From Acidovorax sp. 1608163 (lineage in GTDB: Bacteria; Pseudomonadota; Gammaproteobacteria; Burkholderiales; Burkholderiaceae_C): a stretch of DNA of 64,000 bases. Location of the stretch: the NCBI RefSeq assembly GCF_003669015.1, contig NZ_CP033069.1, forward strand, positions 995,001 to 1,059,000, given 5' to 3'. The notes beneath the pieces were generated by a model. It saw only the letters and a list, made by a program, of their open reading frames with translations. It was not told the origin of the DNA and did no database searches. Shown in pieces: positions 1 through 64,000 of this stretch (its first letter is position 1; each line of letters begins with the position of its first letter). The position numbers and the translations under genes are program-made.

Positions 1-382
1 AAAAATCTGGACGCTGCCGTTGCACGACGACGGATCGGTGGGCGAGCGCCGCCTGTTTGCGGATATGACAGACCTGCCCGGCCGCCCCGATGGCGCGGCC
101 GTGGACGCCGAGGGCGGCTACTGGATCTGCGCCAACGACGCAGGCCTGGTGCACCGCTTCACGCCCGATGGCCGTCTGGACCGCTCCATCCGCGTGCCAG
201 CCAGCAAGCCCTCCATGTGCAGCTTTGGTGGCCCCAACCTGGACCAGCTCTTCATCACCTCCATCCGCCCCGGCCAGCCCGTGGGCGACGACGTGGCCCA
301 TGGCGGTGCGGTGTTCGTCACCCGCCCTGGTGTCTGCGGACTGCCCGAAACCCCTTTTTCATCGACCACATCGGGGCAATGA
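1..382 (+). CDS. SMP-30/gluconolactonase-family protein, C-terminal part
   Basis: This is the last 126 or so codons of a gene that begins before the window; the frame is open from base 2 to the TGA at 380-382. The residues [20 protein letters not shown] are the typical blade of the SMP-30/gluconolactonase/LRE beta-propeller, where Asp/Asn residues bind a divalent metal and the enzyme opens sugar lactones. The family ends with a short tail like the one seen here. It lies 23 bases upstream of a TRAP binding-protein gene on the same strand, so it probably belongs to the same sugar-acid operon. The substrate cannot be read from this fragment. Confidence 0.85.
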
Positions 383-405
383 CCCCGTTACCCAAGGAGA
401 CAAGC

Positions 406-1383
406 ATGAAATTTCCACACCTGTTGGGCCGCGTCACCGTAGCCATCGGCATTGCGCTGGGCAGCCTGGCTGCGCAAGCCACCGAGTTCCGTTCCTCCGA
501 CATCCACCCCGATGACTACCCCACCGTGCTGGCCGTGCGCCACATGGGTGAAGAGCTGGCCAAGGCCACAGGCGGCAAGCATTCCATCAAGGTGTTCTCC
601 AAGGGCGCTCTGGGCATCGAAAAAGACACCATCGAACAAACCAAGCTGGGCGCCATCGCCATGACGCGGGTGAACGTGGCACCGATGAACAACATCTGCC
701 CCGCTACCATGGTGCCCACCATGCCCTTCCTGTTCCGCGACAAGGAACACATGCGCAAGGTGCTGGACGGTGCCATTGGCGATGAGATTCTGAAAGACTG
801 CGAATCCCAAGGCTTTGTGGGCCTGGCGTTTTACGACAGCGGCGCGCGCTCCATCTACACGGCCAAGAAGCCTGTGAAGACCCTGGCCGACGTCAAGGGC
901 ATGAAAGTGCGCGTGCAGCAAAGCGACCTGTGGGTCTCGCTGCTCGAAGCCATGGGCGCCAACGCCACCCCCATGCCGTTTGGCGAGGTGTACACCGCGC
1001 TCAAGACCGGCCTGGTGGACGCTGCGGAAAACAACTACCCCAGCTACGAAAGCTCGCGCCACTTCGAAGTGGCCAAGTACTTCAACAAGACCGAGCACTC
1101 GATGGCGCCCGAGATCCTGCTGTTCTCCAAGCGCGTGTGGGACAAGCTCAGCGCCGATGAGCAAAAGGCCATCCGCGCTGCCGCCAAGGAATCCGTGATC
1201 TACATGCGCAAGCTGTGGGACGAGCGTGAAGAGAAGTCGCTGGCCATCGTCAAGGCCGGTGGCGCTGAAATCATCGAAGTGGACAAGACCCCCTTCAAGA
1301 CGGCCATGAAGCCCGTGTACGACAAGTTCCTGAAGGACCCCAAGCTGCAAGACATGGTCAAGCGCATTGAGGCTGTGAAGTAA
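406..1383 (+). CDS. dctP: TRAP transporter substrate-binding protein (DctP family)
   Basis: This is the periplasmic solute receptor of a tripartite ATP-independent transporter, 325 aa. The ATG at 406 follows AAGGAGA at 393-399, and the protein starts with a Sec signal peptide (about residues 1-26, cleavage after AAQA). Family motifs include [12 protein letters not shown], the carboxylate-binding arginine in [13 protein letters not shown], and [20 protein letters not shown]. The combination [11 protein letters not shown] near the N terminus and [20 protein letters not shown] resembles receptors for hexuronates or other sugar acids, which fits the upstream lactonase; the ligand is an inference. 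dctQ and dctM follow. Confidence 0.95.
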
Positions 1384-1448
1384 ACGCCCGCAAGGGTCTG
1401 CAAGTGGGCTGCGGGGGTGTCTCCGCAGCCATTTTTGAAATCACTCGT

Positions 1449-1946
1449 ATGTTCAATCTCTACACGCGACTGTGCGCCTTCATTGCCCGCACCTGCCTGA
1501 AGGTCGGCGTCGCTGGCATGGTGTTGCTGGTGTTTGCGGTGCTCTACCAGGTCATTGGCCGCTACATCTTCAACGACACCCCCACCTGGGCAGAAAGCGG
1601 CGCAGTGCTGCTGGTGCTGTACGTCACCATGCTGGGCATGGCCGTGGGTGTGCGCGATGCAGGCCACATCGGCCTGGAGTCCTTTTTGGTGCTGGCGCCC
1701 GAATGGCTGCGCCTGAAGATGGAAATCCTGATCCACGTGCTGGTGCTCGTCTTTGGCGTGGTGATGGCCTGGAATTGCGGCGTGCTGGCCGAATCCGTCA
1801 TGGACTACAAGATCCCCACCCTGGGCATCTCTGAGGCGTTCAAGTACGTACCGCCCGCGTTTGCCGGTGTGCTGGTGGCGCTGTTCTCGCTGGAGCACAT
1901 CATTGCCCTGGTGCGCGGCACCGAGGTCGAGCCTGCCTGGCACTGA
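1449..1946 (+). CDS. dctQ: TRAP transporter small permease (DctQ family)
   Basis: This is the small membrane subunit of the TRAP transporter, about 165 aa, with four hydrophobic segments (roughly residues 18-38, 48-68, 88-108 and 128-148). The motif NDTPTWAESGAVLLVLYVTMLG is typical of DctQ, which joins the large permease DctM. I chose the ATG at 1449; a GTG at 1404 in the same frame would add 15 residues unlike the family. The gene lies 65 bases after dctP. Confidence 0.93.
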   Translation: MFNLYTRLCAFIARTCLKVGVAGMVLLVFAVLYQVIGRYIFNDTPTWAESGAVLLVLYVTMLGMAVGVRDAGHIGLESFLVLAPEWLRLKMEILIHVLVLVFGVVMAWNCGVLAESVMDYKIPTLGISEAFKYVPPAFAGVLVALFSLEHIIALVRGTEVEPAWH

Positions 1947-2164
1947 GATGAAACAACACCCCCCTGAGCGCCTGCGGCGCATCCCCCCGCTCTCGCATGG
2001 CGGTGCCATGCGGGCAGAGGGACGCATCCCTCGCTGCGGGGCGGCCCTGGCTCGGCTGCCCTGGCCCGGGTCCAGCCCGTTTCATGTGCCGTGTCATGAA
2101 CGACCGAAGCGGTCCCTGCATACATCCCTTTGCCCTTTAACGTCCCAATAAAGATTCCACCATC
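1947..2164 (+). repeat. Spacer between dctQ and dctM with GC-rich palindromes, possible dispersed repeat
   Basis: Inside a TRAP operon, dctQ and dctM are normally adjacent, but here 218 bases separate them. The spacer starts with a C-rich segment and a GCGCCTGCGGCGC palindrome (about 1967-1979), followed by GC-rich arms around 1995-2060. I remember a similar C-rich repeat (CCCCTGAG followed by a palindrome and GGGGCGGCCCTGG) in many Burkholderiales genomes. No convincing protein is encoded. Only one clear copy is in this window, so the repeat call is tentative. Confidence 0.4.
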
Positions 2165-3454
2165 ATGGCGTTGACCATTCTGTGCGTGAGCTTCACGCTG
2201 CTGTTGCTGCTGGGCGTGCCCGTGGCGTTTTCGATTGGCCTGTCCTCACTGGCCACCATCCTGTACGAGGGCCTGCCCCTGGCGGTGGGCTTCCAGCAAA
2301 TGATTTCGGGCATGAACCCGTTCTCGTTCCTGGCCATCCCGTTCTTCATCTTTGCGGGCGAAATCATGATGTATGGCGGCATTGCCGACAAGATCGTGGA
2401 CTTTGCCAAGAGCGTGGCCGGCCATGTGCGCGGCGGCCTGGGCATGAGCAATGTGCTGGCTTGCACGCTGTTTGGCGGTGTCTCGGGCTCGCCCGTGGCC
2501 GACGTGTCGGCCATGGGCGCCGTGCTCATCCCGCAGATGAAGAAAGAGGGCTACCACGCTGACTACGCGGTGAACGTGACCACGCACGCCTCGCTGGTGG
2601 GCGCGCTCATGCCCACCTCGCACAACCTCATCATCTTTGCGCTGGCCGCAGGGGGCAAGGTGAGCATTGCCGCGCTGATCCTGGCAGGCATCGTGCCCGC
2701 TGTGCTGCTCACCGTGTGTAACCTGTTGGCTGCCTACCTGGTGGCTGTGAAGCGCGGCTACCCCGCTGGCACCTTCCCTGGCTGGGCGATCGTTTGGATT
2801 TCGTTCAAGGCGTCGGTGCCCGGCCTGGCCGTGGTGGTCATCATCATTGCGGGCATTTTGTCGGGGGCCTTCACGGCCACCGAGTCGGCCTCGGTGGCGG
2901 TGGTGTGGGCCTTGTTCCTGTCGGCGGTGGTGTACCGCCGCCTGACGCGTGAACAGTTCCTCAAGGCCGCCTCCAAGGCCGTCAAGACCACGGGCACCGT
3001 GCTGCTGCTGATCGGCATCTCGTCCATGTTCGGCTACCTGATTGGCCTGTATGGTGTGGCCGAGTTGACGGCCGAGGCCCTGCGCTCTTTCAGCACCACA
3101 CCGTGGGTGATTTTCCTGTCCGTGAACGTGATCCTTTTCATCCTGGGCACCTTCCTGGACATGGCGGCCACCATCCTGATCTGCACGCCCATTTTCTTGC
3201 CCATCTGCCAGCAGTTCGGGATGACCACCGAGCAGTTCGGCATCGTCATGCTGATCAATTGCGCGCTGGGTCTGAACACGCCCCCCGTAGGCACCACGCA
3301 GTTCATCGGTTGCACCATTGGCGGCATCTCGGTGGGCTCGGTGATGAAGACCATCTGGCCCTTCTATGGCGCACTCATCGTGGCGCTGGGCCTGGTCACC
3401 TATGTGCCTTCGTTCTCGATGTGGTTGCCCAACCTGATCTTGAAGACCGGCTGA
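2165..3454 (+). CDS. dctM: TRAP transporter large permease (DctM family)
   Basis: This is the 429-aa ion-coupled permease of the TRAP system, with about twelve membrane segments across its length. Diagnostic stretches are FFIFAGEIMMYGGIADKIVDF, GGVSGSPVADVSAMGAVLIP and the late ALGLNTPPVGTTQF. The ATG at 2165 begins directly after a short AT-rich leader (AATAAAGATTCC at 2147-2158). Length is normal for the family. It completes the dctP-dctQ-dctM set and is followed by a strong terminator. Confidence 0.95.
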   Translation: MALTILCVSFTLLLLLGVPVAFSIGLSSLATILYEGLPLAVGFQQMISGMNPFSFLAIPFFIFAGEIMMYGGIADKIVDFAKSVAGHVRGGLGMSNVLACTLFGGVSGSPVADVSAMGAVLIPQMKKEGYHADYAVNVTTHASLVGALMPTSHNLIIFALAAGGKVSIAALILAGIVPAVLLTVCNLLAAYLVAVKRGYPAGTFPGWAIVWISFKASVPGLAVVVIIIAGILSGAFTATESASVAVVWALFLSAVVYRRLTREQFLKAASKAVKTTGTVLLLIGISSMFGYLIGLYGVAELTAEALRSFSTTPWVIFLSVNVILFILGTFLDMAATILICTPIFLPICQQFGMTTEQFGIVMLINCALGLNTPPVGTTQFIGCTIGGISVGSVMKTIWPFYGALIVALGLVTYVPSFSMWLPNLILKTG

Positions 3455-3485
3455 TGGTTTGCTGAGGAGAAGCCGCAAGGCCTTA

Positions 3486-3519
3486 ACGGGCGGGTGCCTA
3501 GCGCTCCCGCCCGTTTTTT
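3486..3519 (+). terminator. Rho-independent terminator after dctM
   Basis: ACGGGCGGG at 3486-3494 pairs with CCCGCCCGT at 3506-3514 around an 11-base loop and runs into six T residues (3514-3519). It ends the TRAP operon. It also shows that the next gene starts downstream of it, not at the upstream GTG at 3494. Confidence 0.85.
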
Positions 3520-3595
3520 CCTTGGGGCGGCCTCGTGTTGTTGTTTTCTTTGCTGCGGCGGGTTGGCGCAGCGAATTTGGATGAAAGACCGTTGC

Positions 3596-4543
3596 ATGGG
3601 AATCTCCCGCTTTTCTGACCGAAAAACCGTTGTGGCCCTGGCGCTGCTGTGCTGCCTGCTGTGGGGCAGCTCCTACCCGGCCATCAAGACGGGCTATGAA
3701 TGGTTTGGGATTGCCGCCCACGATGTGCCCACCAAACTGGTGTTTGCGGGCTGGCGCTTTCTGTGGGCGGGGCTGGCCCTGCTGGCCCTGGCACTGGCCA
3801 CGCGCCGCCAGGTGTGGGGGCTGGGTGCGGGTGCCGCGCGCCAGCTGGTGGTGCTGGGGCTGGCGCAGACCACGCTGCAGTACGTGTTCTTCTACGTGGG
3901 GCTGGCCTACACCACCGGGGTCAAGGGCTCCATCATGAACGCCACGGGCACTTTTTTTAGCGTGCTGCTGGCGCACTGGATCTATCACAACGACCGTTTG
4001 AGCCACGCCAAGATCTGGGGCTGCGTGGTGGGCTTTGCGGGGGTGATGGTGGTCAACCTGGGGCGCGGCACGCTGGACATGGACTTCACCCTGCTGGGCG
4101 AAGGCTTTGTGGTCATTGCCGCCCTGGTGCTGGCCGCTGCCAGCATCTACGGCAAGCAGGTGTCGCAGCGCATGGATTCGATGGTCATGACCGGCTGGCA
4201 ACTGGCCCTGGGCGGTGCGGCGCTGCTGGCCATTGGCTGGGGCTTTGGGGGCTCGCTCATCGGCTTCACCTGGCAATCCACCCTGCTGCTGGTGTACCTG
4301 GCGCTGCTGTCGTCGGCCGCGTTTTCGCTGTGGAGCTTGCTGCTCAAGCACAACCGGGTCAGCCAGGTCACCGTGTTCAACTTTTCCGTGCCGGTGTTTG
4401 GGGCGGTGCTGTCGGCCATCTTCTTGGGCGAGGCGCTGCTGGAGTGGAAGAACCTGCTCGCTCTGGTGCTGGTGTGTGCGGGCATCTGGCTCGTGACGCG
4501 CGATGCCCCGGCCCCCAAGGCACCCTCTGCGCCAGCCAAATAA
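3596..4543 (+). CDS. DMT-superfamily (EamA) transporter
   Basis: This is a 315-aa inner-membrane protein with ten hydrophobic segments arranged as two EamA repeats (about residues 10-140 and 155-300). The first repeat holds LLWGSSYPAIKTGYEW and LVFAGWRFLWAG, the second ends AIFLGEALLEWKNLLALVLVCAGIWLV, both standard for drug/metabolite exporters. I prefer the ATG at 3596; an ATG at 3581 is also possible. Longer forms would read through the dctM terminator. Substrate unknown. Confidence 0.9.
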   Translation: MGISRFSDRKTVVALALLCCLLWGSSYPAIKTGYEWFGIAAHDVPTKLVFAGWRFLWAGLALLALALATRRQVWGLGAGAARQLVVLGLAQTTLQYVFFYVGLAYTTGVKGSIMNATGTFFSVLLAHWIYHNDRLSHAKIWGCVVGFAGVMVVNLGRGTLDMDFTLLGEGFVVIAALVLAAASIYGKQVSQRMDSMVMTGWQLALGGAALLAIGWGFGGSLIGFTWQSTLLLVYLALLSSAAFSLWSLLLKHNRVSQVTVFNFSVPVFGAVLSAIFLGEALLEWKNLLALVLVCAGIWLVTRDAPAPKAPSAPAK

Positions 4544-4552
4544 AATTGGCAC

Positions 4553-5653
4553 ATGGCTTACACACTTTCACGCGACGCGTTTCAACAAGAGCTGCACGGC
4601 CAGCGCACCGACCTGTTCACCCTGCGCGGTGCGGGTGGCCTGCAGGTGGCGGTGAGCAACTACGGCGCGCGCCTGGTGCAAGTGGCCGTGCCAGACGGGC
4701 AGGGCGGCCTGGTGGACGTGGCCTTGGGTTACGACAACCTGCAGGGCTACCTCGATGGACAGCTCTCCATGGGCGCCTTCATTGGCCGCTGGGCGGGGCG
4801 CCTGCGCGCGGGGCAGCTGCATGTGCCCGGTGGCTGCACCCTGCAGTTGCCCACCAACAGCGGCCCGCACCACCACCATGGTGGGCCGTTGGGCAGCCGC
4901 TTTCAGGTGTTTGGCGTGACCGAAGTGCAGGCCGACGCCATGGTGTTGACCCACACCTTCCGCACCGAAGACGACGCCGTGCCCGGCACCGTGCGACTGA
5001 CGCTGCACCTGCAGGTCACCCCCGACAACGCGCTGCACATGGATTGGATGGCCGAAGTGGCCGATGCCCCCACGGTGTTCAACCCCACGGGCCACGCCTT
5101 CTTCAACCTGGCGGGCGCGGGCAGCACCCTGGGCCACACGCTGCAGCTGCCTGCCAGCCGCTACGTGCCGCTGGCGCCCGATGTGTGCCCCACGGGCACC
5201 CTCGAATCGGTGCAGGGCACGCCGTTCGATTTTCGCCAGCCCTGCAGCGTGGCCGATGCCACCGCGCTGCCTCACGAGCAACTGGCACGGGCCGGTGGCC
5301 TGGACCATTACCTGGTGCTGGACGATGCCGCCTCAGTGTCCTTAGCCCCCGCTGCCACCCCTGGGCTGCGCCTGGCCGCGCAGCTGGCCGACCCCGCCTC
5401 GGGCCGGGCCCTGCAGGTCTGGAGCACGGCCCCCGGTGTGCAGGTGTATGCAGGCCATGGCCTCAAGGCCGACCCCGCCCGCGACCTGGGGCGTGGGCCA
5501 GGGCAGGGCAACTGGCTGTGGCAGCCGGGCGACGGTATCTGCCTGGAGCCCATGGAATACCCCGACGCGCCCAACCACCCCGCCTTCCCGGTGCAGTGGT
5601 GGCTGCCGGGTGACGTGGTGCGGGGCGCCATCGTCTACCGGTTCACGGGGTGA
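4553..5653 (+). CDS. galM: Aldose 1-epimerase (galactose mutarotase)
   Basis: The 366-aa protein interconverts alpha and beta anomers of aldoses. Family signatures are VSNYGARLVQVAVPD near the start, GRWAGRL (about residue 80), the histidine segment GPHHHHGGP (about 103-111), FNPTGHAFFNLAG with the catalytic histidine (about 178), and CLEPMEYPDAPNHPAFP with the catalytic glutamate (about 331). The ATG at 4553 lies nine bases after the EamA gene on the same strand, so the two are probably cotranscribed. Length is normal. Confidence 0.93.
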   Translation: MAYTLSRDAFQQELHGQRTDLFTLRGAGGLQVAVSNYGARLVQVAVPDGQGGLVDVALGYDNLQGYLDGQLSMGAFIGRWAGRLRAGQLHVPGGCTLQLPTNSGPHHHHGGPLGSRFQVFGVTEVQADAMVLTHTFRTEDDAVPGTVRLTLHLQVTPDNALHMDWMAEVADAPTVFNPTGHAFFNLAGAGSTLGHTLQLPASRYVPLAPDVCPTGTLESVQGTPFDFRQPCSVADATALPHEQLARAGGLDHYLVLDDAASVSLAPAATPGLRLAAQLADPASGRALQVWSTAPGVQVYAGHGLKADPARDLGRGPGQGNWLWQPGDGICLEPMEYPDAPNHPAFPVQWWLPGDVVRGAIVYRFTG

Positions 5654-5693
5654 TGGGCTGCCTCAGCGGCTTGTAGAGACCGGGTTTTCAGTC

Positions 5694-5746
5694 TTTTTGG
5701 CCTCTAGCGCTTTCTGAATAAGCGCTAGCAGCTATAAAAATAGGAG
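5694..5746. repeat. Dispersed palindromic repeat, copy 1
   Basis: CTAGCGCTT at 5704-5712 pairs with AAGCGCTAG at 5720-5728; the flanks are TTTTTGGCCT on the left and CAGCTATAAAAATAG on the right. This is one of the most complete copies of a family seen at least eight times in this window. It lies between galM and the Do-type protease gene. Confidence 0.8.
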
Positions 5747-5857
5747 TAATTGGCTCTTGCTAGGGCTGGCGCAGGGCACGCTCTCGCCGCCTAAGTTTCG
5801 TCTAAGTGTCCCTGCCCACACTGCCTTCCATCGCAACCCTGATAGGAAAGGCAGACC

Positions 5858-7378
5858 ATGAACTCCATCGCAAGCACACCCCGCCGACTCATCCTGGCCC
5901 TGGTGGCCGCTGGGGCTCTGGGCGGCACGGGTGCGGGGCTCCTCATGGGGTACCGGGCGCAGGCCAGCACGCCAGCCATCACCGCCCCCGCAGCCTTGCA
6001 AGCCGCACCGGCCAGCGGCATCGCATTGCCCAGCTTTGCGCAAATCACCGCGCAAAACGGGCCCGCCGTGGTCAACATCAGCGTGACGGGCTCCACCAAA
6101 GCCGCCCTGGCCGAAGACGATGACGACGACGGCCAGCCCGCATCGCGCCGGGGCCCGCAGCTCGATCCGAACGATCCGTTCTACGAATTCTTCCGCCAGT
6201 TCGGCATTCCGGGCGCGGGCGCGCAGGGCCAGCGCAATGTGCCCACGCACGGCCAGGGCTCGGGCTTCATCGTCAGCGCCGACGGGCTGGTGCTGACCAA
6301 CGCCCATGTGGTCAAGGGCGCCAGTGAGGTCATCGTCAAACTCACCGACCGGCGCGAGTTCCGCGCCAAGGTGCTGGGCTCAGACCCCAAGACCGATGTG
6401 GCCGTGCTCAAGATCGACGCCAAGGACCTGCCCACCGTGCGCCTGGGCAGCACGCGGGATTTGCAGGTGGGCGAATGGGTGCTGGCCATCGGTTCGCCCT
6501 TCGGCTTTGAAAACAGCGTGACGGCGGGCGTGGTCAGCGCCAAGGGCCGCTCGCTGCCCGACGACAGCCTAGTGCCCTTCATCCAGACCGACGTGGCGGT
6601 GAACCCTGGCAACTCGGGTGGCCCGCTGTTCAATGCGCGCGGCGAGGTGGTGGGCATCAACTCGCAAATCTACAGCCGCTCGGGTGGCTACCAGGGTGTG
6701 TCGTTCTCCATCCCCATCGAGCTGGCCGCAAAGATCAAAGACCAGATCGTTGCCACCGGCAAGGTGCGCCACGCGCAACTGGGCGTGGCCGTACAAGAGG
6801 TCAACCAGGCGTTTGCCGAGTCGTTCGGGCTCGACAAGCCTGAGGGCGCGTTAGTGGCCAGCGTCAGCAAAGGCAGCGCGGCCGACAAGGCCGGGCTGGA
6901 GCCGGGCGATGTGATCCGCCAGGTGGACGGCCAGCCCATCGTGGCCTCGGGCGACCTGCCCGCCTGGGTGGGGCAGGCCCAGCCCGGCCAACAGGCCCGC
7001 TTGTCGGTGTGGCGCAAAGGCAAGCCGGTGGAGCTGACCGCCACCCTGGGCGATGCCAGCGACAAGACCAAAAAGCAGGCCAACGCGGAAGACGCCGTGG
7101 GCAAAGGCCAGCTGGGCCTGGCGCTGCGCCCGCTGGACCCGCAAGAGCGCCGGAGCCTGGGCGATGGGGGCGGCGTGGACGGCCTGGTGATCGAGCAAGC
7201 CCGCGGCCCTGCCGCTGCCGCCGGTGTGCAGCCGGGCGATGTGCTGTTGGCGATCAACGGTGCCGCAGTCAAAGACATCGCCCAGGTGCGCGCCGCCATG
7301 GCCAAGGCGGGCAAGTCGGTGGCGCTGCTCATTGAGCGCGACGGCGACAAGATCTTTGTGCCGGTGCGGCTGGGGTAA
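5858..7378 (+). CDS. Do/DegP-family periplasmic serine protease with two PDZ domains
   Basis: This 506-aa protein is a trypsin-like HtrA protease that degrades or refolds damaged periplasmic proteins. An N-terminal membrane/signal segment (about residues 9-31) is followed by a protease domain with the catalytic triad His150 (LTNAHVV), Asp180 (KTDVAVLKI) and Ser253 (GNSGGPLF), then two PDZ domains (about 300-390 and 415-500). An acidic DDDDD linker lies near residue 88. A TGATAGGAAAGG leader precedes the ATG. The two-component genes downstream start 259 bases later, so coregulation is not shown. Confidence 0.93.
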   Translation: MNSIASTPRRLILALVAAGALGGTGAGLLMGYRAQASTPAITAPAALQAAPASGIALPSFAQITAQNGPAVVNISVTGSTKAALAEDDDDDGQPASRRGPQLDPNDPFYEFFRQFGIPGAGAQGQRNVPTHGQGSGFIVSADGLVLTNAHVVKGASEVIVKLTDRREFRAKVLGSDPKTDVAVLKIDAKDLPTVRLGSTRDLQVGEWVLAIGSPFGFENSVTAGVVSAKGRSLPDDSLVPFIQTDVAVNPGNSGGPLFNARGEVVGINSQIYSRSGGYQGVSFSIPIELAAKIKDQIVATGKVRHAQLGVAVQEVNQAFAESFGLDKPEGALVASVSKGSAADKAGLEPGDVIRQVDGQPIVASGDLPAWVGQAQPGQQARLSVWRKGKPVELTATLGDASDKTKKQANAEDAVGKGQLGLALRPLDPQERRSLGDGGGVDGLVIEQARGPAAAAGVQPGDVLLAINGAAVKDIAQVRAAMAKAGKSVALLIERDGDKIFVPVRLG

Positions 7379-7467
7379 GCGGCAAAGAGGGCGGGGCCGT
7401 GCAATCTGCCTTGACCCCGACCCGCGTGGGTTGAGCCTGTTGAAGCCGGGAACTGGTTACGGCGGCA

Positions 7468-7591
7468 CTTCGACAAGCTCAGTGTGAACGGGTGGGGGTG
7501 AATAGATTGGCTGAATCGATCAGCTGAATGCCAGGTTCCGTGCTCCCAGCCCCCGTCACTCCCCCGCCCGTTCGGGCTGCGCCTGTCGAAG
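7468..7591. repeat. Two inverted copies of a TTCGACAAGCTCAG-type repeat
   Basis: CTTCGACAAGCTCAGTGTGA (7468-7487, continuing ACGGG) and CCCGTTCGGGCTGCGCCTGT (7567-7586, continuing CGAAG) are related in opposite orientation, about 75 bases apart. A weaker copy lies near 7430-7448. I remember the TTCGACAAGCTCAGCCCGAAC motif as a common intergenic repeat in Burkholderiales. The pair could form a long hairpin in the 259-base gap (7379-7637), which otherwise holds no gene I can support. Confidence 0.65.
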
Positions 7592-7637
7592 CCAGGGCAC
7601 AGCCTCGACACCCCACCATTCGCTATGCTTGCCCACC

Positions 7638-8297
7638 ATGCGATTGCTACTCGTTGAAGACGACCCCATGATCGGCGAAGCCGTGCAAGACCTGCTGCGC
7701 GTCGAACAGTACGCGGTGGACTGGGTGCGCGATGGCGACGCCGCCGACACCGCCCTGCGCACCCAGGCCTATGACCTGGTCATGCTGGACCTGGGGCTGC
7801 CCAAGCGCGACGGCCTGGCGGTGCTGCGTGACCTGCGCGCCCGCAAAATCCGCACCCCTGTGCTGGTGGCCACGGCCCGCGACGCCGTGGCCCAACGCAT
7901 CGAAGGGCTGGACGCTGGTGCCGACGACTACGTGCTCAAGCCCTACGACCTGGACGAGCTGCTGGCCCGCATCCGCGCCCTGCTGCGCCGCGCGGCGGGC
8001 CGGGCCGAGCCGGTGTACGAGCACCAGGGCGTGTGCATCAATCCCGCCACCCGCGAGGTGACCGTGCAGGGCGCACCCGTGGTGCTGTCGGGCCGCGAAT
8101 GGGCGGTGCTGGAGCCACTCATCGCCCGCCCCGGCATGGTGCTGTCGCGCCAGCAGCTCGAAGACAAGCTCTACGGCTGGGGCGACGAGGTCAGCAGCAA
8201 CGCGGTGGAGGTCTACATCCATGGCCTGCGCAAAAAGCTGGGGGCTGAGCTGGTGCTGAATGTGCGCGGCGTCGGCTATCTGGTACCGAAGATGTGA
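7638..8297 (+). CDS. OmpR/PhoB-type response regulator
   Basis: The 219-aa regulator has a receiver domain (residues 1-115) with acidic pocket EDD (7-9), phosphoacceptor Asp51 in VMLDLGLPKRDG and Lys103 in LKPYD, then a winged-helix DNA-binding domain (about 125-219) with SGREWAVLEPL and NAVEVYIHGLRKKLG. It resembles the QseB/TctD/PmrA group. The ATG at 7638 was chosen over a TTG at 7629. Its stop overlaps the kinase start by one base, which indicates translational coupling. Confidence 0.93.
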   Translation: MRLLLVEDDPMIGEAVQDLLRVEQYAVDWVRDGDAADTALRTQAYDLVMLDLGLPKRDGLAVLRDLRARKIRTPVLVATARDAVAQRIEGLDAGADDYVLKPYDLDELLARIRALLRRAAGRAEPVYEHQGVCINPATREVTVQGAPVVLSGREWAVLEPLIARPGMVLSRQQLEDKLYGWGDEVSSNAVEVYIHGLRKKLGAELVLNVRGVGYLVPKM

Positions 8298-9652
8298 TGG
8301 GCAAGCTCTCCGACGCTTTGCGGGGCTTACTACCGCGCTCCCTGCGCATGCAGCTGCTGGTGTTCTTGCTCGCTGCCATCGTGCTGGCCGGGGCGGTGCA
8401 GGGGGCGCTGGCCTACCGGGCGGCGCTGGCCGAGGCCGACGCGCTGTTCGACTACCACATGCAGCAAACCGCGCTGGCCCTGCGCTCGGGCCTGCCAGTG
8501 GATGCGCAAGGCCTGGGCCCGGGGCTGGACCCGGAGGACGAGAACCACGAATTCATCGTGCAGGTGTGGACCAACGAGGGCTTGCGCATTTTTGAATCGG
8601 CCGTGGGCGCAGCGTTGCCGCAAATCGCGGTGCTGGGCTTTACCGATGTGAAGGCGCGGGGCGGCACCTACCGCGTGTTTTCGATGCAGACGCGCTCGCA
8701 GGTCATTCAGGTGGCGCAGAACATGGCCGCGCGCCAGGGCATGGCCCGCAGCCTGGCGCTGCGCACGCTGGCGCCCCTGGCCCTCATGGCGCCGCTGCTG
8801 GTGCTGGCCGTGTGGTGGGGCGTGAGCCGGTCTCTGGCCCCGGTGGAGCGTGTGCGCCGCCAGCTCGCTCGGCGGCAGGCCGACGACCTCTCGCCCGTGA
8901 ACGACGCTGCCCTGCCCGATGAAGTGCAGCCGCTGGTGGGCGAGCTGAATTTGCTGTTCGAGCGCGTGCAGCGCGCCTTTGAGGCCCAGCAGCACTTTGT
9001 GGCCGATGCCGCGCACGAGCTGCGATCGCCCCTGGCCGCGCTGCGCCTGCAACTGCAAGGCCTGCAGCGTGCAGGTGACGACGCTGCCCGCTCCGCTGCC
9101 GCCGAGCGCTTGTCCGCAGGCATTGACCGGGCCACCCGGCTGGTGGAGCAACTGCTGACCCTGGCCCGCCAGGAATCTGGCAGCGCACCCGCCGAACCCG
9201 TGGACCTGCGCGCCCTAGCCCAACTGGCTCTGGCCGACGTGGCCCCTGCCGCGCAGGCGCGCGTTATGGACGTGGGCCTGCTCGAGTCTGATGCCGCCAC
9301 GCTGCCCGGCAACGCCGAGGCGCTGCGCATGCTGGTGCGCAACCTGCTCGACAACGCCATCAAATACACGCCGCCGGGCGGCCAGGTGGATGTGCAGGTG
9401 CGTGCACAGGGCGGCCATACCGTGCTGACGGTGGAAGACAGCGGCCCCGGCATTGCGCCCGAGCACCGCGAGCGCGCCATGCAGCGCTTTGTGCGCGTAA
9501 CCGCCGACAGCAACCCGGACAGCGCCCCCGGCAGCGGCCTGGGCCTGGCCATCGTGCAGGCCATCGCCCAAAGGCACGGCGCCACGGTGGCGCTGGGTGC
9601 GTCCGAGCGTTTGGGTGGGCTGATGGTGGTGGTGCAATTTGCTATCAAATAG
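8297..9652 (+). CDS. Sensor histidine kinase (QseC/TctE-like)
   Basis: The 451-aa inner-membrane kinase has membrane segments at about 18-38 and 157-177 enclosing a periplasmic sensor region of about 120 residues, a HAMP-like linker, the phosphorylated His240 in FVADAAHELRSPLAALR, and an ATPase domain with RNLLDNAIKYTPPGG, VEDSGPGI and GSGLGLAIV. It is the partner of the preceding regulator. The last residues, FAIK, and the stop codon are encoded by a copy of the dispersed palindromic repeat, so the native C terminus may once have been slightly different. Confidence 0.93.
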   Translation: MGKLSDALRGLLPRSLRMQLLVFLLAAIVLAGAVQGALAYRAALAEADALFDYHMQQTALALRSGLPVDAQGLGPGLDPEDENHEFIVQVWTNEGLRIFESAVGAALPQIAVLGFTDVKARGGTYRVFSMQTRSQVIQVAQNMAARQGMARSLALRTLAPLALMAPLLVLAVWWGVSRSLAPVERVRRQLARRQADDLSPVNDAALPDEVQPLVGELNLLFERVQRAFEAQQHFVADAAHELRSPLAALRLQLQGLQRAGDDAARSAAAERLSAGIDRATRLVEQLLTLARQESGSAPAEPVDLRALAQLALADVAPAAQARVMDVGLLESDAATLPGNAEALRMLVRNLLDNAIKYTPPGGQVDVQVRAQGGHTVLTVEDSGPGIAPEHRERAMQRFVRVTADSNPDSAPGSGLGLAIVQAIAQRHGATVALGASERLGGLMVVVQFAIK

Positions 9653-9693
9653 ATAGCTGCTTGCGCTGGATGGATAAGCGCTGGGTGCCAAAA
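9637..9693. repeat. Dispersed palindromic repeat, copy 2 (supplies a stop codon)
   Basis: The element runs from ATTTGCTATCAAATAG through ATAGCTGCTTGCGCT to AAGCGCTGGGTGCCAAAAA. The TAG at 9650-9652 that ends the histidine kinase gene lies inside it. Confidence 0.75.
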
Positions 9694-9844
9694 AACTTAG
9701 AAACCTGAAATGGGCCTGCGCGATGACCCAGCGTCGCCTGGGCGCCAGACGGCGCCTGGCTGGGCCCGCACAATGCCCACACCGCGTTCACCAGGGCCTT
9801 GCACGGCACGCAGGCCCTGCGGTATTTCAGGTAAGTCTCACACC

Positions 9845-10837
9845 ATGCACTTCATCGTTCTGGGCGCAGGCGCCATTGGTTGTTATGTGGGCGGGCGCCT
9901 AGCGGCCCACGGCCAATCTGTTTGCCTGGTGGGGCGCCCCCACGCGCTGGCGCCGCTGCAGGCGCACGGCCTGCGGGTGAGCGACCTCGACGGCTTTGAC
10001 CGCCAGGTGCCCGCAGCCGCTTTGGCGCGGGTGCACACGCTGGCCGATGCCTCGCCCGGGGCCGACAGTGTCATCCTGCTGTGCGTCAAAAGCGGCGCCA
10101 CGGCATCGGCCGCGCGCGAACTGGCGGTGGCTTGCGCACCAGGCACCCCCGTCCTCTCGCTGCAAAACGGCGTGGACAACGTCGCCAGCATTGCCGCCCT
10201 GGCGCCGTGCTTGACGGTACTGGCAGGCATGGTGCCCTACAACGTGGTGCTGCGCGGCGCCCATGTGCACCGCGCCACCGCAGGCCCCATGCAGTGGCAG
10301 CGCGACGCCATCACCGAGCGCATTGCCCCGGTCTTCAACGCCGCAGGCTTGGCCACCGTGCTGCCGCCCGACATCTGCGCCGTGCAGTGGGGCAAGCTGC
10401 TGCTCAATCTGAACAACCCGGTCAATGCGCTGTCCGACCTGCCCCTGCGAGAGGAGCTGCTGGACCGCCACTGCCGCCGTGTCTTGGCCGCGCTGCAAAA
10501 CGAGGCCTTGCACGTGATGGCCCAGGCGGGCATCGCCCCCGCCCAGCTCACGGCCGTGTCGCCCACCCTGTTGCCCCACGTGCTGCGCCTGCCCAATTGG
10601 CTGTTCACCCGGGTGGCCCGGCGCATGCTGCAGATCGACGCCACCGCCCGCTCATCCATGTGGGACGACCTGGAGGCCGGGCGGGTGACAGAAATCGACG
10701 CCCTGTGCGGCGCCGTGGTGCACTTGGCTGCCCAGCAGGGCATGGCGGCGCCGTTGAGTGTGCGGATGTGCGCGTTGCTGAGCGGGCCGAGGTTGCGCCT
10801 GTCTGGTGCGGAGATGCGGATGATGTTGGGGGTGTAG
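9845..10837 (+). CDS. panE: 2-dehydropantoate 2-reductase (ketopantoate reductase) family
   Basis: This 330-aa protein has an N-terminal Rossmann fold with GAGAIGCYVGGRLA (residues 7-20) for NADPH and a helical C-terminal domain (about 175-310) with KLLLNLNNPVNAL. The family reduces 2-dehydropantoate to pantoate for coenzyme A synthesis, though several paralogs act on other 2-keto acids. The segments LCVKSGAT and SLQNGVDN are typical. I chose the ATG at 9845 because the Rossmann motif must start near the N terminus. Confidence 0.85.
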   Translation: MHFIVLGAGAIGCYVGGRLAAHGQSVCLVGRPHALAPLQAHGLRVSDLDGFDRQVPAAALARVHTLADASPGADSVILLCVKSGATASAARELAVACAPGTPVLSLQNGVDNVASIAALAPCLTVLAGMVPYNVVLRGAHVHRATAGPMQWQRDAITERIAPVFNAAGLATVLPPDICAVQWGKLLLNLNNPVNALSDLPLREELLDRHCRRVLAALQNEALHVMAQAGIAPAQLTAVSPTLLPHVLRLPNWLFTRVARRMLQIDATARSSMWDDLEAGRVTEIDALCGAVVHLAAQQGMAAPLSVRMCALLSGPRLRLSGAEMRMMLGV

Positions 10838-10849
10838 GTGCGGTGCTTT

Positions 10850-10880
10850 GTCGGGTTACACTGCGCTAACCCGACCTACG
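10850..10880. repeat. REP palindrome 1 (RAYT-associated)
   Basis: GTCGGGTTA at 10850-10858 pairs with TAACCCGAC at 10867-10875, followed by CTACG. The same core occurs at 10900-10937 and 11508-11538 around the RAYT transposase gene. Confidence 0.85.
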
Positions 10881-10899
10881 ATGAGGCACTGTAGTTACC

Positions 10900-10937
10900 C
10901 GTAGGTCGGGTTAGCCTGCAAGGCGTAACCCGACGCA
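10900..10937. repeat. REP palindrome 2, opposite orientation
   Basis: CGTAGGTCGGGTTAG is followed after a short loop by CGTAACCCGAC. Relative to REP 1 it is inverted, so REP 1 and 2 form a tail-to-tail pair (a BIME-like unit) directly downstream of the RAYT gene. Confidence 0.85.
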
Positions 10938-10943
10938 CGCCCT

Positions 10944-11480
10944 TCACTCCCGCCCGACTCCCTCCAGGTCCGGCGCCACTTGCCCCCAGTCGGCTGGGTA
11001 AATCTCCGCCGCCACATAGCGCCGAAAACTCGAATACGGCCACTCCGATGCTGACTTAGCCCAGCCGTGCTTCACCGGGTTGTAGTGGATGTAATCCACA
11101 TGGCGGGCGTAGTCGTCTTCGTCGCGAACCCGGTGCTCCCAATAGCGGTGTTGCCACACGGCCTGCTCCTGCTTGGCGGCGCGGGCTGCATCCTTTGCGC
11201 CGCGTTGATGCACAGGGCCATGTTTGGTGAACCAAGTCTTGATGAGCCGCCAGCGGGTGGCAAAGTCTGCATCGTCTGGCGGCAGCGTCCAGAGGCAATG
11301 CACATGGTCAGGCAGCACCACCATGGCATCGATGGAGAAAGGGCGCGATGCGCGCACCGCGCGGAAGGCGGCGCGCAGGGCTTCGACGGCGGCTTCGGAT
11401 TGCAGCAGGGGGCGGCGCTGGTGGGTGACGACGGAGAAGAAATAGGTGGCGCCCGGGTTGAAGGCGCGGCGGTATTGCAT
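10944..11480 (-). CDS. REP-associated tyrosine transposase (RAYT, Y1_Tnp family)
   Basis: The 178-aa protein is a single-strand DNA transposase of the HUH class that is thought to recognise and spread REP palindromes. The HUH motif is His59-Val-His61 in [11 protein letters not shown] and the tyrosine lies in [13 protein letters not shown] (Tyr130 or Tyr133). Length is typical of single-domain RAYTs and the frame is intact, so it may be active. It is bracketed by three REP copies, two downstream and one upstream. Confidence 0.93.
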
Positions 11481-11507
11481 GGGGTGGTGTGGGGGCGTAA
11501 GGAGGGG

Positions 11508-11538
11508 GTCGGGTTACGCTGCGCTAACCCGACCTACG
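11508..11538. repeat. REP palindrome 3 (supplies the stop codon of the Lrp gene)
   Basis: GTCGGGTTA at 11508-11516 pairs with TAACCCGAC at 11525-11533, followed by CTACGGG. The stop codon of the Lrp/AsnC gene on the minus strand (TTA at 11514-11516) and its last few codons lie within this palindrome. Confidence 0.85.
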
Positions 11539-12026
11539 GGCGTAGCGGGCGTTGTCTCCAGCGCCACATGCAGCCCCGCTTTCAGGCACCCCAGCGCCAC
11601 CGAAGTCCGAAACCGCCGCACGTTGTCGTCGCCCTCAAACAGGCGCTGCGTCAGCGCTTCGTAGTCGGCCATCGAGGCCACGTTCACCACCAGCAGGTAG
11701 TCTGCTTCGCCCGTTACGCTGTAGCACTGCTGCACGGCCTCTTCGGCGGCAATGCGCTCGCGCAGCGGGGCGGTGCGGTCGGGGCGCTCGTTTTCCAGGT
11801 GCACTTCCAGCACGATGGTCAGTGGCTTGCCGACCTTCACCGGGTCCAGCACCGCCACGTTGGCGCGGATCACGCCGCTGTCTTTCAGGCGCTGGATGCG
11901 CCGCTGCACGGCCGGCGCCGACAGGTTCACGGCCTGCGCAATCACGCGCTGGGGCGTGGTGTTGTCGGACTGCAGGATGTTGAGGATGGCAAGGTCAAAG
12001 CGGTCAAGTGCAGCGGTGGTGGTCAT
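11514..12026 (-). CDS. Lrp/AsnC-family transcriptional regulator
   Basis: The 170-aa regulator has an N-terminal helix-turn-helix (residues 6-55; LDRFDLAILNILQSDNTTPQ and LSAPAVQRRIQRLKDSG) and a C-terminal RAM/ligand-binding domain (about 70-150; VTGEADYLLVVNV). I chose the ATG at 12026. It is divergent from an amino-acid exporter gene with 86 bases between starts, a common layout in which the regulator controls the exporter. Its last residues (about GRVSAA) and stop codon come from REP palindrome 3, so the original C terminus was altered by repeat insertion. Confidence 0.92.
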   Translation of the reverse strand: MTTTAALDRFDLAILNILQSDNTTPQRVIAQAVNLSAPAVQRRIQRLKDSGVIRANVAVLDPVKVGKPLTIVLEVHLENERPDRTAPLRERIAAEEAVQQCYSVTGEADYLLVVNVASMADYEALTQRLFEGDDNVRRFRTSVALGCLKAGLHVALETTPATPVGRVSAA

Positions 12027-12112
12027 GCAAGGCCCCTGGAGTGAGCGAAAGTTGCGTTCAAGGCCCCAAAACAGAGCCAAAAGCACGCACCAGACGCACT
12101 ACATTTTTGCGC

Positions 12113-13015
12113 ATGACTGCATCCCGTCTTCAACGTTTCTTTCCCTTCCTTGCGGTGCTGGGCTCCGTCACTGCCTTGGGGCTTGGCACTTCGTGGGCCA
12201 AGCAGGTGTTGTTTCCGGCCGTGGGCGCGCAGGGCACCACGGCAGTGCGGGTGGGCCTGTCGGCGGTGTTGATGCTGCTGCTGTGGCGCCCCTGGCGCTG
12301 GCGCCTGTCGCGGGCCGATGCAAAGGCCGTGGCCCTGTATGGCGCTGCGCTGGGCGCCATGAACCTCATGTTCTACATGTCCATCCAGACCCTGCCATTT
12401 GGCCTGGCCGTGGCCATCGAGTTTGCCGGGCCGCTGGCCGTGGCCATCTGGTCATCGCGCCGCGCTATGGACTTTTTGTGGGTGGCACTGGCCATGGTGG
12501 GCCTGGGCTTGCTCCTGCCTTTGGGGCTGAGCGGCAGCACGCTGGACCCGGTGGGGGTGATGTATTCGGTGGGTGCCGCCGTGTTCTGGGCGCTGTACAT
12601 CATCTATGGCAAGCGGGCCGGGCATTTGCACGCGGGGCAGTCGGTATCGCTGGGCCTGCTGGTGGCCGCGATGGTGGTGGTGCCCGTGGGCGTGGCGCAC
12701 GCAGGCGCTGCGCTGCTGTCCCCCTCGGTGCTGCTGGTGGGCCTGTGCGTGGCGGCCATTTCCAGCGCCATCCCCATCTCGCTGGAAATGATGGCTTTGA
12801 AGCGCCTGCCCAAAGAGGCCTTCGGCATCATGATCAGCATGGAGCCAGCAGTGGCTGCGCTGCTGGCACTGCCGCTGCTGGGGGAGCAGTTGAGCGCCAT
12901 CCAGTGGCTGGCCATCGGGTGCATCGTGGCGGCGTCGATGGGCAGTGCCATGACGGCGGGGCGATCCAAGGCGGCGCACCTTGCCCGCAGTGAGCCTGTC
13001 ACGGTCTCCGGATAA
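12113..13015 (+). CDS. EamA-family exporter (RhtA-like)
   Basis: The 300-aa inner-membrane protein has ten hydrophobic segments in two EamA halves. The opening SVTALGLGTSWAKQVLFPAVGAQG and the later SLEMMALKRLPKEAFGIMISMEPAVAAL are characteristic of the RhtA threonine/homoserine exporter group. The ATG at 12113 was chosen as the start closest to the first membrane segment. The divergent Lrp-type regulator suggests an amino-acid substrate, which is an inference. Confidence 0.9.
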   Translation: MTASRLQRFFPFLAVLGSVTALGLGTSWAKQVLFPAVGAQGTTAVRVGLSAVLMLLLWRPWRWRLSRADAKAVALYGAALGAMNLMFYMSIQTLPFGLAVAIEFAGPLAVAIWSSRRAMDFLWVALAMVGLGLLLPLGLSGSTLDPVGVMYSVGAAVFWALYIIYGKRAGHLHAGQSVSLGLLVAAMVVVPVGVAHAGAALLSPSVLLVGLCVAAISSAIPISLEMMALKRLPKEAFGIMISMEPAVAALLALPLLGEQLSAIQWLAIGCIVAASMGSAMTAGRSKAAHLARSEPVTVSG

Positions 13016-13146
13016 CCCGGAGCGTGGCAGGAGGCTGCAGTGCCTCTTGTGTGGTCGGCCAGCCCAAGTGTCGGGTTTTACCCAGAGGCCGAAGGGGCTT
13101 TCTGCGACAATCCCTGGATAACAAGTGAGTGGATTGAGGGAAAGCC

Positions 13147-13902
13147 GTGCGAGCAGTGTTCGCCATCAAGGCGTGGGCTGCCGTAGCACCTGGCCTGCAA
13201 AATCAAGCGCAATGGTTGCAGTGGGCACAGGCCCCTGCCTGCCCGGTGGGTGTGGCCGAGGTCGATTTGGCCCATGTCCCGCCTATGTCGCGCCGCCGTC
13301 TGGGCCTGTTGGCCAAGATGGCGGTTTCTGTCGCCGATGCGGTATTGCCTTCAGGCCAAGGGGTGGATGTCCCCATGGTCTGGGCTTCGCGTTACGGTGA
13401 TGCTGAAAAAATGATCGCCCTGCTCAAGAGCCAGGCCCAGCAAGAGCCTTTGTCTCCGACCGCCTTTGGGCTGTCTGTGCACAACGGCGTGGGGGCGCAG
13501 TATTCCATTCTGCGGGGTGTGCGTGCCAACGCCGTGTGCGTGGCTTCATCGTATTGCGCCCCTGAGGCCGGGGTGGTGGAGGCGGTGAGCCTGCTGCAAG
13601 AAGAGGGGCGCGAGGTGATGTTGGTCTGTTATGACCAGCCTCTCGCCAGCGAATACGCAGCTTTTCATGATGAGCCCGTGGCTGACTATGCGTGGTCGTT
13701 GCTGCTGGAGCCCTTGCGCTCGGGCTGCGAAGGGTTTGCGCTCCAGGCTTTGGACGCTGATAGCAGTTTTGAGCGCGATAGTTCTGCTGCTGCGCTACCG
13801 CACGGGTTAGATGTCCTTCATTTTTTGTTGCAAGCCCATCGCAAAAACATGGTCTGCTCTCATGCAGCGGGTCAGTGGCTTTGGGAGCGTGTGCATGCTT
13901 GA
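13147..13902 (+). CDS. apeC: Aryl polyene ketosynthase chain-length factor (ApeC-like)
   Basis: This 251-aa protein is a short, incomplete ketosynthase fold (the Ketoacyl-synt_2 type). The family motif VHNGVGAQYSILRG is at residues 111-124, and the region that holds the active cysteine in true ketosynthases reads SSYCAPEAGVVEA (Cys137); the C-terminal half with the catalytic histidines is missing. In characterised aryl polyene systems ApeC is the chain-length partner of the ketosynthase ApeO. The gene uses GTG at 13147 after GAGGGAAAG, is the first gene of the operon, and overlaps the next gene by 8 bases. Confidence 0.85.
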   Translation: MRAVFAIKAWAAVAPGLQNQAQWLQWAQAPACPVGVAEVDLAHVPPMSRRRLGLLAKMAVSVADAVLPSGQGVDVPMVWASRYGDAEKMIALLKSQAQQEPLSPTAFGLSVHNGVGAQYSILRGVRANAVCVASSYCAPEAGVVEAVSLLQEEGREVMLVCYDQPLASEYAAFHDEPVADYAWSLLLEPLRSGCEGFALQALDADSSFERDSSAAALPHGLDVLHFLLQAHRKNMVCSHAAGQWLWERVHA

Positions 13903-14671
13903 ATCGATCAATAGGGTGTGGCGCATTGTGGCCACGGGGTTTTGCTTTTCTGTTTTTGGATTGGGCGGGCTGGTTTTGCGCTGCGTGGTGTGCCCGCTGC
14001 TCACCGTGGTGGTACGCGCGCCAGCGCGCCAGCAGCAGTGGTCGCAAACCATCATCCATTACTGCTTTCGCTGGTTTGTGGCCTTGATGAATGGGGTCGG
14101 TGTCATCTCCTATGAGGTGCATGGCCTGGATCGCTTGAAGCGGCGCGGACTGTTGATCCTCGCCAATCACCCATCGCTGATTGACGTGGTGTTTCTGATT
14201 TCCTTTGTGCGCCATGCCGATTGCATCGTCAAAGCGCAGTTGTCGCGCAACCCCTTCACGCGCGGCCCCATCCGTGCGGCTGGTTTCATCACCAATGGCG
14301 ATGGTGCGGGTTTGCTGGAAGACTGCGTACGGTCACTCAAGGCGGGCAACAACCTCATCGTATTTCCGGAGGGCACGCGCACGCCGCTGAGTGGCCCCGT
14401 CAAGCTGCAGCGTGGCGCAGCCCATGTGGCTGTGAAGGGGCGTGTGGACATCACGCCTGTGCACATCCACAGCAGCTTGCCGATGCTGACCAAAGGAACG
14501 CCATGGTGGAAAGTGCCCGCACGCAAACCCCATTTCACGATCGAGGTCCGTGAAGATATTGAGATTCACGATTTTTGTGCATCGTCTGCCAGCGAAGCAT
14601 TGGCGGCACGCCATGTGACTGAGCATTTGTCAGAACAACTTTTTAAGAGATCAGCCTGTGCCTCAACTTGA
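13895..14671 (+). CDS. 1-acyl-glycerol-3-phosphate-type acyltransferase of the APE cluster
   Basis: The 258-aa membrane-associated acyltransferase (LPLAT/PlsC superfamily) has an N-terminal membrane segment (about 12-38), the catalytic NHPSLID motif (H-x4-D, about residue 90) and FPEGTRT (about 153). It presumably moves an acyl or polyene chain onto a lipid carrier. Its ATG at 13895 lies inside the end of the preceding gene (ATGCTTGA overlap), and its own end overlaps the ACP start. The position corresponds to apeD in described clusters. Confidence 0.88.
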   Translation: MLESINRVWRIVATGFCFSVFGLGGLVLRCVVCPLLTVVVRAPARQQQWSQTIIHYCFRWFVALMNGVGVISYEVHGLDRLKRRGLLILANHPSLIDVVFLISFVRHADCIVKAQLSRNPFTRGPIRAAGFITNGDGAGLLEDCVRSLKAGNNLIVFPEGTRTPLSGPVKLQRGAAHVAVKGRVDITPVHIHSSLPMLTKGTPWWKVPARKPHFTIEVREDIEIHDFCASSASEALAARHVTEHLSEQLFKRSACAST

Positions 14672-14918
14672 GCAAGAGATCAAAGAGATCATCATTTCGT
14701 CCCTGGCGCTGGAAGACATCACCCCAGACGACATTGACCCTGTGGCACCTCTGTTTGTGGAGGGCCTGGGGCTGGATTCCATCGATGCCCTGGAGTTGGG
14801 TCTGGCATTGCAAAAGCGCTACGGGCTGAGCCTGTCCGCCGATTCGGAGCAGACACGCCAGCACTTTGGCAGCGTCCGTTCCCTGGCTGCCTTCGTGGCA
14901 GCCCATCGCGCGCAGTAG
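14658..14918 (+). CDS. apeE: Acyl carrier protein 1 of the APE cluster
   Basis: This 86-aa acyl carrier protein carries the phosphopantetheine arm on Ser41 within GLGLDSIDALEL. The GTG at 14658 overlaps the preceding acyltransferase gene by 14 bases; length and four-helix pattern are normal. In the described pathway two ACPs carry the aryl starter and growing polyene and bind the thioesterase ApeK. The modifying transferase is probably the Sfp-type gene at the end of the operon. Confidence 0.92.
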   Translation: MPQLEQEIKEIIISSLALEDITPDDIDPVAPLFVEGLGLDSIDALELGLALQKRYGLSLSADSEQTRQHFGSVRSLAAFVAAHRAQ

Positions 14919-14970
14919 CCCAGTCCCAGTCTGCGCGAGACAAGCACCACAGTTTTCACGGTTACTGCAT

Positions 14971-15231
14971 ATGAACAAAGAAGCCATTTATGAGCGCATC
15001 GCCTCTATCTTGCAAGAGACTTTCGAGATAGACGCCAGCCGCATCACCCCGGACGCCCGCCTGTACGACGATCTGGACATCGACAGCATCGACGCTGTGG
15101 ATTTGATCGTCCAACTCAAGCCCTGGGTGGGCAAGCGCTTGAATGCCGATGCCTTCAAGGCTGTGCGCACGGTGCAGGACGTGGTGGACGCTTTGCACCA
15201 ATTGGTGAACGAGCCCGCGCCCGCAGCCTGA
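14971..15231 (+). CDS. apeF: Acyl carrier protein 2 of the APE cluster
   Basis: This second 86-aa carrier protein has the attachment serine Ser39 in DLDIDSIDAVDL. It begins at the ATG at 14971, 52 bases after the first ACP, and is clearly a different paralog (the two share little beyond the DSIDA core). Paired divergent ACPs are a hallmark of aryl polyene operons. Confidence 0.92.
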   Translation: MNKEAIYERIASILQETFEIDASRITPDARLYDDLDIDSIDAVDLIVQLKPWVGKRLNADAFKAVRTVQDVVDALHQLVNEPAPAA

Positions 15232-15253
15232 ACGCGACTACGACCTGCGCGCC

Positions 15254-15805
15254 ATGCACAAGCTGGTGACCGCCATGCTGGTGGTGTTGACGGTGTTGTA
15301 CCCACTGGGCGTATACCTGGCCATGGGCCGTGTGGCTCCGCAGTGGCTGGCCGTGCTGCTGGTGCTGCTGGCCGTGCTGCGCGCGGTGGTCACGCGCCAG
15401 CGCTTTTGGTGGGCAGTAGCCTTGGGGGCTGCGGTGCTGGCCCTGGCTGCCTGGTGGCAGGGCGATGCGCTGGCCGTCAAGCTCTACCCGGTGCTGGTCA
15501 ACGCCGTGCTGCTGGTGGTTTTCACGTTCAGCCTGCGCCACCCGCCCTCCGTGGTGGAGCGACTGGCCCGGCTCACCGAACCTGGCCTTTCGACCTCGGG
15601 CGTGCGCTACACGCGCAAGGTGACGGTGGTGTGGTGTGTGTTCTTTGTGCTTAACGGCGCCGCCGCTGCCTATACCGCCACCTTCAGCAGCGACGCCACC
15701 TGGGCCCTGTACAACGGTCTCATCGCCTACATATTGATGGGCTGCCTGATGGGCACTGAGTGGTGCATACGGCAATGGGTGAGGCGCCGCGAAGCCATGG
15801 CCTGA
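15254..15805 (+). CDS. APE-cluster inner-membrane protein (COG4648 type)
   Basis: The 183-aa protein has five or so hydrophobic segments (about 5-25, 30-48, 55-70, 80-98, 125-140 and 155-172) and the signature FSLRHPPSVVERLARLTEPG, which is conserved among membrane proteins found in aryl polyene operons (ApeG position). I know no biochemical function. It sits between the ACPs and the AMP-ligase gene and is likely part of the inner-membrane assembly or export machinery. Confidence 0.8.
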   Translation: MHKLVTAMLVVLTVLYPLGVYLAMGRVAPQWLAVLLVLLAVLRAVVTRQRFWWAVALGAAVLALAAWWQGDALAVKLYPVLVNAVLLVVFTFSLRHPPSVVERLARLTEPGLSTSGVRYTRKVTVVWCVFFVLNGAAAAYTATFSSDATWALYNGLIAYILMGCLMGTEWCIRQWVRRREAMA

Positions 15806-15863
15806 TCCAGAAAAACTGCTTTCCCTGTTCCAACAACTCCAAGAATCCAGGAATCGAGCAAAG

Positions 15864-17576
15864 GTGAATACTTTCTCAGCATTGTCCGAAGTGGCACTGC
15901 CGCAGTCGCGTGCGGCCACGCATGCGGTGGCGGCCGTGGGCGGGCGCACGGTATCGCATGCAGACTGGCTGCACAGCGTGCAGGCCTGGTGCGCAGCCTT
16001 CCAGAAGGTGCCGGGCACCGAGGTGGGCCTGTATTTTGACGACCCACTGTCCTTTGCGGCAGCGCTGTGGGGCGCCTGGCACGCGGGCAAGACGCCAGTG
16101 CTCGCCAGCGACCTGCAACCACACACCTTGGCACACCTGCTGCCCCAGGTGCAGGCGTGTGCGGGCCTGCTGCCGGACGCTGTGCTGCCGGACGGCGCTG
16201 GCGCCGCAGCCGTGGTGCTGCAGCCTCTGTCGTTGCGTGATGCGCGGGTGGTGATGTTCACTTCTGGCTCTACAGGCGCCCCTGAGCGCATTGCAAAGCA
16301 CCTCTCTCAGCTGGATGCCGAAGTGCATGCCCTGCAGGCCGTGTTCGGCGCCCTGGCCGATGCGCCTGGCCTGCGCACGCTGGCCACGGTGTCGCACCAG
16401 CACATCTATGGCTTGTTGTTCCGTGTGCTGTGGCCGCTGGCCGCAGGCCGTCTGCTGGGCACTGACTTCTTGCGCTACCCCGAAGAACTGGTGGCGCAGC
16501 TGTCCGTGCCTGGGCCTGCGTTGCTGATTTCGAGCCCGGCCATGCTCAGTCGCCTGCCGGACCATCTGGACTGGGCGGCCGCGTCGCAAGGGCTGCGCGG
16601 CATTTTTTCGTCGGGCGGCCCTTTGCCTCCCGATGCGTCAGCGCAGAGCCTGGCCTTGTTCGGGCACTCGCCCACCGAGGTGTTTGGTAGCTCTGAGACC
16701 GGCGGCATTGCCTGGCGGCGCAGGGCTGAGCAGGGCGATGCCTGGCAGCCCCTGCCGGGCGTCCAGGTGCGCCTGGCCGACAGTGGCTGCCTCTTCGTGC
16801 GCTCGGGCCACTTACCCGATGCAGCGGTGTGGTGGGAGACTGCCGACCGTGCTCTGCCGCAGGACGGTGGTACAGGCTTTGTGCTGCAGGGCCGGGCTGA
16901 CCGGATCGTGAAGATCGCGGAGAAACGCATTTCCCTGACGGCCATGGAAAACGCTCTGTTGGCCAGTGGATGGGCGACCGCAGTCAAAGCGGTGGTGCTT
17001 GAGTTGCCTCACTCTGCGGCCCGTGTGGGTATGGTGCTGGAGCTCAATGACGCGGGCTGGCTGGTCCTGCAGCAGCAGGGGCGCAGGCAGATGGGCGCTG
17101 CGCTGCGCAGCTTGCTCGAGCCCTGTGTGGACCGCGTGGCGCTGCCGCGCAGCTGGCGCTACGTGGCACGTCTACCGCAAAACGCGCAAGGCAAGACCAC
17201 GCAGCATGACCTGCTGGAGCTGTTTCGCCCGCTGATGCCGCCGCCCCAATGGCTGCAGCGCAGTGCGCACCAGGCGACGGCCAGTTTGCGGGTGGATGCG
17301 CAACTGCGCGTGCTGGATGGACATTTTCCTGGCGCCCCCATCGTGCCAGGCGTGGCGCAACTGCACTGGGTTGTGGCGCTGGGCATGCAGGCTTTTGGCA
17401 TCCCTTCGGCTTTTTTGCGGGCCGAGGTGGTCAAGTTCCAGCAACCCATCCTGCCCGGTGACACCGTGCAGGTCCAATTGCAATGGGTGGCTGACAAAGG
17501 GAGCTTGCAGTTTGCCTTGACCTCTGAGCGCGGATCGCATGCCAGCGGGCGACTGGTACACGGGGTGCAGGCATGA
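15864..17576 (+). CDS. apeH: Fusion of aryl-activating AMP-ligase (ApeH-like) and hotdog dehydratase (ApeI-like)
   Basis: Residues 1-450 of this 570-aa protein form an adenylating enzyme: MFTSGSTGAPE (131-141), VFGSSETGGIAW (273-284), GRADRIVKIAEKRISL and the C-terminal lysine in LPQNAQGKTTQ (437-447). It should activate the aromatic starter acid and load it on an ACP. Residues about 460-570 are a FabZ/FabA-type hotdog domain with LDGHFPGAPIVPGVAQL (484-500, His487), matching the dehydratase ApeI that is a separate protein in characterised systems. Start is GTG at 15864. The end overlaps the next gene by ATGA. No frameshift or internal start is needed. Confidence 0.88.
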   Translation: MNTFSALSEVALPQSRAATHAVAAVGGRTVSHADWLHSVQAWCAAFQKVPGTEVGLYFDDPLSFAAALWGAWHAGKTPVLASDLQPHTLAHLLPQVQACAGLLPDAVLPDGAGAAAVVLQPLSLRDARVVMFTSGSTGAPERIAKHLSQLDAEVHALQAVFGALADAPGLRTLATVSHQHIYGLLFRVLWPLAAGRLLGTDFLRYPEELVAQLSVPGPALLISSPAMLSRLPDHLDWAAASQGLRGIFSSGGPLPPDASAQSLALFGHSPTEVFGSSETGGIAWRRRAEQGDAWQPLPGVQVRLADSGCLFVRSGHLPDAAVWWETADRALPQDGGTGFVLQGRADRIVKIAEKRISLTAMENALLASGWATAVKAVVLELPHSAARVGMVLELNDAGWLVLQQQGRRQMGAALRSLLEPCVDRVALPRSWRYVARLPQNAQGKTTQHDLLELFRPLMPPPQWLQRSAHQATASLRVDAQLRVLDGHFPGAPIVPGVAQLHWVVALGMQAFGIPSAFLRAEVVKFQQPILPGDTVQVQLQWVADKGSLQFALTSERGSHASGRLVHGVQA

Positions 17577-18349
17577 CCGTGCCCAGGTTCAACCCGGTGG
17601 CCATCATCCCGGTCTACAACCACCCCACCACCATTGGCCGCATGGTGCAGGGCGTGCTGGACGCTGGCCTGCACTGCATCCTTGTGGACGACGGCTCCGA
17701 GCCCGGCTGTGCTGCGGTATTGGACGCGCTGGGTGTGCAGCATGGGGCCTTGGTCACGGTGCTGCGACTGGTGCACAACCAGGGCAAAGGGGGCGCCGTG
17801 ATGACGGGGATGCGCCATGCGCTGGCAGCTGGCTACAGCCATGTGCTGCAGATCGACGCTGATGGGCAGCACGCCGTAGCCGACATCCCCGAATTCATTG
17901 CGTTGGCCCGAGCCCAGCCTGACGCCATGGTGTGTGGTGCGCCACGCTATGACGCCAGCGTGCCCAAAGCACGCCTGTATGGCCGCTATGCCACCCATGT
18001 GTGGGTGTGGATCAACACCTTGTCGCTGGACATCGAAGATTCGATGTGCGGCTTTCGTGTCTACCCGCTGCGCGACGCGATTGGCGTGATGGACGGCGCC
18101 CGCATTGGCAAGCACATGGAGTTCGATACGGAGATCCTTGTCCGCATGCACTGGAAGGGCGTGCCTTTCATCACGCAGCGCACGGCTGTGACCTACCCGC
18201 AGGATGGTTTGTCGCACTTTCGCGTGTGGCGCGACAACGTGCTCATCTCGGGCATGCACACCCGCCTGTTTGGCGGGATGCTGCTGCGCAGCCCTGTTTT
18301 GCTCGCACGCAAGCTGTTGGGGCGTTCCCGTCGCAGGTCGGTGGCATGA
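17573..18349 (+). CDS. Family 2 glycosyltransferase of the APE cluster
   Basis: The 258-aa protein has the GT2 fold with nucleotide-binding IIPVYNHPTTIGRMVQ (residues 10-25), LVDDGS, QGKGGAVMTGM and the catalytic-site DADGQH. It should transfer a sugar during attachment of the polyene to its carrier. In the E. coli-type cluster the glycosyltransferase and an acyltransferase occur, as I recall, as one two-domain protein; here they are two genes coupled by an ATGA overlap. Confidence 0.88.
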   Translation: MTVPRFNPVAIIPVYNHPTTIGRMVQGVLDAGLHCILVDDGSEPGCAAVLDALGVQHGALVTVLRLVHNQGKGGAVMTGMRHALAAGYSHVLQIDADGQHAVADIPEFIALARAQPDAMVCGAPRYDASVPKARLYGRYATHVWVWINTLSLDIEDSMCGFRVYPLRDAIGVMDGARIGKHMEFDTEILVRMHWKGVPFITQRTAVTYPQDGLSHFRVWRDNVLISGMHTRLFGGMLLRSPVLLARKLLGRSRRRSVA

Positions 18350-19344
18350 CGGCACGCGCACCTCGGGCCCAAGCCACGACGCAGGATGTCACCTCGCAAG
18401 AGGTGCCGCACTGGGCGCATTTGGGGGAAAGCACCTTTGTGGCTGGCATGTGGCTGCTGTACCAGGTGCACCGGTTTCTGGGTCGCTGGCCGTTCCTGGC
18501 GTGTTTGTACCCTGTTGTGGCGTACTACTGGCTGGCCAAGCCGGTAGCACGCCGCGCCTCCTTGCAGTATCTGCAGCGCATGCAGGCGGCCCATGGCTTG
18601 TGGCCTGCGGTGCCGGGCTGGCGGCAGAGTCTGCAGCACTTTCGGGTGTTTGCGCAGGTGATTTTGGACAAGCTGTTGGCGCTCACCGGGCGTTACCGGT
18701 TCGAGCGCGTGGCTTTCGTTGGGGGTGAGTCGCTCGATGCTCTGCTGGCGCAGGGGCGAGGGGCGGTGGTGGTTACCGCGCACATGGGCTGCATCGAGCT
18801 GTGCCGCGCCATGGCTGAACGGCGTGAGGGGCTGCGGCTCAACGTTCTGGTGCACACGGCCCATGCCCAGCGCTTCAATCGGCTGATGCAGCGCCTGGCG
18901 CCGGACAGCGGAGTGCAATTGTTGCAGGTCACTGAATTCAACGCGGCCACCGCCATCATGCTGGCCGAGCGCGTGGCGCGTGGCGAGCTCATTGCCATTG
19001 CGGGCGACCGTGTTCCTGTGCACGAGAGCCGTGTCACGCACGCCCCGTTCCTGGGGCATGAGGCCCCTTTCCCTTGTGGTCCTTACATCCTGGCGGCGGT
19101 GCTTGAATGTCCGCTCTACTTCATGGGCTGCGTGCACGAAGGCGAGGGCTATGCCGTGGAGTTTGTGCCGCTGGCCGACCGCGTGCAGCTACCGCGGGCC
19201 CGGCGCGAGCAGGCCATTGCCGAGTACGCATCCCTCTACGCCCAGCAGCTCGAGCGCATGCTGTGCAAGGCGCCCTACGACTGGTTTAACTTTTTCCCCT
19301 TCTGGGAGCAAGGCGTGGCTGCGCGTCCTGCTTCCACTGCTTGA
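18346..19344 (+). CDS. LpxL/HtrB-type lipid acyltransferase of the APE cluster
   Basis: The 332-aa protein has one N-terminal membrane segment (about 50-72) and the lysophospholipid/lipid A acyltransferase motif VVVTAHMGCIEL (H-x4-E/L type), followed by IAIAGDRVPV and the C-terminal YDWFNFFPFW. It likely acylates the glycosylated carrier. The ATG at 18346 overlaps the glycosyltransferase stop (ATGA). Other upstream starts in the frame would overlap the glycosyltransferase gene by over 300 bases and were rejected. Confidence 0.86.
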   Translation: MTARAPRAQATTQDVTSQEVPHWAHLGESTFVAGMWLLYQVHRFLGRWPFLACLYPVVAYYWLAKPVARRASLQYLQRMQAAHGLWPAVPGWRQSLQHFRVFAQVILDKLLALTGRYRFERVAFVGGESLDALLAQGRGAVVVTAHMGCIELCRAMAERREGLRLNVLVHTAHAQRFNRLMQRLAPDSGVQLLQVTEFNAATAIMLAERVARGELIAIAGDRVPVHESRVTHAPFLGHEAPFPCGPYILAAVLECPLYFMGCVHEGEGYAVEFVPLADRVQLPRARREQAIAEYASLYAQQLERMLCKAPYDWFNFFPFWEQGVAARPASTA

Positions 19345-19412
19345 TCCCATGATCAATGGACTCTCCCCCATGAGCTGCACCCCCGTGTCCTATTTTTCCA
19401 GGGGGCTCTTTT

Positions 19413-19853
19413 ATGCCGACTGACAAAGAGCTGGCATCGCGCGATCGGCTGACTTGCGAGATCGACATCACACCGGCGTTTTACGACATCGACGTGATGG
19501 AGATCGTGTACCACGGCCACTACGTGCGTTACCTGGAGCTGGCGCGCAGCGCGTTGCTGGCGCAGTTCAACTACGACTACCCGCGCATGCGCGATTCGGG
19601 CTACGCATGGCCTGTCGTGGACATGCGCCTCAAGTATGTGCGCCCGGCCACCTTTGGCCAGACGCTCAAGGTGCGTGCCACCATCACCGAGTGGGAGAAC
19701 CGCCTGCGCATCGACTATCTGCTGCGTGACGCTGCAACGGGCCACAAGGTCAACAGTGCACACACCATCCAGGTGGCGGTGGATATGCAGACACGTGCCA
19801 TGTGCTTCGTCTGCCCGCCTGTGTTGTGGGAACGGTTGGGGGTGGCACCATGA
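19413..19853 (+). CDS. apeK: Hotdog-fold thioesterase (ApeK-like)
   Basis: The 146-aa protein is a 4HBT/YbgC-type thioesterase. The active-site region FYDIDVMEIVYHGHYVRYLELAR matches the family pattern in which the Asp in YDID.M acts in hydrolysis. In the reconstituted aryl polyene system ApeK binds the two ACPs. The ATG at 19413 follows a 68-base gap, the largest in this part of the operon; the end overlaps the LolA-like gene by ATGA. Confidence 0.88.
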   Translation: MPTDKELASRDRLTCEIDITPAFYDIDVMEIVYHGHYVRYLELARSALLAQFNYDYPRMRDSGYAWPVVDMRLKYVRPATFGQTLKVRATITEWENRLRIDYLLRDAATGHKVNSAHTIQVAVDMQTRAMCFVCPPVLWERLGVAP

Positions 19854-20479
19854 GGTTCTCTGCATGGTGGTGGGCTATGGCACTGTGTGCGTTGGCGCTT
19901 GCTCCGGTGCATGCGGCAGAGCCTGCCGCGCAGGAGCTGCTTGCCCAGGTGCGCCAGCGTGTGCAGGACGCCCCTGTCGTGCGTGGCACCTTCGAGCAGC
20001 TCAAGACCGTCAAGGGCTTCAAGCAGCCACTTCGGTCCAGCGGCGATTTTGTTGTGGCGCGTGGCAGAGGCATCGTCTGGCATGTGCTGCGGCCGTATGA
20101 ATCGCTGCTGGTCGTCAAACCTGACAGCCTGCAGTCGCGCGGCAGCGACGGCAAGGTGACCATGCAGATGCGGGCGCAGGATGAGCCGGTGCTGCGCACC
20201 GTCAATGCCATGCTGTTCGCCGTGATGTCGGCCAACCTGGCAGAACTCACCCAGCACTTTGAGGTGACGGGGCAGGTGGCGGCCAAGGGGTGGTCGCTGC
20301 ACCTCGTACCCCGCGATCCCACACTGGCCCAGTGGCTTGCTGCCGTAGATCTGCAAGGCAACCAGTTCGTGCAAGAGGTCAAGCTGCAGGAGGCGCGTGG
20401 CGACAGCAGCGTGATTCGCATCACGGCCCCCGTGGCAGAAAACGCCTTGCGCCCGCAGGATGCGGCGCAGTTTGACTGA
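19850..20479 (+). CDS. LolA-like outer-membrane lipoprotein carrier of the APE cluster
   Basis: The 209-aa protein begins with a Sec signal peptide (about 1-20, cleavage after VHAAE) and shows the LolA fold pattern VRGTFEQLKTVKGFKQPLRS and GRGIVWHVLRPYESLLVVKPD. It probably carries the lipid-linked polyene across the periplasm together with the MMPL exporter that follows. The position matches apeL in described clusters. Confidence 0.88.
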   Translation: MRFSAWWWAMALCALALAPVHAAEPAAQELLAQVRQRVQDAPVVRGTFEQLKTVKGFKQPLRSSGDFVVARGRGIVWHVLRPYESLLVVKPDSLQSRGSDGKVTMQMRAQDEPVLRTVNAMLFAVMSANLAELTQHFEVTGQVAAKGWSLHLVPRDPTLAQWLAAVDLQGNQFVQEVKLQEARGDSSVIRITAPVAENALRPQDAAQFD

Positions 20480-20494
20480 GGGTGGCGTAGCGCA

Positions 20495-22867
20495 ATGCTT
20501 GTGAATTCCATGTCCCCCCAAGACGCCCAGCCAGGCTGGCTGTGGCGCACGGCGGCACTGGCCTGGCTGTTGGTGACCATCGCCGTGGGCGTGCACCAAT
20601 GGCAGTTCTGGAAGCATGACGGCATTGACACCGACGTGATGGCCCTCTTGCCTGTGAACGAGCAGGCACCCGACGTGGCCCTGGCCACCGAGCAACTGGT
20701 GGGGCAGATGTCCCGCCAGGTGGTGGTGTTGCTGGGCACAGGCGAGTGGAACGAGACGCGCTCGGCTGCGCAAGTGTTCCGCCAGTCGCTGGGTGCGGGG
20801 GCTGGCGCGCTCCTGCGGGAAGACGCCATGGCGCAGAAGACCTCCATAGATGCCGCGCTCGGCTTCTACCAGCCCTGGCGCGATCGCCTGCTCACGCCCG
20901 AGCAGCGCGCCATGCTGGCGGGTACGTCCGATGCCGCACTGGTGCAAAAAGCGCTGCAGGACTTGTACCAGCCTGCTGTGCAGGCCCGCCTGTCCGATTG
21001 GGTGAGCGACCCCCTGGGCTTGTGGACACAGTGGTGGACTGCGCGCGGCGCGCAAAGCCAAGCGCGGCCACGCGACGGCGAGCTGTGGGTGGCGGCTGGC
21101 GGATTGCAGTGGTCGGTCCTGCAGTACACGCTGGAGGGCTCGGCCTTTCGCCTTTCGGGCGAGCCGGTACTGGGCAATGCGCTGCAACAGGCGCTGGCCA
21201 ATGTGCAGGCGAAGTGGCCTGGCGCCCGCATGGTCGTGGCCGGCGTGCCCCTGCACGCTGAAGCAGCGGCTGTGCAGGCCAACCGCGAGATCAACACCAT
21301 CGGCTGGGGCTCTCTTGCTGGCGTGCTGCTGCTGGCTTGGCTGGCCTTCCGTTCGCTGCGGCCGGTGGCGCTGGTCGGTGTTTCGCTGCTGGTGGGCTGC
21401 GCGGTGGCGCTGTCGGTCACGGCGCTGTTCTTCGCGCAGGTGCACCTGTTGACCTTGGTATTTGGTGCCAGCCTGGTGGGTGTGGCGGAAGACTATGGCA
21501 TCCACTACTTTGCCAGCCGCCAGGGGGCGCCCGGACGCAGCCCGCATGGGCTCATGCGGGGGCTGATGCCAGCGCTGTGGCTGGCTTTGGGCACCAGCGC
21601 CATCGCCTATCTGGCATTGGGCGCTGCAGCCTTTCCGGGCTTGCGGCAGATGGCGGTTTTCTCGGTGGTGGGGCTCACTGCGGCCATGCTCACCGTGGTC
21701 TGCTGGTTCCCTTGGCTGGACCGGGGCAGCATGCCGCACAGCCCTGTGGCCCAGCGCATTGGCCAGACGCTGATGGCTTGGCCGCGCTGGCGCCATGCGC
21801 TGCCTGGCTCTGTGGCTGCCTGCTCGGTACTGGTGCTGCTCCTTTGGTTGCTGGGTGGCCTGCGCGTGCAGGATGACGTGCGCCAGTTGCAGAACGCCTC
21901 CACCCCTCTGGTGGCGCAGCAGCGCCAAGTGAGCGAGATCCTGGGCCTGCCCAGCCCTGCGCAGTTCTATCTGGTGCAGGGCAAGACGCCGGAACAGGTG
22001 CTGCAGCGAGAAGAGGAACTCAAAGATCGGCTCGACGCGCTGGTGGCGCGCCAGGTGCTGGCGGGTTACAGCGCCGTGTCAGATTGGGTTCCATCGGCCC
22101 GGCGCCAGGACGGCGATGCACAGTTGGTGGCCCGTGCCCAGACCGCCGTGTTCAAGGGGGTGAGCACGGCGTTGGGCGAAGACTTCGCGCTGGTTGGCCG
22201 CCCTGCATCTGCACCACTCACGGTGCAGGCCTGGCTGGCGCAGCCCATTTCGGCAGCCGCGCGGCCGTTGTGGCTGGGCGAGCGTGATGGCAGCTACCGC
22301 AGCCTGCTCATGCTGCGAGGTGTGAAGGGTGTCGAGGCGCTGCCCGTTTTGGAAGGCGCCGTGCAGGGCCTGGAAGGCGTGGCTTGGGTGGACAAGCCGG
22401 CCGAGATATCGGGCCTGCTGCAGCGCTACCGTATCTCCATGACCGAGTTGCTGCTGTTGGGACACGCACTGGTGCTGGCAGCTCTGTGGCTGCGCTTTGG
22501 CCGCAAGGCCTGGCGCGCCTGGATGCCCACGGTGCTCGCCAGCTTGGTGGTGGTGGGTGCACTGACGGCCACGGGTGCGCCCTGGCAGCTGTTCAACGTG
22601 CTGGCGCTCATGTTGCTGCTGGGCGTGGGCATCGACTACGGCATCTTCCTGCAGGAGCATGAAGACGACCCCCATGCCTGGCTTGCTGTGGTGATTGGCG
22701 CGGGCAGCACCTGGTTGTCTTTTGGTCTGCTCGGTCTGTCACAAACCCCCGCACTCAGGGCCTTCGGCCTGACGTTGATGTTGGGCTTGCCGCTGGTGTT
22801 GGTGCTAGCGCCCTTGTTTCGGGCGGGCATGGGCGATACGAACGACAAGAAAGTGGGGGCGAAATGA
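20495..22867 (+). CDS. MMPL/RND-type exporter of the APE cluster
   Basis: The 790-aa inner-membrane exporter has about twelve membrane segments in two halves, each preceded by a periplasmic domain. TM1 is at about 15-32; TM2-6 lie near 265-425 with GASLVGVAEDYGIHYFASR, and TM8-12 near 645-780 with LLLGVGIDYGIFLQEHEDD, the repeated family motifs that hold proton-relay acidic residues. Location between a LolA-like carrier and a lipoprotein points to export of the lipid-linked polyene. Confidence 0.9.
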   Translation: MLVNSMSPQDAQPGWLWRTAALAWLLVTIAVGVHQWQFWKHDGIDTDVMALLPVNEQAPDVALATEQLVGQMSRQVVVLLGTGEWNETRSAAQVFRQSLGAGAGALLREDAMAQKTSIDAALGFYQPWRDRLLTPEQRAMLAGTSDAALVQKALQDLYQPAVQARLSDWVSDPLGLWTQWWTARGAQSQARPRDGELWVAAGGLQWSVLQYTLEGSAFRLSGEPVLGNALQQALANVQAKWPGARMVVAGVPLHAEAAAVQANREINTIGWGSLAGVLLLAWLAFRSLRPVALVGVSLLVGCAVALSVTALFFAQVHLLTLVFGASLVGVAEDYGIHYFASRQGAPGRSPHGLMRGLMPALWLALGTSAIAYLALGAAAFPGLRQMAVFSVVGLTAAMLTVVCWFPWLDRGSMPHSPVAQRIGQTLMAWPRWRHALPGSVAACSVLVLLLWLLGGLRVQDDVRQLQNASTPLVAQQRQVSEILGLPSPAQFYLVQGKTPEQVLQREEELKDRLDALVARQVLAGYSAVSDWVPSARRQDGDAQLVARAQTAVFKGVSTALGEDFALVGRPASAPLTVQAWLAQPISAAARPLWLGERDGSYRSLLMLRGVKGVEALPVLEGAVQGLEGVAWVDKPAEISGLLQRYRISMTELLLLGHALVLAALWLRFGRKAWRAWMPTVLASLVVVGALTATGAPWQLFNVLALMLLLGVGIDYGIFLQEHEDDPHAWLAVVIGAGSTWLSFGLLGLSQTPALRAFGLTLMLGLPLVLVLAPLFRAGMGDTNDKKVGAK

Positions 22868-23496
22868 TGCGCCAGCGAGAACGAGTTGACAGCCCCGACC
22901 GATTGGTGGCGAGGGCATGCGTGCCGTTGCTGGCCTTTGCGATGGCATTGCTGGCGGGCTGTGCCTTGCCGGGTGGCCCATCGGCTGGCGCAACCCACCC
23001 ACCGTTGCTGGCGCTGGCACCCGCTGCCCTGGGCTGCACCGTGGGCGTACAGCAGCGGTTGACAGTCCAGCGCCCAGGCCAGCCTGCGCAGCAATTGGAA
23101 GCCTTGTTGGAGGTGGATGGGCAGGCTGTGCGCCTGGCCTTCTTCGTGATGGGGCAGGGCATGGGCACCATGGCCTGGGACGGCCTGCAGTGGGATACAC
23201 AGCTTTCGCGCCACTGGCCTGCGCAGTTGACGCCTGAGCAAGTGCTCAGTGATCTGCAACTGGCTTTCTGGCCCACGCCGGTGGTACAGCAGGCTGTGGC
23301 GGCAATGGGGGCACCATGGCAATTGGAAAGCTCTGCCACTGGCCGTCGCCTGCTGCGTGATGGCAAGGAGTATGTGCGCGTGCAATTTGTGGAGAGTTCG
23401 GCGGTGGAGATCGTTTACCCCCAGGGCCCTTTCACTTTGCGGGTGGAGTCTCCTGGGGGCCCCCAACTGTGCGCTACTGCGCAGGAGCCGGTTTGA
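22864..23496 (+). CDS. DUF3261-type lipoprotein of the APE cluster
   Basis: The 210-aa protein has a lipoprotein signal with lipobox LLAGC (Cys at about residue 37), so it should be a periplasm-facing lipoprotein. The rest matches the small lipoprotein found after the exporter in aryl polyene operons (RLAFFVMGQGMGTMAWDGLQ and EYVRVQFVESSAVEIVYPQG). Function is unknown. It overlaps the exporter gene by ATGA and the ketosynthase gene by one base. Confidence 0.82.
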   Translation: MMRQRERVDSPDRLVARACVPLLAFAMALLAGCALPGGPSAGATHPPLLALAPAALGCTVGVQQRLTVQRPGQPAQQLEALLEVDGQAVRLAFFVMGQGMGTMAWDGLQWDTQLSRHWPAQLTPEQVLSDLQLAFWPTPVVQQAVAAMGAPWQLESSATGRRLLRDGKEYVRVQFVESSAVEIVYPQGPFTLRVESPGGPQLCATAQEPV

Positions 23497-24695
23497 TGTC
23501 CGCCACCACGCCCGTCTATCTGAACGCAGCATCGGCTTACAGCGCATTGGGGGTCGATGCCGAATCCATGCGTGCCCACCTGTTTGCGGACGCCGATCCC
23601 CAGACCTTGCGGTGGACAGACCAATACTCGCCGGGCCGTGTATTGCCCTTGGGGTGCTTGCCTGAGGGTGTTGAGCTGCCTGCACTGGACTTTGCACCGG
23701 CGCATCAGCGCTCTCGCAACAACGCGTTGGCCTGGGGGGCTCTGCACGCTTTGCAAGGTGCGGTCGCGCAGGCCATTGCACGTTTTGGTCCCACACGCGT
23801 AGCGCTCGTCGTGGGCACCAGTGCGGCCGGCATTGAAGAGGGTGAAGCCGCCGCCCGCTGCTTGTTCAATGAAGGGCGGTTCCCTCCTGGTTTTTCCTAC
23901 CCTTTGCAAGAGATGGGGAACGTGGCTGAATTTTTGGCGCAGCACCTGGGTGTGCGTGGGCCAGCCCATACCATTTCTACCGCCTGTTCTTCTGGGGCCA
24001 AGGCGCTGGCGTCTGCCGCGCGGTTGCTGCGGGCGGGCATGGCTGATGCCGTGGTAGCTGGTGGCGTGGACGCGTTGGGCCGCTTTACCCTGGCGGGTTT
24101 CAGTGCGCTGGAGGCTGTTTCGGTCAAGCGCTGTAACCCTCTGTCCGTGCACCGCAATGGCATCAATCTGGGTGAGGCAGCGGCCTTCTTTGTCCTGAGC
24201 CGTGAGGCCGGGCCTGTCCGTTTGGCAGGCTGGGGCGAGTCGCAAGACGCGCACCATATGTCCGCCCCTGATCCCACGGGCCAAGGGGCTGCGGCTGCCA
24301 TGCGGCAGGCACTCGCACGCGCGGGTCTGGAGCCCGCTGACGTGGACTACGTCAATCTGCACGGTACGGCCACGCCGCACAACGACGCCATGGAAAGCCA
24401 TGCCGTGCACGCAGTGTTGGGCAATGGCGTGGCGGTCAGTTCCACCAAACCGCTCACGGGGCACGCTTTGGCGGCAGCCGGCGCGCTGGAGGCGGCCGTG
24501 GCTTGGCATGTGCTGCACAACAACCCGCAGGGCGTGCTGCCCGTGCATTGGTGGGATGGCATGGCCGACCCGGACGTACCCTCTCTGGCGCCTGTTGTAC
24601 CCGGTCTGCGGTTAGGGCGCCCCGTTCGTGCCGTGATGAGCAATTCTTTTGCCTTTGGCGGCAGCAACAGCGCTCTGTTGTTCACAGCCGCCTGA
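23496..24695 (+). CDS. apeO: Beta-ketoacyl synthase (ApeO-like)
   Basis: This 399-aa protein is a complete type II ketosynthase with the catalytic set Cys164 (TISTACSSGAKAL), His289 (NLHGTATPHND), Lys318 and His323 (STKPLTGHALAAAGA). It should be the elongating enzyme that pairs with the truncated chain-length factor at the start of the operon. It is joined by one-base overlaps to the genes on both sides, so translation is coupled. Confidence 0.9.
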   Translation: MSATTPVYLNAASAYSALGVDAESMRAHLFADADPQTLRWTDQYSPGRVLPLGCLPEGVELPALDFAPAHQRSRNNALAWGALHALQGAVAQAIARFGPTRVALVVGTSAAGIEEGEAAARCLFNEGRFPPGFSYPLQEMGNVAEFLAQHLGVRGPAHTISTACSSGAKALASAARLLRAGMADAVVAGGVDALGRFTLAGFSALEAVSVKRCNPLSVHRNGINLGEAAAFFVLSREAGPVRLAGWGESQDAHHMSAPDPTGQGAAAAMRQALARAGLEPADVDYVNLHGTATPHNDAMESHAVHAVLGNGVAVSSTKPLTGHALAAAGALEAAVAWHVLHNNPQGVLPVHWWDGMADPDVPSLAPVVPGLRLGRPVRAVMSNSFAFGGSNSALLFTAA

Positions 24696-25183
24696 TGAGT
24701 GATGACAACGTGATGAGCAGCGAATTTCTTCCCATCGAAAACTACGTACCCCACCGCGGCGTCATGCTGCTGCTGGACCGCCTGGTTGCCGCAGACGAGG
24801 ACACGGCTGTGGCCGAGGTGACCGTGCCACGCGACGGTTTGTTTTTGCAGGACGCAGGCATGCCCTCTTGGGTCGGCATGGAATACATGGCACAGACAGT
24901 GGCCGCCTGGGCGGGCTGGCGCGCGCGGCAAAAAGGGCAAGCGGTCAAGATTGGCTTTTTGCTGGGCTCGCGCCGGTACGAGGCAGTGCAGCCCTTTTTT
25001 GCACCGGGTCAGCGCCTTAGGGTCAGTGTGCGCTGCGAGTTGCTGGGCGACAACGGCCTGGGCATGTTCGATTGCCGCATTCATGCAGACGGTGACGTGG
25101 AGCTGGCCAGTGCGCGCGTTTCGGTCTTTGAGCCCGAAGACGGTGGCGCCTACATTGCCGCTGCGCCAGCGGCAAGTTCCTGA
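24695..25183 (+). CDS. apeP: Hotdog-fold 3-hydroxyacyl-ACP dehydratase (ApeP-like)
   Basis: The 162-aa protein has the segments YVPHRGVMLLLDRLVAA and MPSWVGMEYMAQTVAAWAGW, matching the ApeP dehydratase, which forms a complex with ApeI. In this cluster the ApeI partner is a domain of the AMP-ligase fusion, so the complex would tie loading to dehydration. The ATG at 24695 overlaps the ketosynthase stop. Confidence 0.87.
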   Translation: MSDDNVMSSEFLPIENYVPHRGVMLLLDRLVAADEDTAVAEVTVPRDGLFLQDAGMPSWVGMEYMAQTVAAWAGWRARQKGQAVKIGFLLGSRRYEAVQPFFAPGQRLRVSVRCELLGDNGLGMFDCRIHADGDVELASARVSVFEPEDGGAYIAAAPAASS

Positions 25184-25325
25184 GAGATCCAGTGGGCGAA
25201 GACTTTGCCTGGAGATTGGGCCGCTCATTGTGCAAGGGTTACGCCAATGCCCAGCTGCACACATCGGGCATCCAGCAACACACTAAAAATCGCCATCCAG
25301 GAGATGGGCAGTAGATGGACGGTAG

Positions 25326-26105
25326 ATGGACCAAAGAATGAATGATCTGACACACACAACGACACCTACGTCGGCTTCGGACACCACCGTGCTGGTGACG
25401 GGGTCCAGCCGAGGCATTGGGCGCGCGATTGCGCTGCGTCTGGCGCGGGCGGGCCACAACATCGTGGTGCATTGCCGCAGTGGCATGGATTTGGCCCAGA
25501 GCGCCGTGGCCGAAATTGAGGCCCTGGGCCGCAGCGCACGCGTGCTGCAGTTTGATGTGGCCGATCGCGCCGCCTGCGCGGCCGCACTGGAGGCCGACAT
25601 GCAGGCCCATGGGGCCTACTACGGCGTGGTCTGCAACGCCGGCATTGCTATGGACAACGCCTTCCCCGCCATGACCGGCGAGGAATGGGACCGCGTGGTG
25701 CACACCAACCTCGACGCCTTCTACAACGTGCTGCATCCCGTGGTCATGCCCATGGTGCGCCGACGCAGGCCGGGGCGCATCGTTACCTTGGCCTCGGTCT
25801 CGGCGCTCATGGGCAACCGTGGGCAGGCCAACTACAGCGCTGCCAAGGCGGGTGTGATTGGTGCGACCAAGTCGTTGGCCATCGAGCTGGCCAAGCGCAA
25901 TATCACCGTCAACTGCGTGGCCCCTGGCTTGATTGACACCGAAATGGTCAGCGAAGAGGTGCTGGAGCATGCGCTGGAGTTGATTCCCATGCGCCGCATG
26001 GGCACCGTGGATGAGGTCGCTGGCGTGGTCGCCTTCCTCATGGGTGCAGAGGCTTCGTACGTGACGCGCCAGGTGATTTCGGTGAACGGAGGTATGGTCG
26101 GATGA
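25326..26105 (+). CDS. apeQ: 3-ketoacyl-ACP reductase (ApeQ-like, FabG family)
   Basis: The 259-aa short-chain dehydrogenase has the NADPH motif TGSSRGIGRA (residues 26-35), the NAG segment, and the catalytic Ser/Tyr/Lys with YSAAKAG. It should reduce the 3-keto intermediate on each elongation cycle. It starts at ATG 25326; an ATG at 25338 in the same frame is possible. A 142-base gap separates it from the dehydratase gene, the longest spacing in the operon. Its end overlaps the second ketosynthase by ATGA. Confidence 0.9.
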   Translation: MDQRMNDLTHTTTPTSASDTTVLVTGSSRGIGRAIALRLARAGHNIVVHCRSGMDLAQSAVAEIEALGRSARVLQFDVADRAACAAALEADMQAHGAYYGVVCNAGIAMDNAFPAMTGEEWDRVVHTNLDAFYNVLHPVVMPMVRRRRPGRIVTLASVSALMGNRGQANYSAAKAGVIGATKSLAIELAKRNITVNCVAPGLIDTEMVSEEVLEHALELIPMRRMGTVDEVAGVVAFLMGAEASYVTRQVISVNGGMVG

Positions 26106-27358
26106 ACGCTTCCCCTGGAACTACCAAGCGCCGTGTGGTCGTCACCGGCATCGGTGCGTTGAGCCCGTTGGGCAACGATTGGGCCACGGTACGCAGCCAC
26201 CTGCTGAGCGGTCGCAATGCCATCCGCGTGATGCATGAATGGGCTGACTATGAAGGCCTGAGCACCCAGCTGGGCAGCACGGTGGCTCCCTTTGAGCTGC
26301 CCGCGCACTACAACCGCAAGACCATGCGCAGCATGGGGCGTGTGGCGTTGATGGCCACGCGTGCCACAGAGCTGGCCCTGGAGAGCGCGGGTTTGTTGGG
26401 GGACCCCTTCGTCAAGAGCGGGCAGATGGGGGTTTCCTACGGTTCCTCCGCCGGCACGCCCGCTGCCATTGGCGACTTCGGGCGCATGATGGCCGAGAAA
26501 AGCACCGAAGGCATCAACGCCAACACCTACATCAAGATGATGTCTCACACGGCGCCAGTGAACATCGGCGTGTTCTTTGGCACCACGGGCCGCATCATCA
26601 CCACGTCCAGCGCCTGTACGTCGGGCAGCCAGGGCTTGGGTTACGCCTACGAGGCCATTCAAAGCGGCAAACAACTCGCGATGCTGGCAGGCGGTGCCGA
26701 AGAATTGGATGCGACGCAGGCTGCCGTGTTCGACACCCTGTTTGCCACCAGCACCAAGAACGGCACGCCCGAGCTGACCCCACGCCCCTTCGATGTGGGC
26801 CGTGATGGCCTGGTGCTGGGGGAGGGCGCATGCACCTTTGTCCTGGAAGAACTCTCGCACGCCCAGGCGCGTGGCGCGAACATTCTGGCCGAGATCATTG
26901 GTTTCGCCTCCAACTCCGATGGCACCCACGTCACCCACCCCAACCCCATCACCATGGCCCAGGCCATGCGCATGGCTTTGGACGATGCGGGCTTGCCCCC
27001 TGAGGCCATTGGCTACATCAACGCCCACGGCACTGCCACGGACCAGGGCGACATTGCGGAGACCCATGCCACCCATGCCGTGTTTGGCGATGCGGTGCCT
27101 GTGAGCACGCTCAAGGGCTACATGGGCCACACCCTGGGGGCCTGCGGCGCGCTGGAGGCCTGGATGACGCTGGAGATGATGCGTGAAGGCTGGTTCGCAC
27201 ACAACGCGAACCTGGTCGAGCCAGACCCGCGCTGCGGCGCTGTGGACTTCATCATGGGTAAAGCGCGTCCGTTGCATACCGAAGTGGTGATGAGCAACAA
27301 CTTCGCCTTTGGCGGTATCAATACCTCTTTAATCTTCAAACGATGGAGCCATCAGTAA
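26102..27358 (+). CDS. apeR: Beta-ketoacyl synthase (ApeR-like)
   Basis: This second complete ketosynthase, 418 aa, has Cys172 (TTSSACTSGSQGLGY), His309 (NAHGTATDQGD), Lys338 and His343 (TLKGYMGHTLGACGA). In described systems ApeR is a homodimeric ketosynthase that works beside the ApeO-ApeC pair. It shows more FabF-like sequence than the first ketosynthase. It is followed at once by a small secreted-protein gene. Confidence 0.9.
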   Translation: MNASPGTTKRRVVVTGIGALSPLGNDWATVRSHLLSGRNAIRVMHEWADYEGLSTQLGSTVAPFELPAHYNRKTMRSMGRVALMATRATELALESAGLLGDPFVKSGQMGVSYGSSAGTPAAIGDFGRMMAEKSTEGINANTYIKMMSHTAPVNIGVFFGTTGRIITTSSACTSGSQGLGYAYEAIQSGKQLAMLAGGAEELDATQAAVFDTLFATSTKNGTPELTPRPFDVGRDGLVLGEGACTFVLEELSHAQARGANILAEIIGFASNSDGTHVTHPNPITMAQAMRMALDDAGLPPEAIGYINAHGTATDQGDIAETHATHAVFGDAVPVSTLKGYMGHTLGACGALEAWMTLEMMREGWFAHNANLVEPDPRCGAVDFIMGKARPLHTEVVMSNNFAFGGINTSLIFKRWSHQ

Positions 27359-27766
27359 ATGAAATCTATGCGCAAAGTGGGATGGACGGGTGCCTTGCTC
27401 CTGGCGCTTGCGATGTCCAGCGGCGCCGCAGTGGCGCGCACGGCAGACCTCTACGAACCCCCCAGAGTTTTGACGGTGGGTAGCCAGGCTACAGATTTGC
27501 AACACAGCCGTGATCGCATCATTGCTGCGGGCCAATCCCTTGGGTGGGCCGTGGTGCGAGAGACCCCCGAACTGCTGGAGTTGCAATACGACAAGCAGGG
27601 CAAGCACCAGGTCACTGTCTCCGTCACCTATGACACTTCGGGCTACCTGGTTCGGTATGTCACGAGCACCAACCTCAATTACGCCGAAGTGGATGGGCAG
27701 CGCAAAATTCACCCCAACTACAACCGTTGGGTTCGGAACTTGATCAAACAAATTGGTGGGCAGTAA
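27359..27766 (+). CDS. Small secreted protein of the APE operon, unknown function
   Basis: The 135-aa protein has a cleavable Sec signal peptide (about 1-27, ending AAVA-R). The mature part, with RDRIIAAGQSLGWAVVRET and VTVSVTYDTSGYLVRYV, looks like a small alpha/beta periplasmic domain. It begins immediately at the end of the ApeR-like gene (start at 27359 after the stop at 27356-27358), so it is cotranscribed. I do not recognise a named family. Confidence 0.8.
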   Translation: MKSMRKVGWTGALLLALAMSSGAAVARTADLYEPPRVLTVGSQATDLQHSRDRIIAAGQSLGWAVVRETPELLELQYDKQGKHQVTVSVTYDTSGYLVRYVTSTNLNYAEVDGQRKIHPNYNRWVRNLIKQIGGQ

Positions 27767-27851
27767 AGCACCCATTGGCTGAGCTGCTTTGCAGACCGGG
27801 AATCGTCCCTAAAAACGCAACAGGTCTTCTGTGAAAGGCCGGGAGAGAAAA

Positions 27852-28286
27852 ATGAAAAAAGCGATTGTTTTGCTGGCGACCCTCACGGCCATGGGCTTGG
27901 TCCATGCCCGTGACGAAGTGATCACATTGCCCCTGGATGAAGTGGTGCGATTGGGGGTTGAACAAGGCAAGTTGGACGGTAGCGTGGCGTTCCACCTGTC
28001 CGGTGCGAACACCCCCAAGGTGGTCGCCCGTCTGGGTGAGGATGTCTCCAACAAGAAGACCAATAGTGTGGGCAAGGACACTGCCACCGCTTGCAAATGG
28101 GCTGCACTGTCTGCCTTGATGGCGTTCCAGCAATCGGCCAAGGAAAAGGGTGCCAACGCTGTGGTGGACATGCACAGCTTCTACAAGCGCAATGCGGTGA
28201 AGGACCCGGTGACCTTCCAGTGCCACGATGGCAACATCGTGACTGGCGTGGCCCTCAAGGGAACCTACGCAAACATCGCGAAATAA
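27852..28286 (+). CDS. Small secreted protein of the APE operon, wrongly called excinuclease subunit in some genomes
   Basis: The 144-aa protein starts at the ATG at 27852 (GGGAGAG upstream) and has a signal peptide ending VHA-RD. The core KLGEDVSN-type segment (here RLGEDVSNKKTNSVGKD) and CKWAALSALMAFQQSAKEKG, GANAVVDMHSFYKRN recur in proteins beside aryl polyene genes; I recall that databases label relatives as excinuclease ATPase subunits, which the sequence does not support. Two cysteines (CKWAA, FQCHDG) may form a disulfide in the periplasm. Confidence 0.8.
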   Translation: MKKAIVLLATLTAMGLVHARDEVITLPLDEVVRLGVEQGKLDGSVAFHLSGANTPKVVARLGEDVSNKKTNSVGKDTATACKWAALSALMAFQQSAKEKGANAVVDMHSFYKRNAVKDPVTFQCHDGNIVTGVALKGTYANIAK

Positions 28287-28305
28287 CCCGGCGCTGAGGA
28301 CGGCG

Positions 28306-29076
28306 ATGGAGTTGGAGCCCGGTCTTCGGCTGCTGCTGGCCCCGCAGGCCTTGATGGGGGGCGCGGCGCAGCAGCTAGAGCCTGGGTGGCTGACTGCAAG
28401 CGAGTTGGCTCGCGCCGCGGCCATGCGCCAGCCTGGCCGTCACCACGAATTCATGGCGTGTCGCTATGCCCTGCGCCACCTGCTCGCTCTGGTCTATGGC
28501 CATGCAAGCAGCACTTGGCGGCTCGATGCTCCTGAGGGAAAACCGCCCCGGCTCAACACTGCGGTGCATGGGGCCGTGCTGGCTGCAAACACCCACTTGT
28601 CTTTGTCACATAGCGCTTCCCTGCTGGCTTGTGCGGCCTTTCGCCAGCCTGTGGGGGTGGATGTGGAAGTGGTGGATGCACGCGCGGGCAAGCGCGACGT
28701 GCTGGCATTGGCTGGCTTGGCCTGTACCGATGAAGAGATGCGCCAATTGAGCGCCATGGCGATGGGGCCGCAGCAGCGCCTGTTGTTTCTGCAGTGGTGG
28801 ACGCTCAAGGAGTCGTACTTCAAATGCACTGAAACGGGGGTAGACTTTTCACGCATACGCCGCATTGAGTGCCGTCCTGCGAATGCGGTGCCGGGATCTG
28901 GGCAGCTGCTGGCGCGGGCGCAATCCTGGGTTGGCAGCACACCCGCTGGTGAAGATGTCGTGCTGTCTGTGTGCACATTGGACAGCGCATTGCCCGCTGC
29001 CCAAATTCAAAACTGCGCGGAGATTGCCTGGCGCCAAGAAACCGAGTGGATGCTGGTCGAGTTGCCGAGCACCTGA
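28306..29076 (+). CDS. 4'-phosphopantetheinyl transferase (Sfp type)
   Basis: The 256-aa enzyme transfers the phosphopantetheine arm of coenzyme A to the serine of carrier proteins. The two signature blocks are present: PVGVDVEVVDARAG (about residues 118-131, metal-binding Asp/Glu) and WWTLKESYFKCTETG (about 165-179). Its position as last gene of the operon, 19 bases after the preceding gene, suggests it activates the two ACPs of this cluster. Confidence 0.9.
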   Translation: MELEPGLRLLLAPQALMGGAAQQLEPGWLTASELARAAAMRQPGRHHEFMACRYALRHLLALVYGHASSTWRLDAPEGKPPRLNTAVHGAVLAANTHLSLSHSASLLACAAFRQPVGVDVEVVDARAGKRDVLALAGLACTDEEMRQLSAMAMGPQQRLLFLQWWTLKESYFKCTETGVDFSRIRRIECRPANAVPGSGQLLARAQSWVGSTPAGEDVVLSVCTLDSALPAAQIQNCAEIAWRQETEWMLVELPST

Positions 29077-29101
29077 GAGCGGATGAAGTGTTCAGCCGCC
29101 A

Positions 29102-29137
29102 TAAAAAAGTCCGCAAGGGCATAGGCTCTGGCGGACT
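29102..29137 (-). terminator. Probable original terminator of the tRNA-Arg gene
   Basis: On the minus strand AGTCCGC (29137-29131) pairs with GCGGACT (29114-29108) and is followed by TTTTTTAT. It lies just outside the 26-bp att copy at 29144-29169, where the 3' end of the tRNA would have been before the prophage integrated. It could also serve as an end for the polyene operon on the other strand, but the T run is on the minus side. Confidence 0.5.
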
Positions 29138-29143
29138 GGTGAT

Positions 29144-29169
29144 TGGTCCCCTCGACAGGAATCGAACCT
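29144..29169. repeat. Left attachment repeat (attachment-site remnant of tRNA 3' end)
   Basis: These 26 bases are identical to 34211-34236, the T-arm, acceptor and CCA end of tRNA-Arg. Identity stops on both sides (T versus C before, A versus G after), which is what site-specific integration leaves. Confidence 0.92.
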
Positions 29170-29333
29170 AAATAAGCCAGAAAGAGGCTGAATTCGGCCG
29201 AATCTTTGCGTATGGTGGCCGGAAAACCGTACTGCCAATTTCGGCTTAATTCGGTGTCCCTGTCCCGCTTTTTGTCCCGGTATGTTGGCAGCAATGCGAA
29301 GCCTGAGAAAAAACTCCCGCCCTGTCGTTTTCC

Positions 29334-29999
29334 TTACTTGCTTTTGAGTCTTTCAATCAGCGCACCGAGGCACTGATTGAACTCAGCTACCGTGTCATCG
29401 GAATAGGTCCGTTTCACTTCGCCCTCGACCATTTTTGTTTCAGCTACGCGAAGATCCACCGTCGTCAGAACGTCAGTTTGGCCAGGCTTGCGGTTGTAGC
29501 CGAGCACAATCTTTTTTTGATCGAGTATTGCCTCGACTGTGGGCGTTGTGTCCACGTCGACTAAGCCCAGGAATAGGGCATACCCAGGTGTGTCTGAATC
29601 TAGTCGAACAGGCTTAGCTGATGGGGCCCGGCCCTTCGACGACCGCACAAAGGCGTTGGCTGGGGCAGTGGGGCGGCTCTCCGCGCCCATGCCGTCGATC
29701 AGCCCCAGTTTTAGTGAATACCCCAAGCCATCAGAGCCGTTTGCACGCAAGTAGTAAGAGCCTATGACCTTAACGGGCGCCCCTTGTTTAGTGCTGAAGT
29801 CACGGGTAAGACCCGCAAATTCAAACCCACACGCAGTGGTTTTGCCTTCGACAGATTCAGTTAGCGGAGTGACAAGAATTGTTCCTGCGAGCTTAGTTAC
29901 CAGATCATCAATAGCCTTTGTCTCTGCAGGCGCTGCAGCAATTGAGGCACTGCTGGAGAGCACAGCAGCTGCAGTGATAAACGTTGCTCTTAGGTTCAT
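29334..29999 (-). CDS. Secreted hypothetical protein in the island
   Basis: The 221-aa protein begins with a clear signal peptide (about 1-22, ending SIAAA). The mature part contains TTACGFEFAGLTRDF and VKVIGSYYLRANGSDGLGYSL. I recognise no family. It is the cargo gene nearest the left attachment repeat, next to the integrase, where phages often carry accessory (moron-like) genes. It is on the same strand as the integrase, separated by about 120 bases from its stop... the integrase gene lies upstream of it in transcription order. Function is not inferable from sequence. Confidence 0.7.
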   Translation of the reverse strand: MNLRATFITAAAVLSSSASIAAAPAETKAIDDLVTKLAGTILVTPLTESVEGKTTACGFEFAGLTRDFSTKQGAPVKVIGSYYLRANGSDGLGYSLKLGLIDGMGAESRPTAPANAFVRSSKGRAPSAKPVRLDSDTPGYALFLGLVDVDTTPTVEAILDQKKIVLGYNRKPGQTDVLTTVDLRVAETKMVEGEVKRTYSDDTVAEFNQCLGALIERLKSK

Positions 30000-30119
30000 A
30001 TCGGTGCTCGTTTTCTGTCCCGAGAAGGATTGCCTTTAGACGTCAATCCGAAGGCGTTGTGATGAAGCCGACGAGCACAATTTGACTGTGGGGCCGATCT
30101 CATCAGGTGCAACTGGATG

Positions 30120-31259
30120 TTAGCAGCTGTGTTTTTGCCCTAGAAACGCGTCCAGCTTACGGCGTTCTGCCCCTTGATCGGCGCCCTGAATCCACCGGCT
30201 GTAGACGCGGAAGAACATCTCGGGCGAGTGGCCCATCTGCATGGCCACCCATCCAGGGGTAAGGCCGGCCATCAGGCACGTGGTGGCGAATGTGTGCCGG
30301 GTCTGCCGCGCGTCGCGCGTCCGCACCTTCGAGGCCTTCACCGCCGGCTTCCACCAGCTGCGCAATGGCTCGTCGGTTGTAGTGAACGGCGCGCCCTCGT
30401 CAGACGTGAAAACGTGCCCCGCCGGTACCGCCCGTTTCCCCATGGCGGTGCGCTGTCGCTCCAGGGCCTCCAATGCCCTGGCCGACAGCTCCACGTTTCT
30501 GGCGCTCCATGTCTTGGTGCCCTTTTCCTGAAAGCGGGTAAGGGCCACGTCCACCTTCATGTAGCCGGTTTTCCGGTCCACCTTGGACCAGCGCAGGGCG
30601 ATCAGCTCGGAAGGCCGCAGCCCGGTGAAGAACGCCACCTCGAAGTAGTTGCGCGGTGGCCCGGCGGGCAGGGCGGCCAGGATGGCCTCCACCTCGTCTA
30701 TGGTGAAAGGGTCAGGGCCTGGGCTCTGGTGCTTGCGCATTTCCACCGCCTCGAAAAGCGGTTCGCGCAGCAGCTTGGCCTTGTAGCCGTACTCCAGCAC
30801 CTGGCGCAGCACGGTGGCGCTGTTGTTGAATGTCTTTGGGTTCGCCGGCATCTTGGCCAGCAGCGCCATGGTGGCGCGGTAGTCCAACTCCACGATGCGC
30901 TTCTCGCGCCAGTCGTCAAAGTGATAGCTTGAAAGCACCTGCGCGTAATGGTCGGCGGTGCTGTGCTGCAGCTCAGGCGTTTTGATTTTTAGCCACTCTT
31001 TTGCGAGCTGCTTGAACGTGAGGCTCGGCGCGTCGCGCTTCACGCGTGGGCTGTCGGGGAAGTAGTCCGCCAGCGAGAACGTGCCGCGCTCGATCTTGCC
31101 CAGGATCTCGGCGCGCAGCCGTTCGGCGTACTTGATGTTCGCCGGCGTCGGTGGAAGGTCCAGGCGTTCTTTCCCGAACCCCACCGTTCGCAAATCAATC
31201 TGCAGGTGCTGGTCTCGAATAACTACGCCGGCAGAAGGTTTGCTTGTAGCCCTTGGCAT
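30120..31259 (-). CDS. Tyrosine integrase of the prophage remnant
   Basis: The 379-aa site-specific recombinase has an N-terminal arm-binding segment (about 10-35, VVIRDQHLQIDLRTVGFG, DUF3596-like), a core-binding domain (about 78-175) and a catalytic domain with Arg215 (TGLRPSE), Arg321 in ARQTRHTFAT, His344 (QMGHSPE) and nucleophile Tyr353 (RVYSRW). The position normally occupied by the first His of box II appears to be Arg318. The gene is intact and sits near the left end, as expected for an enzyme that acts at the tRNA site. Its start overlaps the excisionase-like gene by 37 bases. Confidence 0.93.
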   Translation of the reverse strand: MPRATSKPSAGVVIRDQHLQIDLRTVGFGKERLDLPPTPANIKYAERLRAEILGKIERGTFSLADYFPDSPRVKRDAPSLTFKQLAKEWLKIKTPELQHSTADHYAQVLSSYHFDDWREKRIVELDYRATMALLAKMPANPKTFNNSATVLRQVLEYGYKAKLLREPLFEAVEMRKHQSPGPDPFTIDEVEAILAALPAGPPRNYFEVAFFTGLRPSELIALRWSKVDRKTGYMKVDVALTRFQEKGTKTWSARNVELSARALEALERQRTAMGKRAVPAGHVFTSDEGAPFTTTDEPLRSWWKPAVKASKVRTRDARQTRHTFATTCLMAGLTPGWVAMQMGHSPEMFFRVYSRWIQGADQGAERRKLDAFLGQKHSC

Positions 31260-31477
31260 TGCGGTGTCTTGCGCCGGCCTCGCTTGCTTTGGATGCTCGG
31301 GCGCTTGTCGATGAAGTTGTATAGCTCTTGAAGGTCGATCATCTTACGGCCCTCAAACCACTTCCAGACGGTGCGCTCTGGCCACTCCCCCGACAACCCC
31401 GTGCGTTCGTGAAAAAATGAACAAGGCAGGCCGGTTTCCTCAGATGCCTTTTCCACTGTCACCCAGCGCAAGCTCAT
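31223..31477 (-). CDS. Excisionase-like small DNA-binding protein
   Basis: The 84-aa protein has WVTVEKASEETGLPCSFFHERTG and EWPERTVWKWFEGRKMIDL, a winged-helix pattern of phage excisionases or AlpA-like factors, and a basic C-terminal tail (KRGRRK). It overlaps the integrase start by 37 bases and is coupled to the upstream small gene by an ATGA overlap, the usual xis-int arrangement. Confidence 0.72.
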   Translation of the reverse strand: MSLRWVTVEKASEETGLPCSFFHERTGLSGEWPERTVWKWFEGRKMIDLQELYNFIDKRPSIQSKRGRRKTPQCQGLQANLLPA

Positions 31478-31704
31478 TGCGCGCCCCCTTTCTTCTTTGT
31501 CAGCATTGCGTTTAGCGCACGGCCCGCAGCCTCCACATGGTCCGCGACTTCTTTCGGCATAACGTAAACACTGGCCTTCGGTGGTTGCCCCTCTTGGAAG
31601 GCCGGCAGCATGCCCATGAATAGCTGTGCTTTTTCTTGAGCAATAGGCGCCAGCACCACGCGCCCGTCAATCTTTACGTAGACGGAAACCGCTTCTATGT
31701 TCAT
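31474..31704 (-). CDS. Small phage protein, unknown function
   Basis: The 76-aa protein starts at the ATG at 31704, whose first bases overlap the methylase-fragment stop (ATGA), and ends overlapping the excisionase start. It contains IDGRVVLAPIAQEKAQLF and a lysine-rich end (LTKKKGG). I recognise no family. The tight overlaps on both sides support it as a real gene of the integrase-side operon. Confidence 0.65.
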   Translation of the reverse strand: MNIEAVSVYVKIDGRVVLAPIAQEKAQLFMGMLPAFQEGQPPKASVYVMPKEVADHVEAAGRALNAMLTKKKGGAQ

Positions 31705-32735
31705 GCCGTGCCACCTTCCCGCGCCACCGCCAGCGCCGCCACCATCGGCCGCACCCAAATGGGCGTGCTGCCCAGCACGAACGTTTCGCCGTTCTTGGCC
31801 AGCAGGATGGTCTGGCCCATCACTGTGCCGATGGCCTTGGCCGACTTGCGCGGCACCGCGTTGCCGATGGCCTCGCGCCAGCGCTGGTCGCTCGGTCCAT
31901 CCAGTACAAAGCGCTCGCCTCGATCAGCAGGCCCGCCAGCTGCGAACCATTCCTCGGGGTCGATGAAGCTCTGCAGCGCTGCCAGCTCCAGGGTGGTGAA
32001 TGGCCGGTGCCAGGTGCCATCCAGTGACCTGATGCGCGCCACCAGCTTGTCGTTGGCCGATGGCATTGCGGGCGATGCGGCCAGCGCGGTGGCACCGCCG
32101 GCCGGCCTCGGGTCGGCCACGCTCCACGGCCCGTTGTCGTGGCAGGCCGAAGCACTGACCGCGCCGGCCGGGTCCGAGTAGTGCACCACGCCATAGTGCC
32201 CGCCGGTCAGGTAGTGGTCGCCCTTGACGCGCTTGATGTTCGGGCGCGGGTCGGCCACCGCCACCGCGCCTTCGCCGGAAGTGCTGCCCGCGATCACGGC
32301 GCGCGTGGCATCGGCCCATGGTGTGACGTGCCACTTACCATGCAGCTGCGCGGGGTCATCGCCCGCACGCGGATCAGCCACAGCCTGGCCAGAACCGTGC
32401 GCGCTTGTCACCGCCCGCGCCGTCCGGTCCCAGGCCACGATGCGGTATTCGTTCGAGTGCTTGTCGGGGCCGCCGTGCCGTGGGTCGGCCACGCTGTACG
32501 CGCCCTGCAGCGGTCCCTGCTGCCCGGCCACCGTGCCGGTGGGCTCGCCCCAACTGCGCACGCCCAGCGCCTGGCCATCTTTCCAGGCGGCCGAAGGTGC
32601 AAAGCGCGGATCAGCCACCGAAAAATCACCGTTCGTCGGCCGGCTCTTGCCTGTCACGGTGCCGGATGGCTCGCTCCATTCCTTCACGCCCATCACGCCG
32701 GGGTAGCACGCGGGCAACTTCAAGAACCTTTTCAT
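31701..32735 (-). pseudogene. C-terminal fragment of a phage DNA (cytosine-5) methyltransferase
   Basis: The frame holds several VADPR repeats and ends with WREAIGNAVPRKSAKAIG, which matches the last conserved block (motif X) of cytosine-5 methylases, and LELAALQSFIDPEEW. The cofactor loop, PCQ catalytic motif and first half are missing. The first residues (about MKRFLKLPAC) are antisense to the portal-protein frame, so the break lies near 32700-32735. This is a deletion remnant, not a working methylase. Confidence 0.7.
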
Positions 32736-33057
32736 GCACGCACCCAACGGCAAGAAGGACGGGATTCAAGTGATTCCCTTGTCCGAGGTGGCCGCAAAGG
32801 ACGAGTTTTTCAACATCAAAAACGTGAGCCGCGACGACTTGCTGGCGGCCCACCGCATCCCGCCCCAGCTGATGGGCGTGGTGCCTGGCAACACCGGCGG
32901 CTTTGGCGCGGTGGAGCCTGCCGCTCAGGTCTTTGCGCGCAATGAAATCGGCCCTCTACAGACGAGGTTTCTTGAACTGAACGACTGGCTCGGTGAAGAA
33001 GTGGTTCGTTTCGTTCCCTACACGGTGGGCGTGAAGCCGGGAGGTGCTACTAAATAG
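32700..33057 (+). pseudogene. C-terminal fragment of a phage portal protein (P2 gpQ/PBSX type)
   Basis: From the ATG at 32734 the frame reads MHAPNGKKDGIQVIPLSEVA, then FFNIKNVSRDDLLAAHRIPPQLMGVVPGNTGGFG and a short end, the C-terminal third of P2-family portal proteins; in-frame matching residues (NFKNLF) extend upstream to about 32715. The N-terminal two thirds are gone. The stop and last residues (ATK) are supplied by a dispersed palindromic repeat. It faces away from the methylase fragment, so one deletion removed the 5' ends of both. Confidence 0.8.
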
Positions 33058-33106
33058 ATAGCTACTAGCGCCTGTTGGTAAGGCGTTTGGAATGATTTTT
33101 AGAAGA
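33046..33106. repeat. Dispersed palindromic repeat, copy 3 (inside the island)
   Basis: GTGCTACTAAATAGATAGCT, then ACTAGCGCCTG, TAAGGCGTTTGG and ATGATTTTT match the family. The TAG at 33055-33057 that ends the portal fragment lies inside. Its presence in the island shows the repeat moved or was acquired after the phage arrived, or came with it. Confidence 0.7.
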
Positions 33107-33187
33107 GAACTGCATTTGAATCTGTGATGTTCTTACGTGCTTTGTTCGATTTATGCTCTGTGGACGAAATTAGCTATGGACCAATAA

Positions 33188-33448
33188 ATGACCAATCCGC
33201 AGGAAATGAAGACAGACAAGTTTGTCTTGTTACACATCCGTTGGAAGCAAGAGCAGTCCAATGAACAGACCATGCACGCCACTGCACCTGTCCCAGCGGG
33301 TATCGAGTCGGCGTACATCTATTGCAGGAGTTGTAATCGTCACTGGGATTCAGATTCATCAACGCTGGGAAGGGCTATTGGCCGTGTCGTAGTCACTTGT
33401 CCAGCCTGCCGTGAAAGTGAAACGCTTAATACAAAAGAATTCATGTAA
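33188..33448 (+). CDS. Small zinc-ribbon protein of the prophage remnant
   Basis: The 86-aa frame has IYCRSCNRHWDSDSS and VTCPACRESET, two CxxC pairs that would bind one zinc. Such small proteins are common near the portal/late genes of Mu- and P2-like phages (Com-like translational regulators are one example), but the match is only to the zinc pattern. The region is AT-richer than its surroundings. A terminator follows 25 bases later. Confidence 0.55.
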   Translation: MTNPQEMKTDKFVLLHIRWKQEQSNEQTMHATAPVPAGIESAYIYCRSCNRHWDSDSSTLGRAIGRVVVTCPACRESETLNTKEFM

Positions 33449-33473
33449 CTCGCGCCGTTTTTCGTATCTCCAA

Positions 33474-33500
33474 AAGCCACCCGCGAGGTGGCTTTTTTTT
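33474..33500 (+). terminator. Rho-independent terminator after the zinc-ribbon gene
   Basis: AGCCACC at 33475-33481 pairs with GGTGGCT at 33487-33493, followed by seven more T residues. It is one of the clearest terminators in the window. Confidence 0.85.
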
Positions 33501-33822
33501 GGCCCCTACAGCACGCGTACCGCTTGACCCACCCCAGGCCATGCCCGCGCCCCGTTGTGCCCCTCGCTGGCCCCATGCGGGGGGGACCAGAGGGGGAGGG
33601 CGCCCCCATCCCCGGCCAGACCCGCACCCACCCCCATTCAGCCCGGCGGCGCGCAGTCGAGACCCCGCCGCGCCCGCCCTCTTGATAGGCCGGTTTTGCC
33701 GACCCTGCCGACCCCCGGCCGCTCTAGGCCTGGCGCGGCCTCGCGGCCCGTTTTGTGAGCCTTCCACATGACGGGATTTGTCGGGTTTTGTCGCTTTCCA
33801 TGGCCGTGCGCTTTTTCTTGTG
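33501..33822. other. GC-rich stretch in the island without a supported gene
   Basis: About 320 bases rich in C and G runs (for example around 33585-33610 and 33640-33660). Several short frames are open in many phases, as expected from composition alone; none has a start with a ribosome-binding site or a recognisable motif. The stretch ends at the LexA box. Confidence 0.4.
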
Positions 33823-34152
33823 ATGCTGTATATTTATACAGTGTTTTGCACTGTCTATCCACTCCACCTCAATGGCGTCAAACTGTCGCCGGCCGATGTC
33901 CGGGCCGGCCGGGTGTTTGGGTGGCTGACGATCAGCAACCGGGGCGTGCGATCTACTCCAGACCTATACGCGCGACTGTTTGCGCCGACTGGTCCTCAGC
34001 GACAGGGCTTGGATGAATTGATTGCTGTAATGGCGCATCCGAGGATTGAACGCACCGCACATGGCGGGTTTCTCCTCAGTGGCAGCGTGCATCCCGCTTT
34101 TGGTGGCTATGCACCGTTGAGCTGGTGGGTTATGCCGGCAGGGCACGGGTAG
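33823..34152 (+). CDS. Hypothetical protein preceded by a LexA box
   Basis: About 109 aa from the ATG at 33823 (or about 103 from a GTG at 33841, which lies just at the end of the LexA box and may be the true start). The frame contains KLSPADVRAGRVFGWLTISN and GGFLLSGSVHPAFGGYAPLSWWV. I recognise no family. The start region overlaps an almost ideal LexA operator, so the gene should be repressed by LexA and induced by DNA damage. It is the last gene before the tRNA attachment site. Confidence 0.55.
   Translation: MLYIYTVFCTVYPLHLNGVKLSPADVRAGRVFGWLTISNRGVRSTPDLYARLFAPTGPQRQGLDELIAVMAHPRIERTAHGGFLLSGSVHPAFGGYAPLSWWVMPAGHG
33826..33841 (+). promoter_or_regulatory. LexA (SOS) box
   Basis: CTGTATATTTATACAG fits the CTGT-N8-ACAG operator exactly and is nearly palindromic. 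It overlaps the start region of the downstream small gene, so LexA binding would block transcription. Confidence 0.8.
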
Positions 34153-34182
34153 GGTTTTGTCCCGGCTTTGTCCCGTTTTTTT

Positions 34183-34210
34183 GAAAAAGCCTTTTAAATC
34201 AACGGCTTTC
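34183..34210 (-). terminator. Element-borne terminator downstream of tRNA-Arg
   Basis: Reading the minus strand from the tRNA CCA end, GAAAGCC (34210-34204) pairs with GGCTTTTTC (34191-34183). Because integration separated the tRNA from its own terminator (29102-29137), this hairpin likely replaces it. Confidence 0.5.
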
Positions 34211-34285
34211 TGGTCCCCTCGACAGGAATCGAACCTGTATCTAGCGCTTAGGAGGCACTCGTTCTATCCATTGAACTACGAGGAG
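34211..34285 (-). tRNA. tRNA-Arg (anticodon CCT)
   Basis: The minus strand folds as a full cloverleaf: acceptor CTCCTCG with CGAGGGG (one T-G pair), T arm ACAGG-TTCGATT-CCTGT, anticodon loop CTCCTAA with CCT, discriminator A and an encoded CCA at 34211-34213. A TACAAT hexamer (34301-34296) upstream may be its -10 box. The 3' 26 bases are duplicated at 29144-29169 as the prophage attachment site, and the tRNA was restored intact by the phage DNA. Confidence 0.95.
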
Positions 34286-34338
34286 ACTGGGCGCGATTGT
34301 AGGGGCTGCGGCCGTGGGTTTTGGGCGGGTTGAGATAC

Positions 34339-37300
34339 TCAGTCGTACTTCATCGTGTAGATCAGATCCACCGCACTGTTGCTGCCCGCTTGCCCGCGCA
34401 GGGTGAGGCGGCGCGAGAGGTCGTAGAAGATGTACAGCGCGCCCATGGTGCCCGACAGGGTGCGTTCGTAGGTCACGTACAGGTCTTTGGACAGGCGTTT
34501 GCCGAAGGTGAGGGCGGCGGCGCTGGCGTCTTCGCCGGCTGCGGCGCTTTTGAAGCCGATCTCGTCCAGGCCCACGCGGCTGGCCAGGTTGGCGGTGACC
34601 GACTGGCCCCGGTTGCCCAGCAGGGTCAGCGCGGCTTGCTGCAGCACAGCGGCTTCGGCACCGCCTGCAGTGGCGTCGCGGCCCAGCACCACCCAGGCGA
34701 GCTTTTCGGCGTCGGGCAGTTCGGGGTCTGAGTACAGGCGCACCCGGGGCGCCAGGGCCGAGCCAGTGACCTGCACGCCTGCGCGCACGCTGATGTTGGG
34801 GCGCAGCGCCAGGATGTCGAGCGAGGGGTTGTTGTACGGGCCGTTGAAGCGGATGAGGCCGGTCTCCACGTCCAGAACCTGGCCCCAGGCGCGGTAGCGG
34901 CCCTCTTCGGTGCGCACCTCGCCCGTCACGCGCGGGGGCGCGCCGGGGGTGGGGCTGCTGCGCAGTTCCACCTCGCCAGTCAGCCGGGTGGTGATGCCGT
35001 GACCTTGCAGGGCAAAGTCGCGGCCCAGGTTCAGCGTCACGGCCATCACCGGGGGCTTGGCGGTGGTGATGCGCCCGGTAGGCTCTAGTATGGGTTGCTC
35101 GGCCTTTTGCTGGGCCTTGGCGGCGGCTTGTGCGCTGGCCTGGGCCTGCTTGTCGCGCGCGGCAGAGCGCACCACCACGTCAGAGCCCAGCGTGGGGGCG
35201 GATTCGTCGGGCAGCAAGATGGTGGCGCGGTCGGTGGTGAGCTGGCCGATCAGGCTGAACTGGCCTTGCTCCAGCGTGGCTTGCAGGTTGCCCGAGACGC
35301 TGACTTGCCGATCGGCACGCACGAGCACCTGCAGCGCTTTGGCCTGGGCTTGCAGGTTCAGGCTGATGCGGGGCGCTGCGTTGGTGGCCGGGTCGGCATC
35401 GGTCCAGGCCAGGCGGCCGGTGGCCGAGAGCGTGCCTCGCTCGTCAGGGGCTGCTGTGCGGTTGCCGCTTTGGCCCGTGATGCGGGCTTTGCTGCCGCGC
35501 CCGCCTTGCAGCTGGAACTCGGTCAATTCCACCTGGTTGCCGCGCAGGTTGGCGCGCAGGCGGCCGCCTTGCAGGTCTACTCCGTCCAGCAGGGAGCGCA
35601 CAGCCAGGTCATCTGCGGCCAGCGTGCCTGCCCAGCGGGGGGCATTGCGGGTGCCGGACAGGGTGGCGTTGGCGTCCAGCGTGCCGCGCACGCGCCAGCC
35701 GGGGGGGCCAGGGCCGACCACACGCCCACGTCGGGCAGCCGTGCGCGCAGGGTGCCCGCCAGCGGTGCGTCGGCGGGCCAGGGGGGCTCACCCTGATCCC
35801 ATTGGATGCGGGTGTTGGCACTGGCATCGATCTCGCCCGCGCGAGCACTGGCCCATTGCAGGCGGGCGCTGAGGGTGTCGGCCTGCAGTTGCACCGACAG
35901 CTCTGCCTGGCGTACGCCCGCCGTGCTGACGGCGGCTGCGGCGGTGGCCGCTTGCACGCTGCCAGCCCCCAGTCCCTGGCCGCTGCTGTGGCTGACCACG
36001 CCGGTGGATGCATCGCCGCCCAGAATGCGCACATCGCCCTGCGTGCGCCGCAGGCTGGCGCTCGCGCGTGGGGTGTCGGTGGTGTCTACGTTCCATTGGC
36101 CCTCCAGCAAGATGTCCGTGGCCAGGCCCAGTCGGGCCAGCAAAGGTTGCGGGGCCAGGGTGGGGGCTGTGGGCGAGGGTGTGGTGCCGGTTGCCGGGGA
36201 GGTGGCCTGCTCGGTGCCCAGCGCATCCACCCAGGCCAGTGGCAGGCCCTGTAGCGTGCCCTGGGTTTGCACGCGGGGCAGGGTGCCTGCCACCGTGGTC
36301 AGGCGCAGGGGCTGCCAGCGCAGTTGCACAGTGCCGGGCAGGGGGCCTGTGATCTGGGCTTGGCCTGCGGTGGCTTGCACGGCCCAGCCCAGAGGTTTGT
36401 GGGCAGCGGCTTTGCGGGGCTGTTCTTTGGCAAGCAGTTTGGCCGCTGGGGCACCGCTGTGCAACGACACGCTCCACGGCTCGGTGAGCTGGGCCGTCCA
36501 GGTGCCGCTCTGGCGCGTGTCTTGCCACTGGGCGCGCAGTTGGCTCCACTGGGCTTGCCATGTGCTGGAGCCTGCTGCAGCGCCCGCCCCAGTGCCTGCT
36601 GCCGGGGCGCTGAGGCCGCCGCTCAGGCGGGTTTGCAGCGACCAGCGCTGTGTGCCGGTGCGCGCCTCGCCTTCCACTGTCAGGTTGGCTTGGGTCATTT
36701 GCCCCTGCAGCTCAGCCTTCACCGCCCGCCATTGGATGGATGTGGCGACGTTGCTGGACGCGCCCGCTGGCAGCACCGTCTCCAGCTGGGGGGTGCTCAG
36801 CGTGGCTTGCACGCTAAAGGCAGGCTGGCCTGCGGGCCAGGCAGTGCCCTGCGCGGCGGCTTGCAGTTGTTGCTGCAGCGTGTGCCAGCCGCCATTCCAC
36901 TGCCATTGCAGCTGCGCCTGGCCTTTGGCCGATGCCGCACCCAGCGCGCTTTGCAGGGCTGCGCCCACCCAGGGCAGGCGGCCCAGCCAGCGCAGGGTTT
37001 GCTCCGCATCGTTCACGCGCAGCAGGCCGTTGCCCTGGCCTGTGCCCGGGGCCATTTGCCCTTGCAGGCGCAGTTCGGTCCCAGGCACGGTCACGTTCAA
37101 CAGCCCTTGCGCTGCCAGCGTGGGGACGGGTTTGGGTGTGGTCGTCTGCGCAGCCGCCTCTGCGGCTGGACCCCGGCTGACGCGTAGGTCGGTGGCTTGG
37201 GCCTGCAGTTGCAGGGCTTGCAGGTTCAGCTTCTCGATGCGCGCAGTGCCCCCGTTGTCCAGGGGATTCCACTGGCCTTGGGCCGAGAACGCATCGATGC

Positions 37301-38771
37301 GCAGCGCTGCAGCATTGCCTGCTGTGGTGCCTGGGCGGGCGGCGCGCACATCGGCCACAAAGCGCACGGTCTGCGTGGCCTGCGATGGCACGCTGGCCTG
37401 CAGGCTGCCTGACAGCGGTGCCGCTGCGAGTGCGGTGTGCAGCGCCGCGGGCGACAGGTTGCTCAGACGGGCTTCTCCCTCCAGCACGCCGCTGGCGGGC
37501 GTGAAGCGGCCTTGCACACGGAGGCTGCCCGCGTTGGGGCCAGCGCCCACGGTGGCGGTGGCGTTGGGCACTGCCCACTGCGTGCCGTTGTAGGTGGCCT
37601 GAGCTTGCAGTTGGGCCAGGGGCAGGCGCTGTGCATCCCACGGGCCGGGCTGGCGGTTGGTCACATCGGCCGCCAGTTGCCAGGTGGCGGGTTGCGGGGC
37701 ATTGCCCGCCGTGGTGCCCAGGCTCAGGGTGCCCTGCAGATCGGTGGTGGGGGCCTGGGGCCACAGGGCGGCCAGGTTCACGGCTTGCAGGGTGGCCTGG
37801 GCTTGCTGCACGGGCTGGGCCGCCCAGGGTTGCACCGTGGCTTGCACGCTGGCGCGCATGGCGGCTGCTTGGGCCTTGGTGCCTGCCAGTGAGGTGCCAG
37901 GCTGCACATTCGCCTGCAACTGCAATTGGGCGGCTGTTGTGGCCAGCGTGCCTTGCAGGCTGGCGTGGGCGGTGGCTGCGAATGCTTCGGTGCGGCCGGG
38001 CAGGGCGGTGGTGAGGGTGCCATCCACCGTGGCTTGCAGTGCCATGGGCGCTGCGCCTTGCAGGGTGGCCTGCGCGGTGTACTGGCCCTGCGCCAGCGCC
38101 AGGTGGTCGATGCGCAGGTGGTGCGCCTGTCCGTCAAAACGGTACTGGCCTGCCAGCCCGTGCACCTGCAGTGGGGAGGCACTGGGCTTGTCGGCGGCGG
38201 TTGCGGTACTTGCTTGTTCCTCCGTGCCTTGTTCGGCCTGGCCCCATTGCAGTTGTGCGATCTCAAACGGCACCTCCATCGCCAGGGGAAGCAGCAGTTG
38301 CTCCAGGGGGGCGGTGGCGGGCGGTGGCTCGTTGGCCGGGTGTGGCAGGGGCGTGATGTGCACCTGCGCCGCGCTCACGGTGCTCAGCTGCAACTGGCGC
38401 TGCAGCAGGGGCGGCAGTTGCCAGCCCAGTTGGGCATCGCTCACTTCCACCGCCAGGGTGGGGCTGCTCCAGCGCAGCCAACCCACGCGGCCGCCGCTGC
38501 GCAGCGAGCCTGTGACGTCGCGGCTTTGCAGGCTTTGGCCTGCGGGCAGCCACTGGGCCACTTGCGTCAGGGCGGTGGCCAGTGATGTGGACTGCCCGGC
38601 CCACCACCAGGCGGCCCCGGCCACGCAGGCCAGGGTGATGCACAGGGCTGCCAGCGCCCACAGCAGCCAGCGCAGCACCTTGCGGGCCGGATGGTCCGTT
38701 GGGGCTGGGCCTGCGGCTGGCGTTGGTGGGGTGTGCGGTGTGGGCGAGGACGTGTCTTGTGGTGTCTGCAT
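34339..38771 (-). pseudogene. tamB: Translocation and assembly module protein TamB, frameshifted
   Basis: TamB is an inner-membrane-anchored periplasmic protein that works with TamA in outer-membrane assembly and lipid transport. The N-terminal part (38771 to about 35708) has one membrane anchor (about residues 28-52, VLRWLLWALAALCITLACVA) and long beta-rich repeats; the C-terminal DUF490 domain (about 35700 to 34339) ends in AVDLIYTMKYD with SKDLYVTYERTLSGTMGALY. The halves are in different frames that meet at a run of seven G at 35701-35707. One extra base there would join VWSALAPP to GWRVRGTLDANATLSG, giving about 1477 aa. The start overlaps the tamA stop by one base. Confidence 0.9.
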
Positions 38772-40708
38772 CAGAAGGTGAATCCCAGTCGCAAGTGCAG
38801 CCGCAGCTTTCTCGATTGAACGCCCCAGGCCAGGTCGGCCTGCAGCGGCCCCACGGGGCTGCGCCAGCGCACGCCTGTGCCTACGCCCACACGCGGGTCC
38901 AAGTCGCCCACGCGGTCGGCCACGGCACCGGCGTCCACAAACAGGGTGCTTTCCCAGTCGGTCATGTTGCCGCCATAGACGATGGGGCGTTGCCACTCCA
39001 CGCTGGCCACGCCCATGTAGCGACCGCCGTACAGCAGGTTGTTGTCGGTGCGTGCACCGATGGCACGGTAGCCGTAGCCTCGCACGGTGGTGTCGCCCCC
39101 GGTCAGGAAGAGCTGGGCGATGGGGATCTCGGCGCTGTCGCGTGCCAGCACGGCGCCCACTTCGGTGCGCACGGCAATGCGGGCGCTGCGGGCCACGCCG
39201 TCGCCCGCCTCGACCCGCCCTGCGGGAAAGAACGATTGCCAGCGCACCAGCGTGCGGGTGAAGGGGTTGCGCTCAGGCCGCAGCGTGACGCCTGCGCCCA
39301 GCTCCACCGCAATGCCGTAGCCGCGCGTGGGGGCCGTGTTGCTGTTGAAGTAGCGGCCCGTCCAGCCGTAGTTCACGCTCAGGGCAGCGCTGTCCGCCGG
39401 AGCATTGAGGCCCTGGGCGCGCGAAGTGTCGTAGCGTAGGTAGTAGGTGCGGTCGATGTTCTTGGTGCTTTGGCTGCGCCCGCCCAGCACTTCCACGCTG
39501 TTGACGTCGTAGTCGCCCGTTTGCTGGCGCTGGGCCAGGCCCGAGGTGAACCAGCGCCAGCCGTTTTCGCCGGGCAGAGCGGTCCAGCCGGTGCCGATTT
39601 GCTGGGCCTTCTTGTCGAGCGAGAGCTTGTTGATGGCACGCCAGCCCTCAGTGGGCCATTGGTTGTGGGTGTGGTCGATGGACAGGCGCGGCCCGCTGTC
39701 GGTGGACACGCCCACACCAAACACCAGCTTTTGCAGCTTGGCCTCGCGCACCTGGGCGATCACCGGGGCGGCCTGCGGGGTGGGGCTGTCGGTGTCCAGC
39801 GTCAGGAACACCGCGTCGTAGTAGCCGCTGCTGGCCAAGCGCTGCTGGGCGTCCAGCATTTCGGCCTCGTCATACACGGTGCCGGTGGGCAGCCGCGCCA
39901 GGCGGCGCGCGCCGTCGGGGTCATAGCGTTCGTTGCCCTGCACTTTCAGCGGCCCGAAGCGGTAGGCCGGGCCTGGGTCGTATGTGACGGACAGGGCTGC
40001 CTGCTGCGTGTCCGCATCCACCTCGGCGCGGCTGTTGGTGATGCTGGCGCTGGGGTAGCGGCGCGCCTGCAGCTGGCGCAGGCCCGCGCTTTTGGCACTG
40101 GACCAGCCCGATTGCGTGAAGGCGCTGCCCTCGGGCAGGGCCCAGTTGCGTTGCACGCGCTCCAGCTGGCGCACCCGGGCATCGGGCTCCGCCTCTGCAC
40201 CTTCGGTGAAGCGGATGTCAGCACTGGCAATGCGCGTTTGGGGTCCAGGCTCCACGGTGATGGTGACGGCATAGGGCGGTGTGGGAGCGGCCGCATCGGC
40301 GGGGGCTTCGCGCAGGCTGATGGTGATATCCGGGGCAAAGTAACCCAGGGTGCCCAGCAGCTCGCGCACATTGGCGTCGGCGGCGTGCAGCAGGCGGCGC
40401 AGCTCTTCGGCCTGCAGGTCGGGCAACTGGCGAAAGCGTTGCAGTTCCAGGTGGCGCTCCAGCGTTTCGCGCACCGTGTCAGGGGCTTTGATGTCCAGGC
40501 TGAACGTTGCTTGCGCTGCCGCCGTGGCTGCGTCGGTGGTGGCGTGGGTCTCGTCGTCTGTGGGGGCTTGGCGTGGCCACAGGCTGCAGCCTTGCAGCGC
40601 CAGCGTGCCGCAAAGCAGCAACGCCGACCATGGGGCCGGCGTTGAATGGGGCAGTGCCTTGCGCACGGTGCGCGCGCTGGCAGCAGAAACGGGCGTGAAA
40701 AAAATCAT
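38771..40708 (-). CDS. tamA: Outer-membrane assembly factor TamA (Omp85 family)
   Basis: The 645-aa protein has three POTRA-like domains (about 75-300; for example RETLERHLELQRFRQLPDLQ and GPLKVQGNERYDPDGARRLA) and a C-terminal Omp85 barrel (about 320-645; VGLQ-type ending RLHLRLGFTF with terminal Phe) for the outer membrane. An odd feature is the N-terminal segment LLLCGTLALQGCSL, which reads as a lipoprotein signal with a lipobox cysteine (about residue 42). I chose the ATG at 40708; longer forms add 44 unlikely residues. Coupled to tamB. Confidence 0.9.
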   Translation of the reverse strand: MIFFTPVSAASARTVRKALPHSTPAPWSALLLCGTLALQGCSLWPRQAPTDDETHATTDAATAAAQATFSLDIKAPDTVRETLERHLELQRFRQLPDLQAEELRRLLHAADANVRELLGTLGYFAPDITISLREAPADAAAPTPPYAVTITVEPGPQTRIASADIRFTEGAEAEPDARVRQLERVQRNWALPEGSAFTQSGWSSAKSAGLRQLQARRYPSASITNSRAEVDADTQQAALSVTYDPGPAYRFGPLKVQGNERYDPDGARRLARLPTGTVYDEAEMLDAQQRLASSGYYDAVFLTLDTDSPTPQAAPVIAQVREAKLQKLVFGVGVSTDSGPRLSIDHTHNQWPTEGWRAINKLSLDKKAQQIGTGWTALPGENGWRWFTSGLAQRQQTGDYDVNSVEVLGGRSQSTKNIDRTYYLRYDTSRAQGLNAPADSAALSVNYGWTGRYFNSNTAPTRGYGIAVELGAGVTLRPERNPFTRTLVRWQSFFPAGRVEAGDGVARSARIAVRTEVGAVLARDSAEIPIAQLFLTGGDTTVRGYGYRAIGARTDNNLLYGGRYMGVASVEWQRPIVYGGNMTDWESTLFVDAGAVADRVGDLDPRVGVGTGVRWRSPVGPLQADLAWGVQSRKLRLHLRLGFTF

Positions 40709-40855
40709 GTCAGGGGTGCAATGCCGCAATCGTGTTGCAGTAGTGCCTGAGTATGGAGGCAACTGCCTGGCACTATGCCCTGAAAACCCCGGCAGTTCTG
40801 TAGGACAGGGACTGTGGGCACCAGCGGCGTTGCGCCGCATGGCGGGGCTATGCGG

Positions 40856-42043
40856 CTACTTGGACAGCAGCCGCATGGTCTCTTCCAGCCCCTTGAGCGA
40901 CAGCGGAAACATGCGGTTGCCGATGAGCTGCTGGATGATGCTGATGCTCTGGCGGTACTGCCATACGCCCTGCGGCTCAGGGTTGATCCATGCAAACTTG
41001 GGAAACGCGTGGGTGAGGCGCTGCAGCCACTCGGCACCGGGCTCCTCGTTGTTGTATTCCACGCTGCCGCCGGGCTGCAGGATTTCATACGGGCTCATGG
41101 TCGCGTCGCCCACAAAGATCAGCTTGTAGTCCTTGTTGTACTTGCGGATGATGTCCCAGGTCGGGAACTTCTCGGCAAAGCGGCGGCGGTTGTTCTTCCA
41201 CATGAAGTCGTACACGCAGTTGTGGAAGTAATAAAACTCCAGGTGCTTGAACTCGCTCTTGACGGCGCTGAACAGTTCTTCCACGCGCTGGATGTGCTCG
41301 TCCATCGTGCCGCCCACGTCCATCAGCAGCAGCACCTTCACGTTGTTGTGCCGCTCGGGCACCATCTTGATGTCCAGGTAGCCCGCATTGGCTGCGGTGC
41401 TGCGGATGGTGTCGGGCAGATCGAGTTCGAGCTCATGCCCCTCGCGCGCAAACTTGCGCAGGCGGCGCAGTGCCACCTTGATGTTGCGAGTGCCCAGCTC
41501 CTGCTGGTCGTCGTAGTCCTTGTAGGCGCGCTGCTCCCACACCTTCACGGCGCTCTTGTTCTTGCCCGCGCCGCCAATGCGCACGCCCTGCGGGTTGTAG
41601 CCGCCGTGGCCAAACGGGCTGGTGCCGCCCGTGCCTATCCACTTGCTGCCGCCCTCGTGGCGTTCCTTCTGTTCCTCGAGGCGCTTCTTCAGCGTCTCCA
41701 TCAGCTCGTCCCAGCCCATCTTCTCGATGGCGGCTTTTTGCTCGGGCGTCAGCTCGTTCTCCAGGATCTTGCGCAGCCAGTCGGCCGGAATCTCCTTGGT
41801 GAAGTCGGCCACCATCTCCACGCCCTTGAAGTAGGCGCCGAAGGCCCGGTCGAACTTGTCGTAGTGCTTCTCGTCCTTGACCAGCGTGAGGCGCGAGAGG
41901 TTGTAGAAGTCGTCCAGCGCCCATGCGTCATCGGACTTGGGGCCCACCACGCCCGCCTGCAGGGCTTCGAGCAGTGTGAGGTATTCCTTCACGGACACGG
42001 GTAACTTGGCTGCGCGCAGGGTGTAGAAGAAGTCGATCAGCAT
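40856..42043 (-). CDS. VWA domain-containing protein (CoxE-like) of a MoxR operon
   Basis: The 395-aa protein begins MLIDFFYTLRAAKLPVSVKEYLTLLEAL and has a C-terminal von Willebrand A-like domain (about 205-380) with a MIDAS-type DMGGTMDEHIQ-like segment (here LLLMDVGGTMDEHIQRV), FVGDATMSPYE, and VWQYRQSISIIQQL. Such proteins act with MoxR ATPases as metal-dependent assembly or activation factors. The DxSxS motif reads DVGGT, so metal binding may be altered. Upstream DNA consists of a dispersed repeat. Confidence 0.87.
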   Translation of the reverse strand: MLIDFFYTLRAAKLPVSVKEYLTLLEALQAGVVGPKSDDAWALDDFYNLSRLTLVKDEKHYDKFDRAFGAYFKGVEMVADFTKEIPADWLRKILENELTPEQKAAIEKMGWDELMETLKKRLEEQKERHEGGSKWIGTGGTSPFGHGGYNPQGVRIGGAGKNKSAVKVWEQRAYKDYDDQQELGTRNIKVALRRLRKFAREGHELELDLPDTIRSTAANAGYLDIKMVPERHNNVKVLLLMDVGGTMDEHIQRVEELFSAVKSEFKHLEFYYFHNCVYDFMWKNNRRRFAEKFPTWDIIRKYNKDYKLIFVGDATMSPYEILQPGGSVEYNNEEPGAEWLQRLTHAFPKFAWINPEPQGVWQYRQSISIIQQLIGNRMFPLSLKGLEETMRLLSK

Positions 42044-42101
42044 GGTTTTGGCCTCTAGCGCTGATTAGGAGAGCGGTGGCTGCTCTTAAGTTGATAGCAA
42101 T
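42044..42101. repeat. Dispersed palindromic repeat, copy 4
   Basis: GGTTTTGGCCTCTAGCGCT at 42044-42062, then a diverged centre and AAGTTGATAGCAATG. It touches the start codon of the VWA gene (42043), so it provides the whole near-upstream region of that gene. Confidence 0.65.
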
Positions 42102-42111
42102 GCGGCAAGGC

Positions 42112-42339
42112 TCAATCGCGCGGCTTGGCCTGCGCAGCCCGCCAGCCCCGGGCGCCGTGCAGCCCCAGCCCGCCGCCCAGCCCCACCAGCGCAATGCCGA
42201 TCAGGCTGCGGGTGCCGTAGCCCGGTGCAAAGATGTCCAGGCCCAACACCAGGCCTGCACCAAAGCCCAGCAGGGCCCCGCCCACAAACCCCACGGCGTC
42301 AGACAGGCCCTCGGTCAGCAGGCGCTTGGACTCGCTCAT
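42112..42339 (-). CDS. Small glycine-rich membrane protein
   Basis: The 75-aa protein has two hydrophobic glycine-rich segments (about 14-36 and 44-62, GGALLGFGAGLVLGLDI and LIGIALVGLGGGLGL). It starts eight bases after the MoxR gene and before the VWA gene on the same strand, so it is probably part of that operon. I recognise no named family. Confidence 0.72.
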   Translation of the reverse strand: MSESKRLLTEGLSDAVGFVGGALLGFGAGLVLGLDIFAPGYGTRSLIGIALVGLGGGLGLHGARGWRAAQAKPRD

Positions 42340-42347
42340 GCCCGGCC

Positions 42348-43202
42348 TCAGCGGTTGCGCTGGTTCATGAACACCAGCTTTTCAAACAGGCTCACGTCCT
42401 GTTCGTTCTTGAGCAGCGCGCCCACCAGCGGGGGCACGGCCACCTTGTTGTCGGCGCTTTGCAGGGCTTCGAGCGGGATGTCCTCGGCCACCAGCAGCTT
42501 GAGCCAGTCGATCAGCTCGCTGGTCGATGGCTTCTTCTTCAGGCCCGGCAGGTTGCGCACGTCGTAGAACGTTTTCATCGCCACTGTGAGCAGCTCGCTC
42601 TTGAGCGTGGGGAAATGCACGTTCACGATCTGGCGCATCGTGTCGGCTTCGGGGAACTTGATGAAGTGAAAGAAGCAGCGGCGCAAGAAGGCGTCGGGCA
42701 GCTCTTTTTCGTTGTTCGAGGTGATGAACACCAGCGGCCGGTGCTTGGCCTTGATGAGTTCGCGCGTCTCATAGCAGTAGAACTCCATGCGGTCGATTTC
42801 GCGCAGCAGGTCGTTCGGAAATTCAATGTCGGCCTTGTCGATCTCGTCGATCAAAAGGGCTACGGGCTCATCGGCTGTGAAGGCCTGCCACAGCACGCCC
42901 TGGATGATGTAGTTGCGGATGTTCTTCACGCGCTCGGCGCTGTCGCCGTCATTGAGCTGGCTGTCGCGCAGGCGGCTCACAGCGTCGTATTCATACAGGC
43001 CCTGTTGCGCTTTGGTGGTCGATTTGATGTGCCATTGCAACAGTGGCATGCCCAGGGCCTGTGCCACTTCTTCGGCCAGCATGGTCTTGCCTGTGCCGGG
43101 CTCGCCCTTGATGAGCAAAGGGCGTTGCAGGGTGATGGCGGCATTCACTGCCAACATCAAATCCTGGGTGGCAACGTAATTCTGGGAACCGTGAAATTTC
43201 AT
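42348..43202 (-). CDS. MoxR-family AAA+ ATPase
   Basis: The 284-aa ATPase has Walker A GEPGTGKT (about residues 33-40), Walker B LLIDEIDKADIEF, sensor FITSNNEKELPDAFLRRCFFH and a C-terminal lid. MoxR proteins work as chaperones with VWA proteins; the partner here is the VWA gene downstream. I chose the ATG at 43202 (MKFHGSQNYV); upstream extension is antisense to the cytochrome gene. It is divergent from the cytochrome c gene with 105 bases between starts. Confidence 0.93.
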   Translation of the reverse strand: MKFHGSQNYVATQDLMLAVNAAITLQRPLLIKGEPGTGKTMLAEEVAQALGMPLLQWHIKSTTKAQQGLYEYDAVSRLRDSQLNDGDSAERVKNIRNYIIQGVLWQAFTADEPVALLIDEIDKADIEFPNDLLREIDRMEFYCYETRELIKAKHRPLVFITSNNEKELPDAFLRRCFFHFIKFPEADTMRQIVNVHFPTLKSELLTVAMKTFYDVRNLPGLKKKPSTSELIDWLKLLVAEDIPLEALQSADNKVAVPPLVGALLKNEQDVSLFEKLVFMNQRNR

Positions 43203-43307
43203 AAGGGAAATCACCGAAACGTTGATGAATGGGCTTGACAGGTGCTCGGTATAATCAAACGCTGAGCGGGGCCCAGAACCGAACTTCCACGAGATTGTGC
43301 GCGCAAA

Positions 43308-43973
43308 ATGAACAAAACGCTGACCACGATATTTGCCTTGGCTGTCGCTTCCGTGACCGCTGTTTCTCATGCACAGGAAGTCAAGGGTGACATCAAGGCA
43401 GGCGAGAAAAAAATCGCCATGTGCATTGGCTGCCACGGCATTCCGGGCTACCAGGCCAGCTTTCCTGAAGTGCACAAAGTGCCCATGATCTCGGGCCAAA
43501 GCGGCAAGTACATTGCCTCTGCCCTGGACGCCTACAAGAAGGGCGACCGCAAGCACCCCACCATGCGCGGCATTGCCGATTCGCTGTCTGAGCAAGACAT
43601 TGCGGACGTGGCGGCCTACTACGAACAACACGGCAAGAAGGCCACCGAGCTGCCCGCCAAGCCCGCCCGCGAACCCAGCGTGCAAGTGGCCGAGCTGCTG
43701 AAGAAAGGCGCTTGCGTCTCATGCCACGGCGACAACTTCGCCAAGCCCATCGACCCGTCTTACCCCAAGGTGGCAGGCCAGCACGCCGACTACCTGTTCG
43801 TGGCCCTGAAGTCGTACAAGGCCGATGCGCGCAACGCCAACGTAGGCCGCAGCAACGCCATCATGGGCGGTGTTGCCAAGCAGTTCTCCAACGCCGAGCT
43901 CAAGGCCTTGGCCAACTACCTGGGCAGTGTCGAAGGTGATTTGCAGGTGGTGCCTCAGTCACGCTTTCGCTGA
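43308..43973 (+). CDS. Diheme c-type cytochrome (cytochrome c4-like)
   Basis: The 221-aa secreted protein has a signal peptide (about 1-22, AVSHA-QE) and two heme-binding CxxCH motifs, CIGCHG (about residue 38) and CVSCHGDN (about 139), each with a later methionine-containing segment, so two class I cytochrome domains in tandem. It should shuttle electrons in the periplasm to a terminal oxidase. A TATAAT hexamer at 43250-43255 is a candidate -10 box. A strong bidirectional terminator follows. Confidence 0.92.
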   Translation: MNKTLTTIFALAVASVTAVSHAQEVKGDIKAGEKKIAMCIGCHGIPGYQASFPEVHKVPMISGQSGKYIASALDAYKKGDRKHPTMRGIADSLSEQDIADVAAYYEQHGKKATELPAKPAREPSVQVAELLKKGACVSCHGDNFAKPIDPSYPKVAGQHADYLFVALKSYKADARNANVGRSNAIMGGVAKQFSNAELKALANYLGSVEGDLQVVPQSRFR

Positions 43974-43996
43974 TCCGCTGATCCGTTCAGTCCCAT

Positions 43997-44032
43997 GCAA
44001 GAAAGCCCGCAATTGCGGGCTTTCTTGCTTTT
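43997..44032. terminator. Bidirectional terminator between convergent genes
   Basis: A perfect palindrome (GCAAGAAAGCCCGCAA at 43997-44012 and its complement to 44028) followed by TTTT lies between the cytochrome gene and the convergent DUF4124 gene. Confidence 0.85.
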
Positions 44033-44093
44033 GGTGTTCAAGGTCTGGAGGTGGCCTGATCGGCCATCGGGAGTTGCCTCTTTCAACGTCTTC

Positions 44094-44726
44094 TCAAGAC
44101 GTTTGCTTGCACACCGATTTAACGCTGTTGTAGAGGATCTTGCCGTCGTAGATACCGAAGGCGTCTTCTTGCTGGCAGGTTTGCACCAGCACCACCTGCC
44201 CGTGCTGCTTGAAGGTGGTGGTGTGCGTGTGCTTGGCGGTGGCTTGGGTGCCGTCGGCACTCACCTTGATCTGGACGCCGGTTTGCTGCACGCTGGGCCG
44301 CAGGCTGTTGAACTCCAGCGTTTGCGCCGAGGTGCGCTGCTGGGCATCGCACAGTTCTCTGCGTTTGCCAGAGATCGTGGTGGCGGGCTGGGTGGAGTTG
44401 TCGGTGATGGAGAAGGTGATGTCTGGCGCAGCCAGCGCGCATTGCGCCTTGTAGTCGCCACGCACGCCCAGGTCCACGGCATGGCGCAGGATGCCGCTGA
44501 TGGCGGCCTCGCTGAGCTTGCCCTTCACGGCGGCATTGTTGAAACCCGCCGTGCTTTTGGTGGGGGCGGCTGCCGGGGGCTCGCTGCTGCGGCAGTCCTT
44601 GTCAGAGTAGACCACCTGGCCGCGCGGGTCCGTGCACTTGTACAAGGTGTTGGCCCAGGCCGTGGGCCATCCGGCGCCCAGGAGCACGGCGGCAGCGAGC
44701 AAGGTGTGGGTGCGTGAAGAAGGCAT
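44094..44726 (-). CDS. DUF4124 domain-containing secreted protein
   Basis: The 210-aa protein has a signal peptide (about 1-26, PTAWA-N) followed by the DUF4124 motif NTLYKCTDPRGQVVYSDKDC (residues 27-46). The rest, with TFSITDNSTQPATTISGKRREL and cysteine pairs, has no name I recognise. The family is common in the periplasm of beta- and gammaproteobacteria with unknown role. I chose the ATG at 44726. Confidence 0.82.
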   Translation of the reverse strand: MPSSRTHTLLAAAVLLGAGWPTAWANTLYKCTDPRGQVVYSDKDCRSSEPPAAAPTKSTAGFNNAAVKGKLSEAAISGILRHAVDLGVRGDYKAQCALAAPDITFSITDNSTQPATTISGKRRELCDAQQRTSAQTLEFNSLRPSVQQTGVQIKVSADGTQATAKHTHTTTFKQHGQVVLVQTCQQEDAFGIYDGKILYNSVKSVCKQTS

Positions 44727-44830
44727 GGCGTACAGCACAACAGGGTGTGAAATCAAAGTGGCCAAAGTGTAGCGGGCAGCCTGCGCGCAGAGTGTGCCGC
44801 CGGGCCCGGCTGCAGGTTGCCTTCGAAATG

Positions 44831-44884
44831 AAAATAGCTTCTGGCGCTGATTGAATAGGCGCTAGAAGCTATCAAAATAATAGC
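44831..44884. repeat. Dispersed palindromic repeat, copy 5
   Basis: ATAGCTTCTGGCGC at 44834-44847 pairs with GCGCTAGAAGCTAT at 44859-44872, the longest perfect stem of the family here. It lies between the DUF4124 and DUF1841 genes. Confidence 0.8.
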
Positions 44885-44935
44885 GTTTGATAGGCGGCTT
44901 GGCTGCGTTGCCAGTACCGCCCAGAACCCAGGTCC

Positions 44936-45370
44936 TCAGTCGCGGGTGGCGCGCCGCTGCACGGCAGCGATGTAGGCATTGCCATCGGGCGGGCGGCCCG
45001 AGCGCTGGCTCTCCCACAGCATCTCGCCCAGGCACTCCATAGCGGCGTGGTGCGCGTCGTGCAGCGAGTCGAGCCGCTTGGCCAGCAGTTCCACCGCCTG
45101 GCGAATGCCGCGCGGCTGGTCAATGCTGCACTGCTCGCTGATCGACAGGTGCATGGACAGGTGCAGAAACGGGTTGGTTTGCTGCGGTGTCTCGTCGTAG
45201 TTGCGCGCGATGGCCGCGTCCACATCCGACAGGTCTGCGTGGTACTCGGGGTGCTCGGCAATCCACAGGCTGGCCAGCGTTTCGATGGCTTCCATGGGCG
45301 CGCCGCTTTGGGCTTTGGCGTGCACGCCGCACAGGAAGCGGCGCACATCGGCTTGGGAGGGGCTGAACAT
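44936..45370 (-). CDS. DUF1841 family protein
   Basis: The 144-aa protein MFSPSQADVRRFLCGV... includes NPFLHLSMHLSISEQCSIDQPRGIR and HAAMECLGEMLWESQRSGRPPDG, the signature of DUF1841, a short conserved family of betaproteobacteria with no known activity. His residues in LHLSMHLS and HDAHHAAME could bind metal. I chose the ATG at 45370. Confidence 0.88.
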   Translation of the reverse strand: MFSPSQADVRRFLCGVHAKAQSGAPMEAIETLASLWIAEHPEYHADLSDVDAAIARNYDETPQQTNPFLHLSMHLSISEQCSIDQPRGIRQAVELLAKRLDSLHDAHHAAMECLGEMLWESQRSGRPPDGNAYIAAVQRRATRD

Positions 45371-45448
45371 GGGGCGCGAGCGTAGCACGCCCCTTCTTGC
45401 CTTGTGCTCAGCGGGGCTTGGTGGGCAGTGCGTCAGCGCGTCAGCGCG

Positions 45449-46282
45449 TCAGCGCCGTGCCGCCCCCATCATGCGAGAGATGGTCTGCGCGGCACGCAGC
45501 AGTGGCGGCAGCAGGGTTTGCTGCATCAGCTCGGCGCTGGTGCGGTTGGCCTGGCCGCTGATGTTGAGGGCGGCCACGGTTTGTCCGGCGCGGTTGGTGA
45601 GGGGCGCGGCGATCGAGATCAGGCCTTCTTCCAGCTCCTGGTTCACCAGGCACCAGCCCTGGGCGCGGGCCTGGAGGATGCGGCCCAACAGCGTGGGCAG
45701 GTCGGCGGCGGTGTGGGCGGTGAAGGGTTGCAGCTCCAGAGTGGACAGGCGGGCTTGCAGGGCGTCGTCGCTCAGCCCGGCCAGCAGCACGCGGCCCATC
45801 GATGTCCAGGGCGCGGGCAGGCGCGAGCCCACGCCCAGGTTGGTGCGCATGATTTTGTGGGTGGGCACGCGCAGCACGTAGACGATGTCCAGCCCATCGA
45901 GCACGGCGGCAGAGGACGACTCGCGCACCTGCTCCACCAGGTCTTCCATTACCGGCTCGGCCAGGTTCCACATCGGCAGGGACGACAGGTAGGCAAAGCC
46001 CAGGTCCAGGATGCGCGGCGACAGGCGAAACAGCTTGCCGTCGGTCTCCACATAGCCCAGCGTATGCAGCGTAAGCAGGATGCGGCGTGCCCCGGCGCGG
46101 GTCAGGCCTGTCTGGGCGGCCACCTCGCTCAAGGTTTGCTGGGGTGCGCTTGCGCTGAACGAGCGGATGACCTCCAGCCCCCGCGCGAACGATTGCACAT
46201 AGCTGTCGCCCGGCTTGGGGGCGCTGGGCGGCTTGGCCGCAGGCGAGCCCGAGGTGGTCTCGGGGTTTTCAGGGGTAGGCAT
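45449..46282 (-). CDS. IclR-family regulator (PcaR/PobR-like)
   Basis: The 277-aa regulator has a winged helix-turn-helix (about residues 28-90; SFARGLEVIRSFSASAPQQTLSEVA) and an effector domain (about 105-265; SRLPAPWTSMGRVLLAGL and GLISIAAPL). Relatives control beta-ketoadipate pathway genes. It is divergent from pcaI with a 167-base gap that contains repeated GAACA half-sites. Its stop codon lies in a short tandem repeat (CGCGTCAG units, about 45428-45455). Confidence 0.9.
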   Translation of the reverse strand: MPTPENPETTSGSPAAKPPSAPKPGDSYVQSFARGLEVIRSFSASAPQQTLSEVAAQTGLTRAGARRILLTLHTLGYVETDGKLFRLSPRILDLGFAYLSSLPMWNLAEPVMEDLVEQVRESSSAAVLDGLDIVYVLRVPTHKIMRTNLGVGSRLPAPWTSMGRVLLAGLSDDALQARLSTLELQPFTAHTAADLPTLLGRILQARAQGWCLVNQELEEGLISIAAPLTNRAGQTVAALNISGQANRTSAELMQQTLLPPLLRAAQTISRMMGAARR

Positions 46283-46308
46283 GGTGGGCTCAGTCTCTAT
46301 AATTCATT

Positions 46309-46338
46309 ATACGAACAAATGTTCTATATGCGAACAAT
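46309..46338. promoter_or_regulatory. Probable IclR-type operator between regulator and pcaI
   Basis: GAACAAATGTTC at 46313-46324 is an inverted repeat, and CGAACAA occurs again at 46331-46337, giving three half-sites spaced about one helical turn apart. The layout resembles the three-repeat operators of PcaU/PobR-type regulators. The target would be both the regulator gene and pcaIJF. Confidence 0.6.
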
Positions 46339-46449
46339 TGGGATCGGTGTTTTGAATCGATGTGCTGATGGGCGTGCTGTCGGTTCAAGCCAAGGTTGGG
46401 GCGCCGGGGTGGTGGTCCCATCCATCCGTTTTGCAGGAGACAAGGATTC

Positions 46450-47151
46450 ATGATCAACAAGATAGCCGACTCGGCCGCACAGGCGCTGGCCGGGGTGCGC
46501 GATGGTGCCACGGTGCTGATTGGCGGTTTTGGCACGGCCGGAATTCCCGGCGAGCTGATTGACGCCCTGATGGAACACGGCGCGCGCGACCTGACGGTGG
46601 TGAACAACAACGCGGGCAACGCCGACCAGGGCCTGGCGGCGCTGCTCAAGACCGGCCGGGTGCGCAAGATCATCTGCAGCTTTCCGCGCCAGGTGGACAG
46701 CTATGTGTTCGACGAGCTGTACCGCAGCGGCAAGCTCGAACTCGAACTCGTGCCCCAGGGCAATCTGGCCGAGCGCCTGCGCGCTGCGGGGGCGGGCATC
46801 GGCGCCTTTTTCTGCCCCACGGCTTATGGCACCGAGCTGGCCGCTGGCAAGGAAACGCGCGAGATCAACGGCAAGCACTACGTGCTGGAGTACCCCATCC
46901 ACGGCGATGTCGCCCTGATCAAGGCCGAGCAGGGCGACCGCTGGGGCAACCTGACCTATCGCATGTCGGCCCGCAACTTTGGGCCGGTGATGGCCACGGC
47001 GGCCAAGACCACCATCGCCACCGTGCACGAAGTGGTCGAACTGGGTGCACTGGACCCCGAAGCCATCGTCACGCCGGGTATCTACGTGAGCCACGTTGTG
47101 AAGATTGCGCGCACGGCCACGCAGGCAGGTGGCTTCAAGAAAACCGCCTGA
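46450..47151 (+). CDS. pcaI: 3-oxoadipate CoA-transferase subunit A
   Basis: The 233-aa subunit matches the alpha half of 3-oxoacid CoA-transferases: DGATVLIGGFGTAGIPGELI with the glycine loop (about 18-37), LTVVNNNAGN, and GTELAAGKETREINGKHYVLE. With PcaJ it transfers CoA from succinyl-CoA to 3-oxoadipate. An AGGAGACAAGG leader precedes the ATG at 46450. It is the first gene of a five-gene operon. Confidence 0.9.
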   Translation: MINKIADSAAQALAGVRDGATVLIGGFGTAGIPGELIDALMEHGARDLTVVNNNAGNADQGLAALLKTGRVRKIICSFPRQVDSYVFDELYRSGKLELELVPQGNLAERLRAAGAGIGAFFCPTAYGTELAAGKETREINGKHYVLEYPIHGDVALIKAEQGDRWGNLTYRMSARNFGPVMATAAKTTIATVHEVVELGALDPEAIVTPGIYVSHVVKIARTATQAGGFKKTA

Positions 47152-47152
47152 T

Positions 47153-47214
47153 TGCATATAAAAAGAGCCTCTGGCGCACAAGGAGAAAGCGTGAGCAGCT
47201 ATCAAAAACGGAGT
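47153..47214. repeat. Dispersed palindromic repeat, copy 6 (contains the pcaJ start)
   Basis: TGCATATAAAAAGAGCCTCTGGCGC at the left and GAGCAGCTATCAAAAACGGAG at the right match the family in sequence and order, with a diverged centre carrying AAGGAGA. The GTG start codon of pcaJ at 47191 and its first codons lie inside. Confidence 0.6.
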
Positions 47215-47841
47215 AAAGACGAACTCGCCCGCCGCGTGGCGCAGGACATCCACGACGGCGCCTACGTCAACCTGGGCATCGGCCAGCCGACCCTGGTGGC
47301 CAACCACATCCCGGCAGGCCGCGAGGTCATCCTGCAAAGCGAGAACGGCATCCTGGGCATGGGCCCGGCGCCGGCTGCGGGGCTGGAGGACTATGACCTC
47401 ATCAACGCAGGCAAGCAGCCCGTGACGCTGCTGCCTGGTGGGGCGTACTTTCACCATGCCGACAGCTTCGGGATGATGCGCGGCGGCCACCTCGATATCT
47501 GCGTGCTGGGCGCGTTTCAAGTCAGCGCCACAGGCGACCTGGCCAACTGGAGCACGGGCGAGCCCGGCGCCATCCCCGCCGTGGGCGGGGCGATGGACCT
47601 GGCCATTGGCGCCAAGCAGACCTGGGTGATGATGGATTTGCTCACCAAGCAGGGCGCCAGCAAGGTGGTGACGCAGTGCACCTACCCCCTCACCGGTGTC
47701 GCCTGCGTGAAGCGCATCTACACCGATCTGTGCACACTGGCCTGCACGCCCACGGGCCTGCAACTCATCGACACCGTGCCCGGCCTGTCACTGGCCGAGC
47801 TGGAGCAACTGGTGGGCCTGCCCATCCGCCCTGCAGCCTGA
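47191..47841 (+). CDS. pcaJ: 3-oxoadipate CoA-transferase subunit B
   Basis: The 216-aa subunit contains GIGQPTLVANHIP, the active-site glutamate in LQSENGILGMGP (about residue 50) and GGAMDLAIGAKQTWVMM. It pairs with PcaI. The GTG at 47191 has a good AGGAGA at 47181-47186; the start region lies in a dispersed repeat, so the N-terminal residues SSYQKRS may be repeat-derived. Spacing to pcaF is 30 bases. Confidence 0.9.
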   Translation: MSSYQKRSKDELARRVAQDIHDGAYVNLGIGQPTLVANHIPAGREVILQSENGILGMGPAPAAGLEDYDLINAGKQPVTLLPGGAYFHHADSFGMMRGGHLDICVLGAFQVSATGDLANWSTGEPGAIPAVGGAMDLAIGAKQTWVMMDLLTKQGASKVVTQCTYPLTGVACVKRIYTDLCTLACTPTGLQLIDTVPGLSLAELEQLVGLPIRPAA

Positions 47842-47871
47842 TTCCGTTTTTAGATTCCAGGAGACAAACCC

Positions 47872-49080
47872 ATGAGCCAACGACAAGCCTTTATCTGCGA
47901 TGCCATCCGCACGCCCTTTGGCCGCTACGGCGGTGCGCTCAGCAGCTTGCGCACCGACGACCTGGGTGCCATCCCCATCAAGGCGCTGATGGACCGCAAC
48001 CCCGACGTGGACTGGGCGGCAGTGACCGACGTGCTCTACGGCTGCGCCAACCAGGCCGGTGAAGACAACCGCAACGTGGCCCACATGAGCAGCCTGCTGG
48101 CGGGCCTGCCGATTGACGTGGCCGGCGCCACCATCAACCGCCTGTGCGGCTCGGGGCTCGATGCCGTGGGCACCGCAGCGCGCGCCATCAAGTCGGGCGA
48201 GGCGGGCCTGATGATCGCGGGCGGCGTGGAGAGCATGAGCCGCGCGCCCTTTGTCATGCCCAAAGCCGAAAGCGCCTTCAGCCGCAACAACGCGGTGTAC
48301 GACACGACGATTGGCTGGCGCTTCATCAACAAGCTGATGAAGGAAAAGTACGGCGTCGACTCCATGCCCGAAACCGCCGAGAACGTGGCCACCGACTTCG
48401 GCATCGAGCGCGAGGCGCAGGACCGCATGGCCCTGGCCAGCCAGCTCAATGCCGTGGCAGCCATCAAGGCCGGCCACCTGGCGCGCGAGATCGTGCCGGT
48501 GCACATCCCCCAAAAGAAGGGCGACGCCATCATCGTGAGCCAGGACGAACACCCCCGCGAGACCAGCCTGGAAGCGCTGGCCAAGCTCAAGGGCGTGGTG
48601 CGGCCCGATGGCACGGTGACTGCGGGCAATGCGTCGGGCGTGAACGACGGCGCTTGCGCGTTGCTGTTGGCCGATGAGGCCCATGCTGCCAAGTACGGCC
48701 TCAAGCCCCGCGCCCGCGTGGTGGGCATGGCCGTGGCCGGTGTGGCGCCGCGCATCATGGGCTTTGGCCCCACGCCCGCCACGCTCAAGGTGCTGGCGCA
48801 GACGGGTCTGACCATCGACCACCTGGATGTGATCGAACTGAACGAAGCCTTTGCCGCGCAAGGCCTGGCCGTGCTGCGCGCGCTGGGCATCAAGGATGAC
48901 GACGCCCGCGTGAACGCCTGGGGCGGCGCCATTGCGCTGGGCCACCCGCTGGGTGCCAGCGGCGCACGTTTGGTCACCACCGCCGTCAACCGCCTGCACG
49001 AGCACGCTGGCCAGTACGCGCTGTGCACCATGTGCATCGGCGTGGGGCAGGGCATTGCCATCATCCTGGAGCGCGTGTGA
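47872..49080 (+). CDS. pcaF: 3-oxoadipyl-CoA thiolase
   Basis: The 402-aa thiolase has the nucleophilic cysteine in NRLCGSGLDAVG (about residue 90), NEAFAAQ, the histidine in GGAIALGHPLGASGAR and the second cysteine in CTMCIGVGQG. It cleaves 3-oxoadipyl-CoA to succinyl-CoA and acetyl-CoA, the last step of the beta-ketoadipate pathway. The start RQAFICDAIRTPFGRYGGAL is typical for PcaF/PaaJ. A GGAGAC site precedes the ATG. Confidence 0.93.
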   Translation: MSQRQAFICDAIRTPFGRYGGALSSLRTDDLGAIPIKALMDRNPDVDWAAVTDVLYGCANQAGEDNRNVAHMSSLLAGLPIDVAGATINRLCGSGLDAVGTAARAIKSGEAGLMIAGGVESMSRAPFVMPKAESAFSRNNAVYDTTIGWRFINKLMKEKYGVDSMPETAENVATDFGIEREAQDRMALASQLNAVAAIKAGHLAREIVPVHIPQKKGDAIIVSQDEHPRETSLEALAKLKGVVRPDGTVTAGNASGVNDGACALLLADEAHAAKYGLKPRARVVGMAVAGVAPRIMGFGPTPATLKVLAQTGLTIDHLDVIELNEAFAAQGLAVLRALGIKDDDARVNAWGGAIALGHPLGASGARLVTTAVNRLHEHAGQYALCTMCIGVGQGIAIILERV

Positions 49081-49082
49081 GC

Positions 49083-49817
49083 ATGACCGAACAACGCACA
49101 CCCGTCACCGTCGTCACCGGTGCCAGCAATGGCATTGGTCGCGCGATTGCCGAAGCCTTGCTGGCCCAGGGCCGCGCCGTGGTCAACCTGGACTACGTGC
49201 TGCCCACCTGGAGCCACCCGCTGCTCACGTCCTACCAGGGCGACCTGACCGACGAGGCACCGACCCGCGAACGCGCCGCCGAGATCGCTGAAAAGCACAA
49301 CGTGACCGCGCTGGTGAACAACGCCGGCGCCACGCGCCCCGGCACCATCGACACCGCCACCACCGCGCAGCTGGACGATGTGGTGGGCCTGCACCTGCGC
49401 GCACCCATGCTGCTGGTGCAGGCGTTTTTGCCCACGCTGCGTGCCAGCGGCCAGGGCCGCATCGTCAACATGTCGTCACGTGCTGCCCTGGGCAAGGCCG
49501 ACCGCATCGTGTATTCGGCCACCAAGGCCGGAATGATCGGCATGACCCGCACGCTGGCCATGGAGCTGGGGCGTGACGGCATCACCGTCAATGCGATTGG
49601 CCCCGGGCCGATTGCGACCGAGCTGTTCCGCCAGAGCAACCCTGAGGGCGCGCCGCAAACGCAGCGCATCCTGAACAGCATTGCCGTGGGCCGCATGGGC
49701 ACGCCTGATGACGTCGCCCGCGCGGCGTTGTTCTTCCTGTCGCCCGACAACGGCTTCGTGACGGGCCAGGTTTTGTATGTGTGTGGCGGCACCACGCTGG
49801 GGGTGGCCCCGGTTTAG
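49083..49817 (+). CDS. SDR-family oxidoreductase
   Basis: The 244-aa short-chain dehydrogenase has TGASNGIGRAIAE (about residues 12-24), NNAGATRPG, the catalytic YSATKAG and the NAIGPGPI segment after the active site. It starts two bases after pcaF. The substrate is unknown; the position in a pca operon suggests a ring-derived hydroxy or keto acid, which is inference. Confidence 0.9.
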   Translation: MTEQRTPVTVVTGASNGIGRAIAEALLAQGRAVVNLDYVLPTWSHPLLTSYQGDLTDEAPTRERAAEIAEKHNVTALVNNAGATRPGTIDTATTAQLDDVVGLHLRAPMLLVQAFLPTLRASGQGRIVNMSSRAALGKADRIVYSATKAGMIGMTRTLAMELGRDGITVNAIGPGPIATELFRQSNPEGAPQTQRILNSIAVGRMGTPDDVARAALFFLSPDNGFVTGQVLYVCGGTTLGVAPV

Positions 49818-49966
49818 AGCAGCTCACACCCTGTCCTGATTTCCCCGCCCCCAAAGGGGCGCAACACCTTCTCGCCCGGGGCCGCAGAGCCCTGGTTGAG
49901 GCCATGGCGCGGTCAATTGCCGCAGCCATGGCACCGATTCCATCCACCTTTTGAAGGAGACAAACC

Positions 49967-50968
49967 ATGAACCGCATTCCAACCACCCGCCGCCAGGCCC
50001 TTTCTGCCGTGGCTGCCGCAGCCCTGGCTGGTGCAGGCCTGCTGGGCAGTTCGGCCACGCTGGCCCAGAGCTATCCCACCAAGCCCGTCACCATCGTCGT
50101 GCCCTTTGCTGCGGGCGGCACCACCGACATCCTGGCGCGCATCATCGGCCAGGCGCTGACTGCTGAGCTGGGCCAGTCCGTCATCGTGGACAACCGCGCA
50201 GGTGCGGGTGGCAACATCGGCGGCGCCATGGCGGCCAAGGCACCGGCCGATGGCTACACGCTGTTCATGGGCACAGTGGGTACGCACGCCATCAACGCCA
50301 GCCTGTACAAGAAGATGCCGTTCGATCCGATCAAGGACTTTGCACCGCTGACCCGCGTGGCCAATGTGCCCAACCTGCTGGTGGCCAACCCCAACCAGCC
50401 GTTCAAGACGGTGAAGGACCTGATCGCCTACGCCAAGGCCAACCCCGGCAAGGTGAACTTTGGCTCGTCGGGCAATGGCAGCTCCATCCACCTGTCGGGC
50501 GAGCTGTTCAAGAGCCTCGCCAAGGTGGACATGGTGCACGTGCCCTACAAGGGCAGCGCCCCAGCAGTGACGGATTTGCTGGGCAACCAGATCGCCATCA
50601 TGTTCGACAACATGCCCTCGGCCATCCAGCATGTGCGCAGCGGCAAGCTGGTGCCCATCGCCGTGACCACGGCCAAGCGCTCGCCCGAGCTGCCCAACGT
50701 GCCCACCATCGCCGAAGCGGGCGTGCCAGGCTACGAAGCCACCTCGTGGTTTGGCATGTTTGCGCCCGCCGGTACACCCGCGCCGGTGCTGGCCCAGCTC
50801 AACAAGGCGCTCGTGAAGGTGCTGAATCAGGCCGACGTGGCGAAGAAGATCAACGAGCAGGGCGCAGAAACCTACAGCGAGACCCCTGAACAGTTCGCTG
50901 CTTTCATCCAGGCCGAAAGTGCAAAGTGGGGCAAGGTGGTCAAGGAGTCGGGCGCTAGCCTGGATTGA
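49967..50968 (+). CDS. Bug-family solute-binding protein (TctC type)
   Basis: The 333-aa periplasmic protein has a twin-arginine-like or Sec leader (RRQALSAVAAAALAG, cleaved about residue 34) and the Bug signatures YPTKPVTIVVPFAAGGTTDI, VDNRAGAGGNIGG and GYTLFMGTVGTHAIN. Such proteins bind aromatic or organic acids; many are orphans with no permease nearby, as here. It follows a GGAGAC site and ends the operon. Confidence 0.93.
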   Translation: MNRIPTTRRQALSAVAAAALAGAGLLGSSATLAQSYPTKPVTIVVPFAAGGTTDILARIIGQALTAELGQSVIVDNRAGAGGNIGGAMAAKAPADGYTLFMGTVGTHAINASLYKKMPFDPIKDFAPLTRVANVPNLLVANPNQPFKTVKDLIAYAKANPGKVNFGSSGNGSSIHLSGELFKSLAKVDMVHVPYKGSAPAVTDLLGNQIAIMFDNMPSAIQHVRSGKLVPIAVTTAKRSPELPNVPTIAEAGVPGYEATSWFGMFAPAGTPAPVLAQLNKALVKVLNQADVAKKINEQGAETYSETPEQFAAFIQAESAKWGKVVKESGASLD

Positions 50969-51010
50969 GGGGGGGCGCGTGCCTGCTGCCCCCTGGGAGG
51001 TGGCGGTTTT

Positions 51011-51069
51011 GTAAAAAATGATAGCTGCTAGCGCTTATAAATAAAGCGTTATCGGCCATTTTTATAGTG
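51011..51069. repeat. Dispersed palindromic repeat, copy 7
   Basis: GTAAAAAATGATAGCTGCTA, GCGCTTATAAATAAAGCG and GGCCATTTTTATAG follow the family order with the arms GCGCTT and AAGCG(T) pairing. Confidence 0.75.
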
Positions 51070-51185
51070 AATTTCTCCGCCGCAGCGCGCTGTGGCGCCC
51101 TCCGAGGGCATGCGCTGTTGCTGTGGGGCCGGTGCAAGCCGCAGATGCGCGCGCATTCACAATAAAAAACCGAGATGCGGCAGGT

Positions 51186-51226
51186 GGATAAAGCGCTGGA
51201 AGCTATTGTTTTGATAGTAATTTTGC
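51186..51226. repeat. Dispersed palindromic repeat, copy 8 (half element)
   Basis: GATAAAGCGCTGGAAGCTAT followed by TGTTTTGATAGTAATTTT matches only the right half of the family, in the same relative order as copy 1. Confidence 0.55.
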
Positions 51227-51345
51227 TCGACAAGACCGTTAACAGGCATTGGCTGAGAAACCCTCGAACCCGTGCGGGCGGTGCTGCCCGCTGCGTCGCC
51301 CATTCGCGCCACAATGGCGGCTGCTGAATCCCTCAGGGTTTTCCT

Positions 51346-51948
51346 ATGCCTAATCCCACCCCATTGAGTGCCGAAATCGCCGCCACCACGGCCCGCATCG
51401 TCGTGGAAGAGGGGCTGGAATGGGGCCCCGCCAAGCGCCGCGCGGTGCGTGAGATGGGCTTGCCCGCCCGCACCCCGCTGCCCGACAACGACCAGGTGGA
51501 GGCCGCTGTGCGCGAATACCTGGATATTTTTTGTGCCGACACCCAGCCCCGCGAGCTGCGCGCCCTGCGCCAACTGGCCCTGGTGTGGATGGTGCGCATG
51601 GCCGAGTTTCGCCCGCACCTGGCCGGGGCGGTGTGGCATGGCACGGCCACGCGCCTGTCGGACATTTACATCCAGTTGTTTTGCGATGATTCCAAGTCGG
51701 CCGAGATTGCGCTGATCGACCACCATGTGGACTACGAGCCGCGCACGGTGACCGGATTCCATGGCGAATCGGTCGAAGCGCTCAGCCTGGGCAGCAAATG
51801 CGCAGAACTCAATGAAATGATTGGTGTGCACCTGATGATTTATGACCTGGACGATTTGCGGGGGGCTCTGAAGCCAGACGCCAAGGGGCGCACCCCCCGT
51901 GGCGATGTGACGGCCGTGCGCCGCCTGCTGGAAGAGACCGCCCCATGA
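51346..51948 (+). CDS. Conserved hypothetical protein before the TlpA-like gene
   Basis: The 200-aa soluble protein contains ATTARIVVEEGLEWGPAKRRAV, FRPHLAGAVWHGTATRLSDI, IQLFCDDSKSAEIALIDHHVDYE and HLMIYDLDDLRGAL. It resembles a nucleotidyltransferase-like family seen in Burkholderiales, sometimes misnamed as a Mur ligase; I cannot support an activity. The end overlaps the thioredoxin gene by four bases (ATGA), implying coupling. Confidence 0.78.
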   Translation: MPNPTPLSAEIAATTARIVVEEGLEWGPAKRRAVREMGLPARTPLPDNDQVEAAVREYLDIFCADTQPRELRALRQLALVWMVRMAEFRPHLAGAVWHGTATRLSDIYIQLFCDDSKSAEIALIDHHVDYEPRTVTGFHGESVEALSLGSKCAELNEMIGVHLMIYDLDDLRGALKPDAKGRTPRGDVTAVRRLLEETAP

Positions 51949-52525
51949 GCGTGCCGCCTGATACCTCATCTACCGCCCCATCCGTTGACAACACGGCCCA
52001 GGCCGCGCGCAGGCGCTGGCTCTATGGCGCCGTGGCCGGGGCTGCGGCGCTGGGCGGCGCCGGGCTGGCGTGGTGGCGCTTGCAGCCCCATGCGCAGCAA
52101 GAGGGGGCTGAAGCTGCGCTGTGGGGCATGGAGTTCGACACCCCCGCGGGTGGCGCGCCCTTGGTGATGAAGGCTTTGCAGGGCCAGCCGGTGTTGCTCA
52201 ACTTCTGGGCCACCTGGTGCCCACCCTGTGTGGACGAGCTGCCCATGCTCAACGCCTTCTACCGCGAAAACGCCCCCAAGGGCTGGCAGGTGGTGGGCTT
52301 GGCCATCGACCAGCCCTCGGCTGTGCGCAAGTTCCTGGGCCGCTTGCCGCTGGATTTCCCCGTGGGGCTGGCGGGCATGGGGGGCACGGAGCTGGGGCGC
52401 TCGCTGGGCAACCTCACCGGTGGCCTGCCGTTCACCGTGGTTTTGGGGCAGGGGGGCGTGTGCTGCATCGTAAAATGGGGCAGGTCACGGCCCAGGATTT
52501 GCAGCAGTGGGCCAGTTTGCGATAG
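51945..52525 (+). pseudogene. TlpA/ResA-like thioredoxin-fold protein, frameshifted near the end
   Basis: The protein has an N-terminal membrane anchor (about 23-45) and a periplasmic thioredoxin domain with NFWATWCPPCVDELP (redox CPPC) for reducing disulfides, for example in cytochrome maturation. After GLPFTVVLGQGG the frame runs into unrelated residues to a stop at 52640, while the next frame continues as RVLHRKMGQVTAQDLQQWASLR with a TAG at 52523-52525, the expected end. The switch lies at six G at 52451-52456; one more G restores a 193-aa protein. Confidence 0.85.
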
Positions 52526-52684
52526 GCGCTGTAGCGCTTTCGCAGGGCGCCTGCTTGGCCTTTGGCGCTGTTTCACCCGCCTTTTTGGCTTTGATGTTGG
52601 TGAAAATTACCTCCCAATCGCTGAGGTAGTACGAAATTAGAGTAAATTCGCGCCCTATTTAGTTTTATAGCCGTTGGAGCTTCC

Positions 52685-53140
52685 ATGGATCTGCGAAAAC
52701 TCAAAACCTTGATCGACCTCGTTTCCGAGTCAAACGTTTCCGAACTCGAAATCACCGAGGCCGAAGGCAAAGTCCGTATCGTCAAGAGCGGCGGCGCCGT
52801 GGTTCAGCAATATGTAGCCGCCCCCATGCAAGCCCCCGTGGCGGCTGCTGCCCCGGTGGCCGCCCCTGTGGCTGAGTTGCCCAGCCCTGCGGCTGCGGCG
52901 CCCACAGGCCATGTGGTCAAGTCGCCCATGGTGGGCACCTTCTACCGCTCGTCCAGCCCAGGCGCCAAGGCGTTTGTGGAAGTGGGCAGCCAGGTCAAGG
53001 AAGGCGAGACCATCTGCATCATTGAAGCGATGAAGATCCTCAACGAAATCGAAGCCGACAAGTCGGGCACCGTGACCCGCATCCTGGGTGAGAACGGCCA
53101 AGCCGTGGAATACGGACAGCCGCTGTTCGTCATCGAATAA
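52685..53140 (+). CDS. accB: Acetyl-CoA carboxylase biotin carboxyl carrier protein
   Basis: The 151-aa carrier has a Pro/Ala linker (about 45-75) and a biotinyl domain with the biotin lysine in [10 protein letters not shown] (about residue 117). It carries CO2 between AccC and the carboxyltransferase in fatty-acid synthesis. The ATG at 52685 is followed by accC after seven bases. Confidence 0.96.
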
Positions 53141-53147
53141 GGCGCCC

Positions 53148-54497
53148 ATGTTCAAAAAGATTCTCGTTGCGAATCGCGGGGAGATTGCTCTCCGTATCCA
53201 GCGCGCGTGCCATGAGTTGGGTGTGAAGGCCGTGATGGTCTACTCCGAAGCCGACCGCGACGCCAAGTACGTCAAGCTGGCTGAAGAGGCCGTGTGCATC
53301 GGCCCTGCGCCCTCGCCGCTGTCCTACCTCAACATGCCCGCCATCATCTCGGCCGCCGAAGTGACTGACGCCGAGGCCATCCACCCTGGCTACGGTTTCC
53401 TGTCGGAGAACGCCGATTTTGCCGAGCGCGTTGAAAAGAGCGGCTTCCAGTTCATCGGCCCTACACCCGACAACATCCGCACCATGGGTGACAAGGTGTC
53501 GGCCAAGCAGGCCATGATCAAGGCGGGCGTGCCTTGCGTGCCGGGCTCTGAGGGTGAACTGCCTGATGACCCGGTCCAGATCCGCCGCATCGCCAAGGCC
53601 GTGGGCTACCCCGTGATCATCAAGGCCGCGGGCGGCGGTGGTGGTCGCGGCATGCGTGTGGTGCACACCGAGGCCGCGCTGGTCAATGCCGTGCAGATGA
53701 CCAAGGCCGAAGCGGGCGCTGCGTTCGGCAATCCTGCGGTGTACATGGAGAAGTTCCTCCAGAACCCTCGCCACATCGAAATCCAGGTGCTGGCCGACAA
53801 ACACCGCAACGCGGTGTATCTGGGCGAGCGCGATTGCTCCATGCAGCGCCGCCACCAGAAGGTGATCGAAGAGGCTCCGGCCCCTGGCATCCCCCGCAAG
53901 CTGATCGAGAAGATCGGTGAGCGCTGCGTGGCAGCCTGCAAGAAGATCGGCTACCGCGGTGCGGGCACGTTCGAGTTTCTGTACGAGAACGGCGAGTTCT
54001 ACTTCATCGAGATGAACACCCGCGTGCAGGTGGAGCATCCCGTCACCGAGTGGATCACCGGCGTGGACATCGTGAAGACGCAGATCATGGTCGCGGCTGG
54101 CGAAAAGCTGCCGTTCACCCAGCGCCAGATCGAGATCCGAGGCCATGCCATCGAGTGCCGGATCAATGCCGAGGACCCGTACAAGTTCATCCCGTCCCCC
54201 GGGCGCATCACCACCTGGCATCCCCCGGGCGGCCCTGGCGTGCGCGTGGATTCGCATGCGTACACCAACTACTTCGTGCCACCCAACTACGACTCGATGA
54301 TCGGCAAGATCATCGTGCATGGTGACACGCGCGAGCAGGCCCTGGCCCGCATGCGCACGGCGCTGTCCGAGACGGTGATCGAAGGCATCAACACCAACGT
54401 GCCGCTGCACCGCGAGTTGATGGTGGACGCCAAGTTCATGGCTGGCGGCACCAACATCCACTATCTGGAAGAGTGGCTGTCGCAACACAAGCGCTGA
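53148..54497 (+). CDS. accC: Acetyl-CoA carboxylase biotin carboxylase subunit
   Basis: The 449-aa ATP-grasp enzyme starts [20 protein letters not shown] and has the glycine-rich loop [13 protein letters not shown] (about residue 165), [26 protein letters not shown] and the C-terminal biotin carboxylase domain with [18 protein letters not shown]. It carboxylates the biotin on AccB. Length is standard. Confidence 0.97.
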
Positions 54498-54518
54498 TAA
54501 AGCGCTGAGCAACCCCGC

Positions 54519-54557
54519 ATGCTGGCACCTGGAAACGGGTGCCAGCATTTCATTTTT
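54519..54557 (+). terminator. Terminator after accBC
   Basis: ATGCTGGCACC at 54519-54529 pairs with GGTGCCAGCAT at 54538-54548, followed by TTCATTTTT. prmA, 18 bases further, can still be read if termination is partial. Confidence 0.75.
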
Positions 54558-54574
54558 GCAAAGAGGCGTTTTTC

Positions 54575-55477
54575 ATGTTTGAGCTGAGCCTGATGTGCCC
54601 TGAAGACCGCATCGAAGCGGTGAGCGATGCGCTGGATGCGCTGGACGCCTTGAGCGTTTCGGTGGAAGACGCGGACGCGCAGACCGATGCCGAGCAGGCG
54701 CTGTTTGGCGAGCCGGGCATGCCTCCGCCCAAGGATGGCTGGCAGCGCAGCCGGGTCGTGGCGTTGTTCCCCACCCAGGCGGCCGCCGAAGAAGCGCAGC
54801 AGTTGCTGGCAGTGCAGGATTTTTTTGAGGGTTGCCAGGTGCTGGGCATTGCCAATGTGCCCGAGCAAGACTGGGTGCGCCTGACCCAATCGCAGTTTGC
54901 CCCGGTGGACATCACCCCAGACTTCTGGATCGTGCCGACCTGGCATGAGTTGCCAGCGCAGGCGGTGCGCAGCATTCGCCTGGACCCGGGCCTGGCCTTT
55001 GGCACGGGCACACACCCCACCACCCGCATGTGCCTGCGCTGGATTGCGCGCAATGGGGCTGTGGCGGCCGATGGCACAAGCACCCTGGGGCGTGTGCTGG
55101 ACTATGGCTGTGGCTCCGGCATCCTGGCCATCGGCGCTGCCAAGTTTGGCGCCGTGGACATTGATGCGGTGGACATTGACCCGGCAGCGGTCGAATCCAC
55201 CTTGCAAAACGCGCAGGCCAATGGCGTGCAACTGAAGGCGGGTTTGCCTGACAAGGCCCAGGGCGAGTACCGCACGGTGCTGGCCAATATCCTGGCGACG
55301 CCGTTGCGGGTGTTGGCGCCTTTGCTGTGCAGCCATGTGGCGGCCGGGGGACACCTGGTGCTGGCCGGCATTTTGGAGCGCCAGGCCCAGGAGCTGCAAG
55401 AGGCGTACGCGCCTTGGCTTCAGTTGCAGGTGGCCGACAAGGAAGACGGCTGGATCTTGATGACGGCCAGCCGTTGA
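54575..55477 (+). CDS. prmA: Ribosomal protein L11 methyltransferase
   Basis: The 300-aa enzyme methylates ribosomal protein L11. The N-terminal domain (1-about 60, MFELSLMCPEDRIEAVSD) binds the substrate and the SAM domain carries FGTGTHPTT, LDYGCGSGILAIGAAKFGA (about 182-200) and the NILATPL motif. I chose the ATG at 54575; an upstream GTG at 54539 lies within the accC terminator. Confidence 0.95.
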   Translation: MFELSLMCPEDRIEAVSDALDALDALSVSVEDADAQTDAEQALFGEPGMPPPKDGWQRSRVVALFPTQAAAEEAQQLLAVQDFFEGCQVLGIANVPEQDWVRLTQSQFAPVDITPDFWIVPTWHELPAQAVRSIRLDPGLAFGTGTHPTTRMCLRWIARNGAVAADGTSTLGRVLDYGCGSGILAIGAAKFGAVDIDAVDIDPAAVESTLQNAQANGVQLKAGLPDKAQGEYRTVLANILATPLRVLAPLLCSHVAAGGHLVLAGILERQAQELQEAYAPWLQLQVADKEDGWILMTASR

Positions 55478-55532
55478 TCTGTGCCTGCAGGCCCCGCAGG
55501 CTGCGGGGTGTGCGCTCTACAATCCATTGCAG

Positions 55533-57298
55533 ATGAGCCAGATTACACGCTGCCCAGCCTGCTCGACCCAGTTCAAAGTGGTCGCGGATCAGCTGCGCAT
55601 TTCTGAAGGCTGGGTGCGTTGCGGCAATTGCGCTGAGGTGTTTGACGCCTCCGAGTTTCTGATGCCCGCACCGCCGCCAGCGTTGCTGCCCGATGTCTCT
55701 CTGACCGATGTGCGCCCACCGCCCCAGCCCGTGGCGCGTGCGGATGAATCGACCAGGGCCTGGGGGCTCCCCCCGCATCGGCACCAGTCGCTGCCAGAGG
55801 GGCTGCCGTGGCCAAGCCGCAGGCCCCTGCGGCTGTAGCCCCTTCTGCTCCGGCCAGCAGCCCAGCCCGGGCGCAGGCCCCTTTGCCAGAGGTGCTGGCG
55901 GTTCCCGACCCTGTGCTGCCAGCCTTTCTCGCCGCAGCCTCAGCGGGTGACCGCGATGGGCATCCGCAAGGCACGGAGCTGGGTTTGGAGCCGTTGGCGC
56001 CGTTTGCGTGGGGTGGCGCACCTGCTGCTCCCACTCCCCGGAATCCGCCCCAGGTTTCGACCCCTGTTCCACCGCCTGTGCCAGTTCGGCCTGTGATCGT
56101 GGAGCGGCAGGAAAGCCGCATCCTGTCGGCCGATATGTTGGAGCTGGTGCTTCAGGGCACGCGTGCCCCCGTGCCCGTGGCCGCCCCTGAGGCTCCTGCT
56201 GCACAGGTAGCCCAGGCACCTGTGCCGCTGCCTGGCGGCTACGAGCTGCCCTACGCGGAAGATTTTGCAGACACTGCCCTGCTCCCAGAGGGTTTGGCAG
56301 AGGACCTGGAGTTGCCGCAGGGCCTTGCTGTGCCTGCGCCAGCCGATGGGGCTGCTGCGGCAGCACCGCAGGCCATGCCCGAGTCCGACTCCCAGGTCCA
56401 TGCACCGTATCCTCCGTTGGACTTGCCCACCAAGCCCCAAGACCCGCCTGCCCAGCAAGCGGTGCAGGTGTCGGCCTTGGAGGAGGCTGCACAGGGCCAG
56501 CCTGCGGAGCGGCTTGAGCGGTTGGAGGGTGATGCAGGCAATGCGGGGCGTGCGAAAAAGCAGCCCCTGGAGACCTCGGTGTTGGGTGAGGGCCAGGACG
56601 TCGTAGATGGTGTCGACGGCGAGGTCGCCCCTGCTCTGGCGTTGCCTTCTGTGGCGTTTCCGTCGGCGCCCATCGATTCGGAGCGCAAGGAGCCGCCAGC
56701 TTCCTTCAGCGCCCCGGTGGAGCTGCTGACGGATGCGGCGGGCGATGATGGCGACGACGCCACCGCAGATGCCACGCCCACTGAAGATGTGAGTTTTGTG
56801 AAGGCCGCACGCCGCCGTGCGTTTTGGCGAAAACCCTTGGTACGAGTGGCCTTGGTGGTCGTGTCTCTTGGCTTGCTGGCCGTGCTGGCAGGGCAGGTGG
56901 CGGTACACGAGCGCAATCGCCTGGCGGCCATGGAGCCGCGGCTGCGCCCAGCCTTGTTGGCGCTGTGCGAGCCCTTGCAGTGCGCACTGGCGCCCCAGCG
57001 GCAGATCAGCGATGTAGTGATCGACAGCTCGTCCTTCAACAAAGCGCGCGGTGACAGCTATGTGCTGGCCATCACCATGAAGAGCCGTGCCACCCTTCCA
57101 CTGGAAATGCCGGCCGTGGAACTGACGCTGACCGATGCGCAAGACCAACCGGTGCTGCGGCGGGTGCTGCTGCCCTCGGAGATGTCGGCGCCCCAAGAGC
57201 TGCCTGCAGGTGGCGAGTGGAATGCCGCCGTGTCTGTGCTGGTCACCACGGGGGGCGCGCGGGTGGCGGGCTACCGCCTGCTGGCTTTCTATCCTTGA
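55533..57298 (+). pseudogene. Zinc-ribbon and DUF3426 domain protein, frameshifted in the linker
   Basis: The N terminus has the MJ0042-type zinc ribbon TRCPACSTQFKV and VRCGNCAEVF (residues about 6-38). A long Pro/Ala linker follows, then one membrane segment (LVRVALVVVSLGLLAVLAGQ, bases about 56838-56900) and a periplasmic DUF3426 domain. Normally this is one protein; here the zinc-ribbon frame stops at 55838 and the rest is in another frame open from about 55748. The switch lies at five G (55762-55766) or six C (55769-55774); one extra base joins ADESTRAWG to APPASAPVAA. Function of the family is unknown. Confidence 0.8.
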
Positions 57299-57322
57299 TT
57301 TTTCTTTTTTTGATTGTTTCCT

Positions 57323-58228
57323 ATGGCTGCTCTCATTTGTGGTTCTCTGGCGTTCGACACCATCATGACCTTCGAGGGGCGCTTTGCGGAGCAGATCCTT
57401 CCGGACCAGTTGCACATCTTGAACGTCTCCTTCCTGGTGCCGTCTTTGCGCCGTGACTTTGGGGGGTGTGCGGGCAACATCGCCTACAGCCTGAAGCTGC
57501 TGGGTGGCGAGGCCTTGCCGATGGCCACCTTGGGAACGGACGGTGCGGAGTACCTGCAGCGCCTCTCGGCTTTGGGCATCAGCGACCAGTTTGTGAAGCA
57601 GGTGGATGGCACCTACACAGCGCAGGCCATGATCATGACCGACCGTGACAACAACCAGATCACGGCATTCCACCCAGGGGCCATGATGCAGGCGCATGTG
57701 ACCCGCATCACTGCAGACCCTCGGATCCGGCTTGGCATCATTTCGCCGGACGGTCGCAATGCCATGCTTGAGCACGCAGCACAGTTTGTGGCGGCGGGTA
57801 TCCCCTTCGTTTTCGATCCAGGCCAAGGCTTGCCCATGTTCAATGGTGCCGAGCTGTCTCAGTTCATCGAGCAGGCGACTTGGGTCACGGTGAATGACTA
57901 TGAAGGCAAGATGCTGTGCGACCGCACGGGCCTGAGTCTGTCGGACCTTTCGCGCAAGGTACAGGGCTTGGTCGTCACGCTGGGTGCCGAGGGTGTGGAT
58001 GTGTGGGTGGCCGGCGAATGCACCCGTGTGGCACCTGCTCAGCCTGCGGCGGTGGTGGACCCCACGGGTTGTGGCGATGCGTGGCGCGGTGCGTTGCTGT
58101 TCGGCTTGGAGCAGGGTTGGCCGCTCGTGCGCTGTGCCGAGTTGGGCAACCGGGTGGGGGCGCTCAAGATCGCGCAGCGCGGCCCGCAGAACTACACCCT
58201 GGATTTCTCTCCGACAGAATACGCCTGA
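57323..58228 (+). CDS. PfkB-family carbohydrate/nucleoside kinase
   Basis: The 301-aa kinase has GGCAGNIAYSLKLLGGEALP near the N terminus (about 45-64), the sugar or nucleoside site, and the second PfkB signature VDPTGCGDAWRGALL (catalytic Asp in TGCGD, about residue 252). The family includes adenosine kinases, ribokinases and fructokinases; annotation of close relatives as adenosine kinase is common but unproven here. It follows the DUF3426 gene by 24 bases. Confidence 0.9.
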   Translation: MAALICGSLAFDTIMTFEGRFAEQILPDQLHILNVSFLVPSLRRDFGGCAGNIAYSLKLLGGEALPMATLGTDGAEYLQRLSALGISDQFVKQVDGTYTAQAMIMTDRDNNQITAFHPGAMMQAHVTRITADPRIRLGIISPDGRNAMLEHAAQFVAAGIPFVFDPGQGLPMFNGAELSQFIEQATWVTVNDYEGKMLCDRTGLSLSDLSRKVQGLVVTLGAEGVDVWVAGECTRVAPAQPAAVVDPTGCGDAWRGALLFGLEQGWPLVRCAELGNRVGALKIAQRGPQNYTLDFSPTEYA

Positions 58229-58336
58229 GGTGTGGTGCCATGGCGCGCTGTTGATGTGGCGCGCCCTACTACTTTGAGAGAGGGCGTTGGCAGGCACGGC
58301 CTCGTTTTTAGAACAGGTTCTCAGTAGTGTTTGGGC

Positions 58337-58366
58337 ATAAAAAAACCCGGTGCAGGGCACCGGGTT
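58337..58366 (-). terminator. Terminator of the H1-like gene
   Basis: On the minus strand AACCCGGTGC (58366-58357) pairs with GCACCGGGTT (58353-58344), with the T run read from 58345-58339. It lies 24 bases after the stop of the H1-like gene. Confidence 0.8.
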
Positions 58367-58389
58367 GGGCTTGGTAAAGCGCGAATTCC

Positions 58390-59058
58390 TTAGGGCTTGG
58401 AGCCTGTAGGAAATGGCCAAGCAGCTTGGGGGTTCAGTGTGGTTTGGGCAGCAGGGGCTGCAGTCACGGCAGGAGCCTTCACCACTTTCTTTGCAGCAGC
58501 AGCCTTCTTTGCTGGAGCAGCAGCCTTCTTTGCTGGAGCAGCAGCCTTCTTCGCTGGAGCAGCAGCCTTCTTCGCTGGGGCAGCAGCCTTCTTCGCTGGA
58601 GCAGCAGCCTTCTTCGCTGGGGCAGCAGCCTTCTTCGCTGGAGCAGCAGCCTTCTTCGCTGGGGCAGCAGCCTTCTTCGCTGGAGCAGCAGCCTTCTTTG
58701 CTGGAGCAGCAGCCTTCTTTGCTGGAGCAGCAGCCTTCTTTGCTGGAGCAGCAGCCTTCTTTGCTGGAGCAGCAGCCTTCTTTGCTGGAGCAGCAGCCTT
58801 CTTCGCTGGAGCAGCAGCCTTCTTTGCTGGAGCAGCAGCCTTCTTTGCTGGAGCAGCAGCCTTCTTTGCTGGAGCAGCAGCCTTCTTCGCTGGAGCAGCA
58901 GCCTTCTTTGCTGGAGCAGCAGCCTTCTTCGCTGGAGCAGCAGCCTTCTTCGCTGGAGCAGCAGCCTTCTTCGCTGGAGCAGCAGCCTTCTTCGCTGGAG
59001 CAGCAGCCTTCTTCACAGGGGCGGCTTTCTTTACGGCCGGTTTTTTCGCAGTTGCCAT
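58390..59058 (-). CDS. Histone H1-like Lys/Ala repeat protein (AlgP-like)
   Basis: The 222-aa basic protein is almost wholly made of 24 exact tandem PAKKAAA heptads (residues about 21-188), with a short N-terminal AVKKAAPVKK part and the tail VVKAPAVTAAPAAQTTLNPQ. Such proteins bind DNA like eukaryotic H1 and are known in Bordetella (BpH1) and Pseudomonas (AlgP). Translation starts at ATG 59058 or 59061 after AGGAGA (59069-59064); the former has the better spacing. Repeat number is likely to vary between strains. Confidence 0.9.
   Translation of the reverse strand: MATAKKPAVKKAAPVKKAAAPAKKAAAPAKKAAAPAKKAAAPAKKAAAPAKKAAAPAKKAAAPAKKAAAPAKKAAAPAKKAAAPAKKAAAPAKKAAAPAKKAAAPAKKAAAPAKKAAAPAKKAAAPAKKAAAPAKKAAAPAKKAAAPAKKAAAPAKKAAAPAKKAAAPAKKAAAPAKKAAAPAKKAAAAKKVVKAPAVTAAPAAQTTLNPQAAWPFPTGSKP
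58496..59005. repeat. Tandem 21-bp repeat array within the H1-like gene
   Basis: The 21-bp unit occurs 24 times in tandem. Unit variants differ at one or two sites (TTCTTTGCT versus TTCTTCGCT, and GGAGC versus GGGGC). Near 58545-58685 two variants alternate three times, a 42-bp higher-order pattern that points to duplication of pairs. Confidence 0.9.
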
Positions 59059-59108
59059 CATGTTCTCCTTGGGTCAATTAGCAAAGAGCACTTCCTGTCT
59101 GCAGTGGA

Positions 59109-59156
59109 CAAGAAGCGATCCATGGTGATGGACGCTTCTTGAGCTCCATCACCATG
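59109..59156 (-). promoter_or_regulatory. Interleaved inverted repeats in the leader of the H1-like gene
   Basis: Repeat A: CAAGAAGCG at 59109-59117 pairs with CGCTTCTTG at 59133-59141. Repeat B: CATGGTGATGGA at 59121-59132 pairs with TCCATCACCATG at 59145-59156. The arms alternate A-B-A-B, so the two hairpins exclude each other or together form a pseudoknot. The structure ends about 50 bases before the start codon on the minus strand. No T run follows, so it is not an ordinary terminator. Confidence 0.6.
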
Positions 59157-59248
59157 AATACGGAAACACCACCGCCGAGCCCCTTCTGTGAGGGTACTTG
59201 TGAGCGGGGTGTGGTGTAAGCGTCCATGGCCGAAAGTGCGCGATCTGA

Positions 59249-60421
59249 TCAGTCCCAAGACAGGGCGCCGCCCGACTGGTACTCGATGACCCGGGTTTCA
59301 AAGAAGTTGCGTTCCTTCTTCAGATCGATCATCTCGCTCATCCATGGGAATGGGTTCTCTTCGTTCGGGAAGAGGGTCTCCAGGCCGATCTGGGTGGCGC
59401 GGCGATTGGCGATGTAGCGCAGGTAGCCTTTGAACATCGACGCATTCATGCCCAGCACGCCACGCGGCATGGTGTCTTCGGCGTAGCGGTATTCCAGCTC
59501 CACGGCCTTCATGAACAGGGCATTGATCTCGGCCTTGAACTCTGGGGTCCAGAGGTGTGGGTTTTCCAGCTTCAGCTGGTTGATCAAGTCGATGCCGAAG
59601 TTGCAGTGCATCGACTCGTCGCGCAGGATGTACTGGTATTGCTCGGCCGCGCCGGTCATCTTGTTCTGCCGACCCAGCGCCAGGATCTGTGTGAAGCCGA
59701 CGTAGAAGAACAGCCCTTCCATCAGGCAGGCAAAAACGATCAGTGACTTGAGCAGTGTCTGATCGGTTTCGAGCGTGCCGGTGTGGAAGTTCGGATCCAT
59801 GATCGCTTCGATGAAGGGAATCAGGAACTCGTCTTTGTCCCGGATGGACTGGACTTCGTTGTACGCGTTGAAGATTTCGCTTTCATCCAGGCCCAGCGAC
59901 TCCACGATGTACTGGTAGGCATGGGTGTGGATGGCTTCTTCAAACGCCTGGCGCAGCAGGAACTGGCGGCACTCGGGGGCAGTGATGTGGCGGTAGGTGC
60001 CCAGCACGATGTTGTTGGCGGCCAGCGAGTCGGCGGTCACAAAGAAGCCGAGGTTGCGCTTGATGATGCGGCGCTCGTCATCGGTCAGCCCATTCGGATC
60101 TTTCCACAACGCGATGTCGCGCGTCATGTTCACCTCTTGCGGCATCCAGTGGTTGGCGCAGGTGGCGAGGTATTTTTCCCAGGCCCACTTGTACTTGAAC
60201 GGGACGAGCTGGTTGACGTCCGTCTGGCCGTTGATGATGCGCTTGTCTGCTGCATTGACACGGCGGTGTGTGGCTGCTGGGGCCTGCTGTGCACTGGTTG
60301 CAGGCTGCGATGCCGTGGACTCAAAAGACAGCGGAGACTGCTCTGCTTGGCGGTTGTTTTGCAGACCGCCGTCCGTTTGATTTTGCGATGAGGGCTTGAC
60401 TTCTTCGTCCCAGGTCAGCAT
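59249..60421 (-). CDS. nrdB: Ribonucleotide reductase class Ia subunit beta
   Basis: The 390-aa subunit holds the diiron-tyrosyl radical site: Asp in ALWKDPNGL, the [12 protein letters not shown] motif (Glu, His and the radical Tyr in E-x2-H-x3-Y spacing), and [10 protein letters not shown] with the second Glu/His pair. It makes deoxyribonucleotides together with NrdA. I chose the ATG at 60421, since upstream residues have no family match. The first 60 residues are a low-complexity Gln/Ser/Ala leader. It is 134 bases downstream of nrdA. Confidence 0.95.
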
Positions 60422-60555
60422 AGATTTTCCAGTGTTCGGATTATGAAAGCAGTGCTGCAAAAAGGAAAGCACTGAAGCGTTATGCAGCAACGATTTGTTG
60501 CTTCACAGCACATGCGCAGCACACCAATTGGGGTCGGTGTGCCGCGTGGTTGTGG

Positions 60556-63465
60556 TTACTGGCACGCCTCGCAAGCCACATCGTCAATCGCCGTGAATTG
60601 AACGTCGGTGGCTGGCACTGCTGATGTGGTTGCGGCAGAGGCTTCGGGCGCGTTGCTGTGGGCTTGCGCGCCTTGGGCCGAAGTGCCTTCGGTACCGGAC
60701 GAGACAGCGTTGAGCTGGCGCGTATTCACGGTGCTCATTTCCACGTGTGTCGCGCTTTGCGTGCGCAGGTAGTAGGTGGTCTTGAGGCCACGCACCCATG
60801 CGAGCTTGTAGGTGTCGTCCAGCTTTTTGCCCGATGCACCGGCCATGTAGATGTTCAGGCTCTGGGCCTGGTCGATCCACTTTTGGCGGCGCGAGGCCGC
60901 CTCCACCAGCCACTTCGGTTCCACTTCGAAAGCGGTGGAGTACAGCGCTTTGATGTCGGCGGGCACGCGGTCGATGGGGTGCAGCGATCCCTTGAAGTGC
61001 TTGAGATCCATGATCATCACGTCGTCCCACAGGCCCAGGCGCTTGAGGTCGCGCACCAGGCCGCCGTTGATCACGGTGAACTCACCCGACAGATTGGACT
61101 TGACCGACAGATTGCCAAACGATGGTTCGATCGAGGCATCTACGCCGATGATGTTGGAGATGGTGGCTGTGGGGGCAATGGCCACGCAATTGGAGTTGCG
61201 CATGCCGTCCTGCGCGATCTTCTTGCGCAGGGCATCCCAGTCCAGCGTGGCGGAGCGGTCCACTTCCACGTAGCCGCCACGGGCTTGCGCCAGCATGTCC
61301 AGGGTGTCGAAGGGCAAGATACCGCGGTCCCACAGCGAGCCTTTGTAGCTGGAGTATTGGCCGCGTTCCTTGGCCAGTTCGGTCGATGCCCAGTAGGCGT
61401 AGTAGCAGATGGCCTCCATCGACTTGTCGGCAAACTCGACGGCTTCTTGCGACGCGTAGGGAATGCGCAACTCATACAAGCTGTCCTGGAAGGCCATGAG
61501 CCCCAAACCCACCGGACGGTGGCGCAGGTTGGAGTCGCGGGCTTTCGTCACGGCGTAGTAGTTGATGTCGATGACGTTGTCCAGCATGCGCATGGCCACC
61601 GTGATGGTCTTCTTCAGCTTGTCGTGATCGATCTGGCCATCCTTCAAGTGCTGGCGCAGGTTGACCGAACCGAGGTTGCACACGGCCGTTTCGGTGTCGC
61701 TCGTGTTGAGCGTGATTTCCGTGCACAGGTTGGACGAGTGCACCACGCCAGCGTGCTGCTGGGGCGAACGCACATTGCAGGCGTCCTTGAAAGTGATCCA
61801 GGGGTGGCCTGTTTCAAACAGCATGGTCAAAATCTTGCGCCACAGGTCGGTCGCCTGCAAGGTCTTGCTGGGCTTGAGTTCGCCGCTGGCGGCCTTGGCT
61901 TCATAGGCCACGTAGGCCTTCTCGAAGTCTGCGCCAAATAGATCGTGCAGATCGGGCACGTTGGATGGCGAGAACAGGGTCCAGGTGCCCTTTTCCATCA
62001 CGCGGCGCATGAACAGGTCGGGGATCCAGTTGGCCGTGTTCATGTCGTGCGTGCGGCGGCGGTCGTCGCCGGTGTTCTTGCGCAGCTCCAGGAACTCTTC
62101 GATGTCCAGATGCCAAGTTTCCAGATAGGTGCAGACGGCGCCCTTGCGCTTGCCGCCCTGGTTCACGGCCACGGCCGTATCGTTGACCACCTTGAGGAAC
62201 GGCACCACGCCTTGGGACTCGCCGTTGGTGCCCTTGATGTGCGAGCCCAGGGCGCGCACGCGGGTCCAGTCGTTGCCCAGGCCGCCAGCAAACTTGGACA
62301 GCAGGGCGTTTTCCTTGATGGATTCGTAGATGCCGTCCAGGTCGTCGGGCACCGTGGTCAGGTAGCAACTCGACAGCTGCGAGCGCAGCGTGCCGCTGTT
62401 GAACAGTGTGGGCGTGCTGGACATGAAGTCGAAGCTGGAGAGCACTTCGTAGAACTCGATGGCACGGGCTTCCGGGTCTTTCTCATTGAGCGAGAGGCCC
62501 ATGGCCACACGCATGAAGAAGGCTTGGGGCAACTCGATGCGGCTCTTGCGCACGTGCAGGAAGTAGCGGTCGTACAGTGTTTGCAGGCCCAGGTAGTCGA
62601 ATTGCAGGTCGCGCTGGGGCTTCAGGGCTGTCGCCAGACGGGCCAGGTCGAATTTCAGCAGGCGTGCATCCAGCAGTTCGTTGTCCACGCCCTTTTGGAT
62701 GAATTGGGGGAAATACTCGGCGTAGGCTGCGCCCATGTGGTCTTGCGTGACGTCCCGGCCCAGCACTTCGCGCACGATGGTGTGCAGCAGCAGGCGTGCG
62801 GTGGCGTAGGTGTAGTCGGGGTCTTTCTCGATCAGGGTGCGGGCCGCCAAAATAGACGCCTTGTACACCTCGTCCATGGGCACTCCGTCATAGAGGTTGC
62901 GCATGGTTTCTGCCACGATGGGGTCTGCCTTGATGTCTTTGCCCAGCCCAACGCAGGCCGATTCGATCAGGGACTGCAGGCGGTGCAGGTCCAGCGTGAC
63001 GCGCTGGCCGTTGTCCAGCACATGGAGTACAGGCACGGCGGGGGCATGTTGCTTGACCAGATTGGCGCGCTCTTGTGTGCGGCGCTCGCGGTACAGCACA
63101 TAGGCGCGGGCCACTTCGTGGTGGCCGCCGCGCATCAGGCCCAACTCGACTTGGTCTTGCACGTCTTCAATGTGGAATGTGCCGCCACCGGGGCGTGAGC
63201 GCATCAGCGCGCGGCTGACGCCCTGCGTCAAGGCGTCTACCACCTCGCGCACGCTGGCCGATGCTGCGCCCTGGGTGCCATGCACCGCCAAAAAGGCTTT
63301 CATCAGAGCGATGGCAATCTTGGGTGCTTCGAAGGGCACGACCGCGCCGTTGCGCCGAATGATCTGGTAGTGGCCTTGGGCGTTGGCTGCCGTGTTGGCG
63401 GCGTCGCCTGCGGCTTCTTCAGGGGTGGCGTGCGTGGTGGCGGGCGTGTTCAAAGCAGCTTGCAT
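60556..63465 (-). CDS. nrdA: Ribonucleotide reductase class Ia subunit alpha
   Basis: The 969-aa catalytic subunit has an N-terminal ATP-cone (about residues 34-128, YQIIRRNGAVVPFEAPKIA), the redox cysteine in LSSCYLTTVPDD, the thiyl-radical region NLCTEITLNTSDTETAVCNLG and a C-terminal CEACQ that matches the mobile Cys pair. Extra residues at the C terminus before CEACQ (about 45, Ala/Ser/Thr rich) are longer than in E. coli. It is read from 63465 with two NrdR boxes upstream. Confidence 0.97.
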   Translation of the reverse strand: MQAALNTPATTHATPEEAAGDAANTAANAQGHYQIIRRNGAVVPFEAPKIAIALMKAFLAVHGTQGAASASVREVVDALTQGVSRALMRSRPGGGTFHIEDVQDQVELGLMRGGHHEVARAYVLYRERRTQERANLVKQHAPAVPVLHVLDNGQRVTLDLHRLQSLIESACVGLGKDIKADPIVAETMRNLYDGVPMDEVYKASILAARTLIEKDPDYTYATARLLLHTIVREVLGRDVTQDHMGAAYAEYFPQFIQKGVDNELLDARLLKFDLARLATALKPQRDLQFDYLGLQTLYDRYFLHVRKSRIELPQAFFMRVAMGLSLNEKDPEARAIEFYEVLSSFDFMSSTPTLFNSGTLRSQLSSCYLTTVPDDLDGIYESIKENALLSKFAGGLGNDWTRVRALGSHIKGTNGESQGVVPFLKVVNDTAVAVNQGGKRKGAVCTYLETWHLDIEEFLELRKNTGDDRRRTHDMNTANWIPDLFMRRVMEKGTWTLFSPSNVPDLHDLFGADFEKAYVAYEAKAASGELKPSKTLQATDLWRKILTMLFETGHPWITFKDACNVRSPQQHAGVVHSSNLCTEITLNTSDTETAVCNLGSVNLRQHLKDGQIDHDKLKKTITVAMRMLDNVIDINYYAVTKARDSNLRHRPVGLGLMAFQDSLYELRIPYASQEAVEFADKSMEAICYYAYWASTELAKERGQYSSYKGSLWDRGILPFDTLDMLAQARGGYVEVDRSATLDWDALRKKIAQDGMRNSNCVAIAPTATISNIIGVDASIEPSFGNLSVKSNLSGEFTVINGGLVRDLKRLGLWDDVMIMDLKHFKGSLHPIDRVPADIKALYSTAFEVEPKWLVEAASRRQKWIDQAQSLNIYMAGASGKKLDDTYKLAWVRGLKTTYYLRTQSATHVEMSTVNTRQLNAVSSGTEGTSAQGAQAHSNAPEASAATTSAVPATDVQFTAIDDVACEACQ

Positions 63466-63558
63466 GGGTGTCCTCTTCTGTGGGCTGACTGGGGTGTGTG
63501 GGCAGCCGCTGGGGCTGCTGCAAAGGCGAGAGTGGTGCGCCAGCCTTTCGGCTGTCGC

Positions 63559-63606
63559 ACACTATATATGGTGTGTCGATTGTGTTCAAGACACTACCGG
63601 TAGTGT
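63559..63606 (-). promoter_or_regulatory. Two NrdR boxes upstream of nrdA
   Basis: ACACTATATATGGTGT at 63559-63574 and ACACTACCGGTAGTGT at 63591-63606 (the second a perfect palindrome) fit the NrdR-box pattern ACACnnnnnnnnGTGT. Their starts are 32 bases apart, three helical turns, the usual spacing for cooperative NrdR binding. Confidence 0.9.
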
Positions 63607-63839
63607 AATGCCTTGGGTGTTGGGTTTCTGGAAACCAGCTGTTTTGCACCCCTTCAGGGGTGGGTGCAGAGCGTGAAAACCCGCTGTGCCACACGGTTTG
63701 GAAGAGCAGACCTTGTGGTGGTGCGGGCTGTCGCGGTATTTGGCCCGCTGCGGCGCTCAGTGCTTGGTTTGTCTTTTTGGAAGGGGGGCGATCCTACCCT
63801 GAATCTGCCCCGATTTTTAAACCTGAAAACAGGTCGGGT
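63607..63839. other. Intergenic stretch between nrdA control region and ampD
   Basis: About 230 bases with no gene I can support. A small hairpin (CACCCC at 63647-63652 with GGGGTG at 63657-63662) has no T run on either side. A short plus-strand frame (63613-63843) has no motif and is probably noise. Confidence 0.4.
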
Positions 63840-64000
63840 TTAGCGAGGGGTCACTTGACTGGGGAGTTCCAGGGTGCTTTGGGTCAGCAGCTCTGCCAGT
63901 TTGTGCCAATTGAATCCAGGCCCTGGGTCTTGCTTGCGCCCGGGGGCTACATGCTCATGCCCTGCCAGATATCGCAGAGGGTAACGTTCGGCCAAGGCAT
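63840..64000 (-). CDS. ampD: N-acetyl-anhydromuramyl-L-alanine amidase AmpD, C-terminal part
   Basis: The minus strand is open from the window end to the TAA at 63842-63840. The residues YLAGHEHVAPGRKQDPGPGF form the conserved end of AmpD, including a zinc-ligand Asp/His region (His in GHEHVAPGRKxDPG). The enzyme cleaves anhydro-muropeptides in cell-wall recycling. The N-terminal part lies outside the window. Confidence 0.9.
   Translation of the reverse strand, partial: ALAERYPLRYLAGHEHVAPGRKQDPGPGFNWHKLAELLTQSTLELPSQVTPR

Follow-up and report, generated by a model that had tools for sequence, protein, structure and literature searches.

The window analysed here, a stretch of 64,000 nucleotides from Acidovorax sp. 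1608163, carries 19 genes at positions 13147-29076, all on the + strand and, by the open reading frames of the window, every one with an open frame. The genes and neighbouring features are as follows.

13147..13902, +, ApeC, chain-length factor (half-size ketosynthase); PF13723 173 bits; 6QSP_B, 7F28_A; 30% to E. coli ApeC over 171 aa
13895..14671, +, ApeD, lysophospholipid-type acyltransferase; PF01553; 40% to E. coli ApeD
14658..14918, +, ApeE, acyl carrier protein; NF006617 over cut-off; 68% to ApeE; DSI
14971..15231, +, ApeF, acyl carrier protein; NF003757 over cut-off; 51% to ApeF
15254..15805, +, ApeG, membrane-type protein; 50% over 105 aa to E. coli ApeG
15864..17576, +, ApeH-ApeI fusion, joining an acyl-ACP ligase to a dehydratase subunit; PF00501 and PF22818 (ApeI-like) over cut-off; 3ESI, 6QSR_A
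17573..18349, +, ApeJ, glycosyltransferase part; PF00535; 54% to N-terminal half of E. coli ApeJ
18340..19344, +, ApeJ, acyltransferase part; PF03279; 38% to C-terminal half of E. coli ApeJ
19413..19853, +, ApeK, thioesterase; PF13279; 55% to ApeK
19850..20479, +, ApeL, LolA-like carrier; PF19574, PF03548; 30% to ApeL
20495..22867, +, ApeM, RND/MMPL-type exporter; 30% over 788 aa to ApeM; no Pfam match
22864..23496, +, ApeN, DUF3261; PF11659 89 bits; 26% to ApeN, E 0.003
23496..24695, +, ApeO, elongating ketosynthase; NF006618 460.7 bits; 7F28_B, 6QSP_A; 45% to ApeO
24692..25183, +, ApeP, dehydratase subunit; PF22817 (ApeP-like) over cut-off; 6QSR_B the sole structure match
25326..26105, +, ApeQ, ketoreductase; TIGR01831 over cut-off; 60% to ApeQ
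26102..27358, +, ApeR, FabB-like ketosynthase; NF006587 680.5 bits; 4EWG, 7F27; 60% to ApeR
27359..27766, +, ApeA homologue, directly after ApeR; 31% over 128 aa to E. coli ApeA, E 8e-16
27831..28286, +, gene Y, probably exported, DUF74 (YbjQ)-like fold
28306..29076, +, phosphopantetheinyl transferase; PF01648 over cut-off; HetI-like 56.7 bits, below cut-off
29144..29169, no strand, 26-bp copy of the tRNA-Arg gene 3' end, identical to 34211-34236, between operon and integrase remnant
34211..34285, -, tRNA-Arg (CCT) that anchors the variable site; all three compared relatives have it too

Aryl polyenes (APEs) are very common bacterial products. Protein comparison finds counterparts in the operon for 17 of the 18 Ape proteins of E. 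coli CFT073; the exception, by this comparison and by Pfam, is the ApeB methyltransferase. The operon proteins match the expected Pfam and NCBIfam families apart from ApeG, ApeA and gene Y, which return no match in either collection, ApeM, whose NCBIfam matches are all RND-type and below cut-off (HpnN, 82.9 bits), and ApeN, which is assigned to DUF3261 only. In the CFT073 gene table of PMC8253772, ApeG is entered as COG4648 and ApeN as LolB-like. Five hallmarks of the pathway are present: a ketosynthase with a half-size chain-length factor (ApeO:ApeC), the ApeI:ApeP dehydratase pair (PF22818 and PF22817, both over cut-off, with 6QSR chains A and B as structure matches), a second, FabB-like ketosynthase (ApeR), a dedicated acyl-ACP ligase with two ACPs, and the genes that attach the product to lipid and export it by the Lol/RND route (ApeD, J, L, M, N). 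Judged from sequence, the 19-gene set very probably encodes an APE pathway, as the initial annotation had proposed, and the operon is another member of a very well-known kind of gene cluster.

The motifs sought in the enzymes are all in place, which bears out the earlier statement that the key residues of the ketosynthases, ACPs and AMP-ligase are intact. ApeO retains Cys164-His289-His323 and ApeR Cys172-His309-His343, both ACPs carry DSI, the ligase carries TSGSTG and a C-terminal GKT, the ApeI part GHFPG, and ApeQ YSAAK; which residues within these motifs are catalytic is taken as background. Among solved structures, ApeO and ApeC come closest to 6QSP and 7F28, ApeP to 6QSR, the ApeI part to the uncharacterised 3ESI and then to 6QSR, and ApeR to 4EWG and 7F27. 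We take 6QSP and 6QSR (Xenorhabdus), 7F27 (A. baumannii ApeR) and 7F28 (A. baumannii ApeO-ApeC) to be published APE proteins; their ketosynthases, chain-length factor and dehydratases are of the types found here, but the sequences are distant, and in our operon ApeI forms one protein with the ligase. ApeR Tyr143 and Phe210 align with Tyr135 and Phe202 of Acinetobacter baumannii ApeR, so that the two proteins have in common the residues described as aryl-stacking in PMC8358021, which also terms 4EWG an ApeR homologue.

The ketosynthases and the ketoreductase belong to fatty-acid superfamilies, and the genes might on that ground serve fatty-acid synthesis and not a polyene pathway. The chance of this is negligible: on NF006618 ApeO reaches 460.7 bits and on fabF 204.4, ApeR has 680.5 bits on NF006587 against 338.4, a half-size chain-length factor and ApeI/ApeP-type dehydratases lie in the same operon, and further ketosynthase-family genes exist elsewhere in the genome. 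On profile scores and structure matches, the proposal that the ketosynthases are fatty-acid enzymes was rejected, and the check for placement in fatty-acid or other PKS clades did not refute the APE reading.

Compared with the CFT073 cluster (c1204-c1186, apeA-apeR), the order from apeC to apeR is common to both; the operon here lacks ApeB, has ApeA at the opposite end, joins ApeH to ApeI, splits ApeJ, and adds its own phosphopantetheinyl transferase and gene Y. The originally proposed gene list needs some correction. What it gave as a separate dehydratase following the AMP-ligase forms the C-terminal part of that 570-aa protein, a fusion seen in 39 of the 40 relatives in which both halves were found (23 further relatives were not assessable). 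The entry "glycosyltransferase/acyltransferase" named both functions, but they reside in two genes; ApeG (15254-15805) and ApeA (27359-27766), which belong to the set, had been omitted. With the start codons chosen here, 9 of 18 junctions overlap and one abuts, so the description of most junctions as ATGA or one-base overlaps holds for roughly half of them. A sigma-70-type promoter scan of 12900-29500 gave no match against 2.4 expected, which is weak evidence against the APE reading; a terminator scan gave 20 against 14.3 expected and was given no weight.

Near-identical gene order recurs in Acidovorax, Diaphorobacter and Comamonas, so the betaproteobacterial host named at the outset was right. 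Seven Acidovorax-type clusters (L002-L006, L008 and the same-genus L115) share gene order, the H-I fusion, split ApeJ, ApeA and the transferase, with 85-88% identity to the operon over concatenated M, O, P, Q and R, although their fetched flanks differ from those of the window. All seven carry a flavin-dependent-halogenase-like gene after apeM, and such a gene lies between apeM and apeO in 58 of 63 fetched relatives; we take W-x-W-x-I-P to be the halogenase signature. The operon here has none, and the rest of the genome gives partial matches of 27-29% only; by the tree, this absence is a loss on the operon's branch. Tyrosine-ammonia-lyase-like genes occur in 40 of 63 relatives, none of them in the operon's clade: the nearest clusters carry halogenase-like genes, and the ammonia-lyase-like genes appear further out. 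ApeB has no match in five same-genus stretches with at least 2.2 kb upstream of apeC, and among the 63 loci, most of which end before the apeC side, only L013 gives one; ApeB (E. coli, Xenorhabdus type) was treated as optional for APE membership. The claim that the operon is complete should be read with a reservation: it has no methyltransferase, ammonia-lyase or halogenase-like gene.

The operon sits between an EamA gene and tRNA-Arg(CCT). It is absent at this site in the three same-genus relatives compared there, and the site is empty or differently filled in near relatives. A search of the window allowing up to 3 mismatches found only two copies of the tRNA-Arg 3'-end sequence. The idea of another att copy between the EamA gene and the operon was rejected on this count, which leaves insertion of the operon itself through the tRNA a conjecture. 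A plasmid origin was also rejected: among 72,556 plasmid records just 3 gave matches, and no match reached 80% coverage.

The source of the starter acid was sought across the genome. UbiC (PF04345) has no match, although a diverged or unrelated enzyme would escape the profile, and the PF21168 chorismatase family, to which we take XanB2 to belong, likewise has none; the PF21168 model works in this order, as it matches 15 of 150 of its genomes. The sole PF00221 protein scores over the HutH cut-off. A 4-hydroxybenzoate octaprenyltransferase at L135:7844-8830 (TIGR01474, 308.1 bits, cut-off 275.45) implies that the cell has 4-hydroxybenzoate, and no chorismate lyase was found in the neighbouring frames scanned around it (9 with Pfam, 5 with NCBIfam). 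The protein encoded at L113:8489-9382 is not this enzyme: it scores over the heme O synthase (CtaB) cut-off, an identity that fits its SCO1/SenC neighbour.

Two other readings of the product were weighed. The operon could make a relative of the xanthomonadins or flexirubins and not a plain E. coli-type aryl polyene: the chain might start from 3-hydroxybenzoyl or coumaroyl, its ring might be decorated, or it might be joined to a resorcinol. Xanthomonadin-type clusters (Lysobacter, Xanthomonas) share the ketosynthase with its half-size partner and the polyene chemistry, the nearest relatives of our operon carry halogenase-like genes and more distant ones ammonia-lyase-like genes, the LolA protein and ketoreductase match flexirubin models below cut-off, and the starter acid is so far only predicted. 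Halogenase-less precedents exist among xanthomonadin-type clusters, in Lysobacter enzymogenes and Xylella, according to PMC3691225. We nevertheless consider this reading unlikely, since Pfam and NCBIfam recognise no halogenase, ammonia-lyase or chorismatase among the 19 genes and none is of the resorcinol-forming type; the genome, moreover, lacks both a close halogenase-like gene and the PF21168 gene of the xanthomonadin type, and its one PF00221 protein is of the HutH type. The operon might instead be a decaying relic, stripped of its genes for starter supply and tailoring and no longer producing pigment, as the lost halogenase-like gene, the clade-wide absence of the ammonia-lyase gene and the unrecognised starter source would allow. 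Open frames in all 19 genes, intact motifs wherever they were sought, the high identity to seven sister clusters over five proteins, and the 4-hydroxybenzoate implied by the octaprenyltransferase make this very improbable.

For the favoured APE pathway, published work on relatives (PMC8253772 and PMC8358021) supplies the enzyme roles and the protective effect of the product. ApeH, fused to ApeI, would load an aromatic acid onto an ACP (ApeE or ApeF) armed by the co-encoded phosphopantetheinyl transferase. ApeR and the ApeO:ApeC pair would extend the chain with malonyl units, and reduction by ApeQ with dehydration by the ApeI domain and ApeP would give a conjugated polyene. ApeK would release it, ApeD and the ApeJ pair would join it to lipid, and ApeL, ApeM and ApeN would carry the product to the outer membrane, where it may protect against oxidation. 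The gene set, the residues, the homology, the location and the missing genes are direct results of this analysis, whereas the product made by this strain, its starter acid and the source of that acid are inferred. Because ApeB and the halogenase-like gene are missing, we predict a hydroxyphenyl head group that is unmethylated and non-halogenated. A yellow, membrane-bound pigment would be the expected type of product.

Gene Y is conserved in 46 of 63 loci, and in all Acidovorax-type clusters except L006. Its protein is probably exported with a fold like that of DUF74 (YbjQ), which we take to be the family of 1VR4 and 1Y2I. A profile search against PDB sequences returned only engineered proteins and Numb, at E 0.003 or worse, and these matches were not credited. 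The portions of PMC8253772, PMC8358021 and PMC3691225 consulted describe no role for it. Tentatively, and with considerable doubt, we suggest jointly that members of the genus rely on an enzyme other than UbiC or a XanB2-type chorismatase to make 4-hydroxybenzoate for ubiquinone and for this pigment, and that gene Y is an undescribed APE part, exported, DUF74/RcsF-like in fold and acting at the envelope.

The absent starter source is a testable gap in this pathway. Gene Y can be regarded as a candidate component of APE systems, and close sister clusters that differ in carrying the halogenase-like gene form a natural pair for learning that gene's role.

The initial annotation read this region as an aryl polyene (APE) operon, and this reading is correct: 17 of the 18 proteins of the E. 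coli CFT073 cluster, which was retrieved by coordinates for protein comparison, have counterparts in the operon, and APE-type proteins are among the best structural matches. All 19 genes lie on the + strand, in the following order:

13147-29076, + strand: ApeC, ApeD, ApeE, ApeF, ApeG, ApeH-ApeI fusion, ApeJ (its halves as two separate genes), ApeK, ApeL, ApeM, ApeN, ApeO, ApeP, ApeQ, ApeR, ApeA homologue, gene Y, phosphopantetheinyl transferase

ApeB is the sole CFT073 protein without a counterpart in the operon. Similarity is weakest for ApeN (E 0.003, nonetheless 89 bits to PF11659), the ApeI part (8e-12) and ApeA (8e-16). The only structure matches of the chain-length factor are 6QSP_B and 7F28_A, and that of ApeP is 6QSR_B; ApeO best matches 7F28_B and 6QSP_A, and ApeR 4EWG and 7F27. 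The ApeI part matches the uncharacterised 3ESI and 6QSR_A, with FabZ-type enzymes matching more weakly. PMC8358021 reports that Tyr135 and Phe202 of A. baumannii ApeR stack the aryl group, and Tyr143 and Phe210 of the window ApeR align with these positions. All motifs checked in the operon proteins are intact. Gene Y (27831-28286) is conserved downstream of apeR in many APE clusters; it has a DUF74-like fold with two invariant cysteines, its product is probably exported, and extra Y-like frames adjoin it in four related loci (L003, L004, L005 and L008).

ApeO was used to scan named genomes, which yielded 63 loci. ApeH and ApeI are fused in 39 of the 40 in which both parts were found (23 not assessable; exception L050), and the two ApeJ parts occupy separate frames in all 57 assessable loci (6 not assessable). 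Because the loci reach at most 10 kb upstream of apeO, missing C to G genes are uninformative; in five same-genus genomes retrieved from the ApeC side, the C to J order is that of the window, with L114 stopping inside J. Order deviates in L043 and L045, and in L064 only the ketosynthases match.

An FAD enzyme gene of ~400-430 aa lies between apeM and apeO in 58 of the 63 loci (partial in L055), a position narrowed to the apeM-apeN interval in the 14 nearest loci with apeN detected. All 58 enzymes carry W-x-W-x-I-P, which we take to be the flavin-dependent halogenase signature. The L008 enzyme matches Pfam Trp_halogenase and FAD_binding_3, with CmlS below cut-off; judged by sequence the enzyme is halogenase-like, though it may instead be a monooxygenase. 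The gene is absent from L013, L043, L045, L050 and L064. In L013, a Burkholderiaceae cluster, an ApeB-like methyltransferase (L013:8233-9339) occupies the apeM-apeN interval, the place of the halogenase-like gene in its relatives. In the window, apeM runs into apeN with a 4-base overlap, and only partial matches (27-29%) to the enzyme were seen in the genome. In a 25-tip tree built from ApeM, ApeO, ApeP, ApeQ and ApeR (the window, 23 of 64 clusters and E. coli), seven Acidovorax-type clusters form the sister group of the window; support is 100 for window and sisters together and 99 for the seven alone, and L007 branches next outside (support 81). Since all seven sisters and L007 carry the halogenase-like gene, one loss on the window branch is the simplest account.

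The operon was probably gained by, or moved into, the site between an EamA gene and tRNA-Arg(CCT). Of 40 genomes in the genus, 7 have PF13723 above cut-off, and the genome of the window is one of them. The site was compared in G033, G034 and G035, ranked 1, 2 and 4 among 29 relatives with the EamA locus (rank 3, G001, was left out). These three lack PF13723 and retain EamA and the tRNA, separated by about 1.95, 10.0 and 0.5 kb, respectively, with no operon match in between. Loss of the whole operon at the site in all three is the alternative. Gain or movement is favoured because, besides these sites without the operon, the limited stretches retrieved beside relatives' operons (upstream for five, downstream for ten) show no match to the window, and G015 carries its operon >2 Mb away from EamA on a single contig. 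The interval looks like an insertion hot spot, as that of G034 is filled by ~10 kb of different DNA (L111:7911-17910). Upstream of the site is an IS200-like (Y1_Tnp) transposase-type gene (10944-11480); DNA of the three relatives aligns on either side of it, not across.

Between operon and tRNA lies a 5.07-kb integrase/phage remnant (29144-34236), edged by identical copies of a 26-bp repeat of the tRNA end:

30120-31259: tyrosine integrase
31223-31477: excisionase-like frame
31701-32753: methyltransferase-like frame
32734-33057: portal-protein C-terminal fragment

As there is no third copy on the EamA side of the operon, the repeats account for the remnant and not for the operon.

In E. coli, according to PMC8253772, 4-hydroxybenzoate for APE comes from UbiC. 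PF04345 (UbiC) has no match in the window's genome, elsewhere among the 40 genus genomes scanned (a set that includes this one) or in the 4 genomes of the family within a 150-genome sample of the order, 93 of which have it. PF21168, found in 15 of the 150, likewise has no match in the window's genome. The single PF00221 protein there scores 664.4 bits against the HutH cut-off of 539.15 and is 35% identical to the L007 lyase. An ammonia-lyase-like gene lies between apeJ and apeK in 40 of the 63 loci; it is absent from the window operon, the seven sister clusters and the Achromobacter loci in which that interval is visible. The genome encodes a 4-hydroxybenzoate octaprenyltransferase above its curated cut-off, so 4-hydroxybenzoate should be made or imported by the cell; a diverged UbiC scoring beneath the models used may be its source. 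The operon is an ordinary member of its family, and its local detail is useful.
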